From contig JANCIK010000001.1 in assembly GCA_028532985.1 (NCBI GenBank), positions 2,418,001 through 2,482,000 of the forward strand: a DNA stretch of 64,000 nt. Reading direction: 5' to 3'. A program made the position numbers and the translations under genes. Below, in pieces: positions 1-64,000 of this stretch. How positions within the stretch are numbered: the first letter of the stretch is position 1; each line of letters begins with the position of its first letter. Source of the stretch: Stropharia rugosoannulata (lineage: Eukaryota > Basidiomycota > Agaricomycetes > Agaricales > Strophariaceae). The notes under the pieces are model-generated. The model had not been told where the DNA came from. It did no database searches and was given only the letters and a program-made list of their open reading frames with translations.

Positions 1-908
1 ACATCGCTGCAACTCTTACAGGAACTCTACCGCGTGAATACTACTAAGAATAAAGCCAAAATTCAACACAATTTTTTGGTGGCTGCGTTATAGCTTTTAT
101 AAAGGAATATCGTGTTGTTGGGCGTGCAACCATGTCGACCAAGTCAAGTCAAAATGTGCCTGATTTTCCCGACATGCACTCAAGGTGCGTGCTACGATTG
201 AATTACTTTTTGCACAAACTGACCATATTTTTACAGTGAATTTTTAGCTAATGTTCATGCAAGGCTCAATGAACATGCATATAAATATGTTGACAGTCTG
301 AAGTCGTTCGACAAAGGCCTCAAGTTTGTTTTACATCTTGCCCTCCTTGTCTCTCCGCTGTGCCTTTGCCTCCCCATCAGCATTCACAAAAATGCATTTG
401 GCCGAAAGTCTTTGATGGAATTATCATGTCTGCTTGGACCAACCAAACCAGAGGCCCTACAGCAAGTAGAGACGATACTCTGGAAAGCTTTGTTCAATAT
501 AGTGGATCATCCCGACGCTGTTGAGTCTATCTTGAAGGATGCTGGGGCTTTGATTTCCAAGCTTAGTAGCACCGAAGTGTATGATGCATGCAACGCATTT
601 TTCAATATCTTCAATACTCCGGCAATAACTAAGACGACGAAAAACCCGACCTCTACAAGTGCTGCCGCTCTTCAAGCCAATGTTGAGCCACCGTCACATT
701 CTCAGCCTTTATCGCCACCCGCAGAACAGATTTCAGACACACACGCTACCATCGCCAGTCGTGAGCACGTAATTAAACGTCTGATAATCCACCAAGCCGT
801 CGAGGATGAGGAAGAACAAGTTAGTTGGAGTGACAGCGAAAATGAGATGGTTGGTATGTCAGGAGCAGTTGACCACTTGCATGACGACAACGGCAATTCA
901 GCCAACGC
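1..908 (+). pseudogene. JmjC-like gene, left copy, 5' part (cut by window edge and by Gypsy-1)
   Basis: This is the upstream coding part of the gene that is uninterrupted in the right arm (57431-62315, minus). One exon runs from the window edge to 184. The intron is 185-236 (GTGCGT...TTACAG) and the next exon starts at 237, so the ATG at 415 is internal and not the start. Compared with the right copy, 4 nt are missing near position 88, which puts an in-frame TAG at 91-93. The exon is then interrupted at 908 by Gypsy-1. The encoded part is helical and Ser/Thr-rich, with no domain I can name; the JmjC-like part lies downstream at 18.3-19.1 kb. Two separate lesions make this copy a pseudogene. 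The reading frame is sure, the family less so. Confidence 0.75.
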
Positions 909-2127
909 TGACAGGGCTGCTTTTTGGCTACGGGTGTAAACAGTCAGAAGGTCCATTAGTGGGATAGCTGCGCGCGGGAGAACACAGAGAGACTAGAGTT
1001 GAGCCTGACTCATAGTCTATAGCTATCAGCGCGCATCATGACTACAAGCGCCTGCGCGCACCTATTGTGAGAAGGATTGGGCAGCGAACTGTACAAGTTT
1101 TTAAAAAGTGCATAGCTTGGCCATCTGTGCGGGCAATTAGGTGTGCGTAGAACGGTTAAGCACCAGCCAAGTGCGGTGTGAGTACAGCTGAGCGAGTACC
1201 AAGGGCGGTGTGAAGGGCTGTGCGCGCATCTCATGTGCGCGCATCGCAAAGGTAGAAATTGCCTAAGTCCACACATCATGTGACCGTGGCGGCGCGCATC
1301 AAAAAGACGCGCAAAAGCCCGAGGGAACAAACGACATGCGCGCAGCGAATGCCAAGGGGATCAGGACACTCGAAGGGAAGCCCGGATGCGATGCGCGGAC
1401 CTTTGGCCGCGCGTTGCTAGTATTTACTTTACCTTATTATTAGTACACATGCGCGCATCGCATATAAACCTGTATCCTTGTCTATAGTAATTAAGCAATT
1501 GTCTACCCACTAGATCTGTGTGCTGGGTTCCGTCCCAGGCCGTCAGCGGGCTGTGTTTAGCTTTTGTTAGGGTTTTAACTGTGAAGTGTTTTGTGAATCA
1601 TAGGAGTTTTTGGATAGCTTCTGGCCACCGGGTCATTTGGAGAGCTCAGTGAGGAGTCAGTACAACCGTGTACGGAAACTCGCACTGTAGTGTTTTAGAC
1701 TGTGAGACTGCACCGCCGGGTGAAAGACTTTGGAGAGTCTTGGGATTATTGGACTTCGGAGAGTCCGCGCATCGTACGAGGTCACCGGACCCGGAAGTGC
1801 GCGCAGCGAAGCCGTTCGCTAAAACAACTTATTTCATTCATCATTTTGCCTAGTGCACGCCACTAGCAACCGGGCTCTATCCGAGATTTACTAGAATTAA
1901 ACCCCTCCTTACAAACGAACTTGCAGGCACTACTTGCTATTACAAAGACTAGAGGACACGAGGTGCGCGCATCGCACGCCCAGAACGGGAACCAGAGCAG
2001 AGCATAGATTATACTACCATTTAGTTGAGGGTGTTTGCTCGATCTAAGGGATAGGATCTCGCTCCGCTGGGTGTGTGTGTGTGTTGTGTTTCGCACTTTC
2101 GAGTCTAGCTACGCAGTAGACCTCTCA
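909..2127 (+). repeat. Gypsy-1 5' LTR
   Basis: 1219 bp, TG...CA. A TATAAA box lies at 1463-1468, directly after a GCGCGCATCGC motif. It differs from the 3' LTR by 14 substitutions, all transitions and about nine at CpG, plus about six 1-nt indels in short homopolymers. GCGCGCA occurs about nine times. No protein-coding gene is credible inside it. Confidence 0.95.
1463..1468 (+). promoter_or_regulatory. TATA box of the Gypsy-1 LTR promoter
   Basis: TATAAA in CGCATATAAACC, about 660 bp before the LTR end. The Gypsy-2 LTR has TATATAAA at the homologous place (21592), also just after a GC-rich motif, which supports it as the U3 promoter. The same box is present in the 3' LTR near 16195. Confidence 0.6.
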
Positions 2128-2129
2128 TC

Positions 2130-2146
2130 TGGAGCCCACCGCGAGG
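2130..2146 (+). other. Gypsy-1 primer binding site
   Basis: TGGAGCCCACCGCGAGG begins two bases after the LTR end. Its complement ends in CCA as a tRNA 3' end would. The Gypsy-2 copy (22335) is identical over this stretch. I cannot name the tRNA. Confidence 0.7.
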
Positions 2147-2206
2147 GGAAGGTTCAGAAATCTCATTTAGTGTTTCGGGAACTACGGCTTGCGCCTATTA
2201 CAATAA

Positions 2207-4264
2207 ATTACAAAAATTTCAAATAAAACGGGGACGAGTAATAAGCGAGGCAAATTTCCTGCGCCTTCATCGCTCGCCGAGCCAGAAGAAGCCAGACCAT
2301 CCTTTGGAACGGTGCCTTCACGCGAGAGAACCACGAGGAGCAAGAAAGACGCTGAGCTGGTAGAGCCGTTGGTAATTACACCGACGCGAGATAGAAAAGC
2401 AAAGAAAAGAGCGAGGGAGGAAGCGCAGTTGCAGATCGAGACTCAGGGATTAGCGCAGCGCATCCCAGGTGCGCTCACCGAAAGCGACTCGGAATCAAGA
2501 GTAGGGACTAGTGGATTTTGGGGACCACCATCTGGCATTGAATCAGAAGGCCAATTAGTGGACGGTGAGATTACCCTTGAAACCGCACCATTTGGTACTT
2601 CTGATAGCCAAGCTACCCAAGACACCCCTCCTCCATTCTCGGAAGTATTTGGGACTGCTAAGACATCCGCGCAGCGCACGGCGGAAAATAGCGAAAGTGA
2701 GGCAGAGCGTGTAGCGAGAGATATATTTGAAGGAGACTTGTCAGATCTCTCAGAAAGCGAACGAAATACACCCCCACGAGAATCAGAAACTATGCCTAAG
2801 GATATGTCCATGCCAGTACGCGGTGCGCGCGGCGCGCCGAGCTTCGATCCTGCTGCAGAGCGCGATGAGCTGCCACGGTACTTCGAGGACCTGGAGGATT
2901 GGTTTAAGTGCGCAGAGGTGACGGAGGACGATGAAAAGAGGGGATATGTAATAAAATATGTACCCATGCAGACGGCGGAGGAGTGGAAGAATTTACCAGG
3001 TTATGATACCAAGGGGTACGCGGAGCTCAAGAAAATGATTCTCAACGAGTACCCGGAGGTGATCAGCATTCAGACAGGGTCCATCGCGCGGCTCAAGAAG
3101 CTCTGCAAGGAGAATCAGCGCATCTCGGAGGAAGACCTCCAGGTGTTGCTGGACTTCAAGCGAGCATTCTTGGCCGAGGCAGCTAAGCTCACGAAGGCGC
3201 CTACCCTGCTCGCGAATCATACCTTGGTGACTTACTTCACCAATAGTCTCACTGCGGGGTTCAGGGATCGATTGTTTAATAAACTGGACATTGATTATAC
3301 GACGCGCGCATCGTTCGACAAGTTCTTGACTGAGCGCAATATACAGTTCACCGCACCTACTGGGGTGACGGTAGAAGCGCGCACCGAGGACATGTACCCT
3401 CTCAAACAAGTAGCCGAGATGGCGGAACAAATGGCCCGCACCAAGAACCCAAGCACTACGCTGAGCCTAGGGCGCAATAGCACTGATGGACTTATGCCGG
3501 TGCCCGCCATCAAGACTGAGGCTGCGGATGTTAGTTCGCTGCGCGGAGAGATTGAGGACCTGAAAGGGTTCGTCGCCTCCTTCAAGGATACCTTATCGTT
3601 AGTAGAGAAGACAGTGGCAAAGTCAAAGGAGTCGAGTAAGAAGGAATTAGAGGACATTATTCGCAATGTCATGGCTGCGCGCGCCGCACCGATGTCGGTG
3701 CCTGTACAACCAGTAGCCCCCATGATGCCCATGAGCGCACCGGGTTTCGGTGGACCGCCGCCTAGGCCTTTCCAATACCAACAACGCCCGGAGCCCCGTT
3801 GCTTCTACTGCAAGCAGACGGGACATGTGGTTGCTGAGTGCATCGTACGACAGCAAGACTTGTCAGCTGGAAGGATTGTCATCACAGAGGCGGGGCGCTT
3901 ACAGCTACCTGATGGGTCATCGATACCTTGGGACCCTTCGCGCGCGATTAAAGAATGCGTCGATAAATGGCATAAGAAGAACGGACAGCCCGCGCAGCAA
4001 GCGTATATGGCACCCGTCCATCCCTCGTACATGGGTATACCTCCTAGCATGGTATACTCGCAGATGTACCAACCGGCCAGTTCCTTGGACGAGACCTATG
4101 AGGAGCAGATACGCGCACTTCAGCAAGAGCTGGAGAGTAAGAAGGCGTTCCTGAAGGAGCGCGCATCGGCGAAGACGCCTGAGGAAGTGATAGAGGAACA
4201 GCGCCAGTTAATAGCGACTATGAAAGCCGAACGCGACGCTGCGCTCAGTCAGGGTTTCGATTGA
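2207..4264 (+). CDS. gag: Gypsy-1 Gag (capsid and nucleocapsid)
   Basis: Structural polyprotein that packages the element RNA. The frame is open from 2207 after a TAA, but its first ATG is only at 2792. The roughly 190 codons before it are clearly conserved in Gypsy-2 (22566-23000 region), so initiation must be non-AUG or depend on a spliced leader. Counting from 2312: an acidic N-terminal region; a retrotransposon-gag capsid-like domain (about residues 175-340, from SFDP...RYFEDLEDWF); a helical segment; a CCHC zinc knuckle C-x2-C-x4-H-x4-C near residue 497 (3800); and a coiled-coil C-terminus. It ends at TGA 4262-4264, three bases after the frameshift heptamer GGGTTTC (4252-4258). Confidence 0.85.
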   Translation: MTKISNKTGTSNKRGKFPAPSSLAEPEEARPSFGTVPSRERTTRSKKDAELVEPLVITPTRDRKAKKRAREEAQLQIETQGLAQRIPGALTESDSESRVGTSGFWGPPSGIESEGQLVDGEITLETAPFGTSDSQATQDTPPPFSEVFGTAKTSAQRTAENSESEAERVARDIFEGDLSDLSESERNTPPRESETMPKDMSMPVRGARGAPSFDPAAERDELPRYFEDLEDWFKCAEVTEDDEKRGYVIKYVPMQTAEEWKNLPGYDTKGYAELKKMILNEYPEVISIQTGSIARLKKLCKENQRISEEDLQVLLDFKRAFLAEAAKLTKAPTLLANHTLVTYFTNSLTAGFRDRLFNKLDIDYTTRASFDKFLTERNIQFTAPTGVTVEARTEDMYPLKQVAEMAEQMARTKNPSTTLSLGRNSTDGLMPVPAIKTEAADVSSLRGEIEDLKGFVASFKDTLSLVEKTVAKSKESSKKELEDIIRNVMAARAAPMSVPVQPVAPMMPMSAPGFGGPPPRPFQYQQRPEPRCFYCKQTGHVVAECIVRQQDLSAGRIVITEAGRLQLPDGSSIPWDPSRAIKECVDKWHKKNGQPAQQAYMAPVHPSYMGIPPSMVYSQMYQPASSLDETYEEQIRALQQELESKKAFLKERASAKTPEEVIEEQRQLIATMKAERDAALSQGFD
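4252..4258 (+). promoter_or_regulatory. -1 frameshift heptamer gag to pro, Gypsy-1
   Basis: GGGTTTC fits the X-XXY-YYZ rule in the gag frame (GGT TTC) and sits one codon before the gag stop. The next frame (-1) is the protease ORF. The identical heptamer lies at the same place in Gypsy-2 (36693-36699). I did not model a downstream stem or pseudoknot. Confidence 0.65.
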
Positions 4265-5538
4265 GTCTGATGAAGGGAAACGCGGGCAGAGTTATGCGTA
4301 GCGGCTCTGATAAACCCAAGAACCCGGAGGGCGCAAACAAGAAGTTACCGATCAAGAATATACCCAGAGCATCAGTTGAGGACGCGAGTGATGAGGAGGA
4401 AGATGAGTTGCGAGAAGTAGTGGAGGAGCAAGGTGCGCGCAGCGCACCCGTAAAGAAGAAAGTAGTGTTTGAGGTTCCTGCAAAGGCTGGGCCTAGTGTA
4501 CGACCAGCAGCAGTGCCATATGTAATGGTACCTCCGCTGCGCATACCAGAGAAAGTAAAACCTAAGGTTAGGGAAGAGCCCATACCTGTAGTAGAGAAGA
4601 GGAAGCCGGCCTATAAGCTGCGCGCACCTATCGAAGATGAGGCGCAGGCTGACGCAGTCCTCAAGCACTTAGAAAATCAGAAAATTGAGATCACGCAGGG
4701 CCAGTTGTTAGGCATCTCGACTGCAGGCTTTAGAAGAAAATTCGTTGAGCGCATAGTACCAAGAAAGGTACCATTGGATTTGAATACGATGCGCGTATTA
4801 CAACTAGACTACGATGAAGAAGAGCGTGAAGTAGATGAGGCTATCGCGCGGTTAGCATAGGAAGAAGAGGAAGAGGAGTTCATGCAGATGGATGAACTAC
4901 CAGTGGCCACTTTCCTTACTTGCTCAGATGAGCGCAGCGGGCTGCAACCGGGAACCATCATCATGGGAGACCTGTACGAACAGTACGTCTCGACTCTGCA
5001 GCCAGGCGAAAAGCCTAAGGGACTTATTGTGGCGCGCGAATCGCACCATCTGAAGGCGGTGTTTCCTCTCATCAACGGCAAGGGACACGCAGAGACGTTG
5101 CTCGACAGTGGGTCGCAGATTGTGTCAATGGCACAGGACACCGCTGAGCGCTTAGGACTTAGTTGGGACCCGGACTTCACTATACGGATGCAGAGCGCGA
5201 ATAAGCAGGTGGAATCCACCAAGGGCTTAGCGCGCAACGTACCGTTTGTGTTTAACGGGCTGACAGTGTACTTACAAGTACATGTCATTAGCGCGGCGGC
5301 TTATGAGGTACTCTTGGGCCGGCCGTTCGAGATCCTCACGGAGAGCAATGTGAAGACGCGCGGCGATGGAACGGTTGAGCTTACGCTCACCGATCCCAAC
5401 ACACAGCGCAAATTGGTAGTACCCACTTATAACCGAGGGTGCGGTCCCAAGATTGTGCAGCGCGAACCTAAGTTGCAGGACCCTGGCACAACGGAAAACC
5501 CTAACGCAGATCAGGATTTTCAATCCTCGATGAATTGA
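4261..5538 (+). pseudogene. pro: Gypsy-1 protease ORF, one in-frame stop
   Basis: Aspartic protease that processes Gag-Pol. It is read in the -1 frame relative to gag and has no good start of its own, so it is expected as a Gag-Pro fusion by frameshift. The first 200 residues are charged linker ending in an acidic run. The retropepsin active site LLDSGS is at 5098-5115 (Asp codon 5104), followed by the flap and a LLGRPFEI region. A TAG at 4858-4860 interrupts the frame where Gypsy-2 is open (CAG at the equivalent codon), so this copy is broken; the frame continues unchanged on the other side. It overlaps pol by a few bases. Confidence 0.85.
5514..5520 (+). promoter_or_regulatory. -1 frameshift heptamer pro to pol, Gypsy-1
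   Basis: GGATTTT is in register with the protease frame (GAT TTT) about 18 bases before the pro stop. The pol frame is -1 relative to pro. Its codons before the ATG at 5538 are conserved with Gypsy-2 (FS-I/V-LD-E/D-LMRQGE), which argues for frameshifting here rather than reinitiation. GGAUUUU is a known slippery sequence in some plant RNA viruses. Confidence 0.55.
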
Positions 5539-8500
5539 TGCGTCAAGGAGAGGTCGCGTTGATGTTTGACAGGGATGATCGCACGGGGAAAATAGAGATA
5601 GCGGGGTACGCGCTACCAAAGAATAAGAAGCGGTTTGGGAGCGCTGAGCTCAGGGATGTATACATGGCTCAAGCAGTACATGAAGCTAAGATGGAGGACA
5701 ATGAAAAAGAAAGAATATACAAATATTTTCAGCAGCGCGAATGGCGCAAGGAAGAAGTAGTCAAAGGGGAGCCTAGAGGGCAGTTCCGCGCATCGCACGA
5801 GGAACAGGTCCCTAGTAAGAAACAAGGAGTAACGCGTAAGCGCTTGACTGGCAAGAATGCCACAACCGTTACGGTGCTCGCAGGAAAGAAGTATAAGCCA
5901 GTGGCTGAGAAAGTCAGGCCCGTTTATCAAGATTTACCAGAGAAGTTTAGAATAGTGAGGGAGATAAAAGGAGACCCACTGAAGGACATGCCGCAATTGT
6001 CACCACATCCGCCAGACTTCGTACCTACAGGTCGGTACACCGCTGAGCGCATGGAAGGGATTGACAAGGCGCATGAAGGGGATTTCCTGTGGTCTGAGGA
6101 GCGCAAGTTGGTGCATCAAGTTTTCATGCAGCAGAACGAGGCGTTCGCGTGGGGTGACACAGAGAAGGGTAGATTCCGTACGGACTTCTTCCCTCCAGTA
6201 GACATTCCCACTGTGGAGCACACGCCTTGGGTATTAAAGAACATTCCGATACCACCTGGGATGTATGAGCGCGTATGTGAATTCATCGCCACCAAGATTC
6301 GCGCAGGCACGTATGAGCCCTCGAGCTCGTCGTACCGGTCGCGCTGGTTTACAGTGACTAAGAAAGACGGGGTCTCGTTCAGGATTGTGCACAGTCTTGA
6401 GCCGTTAAATGCGGTAACCATTGCACATTCAGGACTACCTCCAGCAGCGGAGAGTCTAGCGGAACACTTTGCGGGGCGCGCATGTGGCGGCATCCTGGAT
6501 TTGTATGTTGGGTACGATGAGCGGCTGTTAGCTGAGTCCTCTAGAGACCTGACTACATTCCAAACGCCGTTCGGTGCGCTGCGCTTAGTAACCCTACCTA
6601 TGGGATGGACAAACTCCGTGCCCATCTTTCATGAGGATGTCGCATATATATTACGCGATGAAATAACTGAAGTTACCGAGCCCTATATAGACGATGTACC
6701 TATTAGGGGACCTAAAACGCGCTACGAGTTAGAAGGAGGAGGATATGAGACGATACCAGAGAATAAGGGAATAAGGAGATTCGTATGGGAACACATGTTG
6801 AATGTCAACAGAATTGTGCAGCGCATGAAGTACTCAGGAGGAACATTTAGTGGAAAGAAGTCCATACTGTGCGCGGCTGAGATAGTAGTGGTGGGGCACT
6901 TGTGCACATACGAAGGGCGAAAACCAGCACCTGATAAAGTGCATGCAATCCTCAATTGGGGCCCATGCAAGAACATCAGTGATGTGCGCGCATTCATGGG
7001 TACAATGGGTCTGCTACGTATTTACATCTCAGACTATGCGAAGCGCGCAGAACACATACAGCGGCTATTGCGTGGGAAAGAGCCCTTTGAGTGGGGGCCC
7101 GCTCAGCAAGCTAGCATGGACTTGCTGAAAGACGGTGCGCGCAACGCACATTGCGTGAAACCACTGGACTACACATTGCCAGGGCCGATTACTTTGGCTG
7201 TAGACACATCATGGCGAGCAGTAGGATTCTATATTTACCAGCAGGACCCACAAGATTCGAAGAAGAGGGTATATGCGCGCTTCGGATCAATACTGTTAAC
7301 GGAACGCAAGCAGCGCTTCTCACAGCCCAAACGGGAGTTGTATGGACTCTTACGTGCGCTACAAGCCTGTTATTACTGGCTCATCGGTGTGCGCAAGCTG
7401 GTGGTGGAAACGGATGCCAAATACTTGAAGGGCATGTTGGAAAATCCGGGCATGGGCCCTAATGCGACTATTAATCGCTGGATAGATAAAATACTTATGT
7501 ATCACTTCCAGTTGAAACATGTTGCGGGCAAAACCTTTGGTGCGGATGGTTTATCGCGTAGGGAAGGGCAACCTGGAGATGAGGCGTACGCGCACTCCGA
7601 AGAAGATGATGATCAGGCGGTGGGACCGCTCGAATATGAGAAAGTCTATGAAGATGACCCAGATCCCCTGGACTTTGAAGAATTCAAAGAACAGATCGAT
7701 GATCGTGGTGGGTATCTATACACCGGATTCCTCAATGAGTTGTTTGAAGGTCCCACTGCGCGCAAGTTACCAGAAGCGCGCTCCATAGGCTGTTTCCAGC
7801 AGGAGCTCGAGCGCGCACGGAAAGAGACGGAAGCGGAAAAGCGGGCCGTGCGGGACTTCATACAGAAAGAGAGTGTGCCGCTCGCGCAGCGCGAGTACTT
7901 AGAGAAATTCATACTGGCGCATGCGATACCCGACTCCAGAATAGAGGATCTGGAGGATGAGGAATACGATGAGCGTAACAGGACGTCCGCTGGGAAAGAC
8001 ATGGATGAGAAATTGCCGATGATACGCTACTGGTTGCAGAATCCAACCACTAGGCCTAAAGGCATGACGGAGCGAGAATATCAGAATTTTACAAGGAATG
8101 CTCGCAACTTCTTCCTAGACAAGGATGGACGGATGTACCGGAGATCCATAGATGACGCGCATAAGTTGGTGATAGATCAGGCACAGCGGACACGCATGCT
8201 GCGCTCAGCGCATGACAGCTTGGGGCACAGAGGAGCGTACGCTACGCGCAAATTGCTAGCTGAGCGCTTCTGGTGGCCTGAGTTGGAAAGGGATGTCTAC
8301 TGGTATGTGAAAACATGTCATGTCTGTCAGTTAAGGCAGAAGACGATCATCCAGATCCCGCGCACCGAGACACACACGCCGTCTATCTTTCAGCAACTAC
8401 ACGCGGACACTATGCACATGTCCCCGGCCTCCAATGGGTATAATTACATAGTGCACGGAAGATGTGCGCTGAGCTCATGGGCGGAAGGGCGGCCGTTAAA

Positions 8501-9473
8501 GAAAGAGAATGCCCGTGCAATAGCGCAGTGGATATTCGAGGACATTATCTGCCGTTGGGGCTGTCTGCAAGAAATCATCACAGATAACGGTGGACCGTTC
8601 CGCGCAGCGCTCAAGTATTTAGAAAAGAAGTATGGGATTACAGGGATTACTATCTCCGCGTACAACTCGCAAGCCAATGGAAAAATAGAGCGTCCTCATT
8701 GGGACATAAGACAGATGTTGTGGAAAGCGTGTGGAGGGACAGAAGGCGCGCACAAGCGTTGGAGTAGATTCTTCTACCATGTGTTGTGGGCGGATCGCAT
8801 CACTGTGTGACGAGGATTTGGGTGTTCCCCATTCTTCATGGTGACGGGCGCACACCCCATACTACCGTTCGACATAGCAGAAGCGACTTGGCTGGTGAAA
8901 CTACCAGATCGCGTACTGACTACGGAGGAGTTAGTGGGGTATCGCGCGCGCACACTAGCCAAACATCGCGACACAGTAGAGGAGATGCGCGCACGAGTAT
9001 CAAAGACGAAAAGAGATGCGATCAGGGCATTTGAAAAGAAGCATTCGGCTAAAATCCGTGACTATGTGTTTAAGCCAGGAGATGTAGTGCTAATGAGGAA
9101 CTCGGGCATAGAATCCAGTCTGAACCGTAAGATGCTCGCACGATGGAACGGGCCTTACATCGTTATTGCACGAAAAGACGGTGGAGCATACTTAGTGGCA
9201 GAGATGGACGGCTCTGTGTTGAAGGATAAGGTGGCGGCGTTCCGCCTCATTCCCTACTTTGCACGAAGGCAGCTGCGCTTACTGGAAGGCTTGGATGATA
9301 TAATTGATCAGACCAAGGAGAACCTCGCTAAAATGTTAGAGGCGCCGGATTACGAACCAGCGATTCCCAAAGATTATATCTTTGATGAGCCCAGTGTACC
9401 CTCGGGTAGCAGTGCGCTTACAGTGGAAGAAGATGAAGAAGACGAGGATGACTGGGGCGAAGAAGACACTTAG
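5517..9473 (+). pseudogene. pol: Gypsy-1 Pol (RT, RNase H, integrase), one in-frame stop
   Basis: Polymerase and integrase of the Ty3/gypsy type. Order: linker; reverse transcriptase with LDLYVGYDE and the catalytic YIDD (6684-6695); RNase H (about 7190-7560, with VETDAKYLKGML and VAGKTFGADGLSRR); integrase zinc domain H-x-H...CHVCQ (about 8209-8330); DDE core with Asp 8406, Asp 8583 and Glu 8688; then a GPY/F module (RWNGPYIVIARK, near 9145) and an acidic tail. I see no chromodomain. A single TGA at 8808-8810 interrupts the frame. The codon is followed by CGA, and the position suggests a CGA-to-TGA CpG transition; the same frame continues to 9473. RT-RH-IN order places it in Ty3/gypsy. Confidence 0.9.
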
Positions 9474-9501
9474 ATGTGCGAGCACCGTAGGAAGAAAAGT
9501 G

Positions 9502-9526
9502 ACCACAATATAATATATTGGGTAAA
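9502..9526. terminator. Conserved AT-rich element between converging pol and gene D, Gypsy-1
   Basis: An ACCACAAT...AATATATTGGGTAAA block lies in the 127-bp gap between the pol stop and the stop of antisense gene D. It is almost identical in Gypsy-2 (41926-41950) although the flanks differ. The palindromic AATATATT could serve 3'-end formation on both strands. This is inferred from position and conservation only. Confidence 0.4.
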
Positions 9527-9600
9527 GAAGATGGGGAATACAAAGAGAGCTAACTACAGACGCCCCTTTAAGGCGCGCAGCGCACATTGAGCCAGGCTAT

Positions 9601-10918
9601 CTACTGGGCCGGTTTGTCCTCGGTGGCAGTAACGCCAGTAACGTCGAGGCTGCGCTGCAAGATGACAAGCTGCTCGACGAGGAGTGCGCGGCGCTTGAGG
9701 ATGAAATCGACCTTGTGGAGATCACAAATGATCTCTGCTTGTAAATCACCAATGAGACGGCGCGTCACCAACTCGGAAGGGTTACCCGTGTTAAGGGGCT
9801 CCTTAAGGAGGTTAGCGGCGGCATCAAGACAAGCATTGACCTTGTCATTGTCCAAAACGAGAGAAGTGCCTGAGGGAGAAAGGTTAGAAAAGATTAGTAA
9901 GAGAACGGTGCGATGCGCGCACCTTGCATAATAAAAGGAGAGTCGGGGAACGTAGGAACGCCCTCTGAGCCCAGCCTGGCTTTCTTAGGAGAGGCTTCAC
10001 CCGCGGCGGCGTCACGGAATGAGCGACGAAGCTCGGTCTGACGATAAGTCATGCCTCGACCAAGGGGACGAGAGCGGTAACCAGGAGTGTCTCCGCGCTC
10101 GCGCTGGTATTTCTATAAGAATCTAAGTGCGCGCAGCGGAGACGGGTCAAACACACACCTGTTTAGGAGTATCAGGAGGCGCGGCGCGCTTCTTGTTAGG
10201 GCTCGGCTCGGGTGTATGTTGCCTGCTGGGAGGACCTCCCTCAGTCGCGGCTTCAACTTTATCGTCGAGGGCCATCTTTTTGAGGAGCATGTAAAGTTGC
10301 ATGTTAGTGATGTCTGGTAAAGAAACCAAGGTTAGCCACACCTTGTCATCGTCAGAGTCAGGAGATGTAGTACCTCCAGGCGCGGAGGCGGTCTCAAGGT
10401 CCGCAGTTGCAGAACGCGTAAGAACGCGAACGTTGCGCTGCACGCACCAAAAAGGGGATTAAGTATAAAAAGGGTTAGGAGAGGAAGATGAACATACCGG
10501 TCCAGTAGGGGTATGGGTGCGCTGACGAGAAGCGGCAGCCTTGGCCTTGAGGACTTGTTCATGCAAGTTGATAAATGCATTGGCGGCAGGGGAGAAGGAG
10601 CGAATGTGGTGGTCAGCCTCGAGCAACGTATATATGGCTCGAGTCTCATTGAGTATCTCGATAGCCTCATTGTTGTTTATAACGCGAGTGATACCGCCGT
10701 GCGCGTTGCGCCAGCGGTTCTGCAATCGTGCCAGACGAAGTCAGTAACATACAACAAAGGGAACCGCGCGATGCGCGCACCAAATCGACAGCAAGCAGCT
10801 CCAGGCTGCCGGTGTAATTCGCAGGAGTGGCAGAGGCCAACCCACGAATGTCCTGGATCAGTGAGAGTTGATGCTTGACATTGGTGAAGTTAAACAGAGG
10901 AGCATGAGTAGTAGCCAT
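9601..10918 (-). CDS. Gypsy-1 antisense accessory protein D (about 365 aa)
   Basis: Spliced gene convergent with pol; no family recognised. Exons: 10918-10781, 10719-10498, 10437-10159, 10112-9923, 9869-9601. Phases agree and all introns are GT-AG; four introns match Gypsy-2. The protein is largely helical: an N-terminal block (FNFTNVKHQL...DIRGLAS), a middle block (NETRAIYTLLEADHH), a Ser/Pro-rich segment with EPSPNKKRAAPP (basic, possible nuclear signal), and a highly conserved C-terminal block (LNTGNPSELVTRRLIGDLQA). A TATATAAAA lies about 60 bp upstream (10977-10985). Within exon 3 a 45-nt segment that is an intron in Gypsy-2 has lost its acceptor (CAG to CAA) and reads through in frame. 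Conservation against Gypsy-2 argues that it is a real protein. Confidence 0.8.
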
Positions 10919-11447
10919 AGTGGTGGTTGAGAAAGTAGGAATAAGATGTGATGCGCTCATACAGAGACGGCGAGCGTTTTATATAGCATTCGCTGGGTTG
11001 ATCAGTGCTGCGCGCAGCTGGTGACTGACCGAACAGCAGGCCCAAGGAGTTAAAGGAGGGACTTTACAAAAGGGTCCAGATGTGTCATAGCACAGGGCTA
11101 CACCTGTCTAACGTTACATTCACGGAGATTGAGTGGGATGGAAGGGACCTGAATACAGGAGCCCATATAGCAACGAGAAGAAGGGGGGAGATCGTGCGCG
11201 CATCGCAGCAAAAGAGTGCGCGCATCAAGAGAGATGCAGGTCTTTCCCCGTTTGGCAAAATGATGTCTGTTTTTGGGATTGATGCCGAAAGTGCATAACA
11301 ATGTTACCCGACAGTCTTATTTCAAATACAGGGTCATGACACATGTACCAAGAAATAGATGCTAGCTATGGGTATAGATAGTTATCAATGGAAAGACAGC
11401 AAAATGTCAGTTCGGGAATTAAACATCCTAAGAAGTGATTGTCAGGG

Positions 11448-11966
11448 TCAGCGCAGCGCACGAGGAGAAAGACCCACAGGAAAGAATTCCTCCTGGTAAA
11501 AGACCTGGGTGGCATAGTGAAGTTGTTGGAAGTGTTCAGAGTGAGGGAGGGTGCCGTAGCGCTCTGCATCAGTAGTACCACACAAGCGCAGGACGAGCTC
11601 GCTATAGTGAAGTTGAGCGCACAAGTGCGAGATGCGAGGCGAGTGACAGGTAGCTTCGGTCAGCGCCAGTGCCCGCTACAAGGATGTCAGAGCCGTGCAC
11701 GAGAAGGCTGGAAAAAGGGGACATGCGCGCACCGCATGGTCTTGAACGTGACGCATCATGTCTAGGCAGATGGTCATGGGGAGCAGCGGTTCAGTCGCAG
11801 CCTCAAGAATAAAATGAAGGGCGCCTATGTAGATGCGGCAGACGCGATCATGATCATTGAGCGGAATATCAGCTAGTGCCCGCTTGGGCAGAGCAGCTAA
11901 ACGCAGGAAGGAAGGATCAGACCTCGCGCGCTGAAGGAGATTACTTTCGGTATTAAGGGAGGGCAT
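11448..11966 (-). CDS. Gypsy-1 antisense accessory protein C (about 153 aa)
   Basis: Two exons, 11966-11733 and 11675-11448. The phase-0 intron starts GTGCGC and itself contains the GCGCGCA motif. Start chosen because MPSL(N/S)TESNLL is shared with Gypsy-2, although the frame is open further upstream; a TATATATA stretch lies at 11997-12006. The protein is a small, mostly helical one with conserved blocks RVCRIYIGALHFIL, LCAQLHYSELVLRLCGT and DAERYGTLPHSEHFQ. No signal peptide or membrane segment, and no domain I recognise. It sits between D and B, all three on the minus strand with separate TATA boxes, so they look like individual genes and not an operon. Confidence 0.8.
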
Positions 11967-12036
11967 GATGATAAGAGACAGGGTCATTGCTGGACCATAT
12001 ATATTACAAAACCGTCCATCAGATGAGCGCACGGGC

Positions 12037-12517
12037 TCAATCGTAGCTAATATCATCTACTACAAGGGCGGCGTCAGGATCTACGTCTAGAACGGTGGTG
12101 CCTGTTGGTTCAGAAGGTGGGAGGTTGTGAAAAGGCATGCCAAGATGGCTGTACCGATCGAGAAGGTGAAGGGCGGCGTTACTGAGCATGCGTGCATCGA
12201 AATGATCATCGCTAAATCTGCGCTGAGCGCGGCCTTCGTAAAACACGATCGTCATGACTAAAGCCAGGAATTGACGGTTGAAGTCGATAAAACGCAAAGG
12301 CAGTGTAATGCGATCCTAGAGGAAAACGTCAGCAGAGGAAGCGCTTGCATAAACATAAGGACTTTACCAGTGCGCGCACAAGGGACTGAGCAGACTGTAA
12401 AAGAAAGTGAAAAGGGCCGTTGTTGCAGTCCTCTGCGAGCTCCGCATGAACGGCGAGTTGTCTCAGTAAAACAGTAAATTGGCGAGCCACAGCGGTGCGC
12501 TGATATCGGAGAGCCAT
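12037..12517 (-). CDS. Gypsy-1 antisense accessory protein B (about 142 aa)
   Basis: Two exons, 12517-12368 and 12315-12037, phase-0 intron (GTAAAG...CTCTAG). The protein begins MALRYQRTAVARQF and has conserved blocks LLRQLAVHAE, FIDFNRQFLALVMTIVFYEGRAQRRFSDDHF and NAALHLLDRYSHLGMPFH. It ends in an acidic VDPDAALVVDD tail. Function unknown; the helical repeats suggest protein-protein contact. TATAAA (complement of 12557-12562) is about 40 bp upstream, inside the internal purine-tract module. Gypsy-2 encodes a homologue with the same intron (44867-44395). Confidence 0.8.
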
Positions 12518-12538
12518 AGCAGAAGGCAGAGAATCTGA

Positions 12539-12577
12539 CAACTGGGGACAGTTGAATTTATAGTGGGGGGGAGAGAT
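12539..12577 (+). other. Internal PPT-like module, Gypsy-1
   Basis: Inverted repeat CAACTG-GGGA-CAGTTG (12539-12554), then an AT-rich spacer with TTTATAG, then a purine run GGGGGGGAGAGA (12565-12576). The 3' PPT region has the same design (15605-15641). The module is conserved in Gypsy-2 (44898-44936). It could be a central polypurine tract for second plus-strand priming, or a promoter element of gene B. Confidence 0.5.
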
Positions 12578-13016
12578 GGCCTAGCCAAGCAGACATAAAT
12601 CTTGCAGCTTAAGGAGATACGGCAGAAAGATCAGAAGTGCAGGGCAGAAATGGCAGTTGGCTAGCATATATGCATAGGCATATCTTTCATATGCGCGCAT
12701 CGCAATTATACTCGCCCACCGTAGAAAGACAGGAGCAGAAGTTAGTGGGCACATACAAGCAAGTGGACATTGGTCATATGCGTGCATGGCACTTGTAGCC
12801 GCTCAAAAGAAATCAGGCTATTAGACATCTTAAAAAGATAAAGCACTTAAAAATTACACAGGAGAAAGCACAGGAGAAAGACAAGAGAATAATTAGAAGC
12901 ATATAATAGTAAACAAAAACTATTCTACATATGCTAGATAGAATAGTAAGGGAGAGGACAAGAAGGGAATATAGTAAAGAGAAGATAAGCGCCAAGATGC
13001 GCGCCCCGCAGCAAGA

Positions 13017-15095
13017 CTAAGCCTCCATATTATCACCATCTTCTTCCTCAGCAGAGGCTTCGGGATTCGAATCTTCGGCAACCACAGAGGAGGACTTGTA
13101 CGAACGGGCAGGAGCTTTACCTTTCCCTTTCCCTTTTCCTTTTCCCTTGGACGACTTGGCCTTTGAAGAACCAGCAGTAGGGACTTTGGAAGCTTTGGAT
13201 GGTTGAGGGGCAGGAGTGAAGGTAGAAGGGTCCTGACGAGGATATGCGGGATTGTAAAAGGAGGACGGCGGCGCGGACTCGATAGGGTGATCAGAATCCA
13301 ATGGCAGACAGAGCGCATCGTAGGAGACGCAGAGCTGCTCGAGATCCATAGACCGAAGGGCATCGAAGGTCTCACAGTCAGTGAAGCGAGAACCAATAAT
13401 GACATTGGTAGGCAAAGTCACAGCCATAGCCTGCGCGAGCTGCACAAGCTGGATAAGTTCCGCAAAATAGAGGCGCTGGAGGCCTCGACGAGCCTCCTCC
13501 GCGGCGCGTGCTTGCTGACTGAAAGCGTCAAGGCGGGCGAAGGAGGCCTGTAATTCTGAAAAGAAAGAAAGGAATAAGTAATAGAAGAAAAAGAAAAGAA
13601 AAAGAGATGCGCGCACCATGAGGAGAAGTGCGGTACCAACCAGAGGTACCTTCTAGTGCGCTGTCGAGCTCAGTGCCGGTCATGGTATGCAGACAGGGGC
13701 CCTGACCCCCTAGGCGGCAACTTGCGCACTTCCTGCCAGGACCGCGAAGGATACAAAGATGCTTGAGGGAAGGAGAGTTGGAAGACTCGTCCTGGGGGCG
13801 TCCGCAAAGGGAGCACGTAAAGCCGGGCTAAGGAAGGATATAATAAGTAAAAAGCTAAAGAGGAGAAAACGAAGAGACAAACTATAATCGCCTTGCGCAG
13901 CGCTTCTTCAGGAGGGAGTTGGGCCATGCTTATGGCGTCGGGTAGAGGCTCGCCAGCCAACGCCAGGGACGCATGGTAGACTCCAGGAAGAAGATTGTAA
14001 ATAGGGTACGTCGAGCGATATTGGGATTTAGAAGAATCGACGCCCTTCAGGCGTGGAAGCTCTTCGAGGCCGCTGGGAATGGCCTCTAAGGGGACGACCT
14101 TCGTATGCGATGCGCGCGCCTTGGGAACGTGAGGAGAGGCGCGCACGGTAGAAGGCCCCGCTACAGCCTCTTGAATCACTAAATAAATAAAATTAATTAA
14201 AGGAGGCATCAGATAGAAAAAAGAGGAAATAAAGTACCAGTACCAGCGGTTTTACGCGTACGTTTGGTAAGGGGGACTGGAGGGACAAGCAAAGTCGAAA
14301 TTGGGACGAGCGCGGCGCGCTTGCGTTTGGCAGGCACGGCGGGGGGAGGCTCGATGGGCATAGGATCCGGAGAAGGCGGAGGCGGGGTTGGAGAAGGCGC
14401 GGCGCGCTTGCGTTTGGCAGGCACGGTGGGGGGAGGCTCGATGGGCACAGGATCTGGAGAAGGCGGAGGTGGGGTTGGTGAAGGAGAGGCGCGCCTCTCT
14501 TCGGAAGGGGGGGCGGGCGGTGCTTCAACGACCCTTCCACCGTCTGTGGACTCTCCCATCTCCACATCGGTACTGGTCGACGCCAGTGGCACATACTCTA
14601 GGCGAGGCTCGGGCTCGCTTCCAGGGGACCAGGAAGGTGGGAACGCGGTGAGAAACGCGCGCGTGTAAGAGGGCAGCTGGAAGAGAATGAGCGCAGCGCA
14701 GCAACACAAAAAGATGGACTATGTACCGGCTCAAGGTCGGACTCGGTGTACCATACGGTGCGCTGCGTGGGATCGGAGGACGCCCAACCAAACACGGGGT
14801 CGTCGTTCTCGAAGGCGAGCAAGGAAAGAAGGAGCACGAGTTCGCGTGTGCCCGCATGGTGAGACGCGTCGAGGGGGAAGGCGAGAAGGTGGTGCTCGAG
14901 GGCGAACCCGAATTGTTCGCGCACCGAGTGGAACTGCGCAGTTTCGTCGGGAGATAGGCTGTCGCACGCGCTCAATTCCTCCAACATATCGTATCGTGCG
15001 AGCACCGGTCGGAGGCGGTGGAAGTGATCAGCTATCTCGCCCTCGCGAACGGCGGTCTTCTGCTTGCGATTGAGGCTGCGTTTGTGGAAAGCCAT
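13017..15095 (-). CDS. Gypsy-1 antisense accessory protein A, Cys-rich (about 609 aa)
   Basis: Five exons: 15095-14727, 14676-14238, 14178-13883, 13827-13641, 13555-13017, all GT-AG with consistent phases. Order: charged helical N-terminus (RRL-RPVLA-YD); a Pro-rich region with two tandem SPTPPPPSPDP units each followed by PAKRKRAA (possible nuclear signals); a conserved block YRSTYPIYNLLPGVYHASLA; a putative zinc finger in exon 4 (Cys 373, 376, 393, 402, 405, 413, with His 391); a coiled coil; and a Lys/Gly-rich basic tail (GKGKGKGKGK). Start ATG 15095 matches Gypsy-2 (MAF...). An ORF with a GTG at 15116 also exists but is less likely. TATATAAA lies about 98 bp upstream. Best candidate for a nuclear, nucleic-acid-binding protein; that role is inference. 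Confidence 0.8.
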
Positions 15096-15604
15096 GAAGT
15101 CGCGATGAGATGCCACTGTGAGATAAGAGGGGAAAGCAGCAGGAGGTGACGAAGGATGATAGGAGAGATGGGCTGAAAAGGATCCAAGGAGGTTTATATA
15201 AGTTTGGAGGAATAGCGAAGGAAAATTCTGGAGCAGGGGAGAAGCCAGACGGCGAGGAGCGCATGTCGAATAAACTTTCCGGCGATGTACTAGAACAGCG
15301 AGCCGCAGAAGAAAGGCACGGCAGGGCCCAAAACAGGAAAAGGGAGGGTCTGACTAGGACGATGACTCAGGGCTGATCAGAGAATAGTAATGGGGAGACC
15401 ATCACCGGCGACAGGTCAGCAAGTAATGTAAAGGGGCGGTGCGCACATCAGCGCGCAAGTGGCGTCTTGAAGACGTTTAGTCTGAGAAGGGCTCTGTGGG
15501 GATGCCAAAGAGGAAATCAAGAAACCAAATGGAGAGATGACTCAGAACGGTGCTTCAGGGAAACTAGTAGACAGTTACTACGCAGGCGAGGCGCGCATCT
15601 GGAA

Positions 15605-15641
15605 TTGACTGAGGACAGTCAAGATTTTAGTGGGGGGGAGA
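15605..15641 (+). other. Gypsy-1 3' polypurine tract with inverted repeat
   Basis: GGGGGGGAGA (15632-15641) abuts the 3' LTR and primes plus-strand DNA synthesis. It is preceded by TTGACTG-AGGA-CAGTCAA (15605-15622), a 7-bp inverted repeat with a 4-nt loop that is also present in Gypsy-2. Confidence 0.85.
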
Positions 15642-16856
15642 TGACAGGGCTGCTTTTTGGCTACGGGTGTAAACAGTCAGAAGGTCCGTTAGTGGGATAG
15701 CTGCGCGCGGGAGAACACAGAGAGACTAGAGTTGAGCCTGACTCATAGTCTATAGCTATCAGCGCGCATCATGACTACAAGCGCCTGCGCGCACCTATTG
15801 TGAGAAGGATTGGGCAGCGAACTGTACAAGTTTTTAAAAAGTGCATAGCTTGGCCATCTGTGCGGGCAATTAGGTGTGCGTAGAACGGTTAAGCACCAGC
15901 CAAGTGCGGTGTGAGTACAGCTGAGCGAGTACCAAGGGCGGTGTGAAGGGCTGTGCGCGCATCTCATGTGCGCGCATCGCAAAGGTAGAAATTGCCTAAG
16001 TCCACACATCATGTGACCGTGGCGGCACGCATCAAAAGACGCGCAAAAGCCCGAGGGAACAAACGACATGCGCGCAGCGAATGCCAAGGGGATCAGGACA
16101 CTCGAAGGGAAGCCCGGATGCGATGCGCGGACCTTTGGCCGCGCGTTGCTAGTATTTACTTTACCTTATTATTAGTACACATGCGCGCATCGCATATAAA
16201 CCTGTATCCTTGTCTATAGTAATTTAAGCAATTGTCTACCCACTAGATCTGTGTGCTGGGTTCTGTCCCAGGCCGTCAGCGGGCTGTGTTTAGCTTTTGT
16301 TAGGGTTTTAACTGTGAAGTGTTTGTGAATCATAGGAGTTTTGGATAGCTTCTGACCACCGGGTCATTTGGAGAGCTCAGTGAGGAGTCAGTACAACCGT
16401 GTACGGAAACTTGCACTGTAGTGTTTAGACTGTGAGACTGCACCGCCGGGTGAAAGACTTTGGAGAGTCTTGGATTGTTGGACTTTGGAGAGTCCGCGCA
16501 TCGCACGAGGTCACCGGACCCGGAAGTGCGCGCAGCGAAGCCGTTCGCTAAAACAACTTATTTCATTCATCATTTTGCCTAGCGCACGCCACTAGCAACC
16601 GGGCTCTATCCGGGATTTACTAGAATTAAACCCCTCCTTACAAACGAACTTGCAGGCACTACTTGCTATTACAAAGACTAGAGGACACGAGGTGCGCGCA
16701 TCGCACGCCCAAAACGGGAACCAGAGCAGAGCATAGATTATACTACCATTTAGTTGAGGGCGTTCGCTCGATCTAAGGGATAGGATCTCGCTCCGCTGGG
16801 TGTGTGTGTGTGTTGTGTTTCGCGCTTTCGAGTCTAGCTACGCAGTAGACCTCTCA
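15642..16856 (+). repeat. Gypsy-1 3' LTR
   Basis: 1215 bp, TG...CA, followed directly by the ACGC target duplication. It supplies the 3' end of the element RNA. About 98-99% identical to the 5' LTR. Confidence 0.95.
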
Positions 16857-16860
16857 ACGC

Positions 16861-19800
16861 GAAGGATCATGCAGAAGCGTACAACGACGCTGCTAATGCT
16901 GGCGCAGGCGATCTTGATTTTGAGATGGGCAATGAAGCTTGCGCGGGCAATCCTGTTCCTGCCACCGATGAAACTGACAAGAACCTTCATGCTTACACGG
17001 GCGACAATAATCTTGCAGTCGGTGACTTTGACATGGACAACGATACTGGAGTCGATTTTTTTTGCTTCGAATATGATAACAATGCAGACATCATTGCCGG
17101 CGTGGGCAAGAATCCTGGCGATGATAATGACATCGGCAGCAGTGTGCATGAGCATGCTGTTGACAATGCTTTCGAGATGAATGACTTCGTTGAAAAGGAG
17201 AACATCAATAAAACTGGTTACACAGTTGATCAATGTAACGACGGCGATGACGGTGGAGAGTGCATTGATGTTGAAAGGGAGGGCAACAATGAAGATGGAG
17301 AAGGCGGCAATGAAGATGGAGAAGGCGACGATGAAGATGGAGAGGCCGACGATGAAGACAGAGAGGCTGACGATGATGAAGAGGCCCACACTAAAGATGG
17401 CAGGATCGAGGAACCAGATGGTACTGCAAAAATTGTGAAAAGCTCTGCGGACACAAGCAGTGGCGAGAGTGAGGCGGGGGAGGATGACATGGACGTTGAT
17501 GAACTTAACGACGACCACAGCGGAAGTGGCACTGTCCAACATGCGCAGGCAAAGAATGCTGCTCGTCGTGCAGCGCATGCAAAGAACGCTAATCCGTTAT
17601 TATCATTGCAGAGAGCTCCACCGAAGCCCCGTCGAAAGAAAGCGCATAGTGTCACTAGTTCAGTAAAGCAAGGTCGGAAAGTTGACTACAACTCTGAAAT
17701 TTATGCTTCACCGCCGCCGAAACATGTAAAGACGATTGCCGCTTTCAGACCAGCCATCAAGATTCAGGTATGCTTGTTGTTGTTGATCATGATGTTCCAT
17801 AATGGACAATTGAACAAATTTTAATCCAAGGACGAAATGATCACGCTGGAACACAGAAAGTGTTGCAAGGTTGTGAAGAGTCACTTAGTAACCGCTCACG
17901 ACATAAATGGCCATGAGCACCAATTTACGTTTCGTAACAACGTAAGGTTCTTTACTGCTAGTTGCGGTGATCATGCAATACTAACACATAATTGACATAT
18001 TAGATGTATTTGGATGTTTCGTCGTTGTGGGAAATTGCTCAACATGTGCAGCGTACGTACGTATATTCAGAGGATAAACAATTCATACCTTTGCATGTAC
18101 GCTGCATCAACGAGCCTCCGGAGACAACATTGTCCATTTTCTGCGGCTTCACGAAGTCTCACTTCGAAGAGCTAGATTCTCGAAGTCTACAGCGACTATT
18201 CTGCTCGCACCATTTTGTCATTCCCAATGACAACGCTACATTGTCATTTGACGAACAAGGGTTACTGACTCTTGAAAAGACAATGACATCCCATGTATCC
18301 ATCCAAGGTAAGAACATTGTCTGGACTGCTTAGAAATGCTGATGCCGACTTCGAACATCCAACAGACCAGTCCATCTATGTGGAAGACTATTTGGACATA
18401 AAGGCTTGTCGGAAACAAGAAAAAACTGGTACACTACAGCAACTTCTTACTGCCACTTCGCAGGAGTTGGCGCCCGTTATGTGTACCCTTAATTTTCCAA
18501 TGAGTCTCTGTGGAGTTACTCGTTCCACATATTTCTCTGAGTTTGAGGCCTGGTTTCAAACTCAAGACCGGCCGTTTTGCAAGAACGTCCCCTTCCCCAC
18601 CTCTGCCATGCACTGCGGGCAAGCAGCAACGACCGGTGGGAAACATTGGGTGCACATCTCCTGTGAAGGCGAAGCAACCAAACTCTCAGTTAGATGTGGG
18701 GCCATATGGTTAGCCTTGGGATGCCCTGTCTACAATAACAAAGCCGATATCAGAAGTCTACCTGACCACAGTTTCAGTTTCCTTTCAGCCGCACATCTTT
18801 TCACTGGAGGCTTCTGTCCGAATGACGCAACTTCAGGAGCATGGGATTATGAAGCAATATACGCAGGCGCAGGGACAACAGTGTAAGTGCAATACCTTTC
18901 CTACTCAGTCTCATATAACATGTGCTATAGTGTCATCAGGCCGAACACCCCTTGCATGATATATACAATTGAGAACTCCATATGCCACATGCGACATTTT
19001 TATTCCACAAGCACCATATCGGACACATTTTATGGACTTGTACATAGTCTAATGGGAGGACCAGCTGTCACTACTTCATCCCGCCCTGCCGCTCGTGCGC
19101 TACTGTTACGCATGCTCCAGTATTTCCATTTGTCATTCGTTATTCGCGGGGAAGATCACTCAAGTATGTTGACACTGGTTTTGATGCTGAAAGTACTGAC
19201 ATATATTTTAGCTTCGGCTCACCTTCCTGACCTAAATGATATCAAAGGCATCGCCGATTTTTTGAATCTGTGTCACATTGGGATATTATACAATGCACTA
19301 GACAGACAGTCATACCCAAGAACAGGCCAAACCAAGATGGAACACTTCCTCATGGAGGGACATGACGAGAATGAAATTTCACAAGAAGAGAGGAAACACA
19401 TTGTGTACGCGAGAGGAATATCTCTGGAACTCATTCTCTGGCTAAATTCTAGGTACATCTTGAGGATATCAAATGCGGGTCATAAAGAGGATCATCATGA
19501 CACCAAAATTACGAGCGTACAATCAATCCATCTGATAGAGCAGAGCCTATGCATTATCTTTTATAACAAGCAGCGCCTTCAAGATCTAGAAAACATTGAA
19601 ACATCTACGAATGGCGATAGCAGCGGGCAGGATGATGATAGCAGCACAATGGGTGACGCAGTGGAGAATGAAGTCATCGTCTCATCAAAAGCCCTTGAGC
19701 TACAAATAGGGTGGGCAATAGCAACCGTACCATGGGTGACTGATTGGGACTTAAAATTGAACGCACACAAGCAAGGCTATAAAACTCGAATCGCAGACCA

Positions 19801-20112
19801 GAATGACCGCTTCAATTGCATGAATATGCAGTTTCAAAATTATGACATTTTCAGACCTGTGCGGCAGCCGCACGAGGTGAGCTCTCTATATCAGCCTTGC
19901 CAGGGTAAACCCATCTTTCCTTCACATGCAAAGTTCAACAGCTGATGCATCTTATAGATTCTCAAGAAATCTTCGATAAGGGTCTAACAACCGGAGACAA
20001 GCTTTATATGTGCGATCACGGCAGAGTATGGTCCATGATGTCAGACGCTTTGAAAAGAAGCGCAGACGATCTTTCGGGTGATGATGTACCGGCCAAGCGT
20101 CGGCATATCTAG
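16861..20112 (+). pseudogene. JmjC-like gene, left copy, 3' part (resumes after Gypsy-1)
   Basis: The exon cut at 908 resumes after the target-site duplication and runs to 17767. It is a very acidic segment with repeated E/D-D-G-E units and an 'RRKKAHS' basic patch. Later exons are 17831-17941, 18004 to about 18262 or 18307, about 18334-18883, about 18930-19162 and 19212-19875, then a last exon of about 19960-20112 ending in a basic PAKRRHI tail, possibly a nuclear signal. The exons around 18.6-19.1 kb read like the JmjC-type cupin proteins of Agaricomycetes: an H-x-S...G-E-x-T stretch, then RPNTPC-MIYTIENS and HFYSTSTISDT. Known relatives, from memory, have an Fe-binding His where this protein has Cys (PNTPH) and HxD/E where it has HxS, so activity is doubtful. 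The junction near 18262-18334 is uncertain. Confidence 0.65.
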
Positions 20113-20919
20113 CAAACGGACTTTGCTTGATGTTCTTTCAGATATATAATTTGGCTACAATCAATTCTTGAAAGTGTCAAGTATCACAAACCTTCTTTGT
20201 ATTTGCAGGGACTGTAATATGTGATTTAAATGTTACAAACTCCTTCAAGTATTTACGTGGCGCATCATAATCTACAAGATTGCCACCAATATTTTGTCAA
20301 GTATTAAATTGGAGTGGTGGTATAATGTTGTTATATACGGTGTTGCCATCTTACCCAAGTATTACATTGCTTTTACCTTGTTATACGCATTACAGAGCCT
20401 TTACAACGCATTACTCCTCCCTATCCATTTTTCCTCTTTTTACTGATGGTAGCGAGTCTTGAGCGAGTCTGAGCCGCTGACGATAATTGAGTGCGATGCG
20501 GTCGCGGTGCCGTACTGCGTACCGGTCCATTCTTAGTCATGTCTTTTCCAACGAGGAGCTGACTAAGCCAATTAGTCAGATCCTGTCTATCCAGGTGCTG
20601 ACATAAACGATAAATATAGCACGTGAGAGAAACAGACTAACCTTAGAGTGTAGCGCTACAGGTTTGTCAGCGGTGATTTGCTTAGCTAATTCGCACTCTT
20701 GCTCTGCACCACCGTGAACGCTCGCAAGTTTTCATGTCGGACCTCCGGGTAACGTTGCAAAACATTACAGATTTCCGATGGCAAACTCATTTCATTTCAC
20801 ATCTAGAGAGTGTTTCTCGATTTTGAAGCTGCTGATGCTGATGGCTCGGATTCTGAAGATTCTGATGGGAGTGGGTTTGACGACGGGCCCAGATTTCTTG
20901 AAGGTATGGGGTGACGCGT
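20113..20919 (+). other. Intergenic tail of left arm with an acidic exon fragment
   Basis: No complete gene here. From about 20815 to 20905, after an AG acceptor-like site, there is a short open acidic stretch (DFEAADADGSDSEDSDGSG...) resembling the acidic C-terminal tails of Plavaka-type proteins. It is also present in the right arm (about 56725-56636). In the right arm it ends a few codons past the repeat boundary; here it runs into 11 unrelated bases and then the Gypsy-2 LTR. Probably a gene remnant. Confidence 0.4.
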
Positions 20920-22332
20920 TGACAGGCCTGCGTTTACACCAAGGCTGTAAGTGGCCACAGCGGGCGGTTTGGGCTGGAGTGCAGGGGTACAGCGGAGCGG
21001 TGACTAGCCTGGTCAGCCGTCTCAGCGCTCAGCGCATGCATCACAAATCATCACGCGTGTGCTCAGCGGGCGGTTGTGTGGGGTTCAGCGGACTGTACAG
21101 GCCATAAGTACACAGCTGAAGTACCCGGAATAGCAGTCAGCGGGGCACATAACGGTTACTGCCGTCCCAGCGGAAGGCAGGAGTACAGCTGAGCAGAAAG
21201 TATCAAAGGCGACGAGCAGGACTGTGTGTAGACGGCGTCTCAAAGGGACTCAGCGGAACACATCACGAAGGCGAAATTTGCCTAAGTCCACTCGTCAGGT
21301 GACCGTGGCACGCGCGCTGGAGCGTGTGATGCCCGAAGGAATAAACAACGCACACAGCACGGGCTCCGCTGGGGAACTTTGGCAGCAGTAACCAGGCCTC
21401 GATGACCAAGACGGAACCGCCCAGCGGAGTTTAACAGTGGCTCTCGGCGGAGGCTGGTAACACAACAGGATCAGGTCGCGCTCAGCGGAGTAGCCATCAA
21501 GGTGCCCAGCGGAGGCACATGCGCTCAGCGGACCTTTGGTCCGGCGTTGCTAGTATTTACTCTCCACCTAAATTAGTACACAACGCGCGTCTATATAAAC
21601 TTGTAATTGTAACTACGGAAATCAAGCAATTGTCTACCCACTAGATCTGTGTGTTGGGCTCCGTCCCAGACCGTCAGCGGGCTGTGTTTAGCTTTTGTTA
21701 GGGTTTTACTGTGAAGTGTATTGTGAATTATAGAAGTTTTGGATAGCTTCTGGCCACCGGGTCATTTGGAGAGCTCAGCGGGGAGTCAGTGCAACCGTGT
21801 ACGAAAACTCGCGCTGTAGTGTTTTGAGAATTGAGACTGCACCACCGGGTGAACGAGGTTCTGGATAGCCTCAGCGGAATAGGACTTTGGACAGTCCCAG
21901 CGGAACGACTTTGAATAGTCAGCGGAGCGAGGCACAATTGGGAATACCAGCTTGTGTGAGCATCTGCATCGGTCACCGGACCTCAAACCCACTCAGCGGA
22001 ATAAGCCCCGCGGAGCCACCATCAAAACTATACCTTACTATCGATACCCTGCGCTCAGCGGAGGTCGCCCAGACATTAATCTGAGACTTCTAGAATTAAA
22101 CCCCTCCTTAAAAACGAACTTGCAGGCACTGTACAGCGGACATCTGGACGAAACTTACGAGACCCTTAAACATCACGATCCGCTCAGCGGAGAGGTACCA
22201 GGAGAGCGTAGACATCTATAACCCGCTTAGTTGAAGAGCGTCGCTCGATCTAGGTGATAGGATCTCGCTCCGCTGGGGTTGTGTGTGTTGTGTTTCTTGT
22301 GATTCGAGTCTAGCCCCGCGGCAGACCTCTCA
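20920..22332 (+). repeat. Gypsy-2 5' LTR
   Basis: 1413 bp, TGACAGG...CCTCTCA, with TATATAAA at 21592-21599. The ends and the last about 400 bp align with the Gypsy-1 LTR; the U3 part differs greatly and is full of CTCAGCGGA-type motifs. Confidence 0.95.
21592..21599 (+). promoter_or_regulatory. TATA box of the Gypsy-2 LTR promoter
   Basis: TATATAAA after ACGCGCGTC, at the place matching TATAAA of Gypsy-1. The flanking GCTAGTATTTAC and CAAGCAATTGTCTACC blocks are shared by both families. Confidence 0.6.
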
Positions 22333-22334
22333 TC

Positions 22335-22351
22335 TGGAGCCCACCGCGAGG
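22335..22351 (+). other. Gypsy-2 primer binding site
   Basis: TGGAGCCCACCGCGAGG, two bases after the LTR, identical to Gypsy-1. Confidence 0.7.
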
Positions 22352-23297
22352 GGTAGGTTCAGAAATCTCATATAGTGTTTCGGGGACCACGGCTTAGCGC
22401 CTATTACAAAACATTTCAAAAATTTCAAATACAACGGGGACGAGTAACAAGCGAGGCAAATTTCCTGCACCGTCGTCGCTAGCAGAACCAGCGGAGGCTA
22501 GACCATCATTTGGTATACTACCTCCGAGCGGGCGATCGACTAGGAGCAAGAAAGACGCTGAGCTTGTGGAACCATTGGTGATTACACCTACTCGAGATAG
22601 AAAAGCGAAGAGGAAAGCAAGGGAAGAGGCGTGGCTACAGATAGAAACGCAGGATCTTGCTCAGCGCGTACCAGGAGCGCTTACAGAGAGTGACTCAGAG
22701 CGGGAGGACGGGCCCAGCGGATTCTGGGGACCGCCTTCTGGAATTGAAACAGACGACCGCTCAGCGGACGGAGACATTACGCTTGAAGTTGCACCATTTG
22801 GCTCATCAGATAGCCAAGCTACTCAAGACACACCTCCTCCGTTTTCGGAAGTATTCGAGACTGCTAAGAGATCCGCTCAGCGGACGACAGATAATAGTGA
22901 GAGTGAGGCCGAGCGCGTGGCCAGAGATATATTTGAAGGGGACTTGTCAGACCTTTCCACAAGTGAACACGAACCGCCCCCTGAAATTATCACCATGCCT
23001 AAGGAAACGTCTATGCCTGTGCGCGGAGCGCGCGGTGCACCAAGCTTCGACCCCTCCGCTGAGCGTGATGAACTCCCACGCTACTTCGAGGACTTAGAGG
23101 ACTGGTTCAAGCGCGCTGAGGTGACGGAGGATGATGAGAGGAGAGGCTATGTAATCAAATATGTACCCATGCAGACAGCGGAGGAGTGGAAGAATTTACC
23201 AGGCTATTGTCGGAAACTCCCTAGGCCCCTGATCATGCCGATCATGGCCGTTTAGACGTGCCGGCCTGATTATGCCTGAACAAGGGACAAGTCACCA

Positions 23298-23385
23298 TGA
23301 TCAGATAGACGGTTTAGTCTGATCAGATAGACGGCTTAGTCTGATCAGATAGACGGCTTAGTCTGATCAGATAGACGGCTTAGTC
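23298..23385. repeat. Four 22-bp tandem repeats near the left end of Plavaka-1
   Basis: The unit starts TGATCAGATAGACGG and is repeated four times; the first copy has one T for C. More TGATCA sites lie on both sides and at the right end (35382-35424). Probably transposase binding sites. Confidence 0.85.
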
Positions 23386-24129
23386 TGATCATCCCGGCCT
23401 ACATAATATTAGCAGTCTGATTATGGTCGTGGCTATGTCGGCCTGATTAGCCTGACTGATCAGGGTATGATCAAGCTTACATAATCACCTATGGTGATCA
23501 GACAGTACTTCGACACGTCATATCCTATCAGTTTTATTCTCTTACTTGACACTTTATTGCTTATAGTTACTGATATTATAGTCCCTTCACTTATTTGTAT
23601 TAATACTTGGATGTTGATTTAAAAATTAGATAGGAAAATAAATTTATATTTCACTAATTAAACACTACTGTAATACATTGTCTGTACATTGCAGAGACTA
23701 AAGCAATTACTATACTACATGATTTCACTAATAATACTACAATTTAACTACTAAACATTCTTTCGACACTCGACTCAGTAAAGGAACAGTGGGGGGGCTC
23801 AGAATGCAAGAGGCGATACAAGTCAGCCCCTTTATACATTTTCCATATGCCACACCCTAAAGAATGTCTCGTGATATTTAATAGGTTGGCTGACTGGGTC
23901 GTCAATTCAGACTGGGCTATAAATAGTCACCTTTAATCTCCGCTAAGTAGTAAGGAGAGTAAGGTGTACAAAGTGCTATGTGTGGTGGGCTCAGAGAATC
24001 AGAGGTTACAACTTACCAGCCTCCTTCGGAAGGTACACATGCCTACAAGTCCTAATAAGGAAGTACGACTAAACTTCATTTAATTGTAGATGTGAAGTAA
24101 ATTAACATATGTGCATCAGATCCGTAAGT

Positions 24130-26547
24130 TCATTTGCCACCACGCCCACGAGTCGACTTTACGTTTGCACCACGCCGTGCAGACCTAAGTCTCATGGCAG
24201 GTGCATCAATGGTAGGCTGTACAGCTAAGGTGGAGGCGGCGGCGCTGATGGAAGTTCATTTGTCGAGATGCGGCCATCAGTCAAAGAATTTGTCAGGTTG
24301 ACAGCCTGAGATCTAGTTTGATTGCGACCCGACGATTTGGCAGGCAGACTGCTAGGTAATGTGCGAGACTCTATGGAGTCGGAGCTGTTACCCAAGTGCT
24401 TGTCCTTGGCCTGTGGTGGTATAGAGACCTGTTCAGGTATGTTACCGCTATTATCAGTGATGATTGAATCAATAATTGATGGGGATTCCATCAATGCTGC
24501 TATATTTAGGTCTGCGGCTGTGTGAGTCGGGGTGACCGATGGCTGCTCCTCAGAGCTCGGTGGATCTAGAGATTATTAGTATGTTATATGTCCTGTTAAT
24601 AAAGAATTGTGAATACCATTAGAAGGCCCAGTATTAACTGTTATGGCTGTGGTAATATAATCAGGGGCTGTTGCGGTCGAAGGGGAATCCAATAATGCAG
24701 GATCTGACAAGTACATGTCATCTGTACTGTCATTTTCGCTGATGGGCAACATCTTGACAAGGGCTCCCACAGTGTTCTCAGTGCCCTCTGTAGTGCCGTT
24801 TAATGTGATTTGACTTAATATAATAAGGCAAATGTACTACATACCTTCCATTTGCAAGCTAAGCATGCGCATCTTGGACTCAATAGAGGCAGAAGCGGTG
24901 AGAATTTGAGTGGTTGAAAGTGACTCCTGGCTGGATCCGCTGAGATTGACAGTTCCGAGCCCGATGCATGAGGATCAAGGTTCCCCTTGATGGTGTTGTG
25001 GCTTAAAAATACCTCAGTATTCCAAGTGTGCAAAAGATTCTTTACCCAGACTGGATTATGTACAGTCGCTTCAATGAGGTACTGCTTGTAGTAGTGATAG
25101 TCCTGTGCATAAGTAATGCCTGTTTGTGGTCCGATGCCTGTGATTGTGTCAAAGACTTTGTCGATCGAAAGAACATAGCGCCCCTGATTCAAATCTTTAG
25201 TCATCAGAACTAAAAATGTTATCTATGACGACAGTGTACTTGCCACGGTTGAAACCCATGCAACAAATCCAAATGTTGTTGCAGGCACTACATCATTGCG
25301 CAAGTACATGCTGGCCTTTCTCGAAACAGCACTTTGTGTACTGAATGTTGCTCCTTTACCAAAGACTACAGTGCGAGCAAGCTAATATCATAGATAATGT
25401 GCATGTGCAATCATTTTAATCAGTGTGTAATACGTGTATAATATTTGTATACTTACCATGAACAGTTCATCTCGGAGAAAGTATCCGCTTATGTTAGTTG
25501 TATCACCATTTTTGCATAGAAGCGGTGGGAAGCGTGCATAACCACCCGAGCTGTCTTCACCCTCGGCGCCATGTCCAAGAAGTTCCATGATCTCGGGAAC
25601 GGTGCTTCGCAAGAATGACTTATCTTTGAAATATTTTCCTGCATGGAGAAGATTCCAGCTGCGGATTCACGTAGCCTTGTTATTGTAGAAGAGCGACTAG
25701 CAGATGATGCAGAAGAAAACTAATTTACTCACAGCAGTATCAGTATAATTGTTCAAAGCCTTCGAAGTTTAATAGAAAATTATGCTTACTATTTTGAAGT
25801 AGTCAGACTGGTATCCAGGATCAGACGGCATGGCCATGATGTTATAGTAAGCTGTGTTGATGGCCTCGCAGAATTCAGCAGCATATCCTGCACGGATGTT
25901 CTCTGCAGAAGTGTAGCGAATTGGATTACTGGAGAGAAACGATGGGCAGGGAGTGGTAGCAATTAATGGGTCAATGTACAAATTGCAGAACAAGCCATAA
26001 TGATTTCCAAGTTTCTCAGCATTCTTCTGAATTGCTTTAGGAGTAGTCGTAGATGTAATCTCGAATGTATTGAGCCCTTCTTTAGCATCAGCAGAAACCT
26101 TGTTCTCGAGAGAGTCAATGCGAAGTTGCAACTCGGAAATATGACGCTTGAGATCCTTGTTCTCCGTTTGAGCGGTGCGCATATCGCGAAACGTCTGCAT
26201 ATATATCTTGAAGAATTAGGACACAGAAATCATATTTAGAGTATAGTTGGCGCTATTATAGTTAAGGGACGTACCCCATAAAGTCGAGATATGTCATGAA
26301 GATTGGTTGGCATTTCAAATGGAACAGGTTCACCATTTTCTCCGGTTCTGTGTATGTATGGCTGAGCAGCAGGTGAGTTTGATTGTCCGGATAGAGATGG
26401 TGAGGTTGATATATGATCAGCAAGCAAGGTGTCCGTAGAGCTGGCCGACAAAGAGGACTGAGAAGACTGAGAAGACTGAGAGCTCCCAGAAATGTTCAAA
26501 GGGTACTGTGCATAGCTTCGAGATAATGGTGTCAAGCGGCGAGACAT
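24130..26547 (-). CDS. Plavaka-1 passenger protein with Ser-rich N-terminus and coiled coil
   Basis: Several exons: about 26547-26275; 26195-25790 (coiled coil TENKDLKRHISELQLRIDSLENKV, then a globular part); about 25640-25455 (YFKDKSFLR...GYFLRDELF); about 25382-25245; 25200-24845 (YAQDYHYYKQYLIEA...LLHTWNTEVF); about 24795-24600; 24565 onwards. The pattern (LLRD...FG...DY-x-YK...W-N-x-EVF) resembles, from memory, an uncharacterised protein family frequent in mushroom genomes and often near transposons. The C-terminus may be at 24225 or, with a frame change in a GCC run, a basic RRGANVKSTRGRGGK tail ending at 24130. Function unknown. Confidence 0.5.
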
Positions 26548-27337
26548 AGTTTCAGAGTAATAGAAAACAAAGTGTAGGTCTCAGAATTTTGGCGTAAAAA
26601 AGATCCCCTGGAGTCAAGTACGACAGATTGTTGAGGTTTATACCAGCTGCTGAGCTTGTGAATGAGAAATTTGACTATAATTAACTCTCTCAACTGTCGG
26701 GACATTTTTACTATCTATGGTTAATTAAAACTATTCTAAAATCTCTGTGAACCATCAGGTGCAATTGACATCTATTGCTATCAAGCAAAGGCATGGGTAC
26801 AGTACACATGACATTGCATCCAGAGAAGCAATTAAACCAAATGGCACATGGATCAATTTATTTCTACTTATATATTCTTGGATACCGTGTGAGAACGATG
26901 AGCAGTCACTGCCTCAGTGGACTCAACTAATTCTACTCATAGCACGCTCCAACGGGACCAGTATTATTAGAAAACTTGTAGATATGATGGTATACATATA
27001 CAGATGACATCTATATGTGTGTAAAGAGGACCCCTCATCGATAACATAATTAAAAAGCCCAAGTATGCTGCATAGCCGTAGAAATATTGCGCATCAGAGA
27101 CTGCTGGGTAAACTCTCACGCCTATATGTGGGGCCAAATCACGCTTGAACTTTGCACTAGAATCAATTACAATCTAGTTGGTATAATACCTTGGGCATAA
27201 GCAGCATACTCCGAAGGTGATACAAACTCCAAAATCCTGCCTAATTCTACTCCTAGTGCACTGTAGCTGTGAGAATTCCCAAGACAACGTAAAAATAATA
27301 GCATTCAAAGCCTTGTGTAATGTTCATAGTTTGTAAA

Positions 27338-30300
27338 CTACATTGGTATGTTTGTAGGTAGGCTCATTGACTTCAATCGCATCCACATATCTTCATCCAC
27401 AAAAGGAACAACCAAATGTTCACCACCAGGTGAAGATGGATCTTCAACTAGTAAAGCACCACGGATAATGCTATTGGTATCAATAAACACACTTGATGCC
27501 CGAGGCCGTGGACATACACGGTGGAGTCGTAGATCTCTGTCACGGTGGTGATGCATTTGCAAGAGAGGGCGATCATATGGCAGAACAAGTGCCATAAAAT
27601 GTTTGATGTCCTTGTATGTAATCTGGAGTATAAATAGAACCTGGACAAAAACAGAGCTTGATTCATCGATTTTCACAAGGGCAAAGTCGTATCGTGGCCT
27701 GTTATGAAACTTTGGATTTGCTCTGATTATGTTGGAGTTAATGCGCCAGTCAACAACTGACGTGAACATAGCTTTAATGTTCTGATAAGGTGTGATCTAA
27801 AAACATTACATTGATGCTGGTCAATAGAACTAGCAAATCATGCGTAGCAGACTTGCATACCATATCAGAATCATGCAAGGTGATTCGTGGTGTGTTGAGT
27901 TTTTGTTCAAGTGACCTGCCTAATTTTCGTCGTAGATTAGTAAAGGCAGAATCATCCGAATGGCCATGTGCAAGTTGCTCCAGTGTACATGGTGAAAGAT
28001 GTGAACCATGAAGCACACGAGGTGTCTCTATATCACCACCTGAGTTACCTGCATCCTGATTGTTGTTTCGATCCACAATCTCTGCTTTATTCTCCCTCGC
28101 AATTTCTGCTGCAGCATCAAAAAGGGTAATATCTGTTCGTATTAATGTTGCAATGACATCCTTTTCTTGGACTGCAAGAACCTATCAGATTGTATGAGAT
28201 ATTAGCGTCAAAAATACATGCTATTATACACTACCTGTTTTGCAACATTCTTGAAGTTGGTATGTCGTTGATAGTATTTTTTCAAAGGTCCATTGGCCTT
28301 CTCACTTGGTTTGGTATTGTAATTCCGAGTTGCTCCTTTCTCAATTATGTCTTGGAACATATGCTGGTGAGTATGAAGCTTGGGAAAGTTCCATTTCTTT
28401 TTTTTATTTGATGTGCCCTTCAGATACTTCTAAAACATAATCACAATTTATTAGCTATCTGTATTCACGTTATATAAATTAGAAAAGGTGCAGCTCACTT
28501 TAAGTGCACTTTCAAATGTGAGAAGTTCGGCTTCCCCAGCAGCAATAGTTGATGTTGTATGGACTGTCAATCCTGCATACATGTCAAGCTCAAGGTAGCT
28601 GCGTATAACTCTTAATAGGTTGTATCCCTCTCGTGAGTATTCATGGCCACTTCGAGGATCATCTTCGGCATAGTGTGTGACCGAGTTGGACTGGAATGCG
28701 TCTAGTGATGCAAAGATAATAACCTGATAGAGTGCCACAATAATATTTTGAGTAAACGAAAGTCTTGCAAGCTAATACAAGACATAATTTACATACCTTG
28801 GAAAGGTCCTCAAACTTTGTTCCATCGGCAAACTCTCCAGTTGCAGCAAGTGATTTAAAATGATTCAAATCACTCCATGGCGGAATTTTGCCTAAGCTTT
28901 AATGTAGAATTAATTATATTATGAGCATTCTCTGATTTTAAAATTAATTAGGACAGCTCACGCTTTATCAATTTTCTCTGCAAGCACACGCCCTGATGCC
29001 TCTTTCAAAATACGCTTGACTTCTTCAAGAAGATGGTCCTCAAACAATCCTCCGTGGTATGCATGCAGGCGATCCCAACAGGATAGTTGATATACATCAG
29101 CATCCTTCAAGCTCCAAAATACATTCTGCCACAATGCAATTAATAATTAAAGTTCACAGGAACATTATTAGTCTGATTAATGAATTTGACATGTAGAATA
29201 GCGTGGCTAACCTTAACATCCCGAAGGCCATGGGCCTTTAATAATTTCTCAGCTTCTGTTTTGCTCAGGTCTTGAGCCTCGTTCCAGATCTTTTCCATTG
29301 AGCTCGAGGTTCGTGGTATCCACCGCTTAGACAAGTTTATGATTTCGTCTTTTGGAACAAGGCATCTTGGGCACGGGAAATGGCTCTTGCCTCCACGGAT
29401 TAGAGTAATCATGGATCTTTAAGAGAACAAAAGAAGTAGAATTAGAATTATGTCTGTTACTACAAACATTCATTTAGTAATATGTGATACATACTGCTCT
29501 TCATAGTCGGCTGATAACATTAACAAACGTGGGAAGATTTGACGCTCGACATTGTCGCCACATTTGACAGATGCCCCAAAGGATGCATATGCTTCGATAG
29601 ATTTGATTATTTCATGGAATGCCTTGTGCCAGATAACACGTTTCAAATTTACAAAATCCTTTTTAGCACTGTCTCGTGCTGTTTCCTCAGGCTAAATGGA
29701 GATTTAAATAATGAGTGATTAATAATAACTGAGAAGTGTCGTCAAACATACAATGGGTAACCAGCCAACCAAACGACCACCACCAGATGTTGTACTATTC
29801 CGAATGGATATGGGTAGGTTTGCACACCGTGCAAGAACTGGATAACCCTTCTCTGTGCCAAATGATGATAGCCTAGTCTTGTCTGCATACATGATTATAA
29901 AGAAAGGTGATGCAGTTGGAGGCATACCACTCTAATAAAAATTTAGCTTGTGTTAGCTTGTCTTAGATCATACATATTAGAAGAGAGATTTTACCTGCAG
30001 GGACCACCATAAATCTGCAGTCCAAGGTTCATCAAGAAAACGCTCAAACTCTTGGCCATTAAACTTGTAAAGCCTTTCTGCAGTCCAGTGAAACTCGTGT
30101 ATGAGAGCTTTGTCAGTAAGCAGCTCGATACACCAGTCCCATAATGGCCTGTACCACACATCATATACAAGTTCTTCTCCCTTGTAAATTACTGGAAAGG
30201 ATTGTTTCACAAACTAGTGGATAAAGAATATGTGTTAGGGTATTGTTGATTAAATAGAATTATAATAAATAGACATGATTAGCTCACCCCAACTGTGCGT

Positions 30301-31355
30301 GTTCTACGTGCATGATCCCAAAGTGTGTCGAGGTGTGCTTGGTTTCGGATAGTAACAGACTCTGCATGTGCCTCGATAATTGTTTGTTTAATGCTGTTGA
30401 CTATTGACAAAATAACACCTGTTTGCTGTCCATTCATATGGCAGTCGAGGATGAGTTCAGCAAGATCAAAATCAAGTCGGGTTGAGAATGGGTGCCATGG
30501 ACGGTTCTTGTAAGTCTCTGCATTAGACTGCAAGTCTTTATTACCTGGAATGTAAGCTGATTCAAGAGCTACTGAGCGTAGGTATTCATCCGTAGGGTCA
30601 ATGTCACTTGTGTTGCAGTAATCATTAAATGAATATGTTACTGGTCCTTCATTTGAAGAGGGGTGGTATTCAATCCGGATATCGTTCAGGGATGCCATTG
30701 TTGTCAGAGAACGTTCACCCGCATAGCCTAGAGTCGCACTAATGCTTTGCTGCTCCAATGATCTATAGTTGGCAGTAGGAAGAGCCTCTGAGTCCACGGA
30801 TTCATCATCAGAATCAGTATTAGAATTGCCATTAGCAGGATCTGAATCGTCATGGGCATCGTCAATGTTACTCTGTACATCCTCATCCATTATTTCAGAG
30901 ATTTGTGCTGTTTGTTGTCCTGTAGGTTTATAAACCAATATGTACAATTGACATGTAGATATAGAAGTTAAATAGTAGTTACACACCAGAAATGTCCAGA
31001 CCATCATACTGGTTCTGAAGTAGTTGTGTGCCAAGAAGTAGAGACTGTCCTTGACCAATTGTGTTCTCAAGATGATTGGTATTGAGTAGCTGAGCTTGAC
31101 GCTCCACAGCCTGGGATAACATTGATGCTCGGCCTTCAAGGGCATCTATTTAGATAGAGATAATCAAGTGTGTGAAACCCAAATATGCGCACCAGCTTGA
31201 AGCTCTTCAAAGTTTGAGTGGTCTCTGGCATCATTATGCACTGGCTGTGGACGTTGTTGACAGTATCGGCGCTCGTGTGATGCAACTCCACGGGCATTGA
31301 AAGATTCACCACAGTACTGACAATTAGCAAAGGCTGCTTTAAGTCGAGATGTCAT
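27338..31355 (-). CDS. Plavaka-1 transposase
   Basis: About a dozen exons. ATG at 31355 was chosen because it opens a C2H2/C2HC-type finger (C-x2-C-x12-H-x4-C, 31322-31260), the usual N-terminus of Plavaka transposases. Then: acidic linker; WTADLWWSLQ and SPFFIIMYADKTRLS...GYPVLARCANLP (about 30030-29760); ERQIFPRLLMLSADYEEQ; the diagnostic SHFPCPRCLVPK (about 29380-29345); helical blocks; FPKLHTHQHMFQDI (about 28400); and a C-terminal RANPKFHNRPRYDFALV block. The stop is at 27338-27340. These blocks match Plavaka (CACTA/EnSpm-like) transposases of basidiomycetes as I remember them. I see no obvious frameshift, so it may be functional; exact splice sites need transcripts. Confidence 0.75.
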
Positions 31356-32166
31356 GGCAAGCTGATGCAGCTGGTATATCAGGTTTAAGGATATTATATA
31401 TGTTTTTGGGCCTTGCCTATCAATCACAGTAGCACTGATATGGTAGTTGTACTCTATTACATTACTACTATAGTGCCTCTCATTATATTCTTAGCTTATC
31501 CCCTATGTCCATAGCCCACATTGTACTGTTTTGTGCAAGTCAGTTTCCCACAATAAGTCAGTTTCCCACCGTAAGTCAGTGTCCCACGGTCTAGTAAGCA
31601 ATGTGTCGCTATGACATTGGCCTTTTAATGAAGCCTCCTTTAGATTATCATTGGGTCTAGTATCAATACAAACATAAATCACAGCCTCCTCCTGATACCA
31701 AACGGTATGTAGAAACTATTATAAAGTTTCTTTACCAAATAGCTTTAAGACTAGTGGCTGCTGTTGCAAGACTATCTGATGGATCTACCTTGGTCTGTTT
31801 CTACAGCCTTACTAACACGAACATTTGCATATCTGGAATGGTAGAAACAAGATGTGATGCCTATTGGAATTCATGAGCGCTGGGCGGTGATGGGCATGAC
31901 AAGCTTTACGGAATAGGATTTCCAATATGGACTATTGTTGATGATGCCACTAGTAAGTGGCTTGACAGATAGGTTCTTCCAAGCAGGTCTCTGCGTATCG
32001 CTACAGATGCTATATGGCAACGTACTTGTTTACTGTTGATACTATACTTGTAACCTTCTTTGACTTCGTGATACAATAATTGATCCGGATGCTGGAGTAG
32101 AGCAAGTTGTGACACAATCAGATAAGGCAAAGATCTCATATATTACAATTTCTTAGATTTCTTCTA

Positions 32167-34813
32167 CTACCTCCTACATTTTCTTCTTGTACAATCTTTG
32201 GGCCTTGCATATGCTCCTTGTTCTTTGCGCTGCCTTTTACCCAGTAAGACTTCTGTTGCTTCCTGAACCATTGCTTTATCAGCAGATATATGACTTGTTT
32301 TTCTCTTGCGAGGCGGTTGAGACGGTCCGGCAGTAGGACTGCTTGGTTCAGATTCATAAAGGTTTGAAGTCAATGCAGAAGATGGTGAGACGTTCCTTGA
32401 TGAGTATGAAAGCCTTTCAATAGGGTTAAGTAATGACTGCAAGTCGTCGTCTTGGTTGTCAGAAATCTCAGAAATTGCAGAGGAATACTGATTTTCATCT
32501 TGACTGCTGGACGCATCAATAGCTTCTGAGGAGTACTGATCTTCAGACTGAATTACTGAAGAAGATGACAATAGGTGGGGAAATTGAGGTGTTTCCTCAT
32601 GAGGGTATTCTGGGCCATATTGCCAATATAACTCTGGTTTTTGTTCGGACTCTAGCTTGTCCTCTGTTTCTTCTGTCCTATTGTCCTTGGTTTCTGCATC
32701 ATTGACAGCTGCACTATGGTCGCTTTCTTCTTCTGTGGTAGGCTGATCATCGGATACTGGCCTATTCTCGTCCAGCACAGATTTCTTCTTCGGTGACAAA
32801 TATCCATACTGTATAGGCTTTGTGGAAGACATGGGCTGTGCAAGTATTTCGTCTCGAGTAGCACGTATAGCAGAAACACTAAAAAATATGGAATCAAAAT
32901 ATGGATTGAAAAAGAAATAGGAGTGTACCGTTTTTTACTGTGTGTTGTCTTCACAACTAAACCATGGCCGCAATATTCCAATGGCCCTACTGCAACACCA
33001 TTCTTGGCTTTAATCATGTTTAAGAAAAACATTGATGATCTTTGAGCTTCTGCTACGGGCTCAAGACCTTTAGGCTGTGCGGCACCTTTATATGCAAATG
33101 AGTTCGCAGAAAAAGGAGGAGATATTGACCAGATTTGTTTTGAGCTAATCCGGGAAGTTTTTGTTGTCCATTTCTTTCGGGTTTTGGATTCTGTTGTTGA
33201 AAAAGATCCACATACTGGCTGAGGTGCGTTGAGACACCTATCCAGCCTAGTTTAACATGAGCATTATGTTAAGATAACACCAAATGTAAATTTAAGAACA
33301 TACCCATCCTACGATACAATGCTGTTATTGGATCATCTCTAGTCGGCATAGATTGACCGAAGCCCTTCCACTGCTCTTCTCCAAAGATTAAGTGTCCAAG
33401 ATTCAACTCTTTCAGAGAAGTATTCAGTGCATTTTCAATTAAATCAGGATCGAAAATGTCAAACAAGCCATTTCCTTTGTCATTCCGATACCACGGCTGA
33501 CCATTGTTCTCCAAATTATTTAAGACACTCTGGACTCAATATTAGTGTATGTACATTATGAACAATAGAGGCCAACATACATTATAGGTGTCTGCTAGCG
33601 CATACATGCGATGAGATAATGCAGAGTACTCTCTTGCATATACATGTAGCCAGCTATTGTATTCCTTTCTTTGCCTATTTGTAGGAGCAATAATGCCCCC
33701 CTGCGATGTCTTGGACAAAAGGTTTCTATATGTAATTAGTTATTTACATACATGATTTTAAGGATAAGTTGCATACGGTAATTTAGTGTGCGACTTGTAT
33801 GCAAATTCCCAGAAGGCCTCACATAACCGGGCCACTCGAGAAGGACAATTGAATATTTCCGACTCAGTAAGATATGGAGACAGTCCTAGTCACTGGTTAG
33901 ATTATAAGAGACTGTTAAACATTATTACAATACATACCTGCATCAAAGAATATTTCATTGATTGTGTAAACTCCAACTCCTCCAAATACCTCATTTGCTC
34001 CTCTGATAACAGTACATGCATAGGATAATCTTCTAGAATCGGCCAAGTCAAGCCTGGATTCAATCCAATTGGCAACAACTTGAAGAAAGTCCTTGAAATT
34101 GTATACATCTGCTGGCGGTAATTTGAGCCCTGACTTTAGCGTTGCCCATTGCGGCTAAGACAGATACTGTAAGTAAATACTCATGATAAACATAATAAAG
34201 ATACTACAAACTTGAAACAAGTTATCAAGAGAAAGAAAGGCTATGACACTATTTGGAAACTCAAATGCTATAGCAATTCTGTACCTCGCCTTGCATTTGG
34301 AGTTATCTTGACAACATTATTCCAGGTGTCTTTATTGTACCATTGGACGGATGTATGAGTTAGGTAGGCCAACTGTAAAATGGTGGTTATTTTTACTAGC
34401 ATATAAAGATTTAATAAGCTTACTTGAAATACTTGAGAAGTAAAATCCAAGATAACAGATCTTGGAGTTGACCATAAACCTCTCCATACAAGTGTGTTAA
34501 CCTCCGGTGGATTTGGGTTGCTTTTTGTAAGAAGTAGAGCTGGAGGAAAAAGACTAGCCATATTATACTGGCTGCCTCGTTTAGCAGTAGAGGTATTTTC
34601 TAAAGGAGTGACTAAGCTGTTTTTGCTACGCTGTTTCCCAGTACTAGTTTTAGGCTTTGTTTCATCTGCCCACAATTGTTGAACCGAAAGATCATAGCCT
34701 TTATCTTTCATGTAGTTGAAGGCTGATTTCAAGTATAAATAATGAGCTAAGCACTCGGTATTCAGGCATGGTACTAGTATGATGTGAGGAAAGAAAGAAA
34801 GCATACTATTCAC
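32167..34813 (-). CDS. Plavaka-1 unknown protein upstream of the transposase
   Basis: Multi-exon gene; start unsure (ATG candidates about 34805-34715). Parts that read as one protein: TPLENTSTAKRGSQYN...PEVNTLVWRGLWSTPRSVILDF; QWATLKSGLKLPPADVYNF (about 34140); FNCPSRVARLCEAFWEFA (about 33850); NRQRKEYNSWLHVYAREYSALSHRMYAL (about 33690-33600); WYRNDKGNGLFDIFDPDLIENALN (about 33500-33320); RKKWTTKTSRIS...FFLNMIKAKNGVAVGPLEYCGHGLVV (about 33190-32940); then a long acidic, Ser-rich tail with RKRKTSHIS. No domain recognised and no HxD...H oxygenase motif found. Perhaps a second transposition protein, as in CACTA elements, which often code two. Confidence 0.5.
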
Positions 34814-34993
34814 TGAAGCCAGTGATATGAAAGCGGAGTAAAGATAGACATCAGATAATACAACATGACATGAGACTTATCAAGTCAGTACGCGTGAAGT
34901 TATTGATTTAAATAGTAGGAAAGCAGGGTTCTCTATTCAACTTGAGAATAATGTACATATACTACTTAGAATAAACTATAGCACTTCTCTCAT

Positions 34994-35252
34994 AATACTG
35001 GTCCCTAACAAGTGAGCTACAACATGAATGAGGTTGGGATGAGTGCTATTCAGCTGCATCAAAGTTACTTTCACACGGACTGCCAATGGACTTCACATCA
35101 TAGTCACAGAATCATTTGTAAGTTTGAAGGACTAGATATGGAGGGGTCCTCTATTAAACTACATAGGGATATATATCTAATGTACACTAGCTGGTATGTA
35201 AAGTATCTTGTAATACCGGTCCTTACCTGGTGAGCTACAACATGAATGAGGT
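34994..35252. repeat. Pair of 41-bp imperfect direct repeats near the right end of Plavaka-1
   Basis: 34994-35034 and 35212-35252 share AATAC(T/C)GGTCC, then GTGAGCTACAACATGAATGAGG. Spacing about 218 bp. Between 34850 and 35443 I see no gene. Confidence 0.7.
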
Positions 35253-36692
35253 GAGGTGAAGGTCAATGTGTGGGAATGTCCGACTTCAATTACGCCTATT
35301 TATATCCCTCGCTTAATGATTAGATCGACCTGGCATGATTATGCGAAATCTCAGCTAATCATGGCCTGGCACTAGTCTGATCAGCCGGAGGACTGGCCTG
35401 ATCAAGGGACTTGCCTGATCAGGCTAGTTTGAAGTTTCCGACAATGACACCAAGAGTTACGCTGAGCTGAAGAAGATGATCCTCAATGAATATCCTGAGG
35501 TGATCAGTATTCAGACGGGGTCCATCGCGCGCCTAAAGAAGCTGTGCAAGGAGAACCAGCGCATCTCGGAGGAAGACCTCCAGGTGTTGTTGGACTTCAA
35601 GCGGGCGTTCTTAGCGGAGGCAGCGAAGTTGACCAAGGCGCCTACCTTGCTGGCCAATCATACGCTGGTGACCTACTTCACCAACAGTCTCACAGCGGGG
35701 TTCAGGGAGAGGTTGTTTAACAAGCTGGATATCGACTACACTACGAGAACGTCGTTTGACAAGTACCTAAAGGAACGCAATATACCCTTTACGGCGCCAG
35801 CGGGGATTCAGGTGGAAGCGCAGACTGAGGACATGTATCCGCTGAAGCAGGTGGCGGAAATGGCAGAGCAGATGGCGCGCACCAAGAATCCTAGCACTTC
35901 GCTCAGCTTGACTCGAGACTCAGCGGACAGGCTCATGCCTGTGCCTGCTATCAAGACCGAGTCAGCGGAGGTGCATACGCTGCGCGGGGAAATTGAGGAC
36001 TTGAAGGGCTTTGTAGCGTCGTTTAAAGATACGTTGTCGCTGGTAGAAAAGACGGTGTCGAAGTCAAAGGAGACCAATAAAAAGGAGTTGGAAGATATTC
36101 TGCGCAATGTAATGTCGTCACGGGCAGCGCCTGTAGCTGCGCCAGTCCAGCCAGCGGTACCTATGATGCCAATGGGAGGACCAGGTTTCAGCGGAGCGCC
36201 GCCGCGTCCGTTTCAATACCAACAGCGACCTGAACCGAGGTGCTTCTATTGTAAACAGACGGGACACATCGTAGCGGAGTGTATTGTGAGACAACAGGAT
36301 CTGTCCGCTGGGAAGATAATCATCACGGAAGCTGGAAGGCTCCAACTCCCAGATGGATCGTCATTACCTTGGGATCCTTCGCGCGCTATCAAAGAACGTG
36401 TAGATGAGTGGCATAAGAAGAATGGGCCGCCAGCGCAGCAGACCTACATGGCGCCGGTACACCCAGCGTACATGGGGACTCCGCCGAGCATGGTGTACGC
36501 CCAGGTCTACCAACCAGCCAGCTCTCTCGATGAGACTTATGAGGAGCAAATTCGAACACTACAACAGGAGCTGGACAGTCGGAAGGCGTTCTTAAAAGAG
36601 CGCTCAGCGGTCAAGACGCCAGAGGAGGTGATAGAAGAACAGCGGCAGCTGATCGCGACCATGAAAGCGGAGCGGGATGCAGCGCTGAGCCA

Positions 36693-36699
36693 GGGTTTC
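36693..36699 (+). promoter_or_regulatory. -1 frameshift heptamer gag to pro, Gypsy-2
   Basis: GGGTTTC in the gag frame, one codon before the stop, same as in Gypsy-1. The surrounding 30 bases are nearly invariant although flanking codons vary. Confidence 0.65.
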
Positions 36700-36701
36700 G
36701 A

Positions 36702-37979
36702 TTGAGTCTGATGAAGGGAAGCGCGGGCAGAGTTCAGCGTAGCGGCTCTGATAAACCCAAGAACCCGGAAGACGTAAATAAGAAGCTGCCAGTAAGAAGT
36801 ACACCAAGGACGACTATCGAGGAGGTCGACAGCGGAGATGAGGAAGAGTTTATAGAGGAGATCAGTAGACAGGCGCCCAGCGGAGCGGAGAAAAAGAAAG
36901 TAAGCTTTGCAGCGCCAGCGCAGAAAGTTGGGGAGAATAAAAAGCCAGCGCAGGTGCCGTATGTAATGGTTCCTCCGCTGCGCGTACCAGAAAAGAGTCG
37001 GCCGCCTGTAAGAGAGGCGCCGATGCCAGTGCTAGAGAAGAGGAAGCCAGCGTATAAGTTGCGCGCGGCCATTGAGGATGAGGCGCAAGCGGACGAAGTC
37101 CTTAAGCGTTTAGAGAGCCAGAAAATAGAGATCACTCAAGGACAATTATTGGGGATCTCTACAGCGGGGTTTAGGAGGAAGTTTGTCGAGCGTATCATAC
37201 CGCGCAAGGTTCCGCTGGATGTAAATACCATGCGGGTTTTGCAGCTGGATTATGAGGCAGAGGAGTGGGAGATGGACGAGGCCATCGCCCAGCTGAAGCA
37301 GGAGAACGAAGAAGAAGAGTTCATGCGAATGGACGAGCTCCCAGCGGCGACATTCCTCACTTGCGCGGAGGAGCGCGGTGGCTTACAACCCGGCACAATA
37401 ATCATGGAGGATCCTTATGAGCAATACATCTCGACGCTACAACCCGGCGAAAAGCCAAAGGGATTAATTGTGGCACGAGAATCGCACCATCTCAAGGCAG
37501 TATTTCCGCTGATTAATGGGAAGGGCCGTGCAGAGACTCTGCTCGACAGCGGATCGCAAATAGTGTCCATGGCGCAAGATACCGTGGAGCGACTAGGCTT
37601 AAGCTGGGATCCTGATTTTACCATTAGGATGCAGAGCGCTAACAAACAAGTCGAGTCGACTAAGGGTTTAGCGCGGAATGTACCTTTTGTGTTCAGCGGA
37701 CTGACAGTGTACCTACAAGTACACGTTATCAGCGCGGCCGCCTATGAGGTTCTGTTGGGGAAGCCGTTTGAGATTCTCACTGAAAGCAATGTGAAGACGC
37801 GCGGGGATGGCACAGTGGAACTTACGCTGACGGACCCAAACACTCAGCGGAAGCTAGTGGTACCTACGTATAATCGGGGGTGCGGGCCGAAGATACTTCA
37901 GCGGGAGCCAGATGTGCAGGACTCCAGCGCAGCGGAGGAGCCGCACGCCGACCAGGATTTTCAGTCCTCGATGATTTGA
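36702..37979 (+). CDS. pro: Gypsy-2 protease ORF
   Basis: Open through 425 codons with no stop, unlike Gypsy-1. It is read in the -1 frame after gag. The N-terminal 200 residues are a charged linker with a conserved core (ITQGQLLGISTAGFRRKF). The retropepsin motif LLDSGSQIVSM has its Asp codon at 37545, followed by a conserved LTVYLQVHVISAAAYEVLLG stretch typical of the second half of the protease. It ends inside the overlap with pol, next to GGATTTT at 37955-37961. Expected product: Gag-Pro by one frameshift, Gag-Pro-Pol by two. Confidence 0.85.
   Translation: MSLMKGSAGRVQRSGSDKPKNPEDVNKKLPVRSTPRTTIEEVDSGDEEEFIEEISRQAPSGAEKKKVSFAAPAQKVGENKKPAQVPYVMVPPLRVPEKSRPPVREAPMPVLEKRKPAYKLRAAIEDEAQADEVLKRLESQKIEITQGQLLGISTAGFRRKFVERIIPRKVPLDVNTMRVLQLDYEAEEWEMDEAIAQLKQENEEEEFMRMDELPAATFLTCAEERGGLQPGTIIMEDPYEQYISTLQPGEKPKGLIVARESHHLKAVFPLINGKGRAETLLDSGSQIVSMAQDTVERLGLSWDPDFTIRMQSANKQVESTKGLARNVPFVFSGLTVYLQVHVISAAAYEVLLGKPFEILTESNVKTRGDGTVELTLTDPNTQRKLVVPTYNRGCGPKILQREPDVQDSSAAEEPHADQDFQSSMI
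37955..37961 (+). promoter_or_regulatory. -1 frameshift heptamer pro to pol, Gypsy-2
   Basis: GGATTTT, in register (GAT TTT), about 18 nt before the pro stop, as in Gypsy-1. Confidence 0.55.
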
Positions 37980-40900
37980 TGCGTCAAGGAGAGGTCGCGT
38001 TAATGTTCGAGCGGGATGATAGCACTGGAAAGATAGAGATAGCGGGGTATGCGTTGCCAAAGAATGGAGGGAGATTTGGCTCCGCTGAGCTGAGAGATGT
38101 GTACATGGCTCAAGCTGTGCACGAGGCTAAGATGGAGGATAAAGAGAAAGCATCAATTTATAAGTACTTTCAGCAAAAAGAATGGCGAGAAAAAGAGACG
38201 GTGAAAGGCGAGCCGAGGGGGCAATTCCGCTCAGCGGACCCCGAGCAAAGCCAGTCAGCGCGGAAAGGAGTAACTAGAAAGCGGTTAACTGGTAAAAATG
38301 CCACTACGGTAACCGTCTTTGCAGGAAAGAAATATAAGCCGGTCGCTGACAAGGTCAGACCCGTTTACCAAGAGCTACCAGAGAAATTCAGAATAGTGAG
38401 AGAGATAAAGGGGGATCCGCTGAAAGAAATGCCTCCGCTGAAGGTACACCCACCAGAGTTTGTACCCACGGGAAGGTACACAGCGGAGCGGAAGGAGGAA
38501 ATAGATAAAGCGCACGGAGGAGACTTCCTGTGGCCAGAGGAGCACAAGCTAGTACATCAGGTGTTCATGCAGCAGAATGAGGCGTTCGCGTGGGATGACA
38601 CGGAAAAGGGGAGGTTTAGAACAGACTTCTTCCCGCCGGTAGATATTCCAACGGTAGAACATACGCCGTGGGTACTGAAAAATATACCCATTCCGCCAGG
38701 CATGTACGAGCGGGTGTGCGAGTTCATCGCTACTAAGATCCGCGCTGGGACTTATGAACCATCCAGTTCATCATACCGGTCGCGCTGGTTCACAGTAACA
38801 AAGAAAGACGGGGTGTCCTTTAGAATCGTACATAGCTTAGAGCCGCTGAACGCTGTTACCATCGCGCACTCAGGATTGCCACCGGCAGCGGAGAGTCTGG
38901 CGGAACACTTCGCTGGGCGTGCGTGCGGCGGAATACTGGACTTGTATGTCGGCTACGACGAGCGACTCTTAGCGGAGTCGTCTCGCGACTTGACAACATT
39001 CCAGACACCGTTTGGTGCGCTCCGCTTAGTAACCTTACCAATGGGCTGGACCAATTCTGTACCCATCTTTCATGAAGATGTGACTTATATTCTCTGCGAT
39101 GAAATACCAGACGTCACGGAGCCGTACATTGACGATATGCCTATCCGCGGACCGAAGACACGGTATGAATTAGAGGATGGAGGGTACGAGACGATTCCAG
39201 AGAACAGCGGAATCCGGCGCTTCGTATGGGAACACATGCAGAACGTGAATAGGATAGTTCAGAGGATGAAGTACTCAGGAGGGACTTTCAGCGGAAAGAA
39301 ATCCATATTATGTGCAGCGGAGATTGTGGTGGTGGGACACTTATGTACCTACGAAGGTCGAAAGCCAGCGCCAGATAAAGTGCACGCTATCCTCAACTGG
39401 GGACCGTGTAAGAATGTCAGCGATGTGCGCGCCTTCATGGGTACGATGGGGCTCCTGCGTATTTACATCTCAGACTACGCTAAGCGAGCGGAGCACATAC
39501 AGCGATTGTTGCGTGGGAAAGAACCCTTCGAGTGGGGGCCAGCGCAGCAAGCCAGTATGGATGCACTGAAGGATGGAGCGCGGAACGCACACTGTGTCAA
39601 GCCGCTGGACTATACACTGCCAGGACCGATCACGCTGGCAGTAGATACGTCTTGGCGCGCTGTAGGATTTTATATCTACCAGCAAGATCCGCTGAACGCG
39701 AAGAAGCGTGTGTACGCCCGCTTTGGGTCAATTCTGTTAACTGAGAGGGAACAGCGGTTCTCACAACCAAAGAGAGAGCTATATGGGCTATTGCGAGCGC
39801 TGCAGGCGTGCTATTACTGGCTCATCGGAGCGCGGAAGTTGGTAGTGGAGACGGATGCCAAATATCTCAAAGGGATGTTGGATAATCCGGGCATGGGACC
39901 TAACGCTACCATTAACCGCTGGATAGACAAGATCCTTATGTACCACTTTCAGCTGAAGCATGTAGCAGGCAAAATGTTTGGCGCGGACGGCCTGTCGCGA
40001 CGAGAAGGACAACCAGGAGATGAAGAGTATGAGCACTCAGCGGAGGATGATGACCAAGAAGTAGGTCCGCTGGAGTACGAGAAAGTGTATGAAGAGGATC
40101 CCGATCCGCTGAGTTTAGAAGAGTTCAAGGACCAGATTGACGACCGCGGAGGATATCTGCAAGCTGGATTCCTCAACGAGTTGTTTGATGGTCCCGCTGA
40201 GCCAGCTAGAACGGAGGCACATTCGGTTGACTGTTTCCAGTTGGAACTGGAGCGGGCGAGAAAAGAGACGAGAGAAGAACAGTGGACAGTGCGTAACTTC
40301 CTACAGACAGAGGAGGTGTCGCCCGCTCAGCGGGCGTACTTAGAGAAATTTGTTCTGGCACATGTAATTCCAGAGTCAAAGATAGATGAGTTGGAAGACG
40401 AAGAGTACGATGAGCGGAACCGAACGTCAGCGGGAAGGACATGGATGATAAGCTGCCAATGATAAGGTATTGGCTGCAAAATCCCAGTACAAGACCCAAG
40501 GATATGAGCGAGCGGGAGTATCAGAATTTCATCCGTAACGCACGAAACTTCTTCTTAGACAAGGATGGGCGGATGTACCGGCGCTCAGTGGACGAGGCAC
40601 ATAAACTAGTAGTTGATCCCGCTCAGCGGACGCGTATGTTGCGTGCCGCGCATGACAGTCTGGGGCACAGAGGCGCATACGCCACGCGCAAACTGTTGAT
40701 GGAGCGCTTCTGGTGGCCAGAGCTGGAGCGGGACGTCTACTGGTATGTCAAGACATGCCATGTGTGTCAGCTAAGGCAAAAGACGATCATCCAGATTCCG
40801 CGGACAGAGACACATACGCCTTCCATCTTCCAGCAGCTACACGCGGACACTATGCACATGTCACCTGCCTCAAATGGGTATAACTACATAGTGCACGGAC

Positions 40901-41904
40901 GGTGTGCGCTGAGCTCATGGGTGGAAGGTCGTCCGCTGAAGAAAGAGAATGCAAGGCGATAGCGCAGTGGATGTTTGAGGATATTATCTGCCGCTGGGGA
41001 TGTCTTAGAGAGATAATCACAGATAACGGTGGACCGTTCCGCGCAGCGCTCAAGTACTTAGAAAAGAAGTATGGTATTACAGGGATTACCATCTCAGCGT
41101 ACAACTCTCAGGCGAACGGAAAGATAGAGCGGCCCCATTGGGACATCAGACAAATGTTGTGGAAAGCGTGTGGTGGTACCGAGGCGCACATAAGCGCTGG
41201 AGCAAGTTCTTCTACCATGTGCTGTGGGCGGACGCGTTACAGTGCGCCGCGGATTTGGGTGTTCACCCTTCTTCATGGTCACTGGCGCGCACCGATACTA
41301 CCGCTGGACATCGCTGAGGCGACGTGGCTGGTCAAGTTACCAGATCGCGTACTTACCACAGAGGAGTTAGTAGGGTATCGTGCGCGCGCCAAAGCATAGG
41401 GACACAGTGGAGGAAATGCGTCAGCGGGTGTCAAAGATAAAGCGGGATGCTATCAGAGAGTTTGAGCGAAAACACTCCGCTAAGATTAGGGACTATGCGT
41501 TCAAACCTGGCGATGTCGTACTGATGCGTAACTCTGGCATTGAGTCCAGCTTAAATCGCAAAATGTTGGCGCGCTGGAATGGACCATACATTGTCATCGC
41601 GCGGAAGGAAGGAGGCGCTTATCTAGTCGCTGAGCTGGATGGGTCGGTGCTGAAAGACAAAGTCGCAGCATTCCGTTTAATACCCTACTTTGCCAGGCGT
41701 CAGCTAAAGCTGCCAGCGGACTTAGACGATATCATTGATCAAACGCGCGAGAACCTCAACAAGATGATGTCAGCGCCAGACTACGAGCCGGCCATACCTA
41801 AAGACTACATCTTTGATGAACCAGGAGTGGTTTCAGGCAGTGGCCAAGTCTCAGCGGACGAAGAAGATGATGATGAGGATGGGTGGGCGGAGCCCAATGC
41901 TTAG
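37958..41904 (+). pseudogene. pol: Gypsy-2 Pol (RT, RNase H, integrase) with clustered frameshifts
   Basis: RT (YIDD at 39124-39135), RNase H and the start of the linker are open to about 40430. The frame then breaks near 40433, 40955, 41181, 41236, 41285 and 41388, mostly by single-base losses relative to Gypsy-1, and is open again from 41389 to 41904. Despite the breaks the integrase residues are all still there: CHVCQ near 40757, Asp 40846, Asp 41022, Glu 41127, and RWNGPYIVIARK near 41574. The C-terminus is acidic as in Gypsy-1. Such clustering in about 1 kb of an otherwise clean, young element is odd: either recent decay of this segment or consensus errors in the assembly. Confidence 0.85.
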
Positions 41905-41925
41905 AGGCACAAAGTAGAAAAGGAG

Positions 41926-41950
41926 ACCACAATAGAATATATTGGGTAAA
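41926..41950. terminator. Conserved AT-rich element between converging pol and gene D, Gypsy-2
   Basis: Counterpart of 9502-9526 with one or two differences, in the 120-bp gap between the two stop codons. Confidence 0.4.
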
Positions 41951-42024
41951 CTAAAGGAGAAAGGTACAAAAGAAACTAGCTAAGGACCACTTTGAGGCGC
42001 TCAGCGGAGTAATTAAGAAGGCCG

Positions 42025-43340
42025 TCACTGTGGCGCGGGCTCCTCAGCGGGGCTGGTCCCTGTCAAATCCAAGCTGCGCTGTAAAGTCTCTAACTCTTTA
42101 ACGAGCAGAGCGCGGCGCTTTAGGATGAAGTCAATCTTGTGCAAGTCACAGATGATCTCAGCTTGCAAGTCTCCGATGAGACGGCGAGTGACGAGCTCGG
42201 ATGGGTTCCCCGTGTTCAGCGGTTCCTTAATGAGGTTGGTAGCAGCGTCGAGACAGGCATTGACCTTGTCGTTCGAGAGAGTAAGATTGGTACCTAAAAG
42301 AAAATGAAAGAGCTCAGCGGACGCAACAGAGAAGAATAAGGGCAAAGAGCGCACCTTGTACAATGAAAGGAGAATCAGCGAAAGTAGGAACGCCGTCAGC
42401 GCCGAGACGGGCCTTCTTAGAGGAAATGTCGTGGAACGGTGTGTCGCGCGGAGAGTGCCGGTTGTCAGAGGAGCGGAGTGTCATGCCGCGGCCAAGCGCA
42501 CGAGTGCGATGTCCGCTGGCCTCAGTGCGCTCCCGCTGACATAGAAGTAAGAAAGTAACGAGGGAGGGAAGACGCAACAGAACGAACCTGACGAGGAGTG
42601 TCGGGAGGAGGCGCTGAGCGCTTCTTCGAAGGACTAGGTTCTGGGGTATTCTGGCGGCTAGGTACTCCGCCCTCAGTGGCAGCCTCGATCTTGTCATCGA
42701 GGGCCATCTTTTTAAGGAGGAGGTACAGCTGCATGTTAGTAATATCTAAAAGGGTGAAGGAAGTCAGTCACACCTTGTCGTCATCAGAATCGGGGGAGGA
42801 GGTACCTCCAGGGGCAGAGACCGTCTCAGGATCGGCAGCGGAGCGCGAGAGGAGGCGAACGTTGCGCTGAGCGGACGGTTAAAAGGATAAAGAGAGGCAG
42901 CAAGCACACAGCGTACGGGTCCAGTGGGAGTATGCATGCGCTGGCGCGAAGCAGCGGCTTTCGCTTTTAAAACTTGCTCATGCAGAGTGATAAAAGCGTT
43001 GGCAGCGGGAGAGAAAGTGCGGAAGTGGTGATCCGCCTCTAAGGAGGTGTAGATGGCACGCGTCTCGTTGAGAATATCAACAGCCTCGCTGTTATTAATG
43101 ATACGAGTAATGCCGCCGTGGGGATCACGCCAGCGGTTCTAAAAAAGTTCGAGTGGTCAGCGGAGTAAACGACCCAGCGGACCAGCTGAGTGTTGTGCGT
43201 ACTAAGTCAATAGCCAGAAGCTCGAGGCTCCCGGTATAGTTGGAAGGCATGGCGGAAGCCAAGCCTCTGATATCTTGGATTAATGCCAGCTGGTGCTTGA
43301 CATTACTAAAGTTGTACAGTGGAGCGGGTGCGTTGGACAT
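42025..43340 (-). CDS. Gypsy-2 antisense accessory protein D (about 347 aa)
   Basis: Six exons: 43340-43203, 43138-42917, 42866-42774, 42728-42588, 42535-42355, 42293-42025; total 1044 nt, phases consistent. Homologue of 10918-9601 in Gypsy-1 with the same order of blocks (VKHQLALIQDIRGLAS; NETRAIYTSLEADHHF; SPDSDDDK; LLLKKMALDDKIEAATEGG; NTGNPSELVTRRLIGDLQA). The third intron is only 45 nt (GTGTGA...TACTAACATGCAG) and contains a stop, so it must be spliced here, whereas Gypsy-1 retains it. TATATATA lies at 43377-43384, about 40 bp upstream of the ATG. Several introns contain CAGCGG or CCGCTG motifs. Function unknown. Confidence 0.8.
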
Positions 43341-43780
43341 TAGTGGTTGAGTGATTCAAGGTAGGAGAGTAGGGCATATATATAGGCTCAGCGGAGCGCA
43401 GGGGACCTAATGAAGGGCGGCCAGCGGCGAGGAATGTGGCATCCCAGCGGACCAGACTTCCAGCGGAGTTATGGTATGAACGCTGGAGGTAGGGACAAGG
43501 CTCGCATAAAACGGGGTGCAGAGCGGGAGCAGTTGATAGACGAAATGAGATCCAGCGGAGAGGCGCGCCTAGCTGAAAGCGCTCAGCGGGGGCTGATCGT
43601 GTGATTACCGCATATGGAAAAATTATGTCCGAATCAGGTATTGGCACCGACAATACATAGTGCCTAACTAGATACTTGTCATTTCAAATAGCAAAGGAGG
43701 CACCACATGTAATAGCCATTTACTCTGGTTACTGTAACAAGGGTACCCTACGGAGTAAACCAAGGAAGGGGCGCAATACC

Positions 43781-44325
43781 TCAAACATCCTGACATAATC
43801 TGGGTCTCAGCGCAGCGGAGAAGGAAGAGAAAAGGGGACAGACGGGGAAGAAGTCCTCCTGGTAAAAATGCTGGGCGGCATAATGGAGGCGTTGAAAGTG
43901 TTCGGTGTGATTAAGGATGCCGTAGCGCTCAGCGTCGTTGGTACCACACAGACGTAGCACAAGTTCGGTGTAATACAGCTGAGCGCAGAGATGAGAAAGA
44001 AGCGGTGAATGACAGGTGGACTCGGTCAGCTCTAGGCCGCGCTGCGCGGACTACTCAGTGGGAGCGCATGGTCAGCGGAGAATGGGCTTACAGCGTGATC
44101 TTGAACTCGGTTAAGCAGCGGGAGACAGACACTCATGGGTAGCTGTTCCTCCGCAGCGGAGTCCAGAATGTAGTGAAGGGCAGTTACATAGATCCGGCAG
44201 ACCCGGGCTACATCGTGAGGAGGAATGTCGCTTAGCGGACGACGGGACAAAGCATCGAGACGAAGGATGCGAGGATCGGAATGGGCACGTAATAAGAGAT
44301 TACTCTCAGTGGACAAGGAGGGCAT
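43781..44325 (-). CDS. Gypsy-2 antisense accessory protein C (about 164 aa)
   Basis: Two exons, 44325-44092 and 44041-43781. Exon 1 is exactly as long as in Gypsy-1 (234 nt). The intron carries CCGCTGA (the Gypsy-2 motif) where the Gypsy-1 intron carries its own motif. The protein shares RVCRIYVTALHYIL, LCAQLYYTELVLRLCGT and DAERYGILNHTEHFQ with Gypsy-1; its C-terminal tail is longer. An AT-rich TATATTATATA stretch lies about 30-40 bp upstream. Function unknown. Confidence 0.8.
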
Positions 44326-44394
44326 GTTGGCATATACGAATACAGACAGAGGGAGTTATATTATATACGAAGACGGTCAGCGCAGCGGACCACC

Positions 44395-44867
44395 CTAATC
44401 AGAGCACACGTCGTCTACGATGAGCGCGGCATCAGGGTCCACTTCTTGAACATCGGCTGCAATTCGCTCAGAAGAAGGCAGCAGATGGAATGGCATGCCC
44501 AGATGACTGTATCGGTCGAGGACGCGTAAGGCGGCATTACTGAGTAGGCGTGGGTCGAAGTGATCATCGCTGAACTTCCGCTGAGCGCGGGCCTCGTAAA
44601 ACACGATGGTCATGAGAAACGCCAGAAACTGGCGATTAAAGTCAATGAATCTCAGCGGGAGAGCAATACGGTCCTGTGGAGATGGTCAGCGGAGTAGAGT
44701 CTAAGGGACAGGGGCATTACCAGTGCGCGGACAACGGCCTGGGCGGACTGTAATGGCAGGTGGGCTGTTGTTTCAGCGGAGTCTTCTGTGATTTCCGCGT
44801 GGACGGCCAGCTGCTTGAGGATCGTGGTGAACTGGCGGGCGACATTCGTGCGCTGGTAGCGTTGCAT
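44395..44867 (-). CDS. Gypsy-2 antisense accessory protein B (about 141 aa)
   Basis: Exons 44867-44721 and 44673-44395; exon 2 has the same length as in Gypsy-1 (279 nt). Starts MQRYQRTNVARQF; conserved FIDFNRQFLAFLMTIVFYEARAQRKFSDDHF and LLSNAALRVLDRYSHLGMPFH; acidic tail VDPDAALIVDD. TATAAA about 50 bp upstream, inside the internal PPT-like module. No domain recognised. Confidence 0.8.
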
Positions 44868-44897
44868 GACGGAGAAAAAGAAGAGTAAAGAGTCTGT

Positions 44898-44936
44898 CAA
44901 CTGGGGACAGTTGATTTTATAGTGAGGGGGAGAGAG
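44898..44936 (+). other. Internal PPT-like module, Gypsy-2
   Basis: CAACTG-GGGA-CAGTTG (44898-44913), TTTTATAGT, purine run GAGGGGGAGAGAG (44924-44936). Same design and position (between genes B and A) as in Gypsy-1. Confidence 0.5.
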
Positions 44937-45319
44937 CCCGCTAAAATTTGGCCGCGGAGCACGTGTGGGGAAAAGAAGTCCGCTGAGCGGACATGAGAAG
45001 AAGAGAAAGAAACCAGGGACACGCAGCAGGAGAGAGTCAAGTGTAGAAGAACCTGGGTAAACAATTAAGTCATCCAATCAGAGGTCGGCAGGTCGCTCAG
45101 CGGGCGAAATCCTGACAGAAGACTTAAGAAAATGACAACGGACCTCGGAAATTTCAGGTTCACACAAGTAAAAGAGGGTCAAAAAGAAGGCATATAAATT
45201 ATGATAGACATTTAATTACTTTACATATGCCAGGTAAAGTAAAAGAGATACAAGGGAACAAGAAGATAAAAGAAATAAAGGCCACAAGGCCTGACAACCA
45301 GCGGAGAGCGTGACATCCC

Positions 45320-47391
45320 TCAATCCCTGTCCGCGGGAACCTCGTCGGCATCAACCTCGCTGGGGACGCGAGAGGAGGAAAGAGGAGGGGGTCGGCGCTG
45401 CGGTGTCGGACGAACGGACGCGGGGGCAGGGGGCGCAGAAACCGAGACCTTGGTGGTGGAAGAAGAGGCAGCGGGAACAAGGGGTGGCGGCGGCCCAGAG
45501 GAAGCGGAGGAAGAGGCGGTGGGACCCTCTGCAAGCACAGCGGGGGTCCGCTCAGCGGCCAGCTTCTTGGCAGAGCGCCGTTTCTTCTTCTTCTCCTCAG
45601 CGATGAGGGTATCGGCCTCGCTGGCCTGACGAACGGCGGCCTCCTCAAACTCTTGTGACTCCAGAGCGTTAAACGCTTCTAAGGTAATCGCCTGGTCAGC
45701 TTGAGGGGAAGGGATAAATGTCGAAGGATCATAACGCGGAAACTGGGGATCATAGAACTTCGCCAGCGGGCGGCGACAGCAGGATCTTCATATGAGGCGG
45801 GGGCAGAGGAAACGATAAGCCTCTTGAAGTTGGTCGAGGTCCATTCGCGCAGCGCATCGAAAGTCTCGCAGTCTCAACGAGGGCCAACAATTATGCCGGT
45901 GGGGAGCGTCAGAGCCATAGCGCGCGCCAACTGAACGAGTTCAGTAAGTTGGGCGAAATATAAGCGCTCCGCTGAGCGACGCTGCTCCTCCGCGGCACGC
46001 GCTTGCTCGGTATAGGCGCTCAGGCGCGCGAAACCGGAAAGAAGACCTAGGAGAAAGAAAGAAATAAGTAATGAAGGACAAAAATAAATAAATAGGAACT
46101 TACTGGTTAACGATGTGCGATGCCAGAGGGTGGTGTCCTCAATCGCCTTGTCGAGCTCCGCTGGTTCGCAGCAGAACAGACATTTGCCCTTCTGTTGACT
46201 ACTGCAAGTGCAGCAGTTACGAGCCCACCCTCGACAGATGCACTGGTGCAAGCCCTCGTTCATACGGGCATTGAACGGGCGCGCGCAGTGATTGCATACC
46301 ATCCCTTTCTAAAAATAAGAAATAAGTACAGTCAGCGGAGAGGAGAAGAAATAAAGCACTCACTATAATGGCGCCTTGCAGACGGTTCTCAGCGGGGAGG
46401 GCATCCATGCCAATAGCGTCGGGAAGGGGCGCGCCAGCGAGAGCCAGCTTAGCGGAGTAGACAGGGGGGAGCACATTCAATACCGGGTAGGTGGACTTAT
46501 AAGCGACTTTGTTGCTGTCAGCCCGTGTAATGACGATCTCCTCTATCCCGCTGTCGGTAAGGAGCGACGAAGCCCCAGCGCTGGGACGGGCGGGAAAGGA
46601 TGAGGGCTCGGGAGAAGCGCGGTCGGCCATTTCAGCTGAGAAAAGAATAGTGAGGTGATAGACAAAAGAAAAGGAAGAATAAATAAAAGTCACGTACCCG
46701 CGATGGCCGCATTTGCAGCAATAGCGGCCTGGCGAGAGCGCTTGGGGGGCTTGTCCGCGGGAGGAGCCAGACTAACGATGGGAGGGGATGGAAGGCGTTT
46801 GCGCTTGTCTTTGCGTACTACGGGCGGAGGAGAAGCCGCGCGCTCGTCTTCAGGGTCAGAAATCATAATAATGTCGTCGTCCGGGAGGTTGAGACCTGCC
46901 AGAGTGGCCACGGGAGGAGTCACAGCGGGAGGTACGACAGTGAGAGGGCCAGGACGGAGAGAAGGGATTGCGGTACCGTCCCACTGGGTAGGGAACGCCG
47001 TCTTGAAAAACTCACAGTAGGAGGCAAGAGGCGAGTAGCCCCCTGTGAACCACAGCTTCTGATGGTGATTGGCGGCCAGCGCGGGGTCGTCTCCGTCTTG
47101 CATCTCCGCGATGCAGGAGAGGATAATGCATAGTTCGCGAACGCCGGAGTGATAGAGCCCATCGGAGGCGTGCACGGAAAGGTGTTGCTCAACGCTGTCT
47201 GTGATGAGAGCGCGAAGTTCCTCCAAGCGGGCAAAGCTCTCTTCGGAAGGGGCAGCGGACCCAGCCAGCTGTTCGAACTCATCATATACGGCCAACACTG
47301 GGCGGAGGCGGCGGAATCGATCGGCCTGGTCGAGCTGGGCTTCAACGCGCTCTTTCTCGCGCTGGCGACGGTCGAAGTTTCGGAAGGCCAT
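45320..47391 (-). pseudogene. Gypsy-2 antisense accessory protein A, Cys-rich; C-terminal frame broken
   Basis: Exons 47391-46698, 46635-46364, 46308-46104, 46046 onwards, with the last three introns matching Gypsy-1; the first Gypsy-1 intron is absent. Conserved parts: RRLRPVLAVYDE; a Pro-rich segment with RKDKRKRLPSPP and PPKRSR (possible nuclear signals); YKSTYPVLNVLPPVYSAKLA; the Cys-rich finger in exon 3 (Cys 327, 330, 345, 347, 354, 355, 357, 365, 368 with His 329 and 343); and a coiled coil (ARAAEEQRRSAERLYFAQL). A TGA at 45874-45876 and a nearby frame change interrupt the last exon, after which the frame is open again to 45320. TATAAA lies about 90 bp upstream. The finger spacing CxxC-x-RP...RxC differs in detail from Gypsy-1. 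Confidence 0.7.
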
Positions 47392-47780
47392 GAGTACTAG
47401 AGAGGATAGTGGGGCAGGGGGTCTGCAGGAAGGGAGGGAAAAGAAAGAATGGGGAGGGATAGAAAGCAGTACGCGATGTTTATAAGACAGAAGTTCGCTC
47501 AGCGAAAGAATTTTCTGGAAGATAAAATAACGGGTGGCGGCGTCACATAAACTTTCAGGTAATCTACATGGAGAGCGGCGGTTCAGAAGCGACGGTGCAA
47601 TGCTAAAAAGGGGAAGGAATATCCTTAAACGGAGGAAGAACCAGATAACAATGGAAGTAACCAGCGGAGACGACTGAGAACTAAAAATAGGCAAATAGGC
47701 GCCGGGGAAGCTGGAAATAGAAAATGAGGCACTAAAAGTGCACGCGGGACAGTACTAAGGTCTAAAAATACAGGAGGAGC

Positions 47781-47818
47781 TTGACTGAGGACAGTCAAAA
47801 TTTTTAGTGAAGGGGAGA
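47781..47818 (+). other. Gypsy-2 3' polypurine tract with inverted repeat
   Basis: TTGACTG-AGGA-CAGTCAA (47781-47798), T-rich spacer, then GAAGGGGAGA abutting the LTR at 47819. Confidence 0.85.
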
Positions 47819-49231
47819 TGACAGGCCTGCGTTTACACCAAGGCTGTAAGTGGCCACAGCGGGCGGTTTGGGCTGGAGTGCAGGGGTACAGCGGAGCGGT
47901 GACTAGCCTGGTCAGCCGTCTCAGCGCTCAGCGCGTGCATCACAAATCATCACGCGTGTGCTCAGCGGGCGGTTGTGTGGGGTTCAGCGGACTGTACAGG
48001 CCATAAGTACACAGCTGAAGTACCTGGAATAGCAGTCAGCGGGGCACATAACGGTTACTGCCGTCCCAGCGGAAGGCAGGAGTACAGCTGAGCAGAAAGT
48101 ATCAAAGGCGACGAGCAGGACTGTGTGTAGACGGCGTCTCAAAGGGACTCAGCGGAACACATCACGAAGGCGAAATTTGCCTAAGTCCACTCGTCAGGTG
48201 ACCGTGGCACGCGCGCTGGAGCGTGTGATGCCCGAAGGAATAAACAACGCACACAGCACGGGCTCCGCTGGGGAACTTTGGCAGCAGTAACCAGGCCTCG
48301 ATGACCAAGACGGAACCGCCCAGCGGAGTTTAACAGTGGCTCTCGGCGGAGGCTGGTAACACAACAGGATCAGGTCGCGCTCAGCGGAGTAGCCATCAAG
48401 GTGCCCAGCGGAGGCACATGCGCTCAGCGGACCTTTGGTCCGGCGTTGCTAGTATTTACTCTCCACCTAAATTAGTACACAACGCGCGTCTATATAAACT
48501 TGTAATTGTAACTACGGAAATCAAGCAATTGTCTACCCACTAGATCTGTGTGTTGGGCTCCGTCCCAGACTGTCAGCGGGCTGTGTTTAGCTTTTGTTAG
48601 GGTTTTACTGTGAAGTGTATTGTGAATTATAGAAGTTTTGGATAGCTTCTGGCCACCGGGTCATTTGGAGAGCTCAGCGGGGAGTCAGTGCAACCGTGTA
48701 CGAAAACTCGCGCTGTAGTGTTTTGAGAATTGAGACTGCACCACCGGGTGAACGAGGTTCTGGATAGCCTCAGCGGAATAGGACTTTGGACAGTCCCAGC
48801 GGAACGACTTTGAATAGTCAGCGGAGCGAGGCACAATTGGGAATACCAGCTTGTGTGAGCATCTGCATCGGTCACCGGACCTCAAACCCACTCAGCGGAA
48901 TAAGCCCCGCGGAGCCACCATCAAAACTATACCTTACTATCGATACCCTGCGCTCAGCGGAGGTCGCCCAGACATTAATCTGAGACTTCTAGAATTAAAC
49001 CCCTCCTTAAAAACGAACTTGCAGGCACTGTACAGCGGACATCTGGACGAAACTTACGAGACCCTTAAACATCACGATCCGCTCAGCGGAGAGGTACCAG
49101 GAGAGCGTAGACATCTATAACCCGCTTAGTTGAAGAGCGTCGTTCGATCTAGGTGATAGGATCTCGCTCCGCTGGGGTTGTGTGTGTTGTGTTTCTTGTG
49201 ATTCGAGTCTAGCCCCGCGGCAGACCTCTCA
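47819..49231 (+). repeat. Gypsy-2 3' LTR
   Basis: 1413 bp, same length as the 5' LTR, four substitutions noticed (three at CpG). 22 occurrences of CAGCGG/CCGCTG counted by eye; about 0.7 would be expected by chance in this length at equal base use. Confidence 0.95.
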
Positions 49232-49287
49232 GTGTCCTAACTTGCTAGGGATCTGTCTTTTACTGTGAGGTTACCGAGTCGTAGCAG

Positions 49288-51589
49288 ATTGGCCTGTTGC
49301 TGGTGGAGCAGCAGAAGAGTTAACCGTCTTCAATCGTAGTCTTGGACAGGCCGACGAGGACAGAGATCAGGAGACCTGGCAACGATTTTTAGAACACATC
49401 CAGGAAAAGGCGAGGGAAGAAAGAGAGCAATTGTTGTTGGATCGCGCTCAGGAACAAGACCAAGCGGAAGAAGAGTGTCTACGTGCAAAGCTCCCGGATG
49501 CGGATGCGGAGCTCACCGCCTGGCGAGTCCAAGCGTGGCCATTTCTACAAGAGGATATCTTTGAAGACGTAGATCCTGCCCTGCGAGAGGAAATCACAAA
49601 GAGGTCTATCAATATCTCCCGTTGCTACAACACAGACTGGCCTTGGGTCAGAATCAAAGGAAAGCCAAAGAAATGGAGATACTATGCTGGTGACACTGGG
49701 CTCCTAACTAAGGTCGAGGGACGCAATAAACCGTATCTTTCTATCATCCCAAGAATTACCGAGCACAACAGGCTTAAATCAAGGCCACCTCAAGATTTTG
49801 CAAATAGAAGGAACCTCGGGATGCGCAAAGTTTTAAAAGCTGGGCAAAATGGGGCATACGCCTGGCTCAATCAACTTTATTCCACGGATGGGTGTCTACT
49901 AGTTGGTTTGGACGACATCTCTACGTTTCCACTTCTAGAGCCCCTTCCGTCTTCCACAGAACTGCGATTATTTAGATCAACCTCACTACTCTCTAAAGCG
50001 GTAGCTGACCGAACTGAACAATTGATGGAACAGAAACGTACGAAGGTCGGGGATAAGATGAAAGTCACGTCAGGGCCATACAATGGCTTGGTCGGGGAGG
50101 TCAGAGAAATTAATGACAATGCGGTATCTGTACATTTGCCTTTGCTAAATGCTATCGAGGAGATGGCCATTGATACTTTACGGGCGACATATTCCATAGG
50201 AGACCAAGTTAGAGTGATTCATGGCGAACACGAGGGTTTAGCAGGTTGGGTTGTCGGCATCGTCAGGAGCAAATTGTCTGTTTTAGATGCTAAAGCATCT
50301 AAAGAGGTAAAAGCTTCTATCGCTATGGGATACATTTTACTTATCTACCGACATACTTACAGGTCATTGTGCCATCATCAGAAGTCGAGTTTTACAACAT
50401 GGATTACAGTAATCATTCTCAGCCTGAAACTTCTCATGCGAAATGGGCCCGACTGGGAGAGGCGAATCCTAACGATGTTTACAATTCGAAACACGTAGCG
50501 ATAATTGGGCACCATGTACTGAAAGGGTATCATGGTACTATCAAGTCGACAACCCCGGACGGGAAAGCATTTGTTGAGCTCGACAGTCGGATCGACCAAA
50601 TTGTCACAGTTAATCTGCGTGATTTGGTGTACCAGTGAGTCAACTCATTTTTACATTTAGTTTACACATTTTGACATTTGCAAAGGACAAAGCCGGGCAC
50701 ACGCATTTACAGAACGATCGATGGGAAATCTATTGACATTGGCCCCATCTACCAGCTGTCTCTGTCCTCTCCGCTTCCTACACAGACGCCAGAATGGGAC
50801 TCATCCCAATCATCGAGCAACCTGAGCCCTGCTTGGCATCCTTCTTCCCGGACACCTTCTTGGACCCCCCCACAACTATCTTCTTTGTCTCGGATAAATT
50901 CAGTCCCCTTATCCCCATCCTCTCTGTGTCATGGTCACTCTGCCTTAACCTTCGACTCTGAGCCCCCCTCAGAGTCAACGCCCCCTTACGCCTCAGCATC
51001 TGCGCCCCCCTCAGCATCTGCACCCTCCTCAGCGTCGACGTCCCCCTACGCCTCAGTGTTGGCGTCATCCCATACCTCTGCGCCCCCCTCGGCATCTGCG
51101 CCCCCCTCAGCGTCGGCGTCATCCCATAACTCTGCGCCTCCCACAGCGTCGGCGCCCCCCTCAGATACCTATGCGCCTTCAGATATATCGGCGCCTCCTG
51201 TTTCCTCTCCGCTTTCCGTCCATTGGCTGGACGATCCACGCTTACAAAGTCTAAGACTGAAGTTGAAGGTAGACGACCCTTCCGTTCAGAGTCCATACGT
51301 TGAATTTCTTGGAGTAGATAATAACCTTGTCAAGGTGAGGGATAAGATGGGCTCCATGTTTGTCCCCTTTGCTTCGGTTACTCCTCTGAGACCAATGTCA
51401 GAAGGTGATCTTGTCGTGCCGATAGGTGGCGACATGCAGGGCGCTCAGTTGAGAGTTGTACGTATCCAGCATGATACTTGTGTTTTGCGTAAGTTGGGAA
51501 TCCATAGGCCAAGTAAGAAAACCCCAGATATCTACATTGCCACCTCTGAGGTCGTACAAGTTTACCCAACTATTCGTCACACTAGGTAA
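49288..51589 (+). CDS. KOW-repeat, Spt5-like protein; 5' end truncated at the Gypsy-2 LTR
   Basis: The frame is open from 49288 with no clear ATG; an upstream exon was probably lost at the LTR junction (49231). Exons: to about 50308; about 50361-50634; about 50689-51589, with GT-AG introns. The protein has a charged helical start (EKAREEREQ...), a region with QNGAYAWLNQLYSTDGCLLVGLDDIS, then KOW-like motifs: TKVGDKMKVTSGPYNGLVGEV (about 50040), YSIGDQVRVIHGEHEGLAGWV (about 50190), KHVAIIGHHVLKGYHGTIKS (about 50490) and SEGDLVVPIGGDMQGAQLRVV (about 51400). Before the last lies a low-complexity SASAPPSAS linker. This order resembles the Spt5-like KOW proteins expanded in Agaricomycetes; a role in transcription elongation is by analogy only. 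Confidence 0.65.
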
Positions 51590-51914
51590 TCTGAGGACTA
51601 CTTTGAACTGCACGTGGAATGTATATAATAATTACATAGACCTAGCGGTATACCTACATACATACATTGTTAGTTAAATATACAACCTATGGGATTGGTC
51701 ACTCTGCACTACATCATAATATGATGTACTAAGGTAGTGCATTATGTACTAGACTGTACAAATGAGTCAGTTGGGCTACCGTCGCAGCCGCGACAAATTT
51801 ACGGTATGAATTATAGAAACATTATTCAAGTTGGTGCACTGAATATATCAATCCCCCTAGATCTAGAACTCCTTCCCGCCCTTCAAGTAGTTGCGGCTCA
51901 GTGTACCATACTAG
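51590..51914. other. Short intergenic stretch with a small palindrome
   Basis: No gene seen. ACATCATA-A-TATGATGT (about 51711-51727) is a near-perfect hairpin followed by further GTACTA repeats. It may mark the left end of the second Plavaka element, but no matching inverted repeat was found on the right. Confidence 0.4.
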
Positions 51915-54900
51915 ATGGACTTACAACTTTCTTGTGTAACAGACTGCAACCGCAATTTCTCCTCAAGTCAAGGTCTATCTCGCCACAAAAAAAGCTGCGT
52001 GCATGTTCAGCGCCTTCGGCATGCTGCTAAAGAAGCACATAAGGTCAATCCGGGTCGCGTGCGTAATCTTCTTAGCCATGTCCCAAAGGCATTGGATAGA
52101 AAGCATCGACTACAGGTCTGTCATTAGCAAATGTTATACCGAAGAACCGTACTCATTCAACATTCAGGCAGCTGTTGAATCTACTAACAAGATTTGCATA
52201 GATGGTGGACAAGCAAATGACATTGATTTAGCGATTCAAAGTTCGCCAACTGAAGCAAATGACACGTTTATGGACATAACTGAGACGACGGTCAATGAAA
52301 ATCAAGACATTGAAGTACTACCTCCACCGCCCGATTTGACGAGAACAGGACGCCCACGCTGTAACTATCGCCTCCCGCATCGCTTCCAGGATTTTGTTCC
52401 AGAGCCTGCACTACCAAGTGAAGACGAACCTGAAGCGGGGCCAGTTCGACGCGTCATCCTTATTGTACGCGACCGACTGGTGACGGCCACCAATTCCTTC
52501 GGGGTTTGGAGAGACTATCCTCGGAGACCGACGAGGGATCCCGATGCATCCTTATCTCTTGAAGACCTAGCAGTAAACCCACCAACTGGTCTACCTTTAC
52601 ATCCCATCATAAGTCAATCAACTCAGTCACCCAATCCGTTTTGGCCCTTTGCAAATGCAACAATCTATCGTGTCATGCAGTGGTTGAACAACGGCAACAA
52701 TTCAAAATCCGAAAGCCAAATGGATGCATTTGTTGAGAATATTATACATGCCCCGGATTTTGAACGCTCTCATCTCGATGGGTTTAATGCCCATACTGAA
52801 AATAAACGCCTCGATGAAGCCCTGGTCAAGTCCTCCCTTCATGAACAGTTTACGGAGCGCAAGGTTGATATATTGGTCCCATCTGGAGCGCAAGGAATCC
52901 CTCCCAAACTATTCTCTGTACCTGGACTATTCCATCGCAAGCTCACTACTATAATATCTGATGCATTCAACGACTCTCTGGCACATTTACTCCATTTCTC
53001 CCCCTTTAAATTATATCACACTTCTCCCGTCACACAAAAAGAAGAACATATTTTCGGGGAAGTCTACAACTCGGATGCTTTCTTAGATGAGCACGAAAGA
53101 GTTCAGCGCCACTCAAAGCTTCCAGAAGACATGACCTGCAAACGCGAGAAGGTTATAGCAGCCTTGATGTTCTCATCAGATGCTACTCATCTTACAAACT
53201 TTGGAAATGCGAAGGCCTGGCCGATATACCTTATGCTGGGCAATCTTTCAAAATATATCCGATCAAAGCCAAACTCTGGGGCCATGCATCACTTGGCATA
53301 CATCCCATCAGTAAGGCTATACACCTATTTGTCTAATTCGAATACTCATCTATGCTTGTTTCAGTTGCCAGATTCCTTTCAGGATTTCGCATCAAGCTTT
53401 CATTGCAAATGGCGCACCCAAAAGCAAACTATCATGGCCCATTGCCGACACGAGCTTATGCACGGAGTATGGAATATAATTTTAGATGATGATTTCATCA
53501 ATGCGTATACATATGGAATCATCGTCATGTGTATTGACGGAGTCGAGCGCAGAGTTTATCCCAGGATATTCACTTACTCAGCCGATTATCCTGAAAAGTT
53601 GGTACTAAACTACTTCTGTAAATGATTATACTTCTAACATACGATTTTAGGGTTCTCTTAGCAACCATTCGAGACAATGGTCTTTTTCCTTGCCCTCGAT
53701 GCCTCGTAGCCAAGACAGATCTACATAAACTTGGATGCCCAGATGACGATGCCACTCGCAAGCTCTGCCCACATGTTCTTTCTACCAATGCCGTCAAACA
53801 AGCGCGGAAGTTCATTTATAAAGGTGGCAAAGCAATCAACAGCAGTGGCGTCGAGGCATTACTAAAAAATTCGTCAAGTGTCCCAACAATCATAAGTCTT
53901 CAATTACTTCTGAGTGTTACAGATATCAACATATTGACAATCATAGAATGCTTTCCTTGACCGCTTAGGGCCTGATTTCGACCCTCCGAGCATGTTGTCT
54001 GTTGATTTATTACATGAGTTCGAACTAGGAGTCTGGAAGGCCCTGTTCATACATCTTATCCGCCTGCTCTATGCTGCCAGCAAAGGAGCGGACACTCTAG
54101 TCAGCACACTTGATTCAAGGTTCTTATGTATGTATTCTATCTTTGAAATAGCTCACCCTTGCACAGATATCGTCAGATACCAACATTTGGCTCTGCAACG
54201 ATACGAGCCTTCAGCCAAAACTCATCAGAAATGAAGAAGCTTGCCGCCCGTGATTTTGAAGATTTATTACAGGTATGTGGATTACCGATCGCATAGTTGT
54301 ATTTTCCAATTCAAATGTGTTACGTTGCAGTGTTCAATCCCTGCATTCGATGGCCTTCTCTCGGAACCTTACAACTGTCGTCTAATCAAGTTGCTTTACC
54401 GCACTGCAGAGTGGCATGCCCTTGCTAAACTGCGCATGCATAGCGAAACGACGCTCATCTTGCTTGAATCTTTAACTGTGGAGTTTGGGCGACTCATGCA
54501 GGACTTTCAGCAGTTTACATGCCCAGCATTCGACACTAAAGAGCTTCCCCGCGAAGCTGACGCCCGGAAGCGTCGCGACAATAAAATGAGCAATAAGGTT
54601 CCTAATCAGGTGGCTATCCGTATGCAAGATAACACAGAGAATGTTGCTGAACCTGCTGCTAGTTCAAATGGTAGGCATTGGGTTTATTGAATATGTACCG
54701 ATATTGACATTTTAGATTTTGTAGTGTCATCTGTTCAGCCGTCACATGAACGACAACAAAAGACACTCAATTTGTCAACAATAAAGTTCCATTGCCTTGG
54801 CGACTACGTTCGGCACATTCGTTTATGGGGCACAACGGATTCGTACTCAACCCAGCTGGTATCATAATTACTTCTTGGAGATACTGCCAAACTTACTTAT

Positions 54901-56174
54901 CCAACGCAGGGTGAGGTAGCCCACCGTGTAGTAAAACGGCTGTACAGTCTCTCAAACAAGCGAAATGCTATGCAACAGATTGGCAACAAATATTGTCGTA
55001 TCCATGCCTTACTGCCAAAAGAGCGGCAGGAAATTGAAGACGCCAGCAAAGCCTCTCTTAGAGACCACCATTGCATATCAAATTCTCGTAACACTCCCAT
55101 AAACCTGTACACGTTTGTACTTACACATGCAGATGATCCTGCAAAGAAGGTAAATCCACACCAATATAAGTAATGTGTGCTCAAGGCTCACAACTTTGTT
55201 TACTGCGACTTACACTATAGAACTTCATTCCTTTATTGAAGGATCATCTACTTGGACGGCTTCTTGGGAATGATGGAGATATTGAGAAAGCGTTCACACC
55301 ACAAGATCGTCTCACTGTTAGAATCAAGAATGAAACCATCTATCGGGTTTGCACTGCGCGAATCAATTACACGTCATATGATATGAGGAGGGCGTACGAT
55401 ACCGTCAACCCTCGTACTCACCCCTTTGTCATGGTCCCATCACCTGAATCCAGCCGCAATTGCCATCCTTTCTGGTATGCTGCTGTGCTGGGTATCTTTC
55501 ATGCAGACATTCAACACGTTGGTAAAGAGTCCTGCGATTACTGCATGCACCGAATGGAATTTCTTTGGGTAAGGTGGCTCGGTGTAGTTCCCGACTACTC
55601 CTTTGGGCGGAAACAAGCACGTCTGCCCAAAGTTGGTTTTGTTCCTGACTCAGATGAATACGCATTTGGTTTTCTGGATCCCTCTCTTGTGTTGCGAGGA
55701 TGCCACCTTATGCCAGTCTTCGAGGACGGAAGAACATCTGAACTCCTATCTAGTACATCGAGCGCTACTGAAGCAAGGCAACCCGGCGAGGTTGATGACT
55801 GGAGCACTTATTACGTTGGAATGTAAGTAACTATTGCTCAAAACTTGTTAAAATGCAGGCCCACCCAATTTCACGCTATTACTAGATTCGTTGATCGCGA
55901 TATGTATATGCGGTATTTAGGATACGGAATTGGCCACAAGGGTCAAAGCAATCACTTTGAATCTTTCGATGAAGAAAGCGATGTAGATTACACTGAGGAG
56001 CACGACTCTTTGGAAGCTCTGCATCTGGAACAACAAATTATGGAACAAACTCCATGTAGTATAGACAAAGAGTATGTTGACGATGAAGACGATGCTTGTC
56101 AGGATGCATTTGCTTCGGGCGGCTCTGACATGAGTCAATCTGAAGATGAGTCTGATTTTGGAATGGAATTGTGA
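51915..56174 (+). CDS. Plavaka-2 transposase
   Basis: The N-terminus is a C2H2-like finger in frame with ATG 51915 (CNRNF-S-S-S-QGLSRHKKSC). A short intron near 52115-52165 joins it to the long exon reading to about 53600. Conserved blocks: NPFWPFANATIYRVMQW (about 52640), LMFSSDATHLTNFGNAKAWPIYLMLGNLSKYIR (about 53165), ERRVYPRIFTYSADYPEK (about 53545), LFPCPRCLVAK (about 53682), MLSVDLLHEFELGVWKALF (about 53992), AFDGLLSEPYN and LRMHSETTLILLESL (about 54335-54480), and the final RDMYMRYLGYGIGH (about 55890) with an acidic tail. DLLHEFELGVWK and FPCPRCL are diagnostic of Plavaka-type transposases as I remember them. At least eight introns of 50-70 nt. No clear frame loss, but terminal inverted repeats were not found. 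Confidence 0.7.
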
Positions 56175-56634
56175 TGGTTTGGTGGTGAGCACTTTTTTTT
56201 TGTCATTAAGGTTGAATCACAACAAAGGTCTCTTTCTTTTGATTAGTATTTCGATATACTTAATGACCTCAAATATCTTTTCAAGCGGGAGAACAAATAG
56301 GAGCAAGATCTGTTGGCGAAGTTATTCGAGAGCAGCCAAATGTATCTCCATTTACATCATTATCCAGACAAATCTATGGTGCACGTCAACCCTAAATGGT
56401 CTTCCTTCACAGCCGAACTCCATGCTGTGCTATACCTTCGCACAAACTCTTGCCTTCACGCCAAAACACGCAAACGATAGGCATGATGCCACAAGTGAGC
56501 GCGAAGTCGGCCCCATCATGTTATATGCACACGAATTCGTCATAAATTTAGCATGAAGGACGTGGTATTGATTCAATGCGGAAAGGAAGCCGGCAGTCCG
56601 TGGTGACACTTCACATTCCCATAGTTCTCCATCT
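56175..56634. other. Region between Plavaka-2 and the right arm
   Basis: A small open frame (56146-56556) overlaps but has no recognisable content. This stretch joins the repeat boundary GAAGGTATG directly and has no counterpart in the left arm. Confidence 0.4.
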
Positions 56635-59600
56635 CATACCTTCAAGAAATCTGGGCCCGTCGTCAAACCCACTCCCATCAGAATCTTCAGAATCCGAGCC
56701 ATCAGCATCAGCAGCTTCAAAATCGAGAAACACTCTCTAGATGTGAAATGAAATGAGTTTGCCATCGGAAATCTGTAATGTTTTGCAACGTTACCCGGAG
56801 GTCCGACATGAAAACTTGCGAGCGTTCACGGTGGTGCAGAGCAAGAGTGCGAATTAGCTAAGCAAATCACCGCTGACAAACCTGTAGCGCTACACTCTAA
56901 GGTTAGTCTGTTTCTCTCACGTGCTATATTTATCGTTTATGTCAGCACCTGGATAGACAGGATCTGACTAATTGGCTTAGTCAGCTCCTCGTTGGAAAAG
57001 ACATGACTAAGAATGGACCGGTACGCAGTACGGCACCGCGACCGCATCGCACTCAATTATCGTCAGCGGCTCAGACTCGCTCAAGACTCACTACCATCAG
57101 TAAAAAGAGGAAAAATGGATAGGGAGGAGTAATGCGTTGTAAAGGCTCTGTAATGCGTATAACAAGGTAAAAGCAATGTAATACTTGGGTAAGATGGCAA
57201 CACCGTATATAACAACATTATACCACCACTCCAATTTAATACTTGACAAAATATTGGTGGCAATCTTGTAGATTATGATGCGCCACGTAAATACTTGAAG
57301 GAGTTTGTAACATTTAAATCACATATTACAGTCCCTGCAAATACAAAGAAGGTTTGTGATACTTGACACTTTCAAGAATTGATTGTAGCCAAATTATATA
57401 TCTGAAAGAACATCAAGCAAAGTCCGTTTGCTAGATATGCCGACGCTTGGCCGGTACATCATCACCCGAAAGATCGTCTGCGCTTCTTTTCAAAGCGTCT
57501 GACATCATGGACCATACTCTGCCGTGATCGCACATATAAAGCTTGTCTCCGGTTGTTAGACCCTTATCGAAGATTTCTTGAGAATCTATAAGATGCATCA
57601 GCTGTTGAACTTTGCATGTGAAGGAAAGATGGGTTTACCCTGGCAAGGCTGATATAGAGAGCTCACCTCGTGCGGCTGCCGCACAGGTCTGAAAATGTCA
57701 TAATTTTGAAACTGCATATTCATGCAATTGAAGCGGTCATTCTGGTCTGCGATTCGAGTTTTATAGCCTTGCTTGTGTGCGTTCAATTTTAAGTCCCAAT
57801 CAGTCACCCATGGTACGGTTGCTATTGCCCACCCTATTTGTAGCTCAAGGGCTTTTGATGAGACGATGACTTCATTCTCCACTCGTCACCCATTGTGCTG
57901 CTATCATCATCCTGCCCGCTGCTATCGCCATTCGTAGATGTTTCAATGTTTTCTAGATCTTGAAGGCGCTGCTTGTTATAAAAGATAATGCATAGGCTCT
58001 GCTCTATCAGATGGATTGATTGTACGCTCGTAATTTTGGTGTCATGATGATCCTCTTTATGACCCGCATTTGATATCCTCAAGATGTACCTAGAATTTAG
58101 CCAGAGAATGAGTTCCAGAGATATTCCTCTCGCGTACACAATGTGTTTCCTCTCTTCTTGTGAAATTTCATTCTCGTCATGTCCCTCCATGAGGAAGTGT
58201 TCCATCTTGGTTTGGCCTGTTCTTGGGTATGACTGTCTGTCTAGTGCATTGTATAATATCCCAATGTGACACAGATTCAAAAAATCGGCGATGCCTTTGA
58301 TATCATTTAGGTCAGGAAGGTGAGCCGAAGCTAAAATATATGTCAGTACTTTCAGCATCAAAACCAGTGTCAACATACTTGAGTGATCTTCCCCGCGAAT
58401 AACGAATGACAAATGGAAATACTGGAGCATGCGTAACAGTAGCGCACGAGCGGCAGGGCGGGATGAAGTAGTGACAGCTGGTCCTCCCATTAGACTATGT
58501 ACAAGTCCATAAAATGTGTCCGATATGGTGCTTGTGGAATAAAAATGTCGCATGTGGCATATGGAGTTCTCAATTGTATATATCATGCAAGGGGTGTTCG
58601 GCCTGATGACACTATAGCACATGTTATATGAGACTGAGTAGGAAAGGTATTGCACTTACACTGTTGTCCCTGCGCCTGCGTATATTGCTTCATAATCCCA
58701 TGCTCCTGAAGTTGCGTCATTCGGACAGAAGCCTCCAGTGAAAAGATGTGCGGCTGAAAGGAAACTGAAACTGTGGTCAGGTAGACTTCTGATATCGGCT
58801 TTGTTATTGTAGACAGGGCATCCCAAGGCTAACCATATGGCCCCACATCTAACTGAGAGTTTGGTTGCTTCGCCTTCACAGGAGATGTGCACCCAATGTT
58901 TCCCACCGGTCGTTGCTGCTTGCCCGCAGTGCATGGCAGAGGTGGGGAAGGGGACGTTCTTGCAAAACGGCCGGTCTTGAGTTTGAAACCAGGCCTCAAA
59001 CTCAGAGAAATATGTGGAACGAGTAACTCCACAGAGACTCATTGGAAAATTAAGGGTACACATAACGGGCGCCAACTCCTGCGAAGTGGCAGTAAGAAGT
59101 TGCTGTAGTGTACCAGTTTTTTCTTGTTTCCGACAAGCCTTTATGTCCAAATAGTCTTCCACATAGATGGACTGGTCTGTTGGATGTTCGAAGTCGGCAT
59201 CAGCATTTCTAAGCAGTCCAGACAATGTTCTTACCTTGGATGGATACATGGGATGTCATTGTCTTTTCAAGAGTCAGTAACCCTTGTTCGTCAAATGACA
59301 ATGTAGCGTTGTCATTGGGAATGACAAAATGGTGCGAGCAGAATAGTCGCTGTAGACTTCGAGAATCTAGCTCTTCGAAGTGAGACTTCGTGAAGCCGCA
59401 GAAAATGGACAATGTTGTCTCCGGAGGCTCGTTGATGCAGCGTACATGCAAAGGTATGAATTGTTTATCCTCTGAATATACGTACGTACGCTGCACATGT
59501 TGAGCAATTTCCCACAACGACGAAACATCCAAATACATCTAATATGTCAATTATGTGTTAGTATTGCATGATCACCGCAACTAGCAGTAAAGAACCTTAC

Positions 59601-61593
59601 GTTGTTACGAAACGTAAATTGGTGCTCATGGCCATTTATGTCGTGAGCGGTTACTAAGTGACTCTTCACAACCTTGCAACACTTTCTGTGTTCCAGCGTG
59701 ATCATTTCGTCCTTGGATTAAAATTTGTTCAATTGTCCATTATGGAACATCATGATCAACAACAACAAGCATACCTGAATCTTGATGGCTGGTCTGAAAG
59801 CGGCAATCGTCTTTACATGTTTCGGCGGCGGTGAAGCATAAATTTCAGAGTTGTAGTCAACTTTCCGACCTTGCTTTACTGAACTAGTGACACTATGCGC
59901 TTTCTTTCGACGGGGCTTCGGTGGAGCTCTCTGCAATGATAATAACGGATTAGCGTTCTTTGCATGCGCTGCACGACGAGCAGCATTCTTTGCCTGCGCA
60001 TGTTGGACAGTGCCACTTCCGCTGTGGTCGTCGTTAAGTTCATCAACGTCCATGTCATCCTCCCCCGCCTCACTCTCGCCACTGCTTGTGTCCGCAGAGC
60101 TTTTCACAATTTTTGCAGTACCATCTGGTTCCTCGATCCTGCCATCTTTAGTGTGGGCCTCTTCATCATCGTCAGCCTCTCTGTCTTCATCGTCGGCCTC
60201 TCCATCTTCATCGTCGCCTTCTCCATCTTCATTGCCGCCTTCTCCATCTTCATTGTTGCCCTCCCTTTCAACATCAATGCACTCTCCACCGTCATCGCCG
60301 TCGTTACATTGATCAACTGTGTAACCAGTTTTATTGATGTTCTCCTTTTCAACGAAGTCATTCATCTCGAAAGCATTGTCAACAGCATGCTCATGCACAC
60401 TGCTGCCGATGTCATTATCATCGCCAGGATTCTTGCCCACGCCGGCAATGATGTCTGCATTGTTATCATATTCGAAGCAAAAAAAATCGACTCCAGTATC
60501 GTTGTCCATGTCAAAGTCACCGACTGCAAGATTATTGTCGCCCGTGTAAGCATGAAGGTTCTTGTCAGTTTCATCGGTGGCAGGAACAGGATTGCCCGCG
60601 CAAGCTTCATTGCCCATCTCAAAATCAAGATCGCCCGCGCCAGCATTAGCAGCGTCGTTGTACGCTTCTGCATGATCCTTCGCGTTGGCTGAATTGCCGT
60701 TGTCGTCATGCAAGTGGTCAACTGCTCCTGACATACCAACCATCTCATTTTCGCTGTCACTCCAACTAACTCGTTCTTCCTCATCCTCGACGGCTTGGTG
60801 GATTATCAGACGTTTAATTACGTGCTCACGACTGGCGATGGTAGCGTGTGTGTCTGAAATCTGTTCTGCAGGTGGCGATAAAGGCTGAGAATGTGACGGT
60901 GGCTCAACATTGGCTTGAAGAGCGGCAGCACTTGTAGAGGTCGGGTTTTTCGTCGTCTTAGTTATTGCCGGAGTATTGAAGATATTGAAAAATGCGTTGC
61001 ATGCATCATACACTTCGGTGCTACTAAGCTTGGAAATCAAAGCCCCGGCATCCTTCAAGATAGACTCAACAGCGTCGGGATGATCCACTATATTGAACAA
61101 AGCTTTCCAGAGTATCGTCTCTACTTGCTGTAGGGCCTCTGGTTTGGTTGGTCCAAGCAGACATGATAATTCCATCAAAGACTTTCGGCCAAATGCATTT
61201 TTGTGAATGCTGATGGGGAGGCAAAGGCACAGCGGAGAGACAAGGAGGGCAAGATGTAAAACAAACTTGAGGCCTTTGTCGAACGACTTCAGACTGTCAA
61301 CATATTTATATGCATGTTCATTGAGCCTTGCATGAACATTAGCTAAAAATTCACTGTAAAAATATGGTCAGTTTGTGCAAAAAGTAATTCAATCGTAGCA
61401 TGCACCTTGAGTGCATGTCGGGAAAATCAGGCACATTTTGACTTGACTTGGTCGACATGGTTGCACGCCCAACAACACGATATTCCTTTATAAAAGCTAT
61501 ATGGGCCGCAGCCACCAAAAAATTGTGTTGAATTTTGGCTTTATTCTTAGTAGTATTCACGCGGTAGAGTTCCTGTAAGAGTTGCAGCGATGT
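56635..61593 (-). repeat. Right arm of the long inverted repeat
   Basis: This is the reverse complement of the left arm without Gypsy-1. The spacer between the arms is about 35.7 kb. The length difference between the arms (4959 against 4956 bp, counting the TSD once) is fully explained by the 4-nt and 1-nt indels. Homology continues to the left window edge, so the right arm may extend beyond 61593. Confidence 0.95.
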
Positions 61594-62315
61594 CGGAAGT
61601 GGTGTTTCTGATAAACTGCTTTGAGCCGAACGGGAGGTTGCGTCAGCGGTGCCGCAAAAGTCTCTGATGAAACCATCAGTTACGACAGGCTTTTTGTACA
61701 AATGTTTCATTATGTTGTCGGCATCGTGGGGGATTTCAACAGGACCTGTTTGCCTTGACGCTGATCAGAGTGTTGAAGAAAACGACAGAGATCCGTTGAC
61801 AATATATAGGACCTCTGCAAGTTTGTAATTGCAGATCAAACTGCAAACCTTCCATGCTTGAAGGTCATTCCAATCTGGCGGCGCAGAAGAAGACAAGCGA
61901 TAGCGAGAACCTTCACGAGTAAACTGGATTCCGAGCAAGGCCTGCATTTCCAATGATTCTTGAGATGCGCCTCCATGGAGAAGATACTCCTTTTCATATT
62001 GAAGAATATTCGAAATAATCTCCTGTAACGGATAGTTAGTATCAACAATTTCTTTTGTTAATATCGTTATACCCCGTGTTTGAGACCCTGATCTAAACTT
62101 TGGAGCACCTCCATGATGTTTGTGCCCCACGGAAGTTTCTGAAAAGCGGGAGAAAGCAATGTACGCTCTGAGTCCGATTGCGCAGCACCGTCGCGTTGGT
62201 TCGCTGCGTGCGACACCTCTGGTGATGGCACGTTGATCGGCTGAACATCAACTAAACTGTACGAAGACAGATTGTTAGCACAGAAAGCGACTACAGAAGT
62301 TGTACTTACTTTCAT
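57431..62315 (-). pseudogene. JmjC-like gene, right copy, no Gypsy insertion but frameshifted
   Basis: This copy mirrors the left arm at about 99.9% and preserves the exon that Gypsy-1 splits: its open frame runs 61356 to about 59774 without a break. Upstream exons are visible at about 62280-62092 and 62040-61765. The phase-0 intron between them has a perfect TACTAAC branch site and ends TTACAG. A further exon covers 61710-61409. The start codon is uncertain (ATGs near 62315-62333). Domain order is helical N-terminus, acidic/basic middle (about 60.6-59.8 kb), JmjC-like cupin (about 59.2-58.4 kb), helical C-terminus. At about 57883 one C present in the left copy is missing, shifting the frame so the last exon is lost. 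The RPNTPC motif (Cys for the usual His ligand) is the same here, so it predates the duplication. Confidence 0.7.
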
Positions 62316-62405
62316 TGTTTACCATCATTGCAGCAGATATAGACTCAATGGATCAGTTGCAGGGGTGGACAACTAAACAGCAGGCATCTTGGCCCAAACA
62401 GATTC

Positions 62406-62477
62406 TGACTCATCAAATCTCACGTATGCGTGGCAACTGATGAGTCAGGTGGGGTAGGTGGGGGGGGGTCTGACTCA
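62406..62477. promoter_or_regulatory. Cluster of three bZIP-type (Gcn4/AP-1) sites
   Basis: TGACTCA at 62406-62412, TGAGTCA at 62441-62447 and TGACTCA at 62471-62477, about 100-150 bp upstream of the likely start of the right JmjC-like gene. The flanks of the first and third are similar (CTGACTCATCAxATC), suggesting a local duplication. Confidence 0.45.
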
Positions 62478-63470
62478 TCAGATCCCACGCTAGCTGTAAG
62501 CCTGCCGGCAGAGATTTGCGCCGTGCATTGCCGCTCGGACTCCGTCTCGTCCGTATGTGCTTTGCAAGGAAGAGTTCAGTGCTCGAGACAACCTCTGCAA
62601 GACTGCATGCATCAGCACAGTATTCAGTAATTTCTCCGTCCAATTTTTCATATGATGATGAGGCACTGTCCTGTAAAATAAATAAAAATAAAATAAAAAA
62701 TTCTAGTGAATGCTAGTAACTGAATGGCGAGCCGTGGTTTGATGCGATGTCAGCCATTAAAAATATGGCGCCAATGCACTTCATCAATTAGAAGTTGAAG
62801 GAAAGAAGAACGCGTGAAAAATATGATATATAAAGATACAGGTCTTCTCATAAGGTCAGCATCGTGTAACTCTCCACGTAGTGTTTAAGTTATCGATGCA
62901 AAATGTCCTCTACCCAGATAGAAAGAATAGGCCGCACAGACAGGTTGTATTTCTTCCCAATTGAGCGGAACAAGTTGTTTAGTGGACGGACTGCACCTGT
63001 CTAGCGCTTGAACTCCTGCACCGTCTTCGCCAGCCCGCTATCCAGAACATGCCACAGGGCCTCGCGAGGCAAGTGCAAATAGATTCCTGTTTCAAACGAT
63101 CCAGTAATTTAGCACGCCATTATGTATTCATGTACGGTATATGACAGATTGCCATAGAGTAAAAGGTGGCATTATTGAAATGGTCATGATCTGAGTTACT
63201 TTACGATGAATTTCATGGGGATTCGTCGTCTGCTTCGAATGCCTGCTGAGCTTGACCTTTGCATCTGTGCTCCTGGGGGCGAGCCAAGTACAAAGGAGAT
63301 CTGACTCCTCCTTGAAATTGCTCTAACTGTCTAAAGGTATCCAGAAAAAAGGAGTTTACAGGCTTCTGTGGCATCCCTGAAGTGACATGTAGTAAGTGAG
63401 AGTAGCAGGCGAGCAGCGAGGCGGGGGGTCACGGTGATGACGAGCGGTCCATGTCGTTTCACGACCGTTG

Positions 63471-63509
63471 TGGTCAGCACCTGCAGTGGTCGGCACCTGC
63501 AGTGGTCGG
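63471..63509. repeat. 16-bp tandem repeat, about 2.4 units
   Basis: TGGTC(A/G)GCACCTGCAG repeated twice and then a partial unit. Confidence 0.8.
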
Positions 63510-64000
63510 TCAAAAACCAGACCAAAATACGCCCAAATTACACCGTGGCCGGTCAATAACCAGGTCAGGGTTAAGCAGGGCTTGGGGAATAGGGCCGAAG
63601 GACTGTCGCTTCCTATCAGATTACGACGCAGTGGCCCTCGGATTTCGCCAAACGGGGCCGGAAGAGAGTGAGACCGGCGGAACACAGGCCAGAGAGTTTG
63701 GGCTTTGTTTGGCAATCCCCGTAGGTATAAATGATGAGTCACGTGTGGCTAAATCGGTTCTAAATTCAACTCCTCCTGCTCAGCTTGTTACAGCATACTA
63801 GCGCATCCGGTCTCGGAGGTGTGGCAGCCCTGCTCTGGATATTAACCGTGCACGGCAGTCCGCAGCTCATACGAAGCGCAAGGTATCATGTATGTATATA
63901 TCATACAAATAAACGTTACGACCCATCAAACTAATAATCTTTCCTACAGGTGCATCCAAATTTTGAATGGCAGGTTATACTATTCTCCTAATTGCTTGCG

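Follow-up and report, generated by a model that had tools for sequence, protein, structure and literature searches.

Two related LTR retrotransposons, G1 and G2, lie in the 64,000-nucleotide stretch of the Stropharia rugosoannulata genome that we analysed (the window), and each is saturated with a short motif of its own. In G2 this word is CAGCGG; in G1 it has the palindromic core TGCGCGCA, often followed by TCGC. The saturation, with one word per element, is confirmed and is stronger than an earlier note on this DNA had stated. The explanation that we favour, with a confidence somewhat short of an even chance, is that the family-specific motif is likely read on DNA by the element's own protein A and would counteract silencing.

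Both elements have the LTRs, and the RT-RNase H and integrase in gag-pol order, of Ty3/Gypsy retrotransposons. G1 runs on the plus strand from its 5' LTR (909-2127) through gag-pol (2207-9473; Ty3/Gypsy RT_RNaseH and integrase H2C2, with a reading frame that is interrupted in this copy) to its 3' LTR (15642-16856, trimmed by 2 bases in the motif scripts). Its LTRs differ by 14 substitutions and a few indels, and ACGC flanks the element on both sides. G2, also on the plus strand, comprises a 5' LTR (20920-22332), an internal region (22333-23207, with six CAGCGG), a nested insert of 12.2 kb (about 23208-35443), gag-pol (35444-41904) and a 3' LTR (47819-49231) that carries 22 CAGCGG and differs from the 5' LTR by 4 substitutions. 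Between pol and the 3' LTR, both elements carry four accessory genes, A to D, in antisense (minus strand). In G1 these are D (9601-10918; multi-exon GT-AG models, some introns tentative), C (11448-11966; two exons, with a candidate intron donor, GTGCGC, inside a motif copy), B (12037-12517; two exons) and A (13017-15095). Gene A of G1 consists of exon 1 (14727-15095), two further exons (14238-14676 and 13883-14178), a cysteine exon (13617-13827) and a helical exon (13017-13555); the bounds at 13827 and 13616 were picked by conservation and do not have the top splice score. The G2 counterparts are D (42025-43340, some introns tentative), C (43781-44325), B (44395-44867) and A (45874-47391), the last with exon 1 at 46698-47391, a second exon at 46364-46635, the cysteine exon at 46104-46308 and a helical exon from 46046, in a frame that ends at 45874 in this copy.

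The earlier note had put CAGCGG at about 22 copies in the G2 LTR and had called it dense in gag, pol and the accessory introns. We count 22 in the LTR, 49 in gag-pol and 42 in the accessory region, against dinucleotide-shuffle means of 1.0, 4.4 and 4.9 and maxima of 4, 9 and 12 (100 shuffles per segment). Its figures for the 1219-bp G1 LTR, about two CAGCGG and about nine GCGCGCA, are also borne out (2, and 9 on the plus strand), and the G2 LTR has no GCGCGCA. Counts of CAGCGG in the G1 LTR, gag-pol and accessory region (2, 8 and 6) all fall inside the dinucleotide-shuffle range. Conversely, TGCGCGCA occurs 7, 6 and 10 times in these parts of G1 (shuffle means 0.1-0.2, maxima 1-2) and 0 times in each of the corresponding parts of G2. 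Across the window, CTCAGCGGA is found 32 times with 0.62 expected and at most 3 in any shuffle. Motifs are denser in non-coding than in coding DNA; they are present in exons too, and on both strands. These statistics are k-mer based, our own EM motif finder having drifted to poly-A/T in long regions with an unlimited number of sites.

Could such counts be an artefact of GC-rich, CpG-rich sequence or of repeat slippage? The elements have a higher GC content than their flanks, and each motif contains CpG, but we give this account almost no weight. Composition, dinucleotide content and codon usage are ruled out as causes by dinucleotide and codon shuffles, and reversed-pattern controls and the selective conservation of motif sites, described below, argue the same way. 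Tandem duplication is likewise ruled out as a source: no tandem motif arrays were found, and CAGCGG spacing in the G2 LTR is irregular, from 19 to 171 bp. Whatever the mechanism, the saturation is sharp and quantified, and none of the composition models tried accounts for it.

The motifs exceed what the encoded proteins demand. In 1000 codon shuffles that held protein and codon usage fixed, the G2 coding pieces were expected to contain 8.5 CAGCGG (maximum 17) and 1.7 TCAGCGGA (maximum 7); they contain 45 and 16, the 45 being those of the 49 gag-pol copies that lie in the ORF pieces used for shuffling. The G1 gag-pol ORF pieces hold 6 TGCGCGCA (1.0 expected, maximum 5) and 24 GCGCGCA (5.9 expected, maximum 17). 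The density above a shuffled background that the earlier note anticipated thus extends to the codon-shuffle null. Of 119 CAGCGG sites in G2, only 6 have the same word at the corresponding position of the G1 alignment. Seven copies, representing about five A alleles, have 29 distinct aligned CAGCGG sites, 16 of which are confined to one copy; in two A alleles (L007 and L011) the motif is not in excess in the exon-1 ORF. There is, then, constraint beyond protein coding, and different A alleles carry different motif sites. Within our favoured explanation, each family's motif would be a self-recognition label that selection on DNA keeps in addition to selection on the protein. If so, the label extends into coding DNA, where selection for it can be measured against selection on the protein.

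The same words mark copies elsewhere in the genome. TGCGCGCATCGC occurs 404 times, with a single occurrence of its reversed control, and CTCAGCGGA 1471 times against 280 for its reverse. Of 100 TGCGCGCATCGC places taken from the top of the listing, 86 are close to a B-gene match or within a listed G1 LTR match, 9 are in LTR-like triplets and 5 are isolated. None of the 29 G2-lineage accessory regions that were fetched contains TGCGCGCA. In one copy comparison, counts of palindromic patterns were doubled, both strands being counted, and we use them as contrasts only. About 30 accessory regions share one label class; about 60 further B-gene matches probably belong, by similarity, to the other. 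In 30 G2-type LTR copies the motif sites are conserved: at non-CpG columns the minor-base fraction is 0.0038 in motifs and 0.0255 elsewhere, a roughly seven-fold difference, and the motif value is below that of all 1399 circular shifts. In 29 accessory regions the contrast is 0.065 against 0.104, with 41 of 3262 shifts as low. Retention of motif CpGs was not significantly better than that of other CpGs (P about 0.10). Old copies show CpG observed/expected ratios down to 0.41 and a change of CAGCGGA to CAGCAGA, which has replaced many sites in the decayed accessory regions L052 and L057. Such CpG decay is what host silencing would leave.

That site constraint is highest in the LTR would also suit a simpler role, in which A, as a transcription factor, serves its own LTR and accessory promoters and takes no part in anti-silencing. 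Many fungal transcription factors are laid out like A, with a helical segment after a cysteine cluster. Activating promoters, however, would not require the roughly 50 gag-pol sites and 40 accessory ones, which are in excess of the codon null, and we regard self-activation alone as rather improbable.

A third related family in this genome, X, has a motif of its own, TATACCGGGYTAA, found 185 times against 1 for the reversed control. The prediction of one motif per subfamily has therefore held in the copies examined (G1, the G2 lineage and X). X also carries antisense genes, but the similarity of their products to A-D is not significant; a strong profile score linking them was discarded, the profile having included the X sequence itself. 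The X motif is not in excess over the codon null in pol. In three more relatives, Y, Z and W, each represented by one copy, no word in pol exceeds the codon null. In single 6-kb stretches, their best 8-mers match those of X in score (z 8-12 against 8-10), but those of Y and Z sit in a few local clusters and that of W has only 3-4 copies, whereas those of X are dispersed. These families bear on the idea that the motifs are sites for a host transcription factor, insulator or silencing factor, gained by the elements or impossible for them to lose. LTRs commonly use host factors, and a host reader would require no accessory protein. Against this, three families would call for three host readers, G1 and G2 exclude each other's motif, X has a third, and Y, Z and W lack any such word in pol; we think a host reader improbable.

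Protein A is the least conserved of the proteins compared between G1 and G2. Its exons are 38, 46, 40 and 63% identical, while the parts compared of the other proteins reach 72% (B), 70% (C), 83-86% (D), 88% (pol) and 87% (gag). Within a motif class the cysteine exon, which has the pattern C-x2-C ... C ... C-x2-C ... C, shares 76% identity or more with that of G2 or G1; between classes the figure is 29-44%. The exon is thus associated with motif type across the two classes. Exon 1 behaves differently. In six of eight other CAGCGG-class copies it is 55-67% identical to that of G2 (98% in L004, 75% in the partial L006), and in L061, L062 and L064 it is 44-53% identical to that of G1. The joint divergence of protein and motif described for VANC systems, which the earlier note put up for checking in A, is seen across the two classes that could be compared in the cysteine and helical exons but not in exon 1, which varies strongly within one motif class.

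Sequence and structure searches link A to no known family. No part of A-D that was scanned matches a Pfam family at its curated cut-off, and Zn_clus (PF00172) is not among the Pfam matches of the cysteine exon up to E = 10. Its cysteine spacing is unlike that of Zn2Cys6 fungal transcription factors. No solved structure matched parts of A at a usable E-value, the AlphaFold model of the cysteine exon was unusable (pLDDT 45.6), and the exon-1 model (pLDDT 65.2) had no Foldseek match at E <= 0.001. Among 5.8 billion proteins, none of the best 7989 candidates scored against A reached E <= 0.001, a result that says little because the collection is taken to be poor in fungi.

From these patterns we infer that the most likely reader of the motif is the antisense-encoded protein A of the same element. 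A probably acts as a dimer, in which the cysteine cluster and the next helical exon would provide motif specificity, DNA contact and dimerisation; the motif consensuses are palindromic or nearly so. By hand count, TGCGCGCA is a full palindrome, and CTCAGCGGAG and TTATACCGGGTTAA are self-complementary at 8 of 10 and 10 of 14 positions. The hypervariable N-terminal exon would be an effector facing a host factor that itself changes fast. By binding along the entire element, A would mark copies of its own family and counteract host silencing. Binding by A, DNA as what it binds, and anti-silencing as the outcome are all inferred. Alternatively, self-recognition might have a different purpose: it could guide the choice of integration sites, control copy number or protect a family's copies from insertions of their own kind. 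If copies are to be recognised as targets, a label that covers the element from end to end, with its coding DNA, is suitable, but conflict with a host factor better explains the hypervariable exon 1, and we hold such a purpose to have a slim chance.

Motif orientation complicates a symmetric dimer site. CAGCGG has a strand ratio of 20:2 in the G2 LTR and, despite the antisense direction of the accessory genes, of 18:2 in the non-coding DNA between and within them; this bias argues against a symmetric site on double-stranded DNA. The X LTR part (TACCGGG 6:1, GCGGGYTA 4:0) and the G1 LTR (CGCGCATC 7:1) are similar. Because non-coding motifs are often oriented, an RNA-level or polar role has to be considered: an accessory protein could read the motif on sense genomic RNA and help to package, export or stabilise it, much as CERV, a protein of the LTR retrotransposon Cer1 in C. 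elegans, is described as required for genomic RNA export (PMC10309623). That the motifs are oriented along the element whichever strand the genes are on fits such reading. We nevertheless judge it unlikely. The G1 core is a perfect palindrome; CGCGCATC is unoriented in the G1 accessory region (4:5); CAGCGG in G2 gag-pol, at 30:15, is not more strongly biased than under the codon null (6.3:2.3); and gag has its own CCHC knuckle, slightly under the Pfam cut-off. Order-2 Markov expectations for orientation were left out as circular, since the motif shapes the background.

The earlier note likened these motifs to the targets of VANC proteins in Arabidopsis VANDAL elements, described as YAGTATTAY for VANC21 and AGTTGTCC/AGTTGTAC for VANC6 (PMC5735166; PMC10398659). 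This interpretation is supported in part. The two systems share short family-specific motifs, different in related elements within a genome, and an accessory protein that is variable in part, A being the least conserved; old copies here also bear traces of methylation-like decay. They differ in that VANC targets are described as tandem (PMC5735166), and the motifs here are dispersed, lie in coding DNA above the codon null and are often oriented. The elements also differ in kind, VANDAL being a Mutator-type DNA transposon. More generally, and more tentatively, basidiomycete LTR retrotransposons may possess sequence-coded self-recognition, with a label across LTR, introns and coding DNA, their own antisense protein as its reader, a DNA-reading part that shifts with the label and another part that diversifies against the host. 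As part of this reading, the orientation of the label would imply a polar reading step, which is absent from the descriptions of VANC as far as these sources were available (PMC5735166; PMC10398659). If true, self-recognition by sequence, so far described for DNA transposons of plants, would have had an independent origin in the LTR retrotransposons of fungi. This genome has three coexisting labels, and the roughly 30 and 60 regions of two label classes, together with X, would make discrimination of self from non-self, and target change, directly testable.

Other systems share single features with G1 and G2. In the literature titles and abstract openings covered, with subscription literature mostly outside, we found no description of fungal LTR elements with such a motif pattern. 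Fungal DNA transposons, in Agaricomycetes and others, carry TET/JBP dioxygenases proposed to counter methylation (PMC12730594); these too are element-encoded, but they are enzymatic, and the A-D parts scanned contain no dioxygenase match. CERV likewise belongs to an LTR retrotransposon and acts on its own nucleic acid, but at genomic RNA export, and the part of its description that was available mentions no saturating motif (PMC10309623). The plant Gypsy element Retand has antisense ORFs between pol and 3' LTR, as G1 and G2 do, with a TRP28 domain thought to bind DNA (PMC11963269). No TRP28 (PF04195) match was found among the A-D parts scanned. The antisense genes here are multi-exon, unlike those described for Retand, and where Retand has family-specific tandem repeats, G1 and G2 have a short dispersed motif (PMC11963269).

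Each of the two Ty3/Gypsy elements in the window (C1:2418001-2482000 of the 48-Mb, 20-contig genome searched), Gypsy-1 (G1, 909-16856) and Gypsy-2 (G2, 20920-49231, interrupted by a 12.2-kb insert), is saturated with its own short motif, which is almost certainly a real, selected, family-specific label. Both carry gag-pol on the + strand, followed as far as the 3' LTR by an accessory region with four spliced antisense (-) genes named A, B, C and D. These genes were modeled from open-reading frames (ORFs) matching between G1 and G2 and from GT-AG introns; several D introns are provisional, as is the end of A in G2. Short introns, together with a flanking match to Plavaka transposase, point to a basidiomycete of agaricomycete type. 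Motif counts in an earlier note were correct on recount, and the densities of CAGCGG in G2 and TGCGCGCA in G1 exceed dinucleotide expectation (100 dinucleotide-preserving shuffles per segment). CAGCGG occurs 22, 49 and 42 times in the G2 LTR, gag-pol and accessory region (shuffle means 1.0, 4.4 and 4.9; maxima 4, 9 and 12), and lies inside the shuffle range in all G1 segments. TGCGCGCA occurs 7, 6 and 10 times in the same segments of G1 (means 0.1-0.2) and in none of the three in G2. When protein sequence and codon usage were held constant in 1000 codon shuffles, G2 coding pieces contained 45 CAGCGG against 8.5 (max 17), and G1 coding pieces 24 GCGCGCA against 5.9 (max 17). In the accessory regions, density outside exons compared with exons is 9.6 versus 5.7 per kb for CAGCGG in G2 and 9.7 versus 1.0 per kb for GCGCGCA in G1. 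A number of candidate introns in the G1 antisense genes have the donor GTGCGC at 9922, 10780, 11732, 12379 and 13616 (- strand); the G1 motif may form part of splice donors in these genes. G1 gag-pol (2128-9473) has an excess of GCTCAGCG, a portion of the G2 motif (7 versus 0.4, max 3); this word may be an intermediate on the path between families.

Motif sites are conserved within the G2 family. Across non-CpG columns of 30 G2-type LTR copies, the minor-base fraction is 0.0038 in the 22 motif sites and 0.0255 elsewhere, and none of 1399 circular shifts was equally low; in 29 accessory regions the fractions are 0.065 and 0.104 (41 of 3262 shifts equally low). Motif CpGs were not retained significantly better than other CpGs (P ~0.10). 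G1 and G2 LTRs have conserved blocks in common, and their motif-rich stretches are hardly alignable. Only 6 of 119 G2 sites are also CAGCGG at the aligned G1 position; in gag-pol the figure is 3 of 49, where simple multiplication from 77% nucleotide identity predicts ~10.

The proposal that the motif tracks family held in the copies examined, which were fetched from 95 B-gene matches and comprised 29 of the G2 lineage (L031-L059), one of G1 (L060) and four (L061-L064) chosen for having some of the most divergent B genes. TGCGCGCA is absent from all 29 G2-lineage accessory regions, and 28 of them contain 12 to 29 CAGCGG (9 in L057, the most decayed); L060, the sole G1 region in this set, has 8 TGCGCGCA and 3 CAGCGG. 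GCGCGCA is present in L064. L061 and L062 are low in CpG (0.48 and 0.41) and contain the CpG-decayed G1 motif 14 times each, where the means are 1.4 and 1.0, counting both strands. The second half of L063 is overlaid by a third family, X. Genome-wide, the three motifs outnumber their reversed patterns 404 to 1, 1471 to 280 and 185 to 1. Among the first 100 places listed for CTCAGCGGA, 79 are clustered and 21 isolated; by our own arithmetic the reversed control predicts ~19 in the same stretch.

Among the listed matches to the G2 reverse transcriptase, G2-like copies are ~98% identical, G1-like ~90% and distant relatives 57-61%; four distant groups were sampled by one copy each (L065-L068). The motif of family X (L065; LTR also in L063) is TATACCGGGYTAA, with the variant AAGCGGGYTA; the L063 LTR has 9 CGGGYTAA within ~550 bp, and X has an antisense ORF set, one member cysteine-rich. 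In 2580 nt of pol per family, CAGCGG in G2 (8.3) exceeds the codon-null maximum (5.9), and GCGCGCA in G1 (5.8) exceeds the 95% level (5.0) and is below the maximum (6.4). The X motif is not above the 95% level in X pol, where the sole word just above it is the unrelated ATGACA (4.7 versus 4.6); no word exceeds that level in pol of the contrast families Y, Z and W, one copy each. Beyond pol, the top 8-mers of Y, Z and W equal the X words in score, so the case for X leans more on its LTR and genome count than on L065 by itself; the contrast comprises one copy per family. In Y, GCGCGACT forms three pairs ~26 bp apart (L066, reverse complement, 4991-5726), and in Z, TCCTACGA forms two groups of three, each within ~35 bp (L067, reverse complement, 5196-5236 and 6040-6080); these words are either local repeats or beginnings of another motif. 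The best W 8-mers have 3-4 copies only, while those of X are dispersed across the region. Z has a polypurine tract and LTR-like start within ~0.4 kb of the pol end and therefore, in our reading, no room for an accessory region.

Across the two motif classes compared, the suggestion that protein A and motif diverge together seems to hold for one part of A and not for another. The A exons of G1 share 38, 46, 40 and 63% identity with those of G2, compared with 72% for B, 70% for C, 83-86% for D (parts), 87% for gag and 88% for pol (parts). The cysteine exon follows the motif: identity is 77-100% to G2 in the CAGCGG class (mostly fragments), 76-90% to G1 in the GCGCGCA class, and 29-44% across classes. 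Exon 1 is variable under one motif, with 55-67% identity to G2 in 6 of 8 other CAGCGG-class copies (exceptions are L004, 98%, and L006, 75% over a part and seemingly unrelated beyond). LTR windows of the same copies are 86-100% identical, while 150-nt windows of the A gene in those six drop to 0.31-0.78, mostly 0.5-0.7; exon 1 therefore varies without motif change. We infer that the cysteine and helical exons set motif specificity and that exon 1 contacts a variable partner, probably from the host. Seven copies (~five A alleles) have 29 distinct aligned CAGCGG sites, 16 in a single copy and one in six copies. In six of these seven, the exon-1 ORFs together contain 19 CAGCGG against 7.6 (codon-shuffle maximum 16), with no excess in those of L007 (1) and L011 (0); the label thus seems to form anew while the A gene diverges. 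A is a hypervariable cassette beside the 3' LTR, with ~five alleles of mostly 50-70% DNA identity (L002, L004, L007, L011, L018, L022, L023, L025); such differences in elements with LTR windows 86-100% identical suggest that lineages have exchanged the cassette or that diversifying selection has acted on it.

The G1 consensus is palindromic and those of G2 and X nearly so; such shapes fit binding of a dimer to double-stranded DNA. Judged from sequence, A is somewhat likely to be the reader of the motif, and would bind it in this way. The motif is also often oriented in non-coding DNA, which runs against plain DNA reading; mainly for this reason we retain, as an unlikely alternative, a role at the RNA level. 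If A does read DNA, it could guard own-family copies against silencing, an outcome we propose only tentatively. Old copies show CpG decay (CAGCGGA to CAGCAGA), which indicates that the elements encounter a methylation- or RIP-like process, so protection would pay. One report describes TET/JBP enzymes carried by fungal DNA transposons, with none found in retrotransposons, which would leave room there for another counter-measure (PMC12730594). The likeness to VANC proteins of Arabidopsis VANDAL transposons lies in motif specificity. The present system is not a member: the element class differs, the motifs here are dispersed and also in coding DNA, and A has no known relation to VANC. The antisense gene layout is common to plant Retand elements, as described in PMC11963269.

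The insert in G2 (23208-35443) has 10-bp terminal inverted repeats (GTCGGAAACT/AGTTTCCGAC), a CpG value of 0.56, a 22-bp tandem repeat and three ORFs that match no Pfam family. The right flank of G2 contains a KOW/Spt5-like ORF (49269-50498) and a Plavaka transposase ORF (51940-53625). The G1/G2 pair is flanked by an inverted duplication whose arms were scored as 100% complementary (89-908 plus 16855-20913 versus 60682-61501 plus 56630-60687); G1 splits one arm only, and G2 starts where that arm ends.
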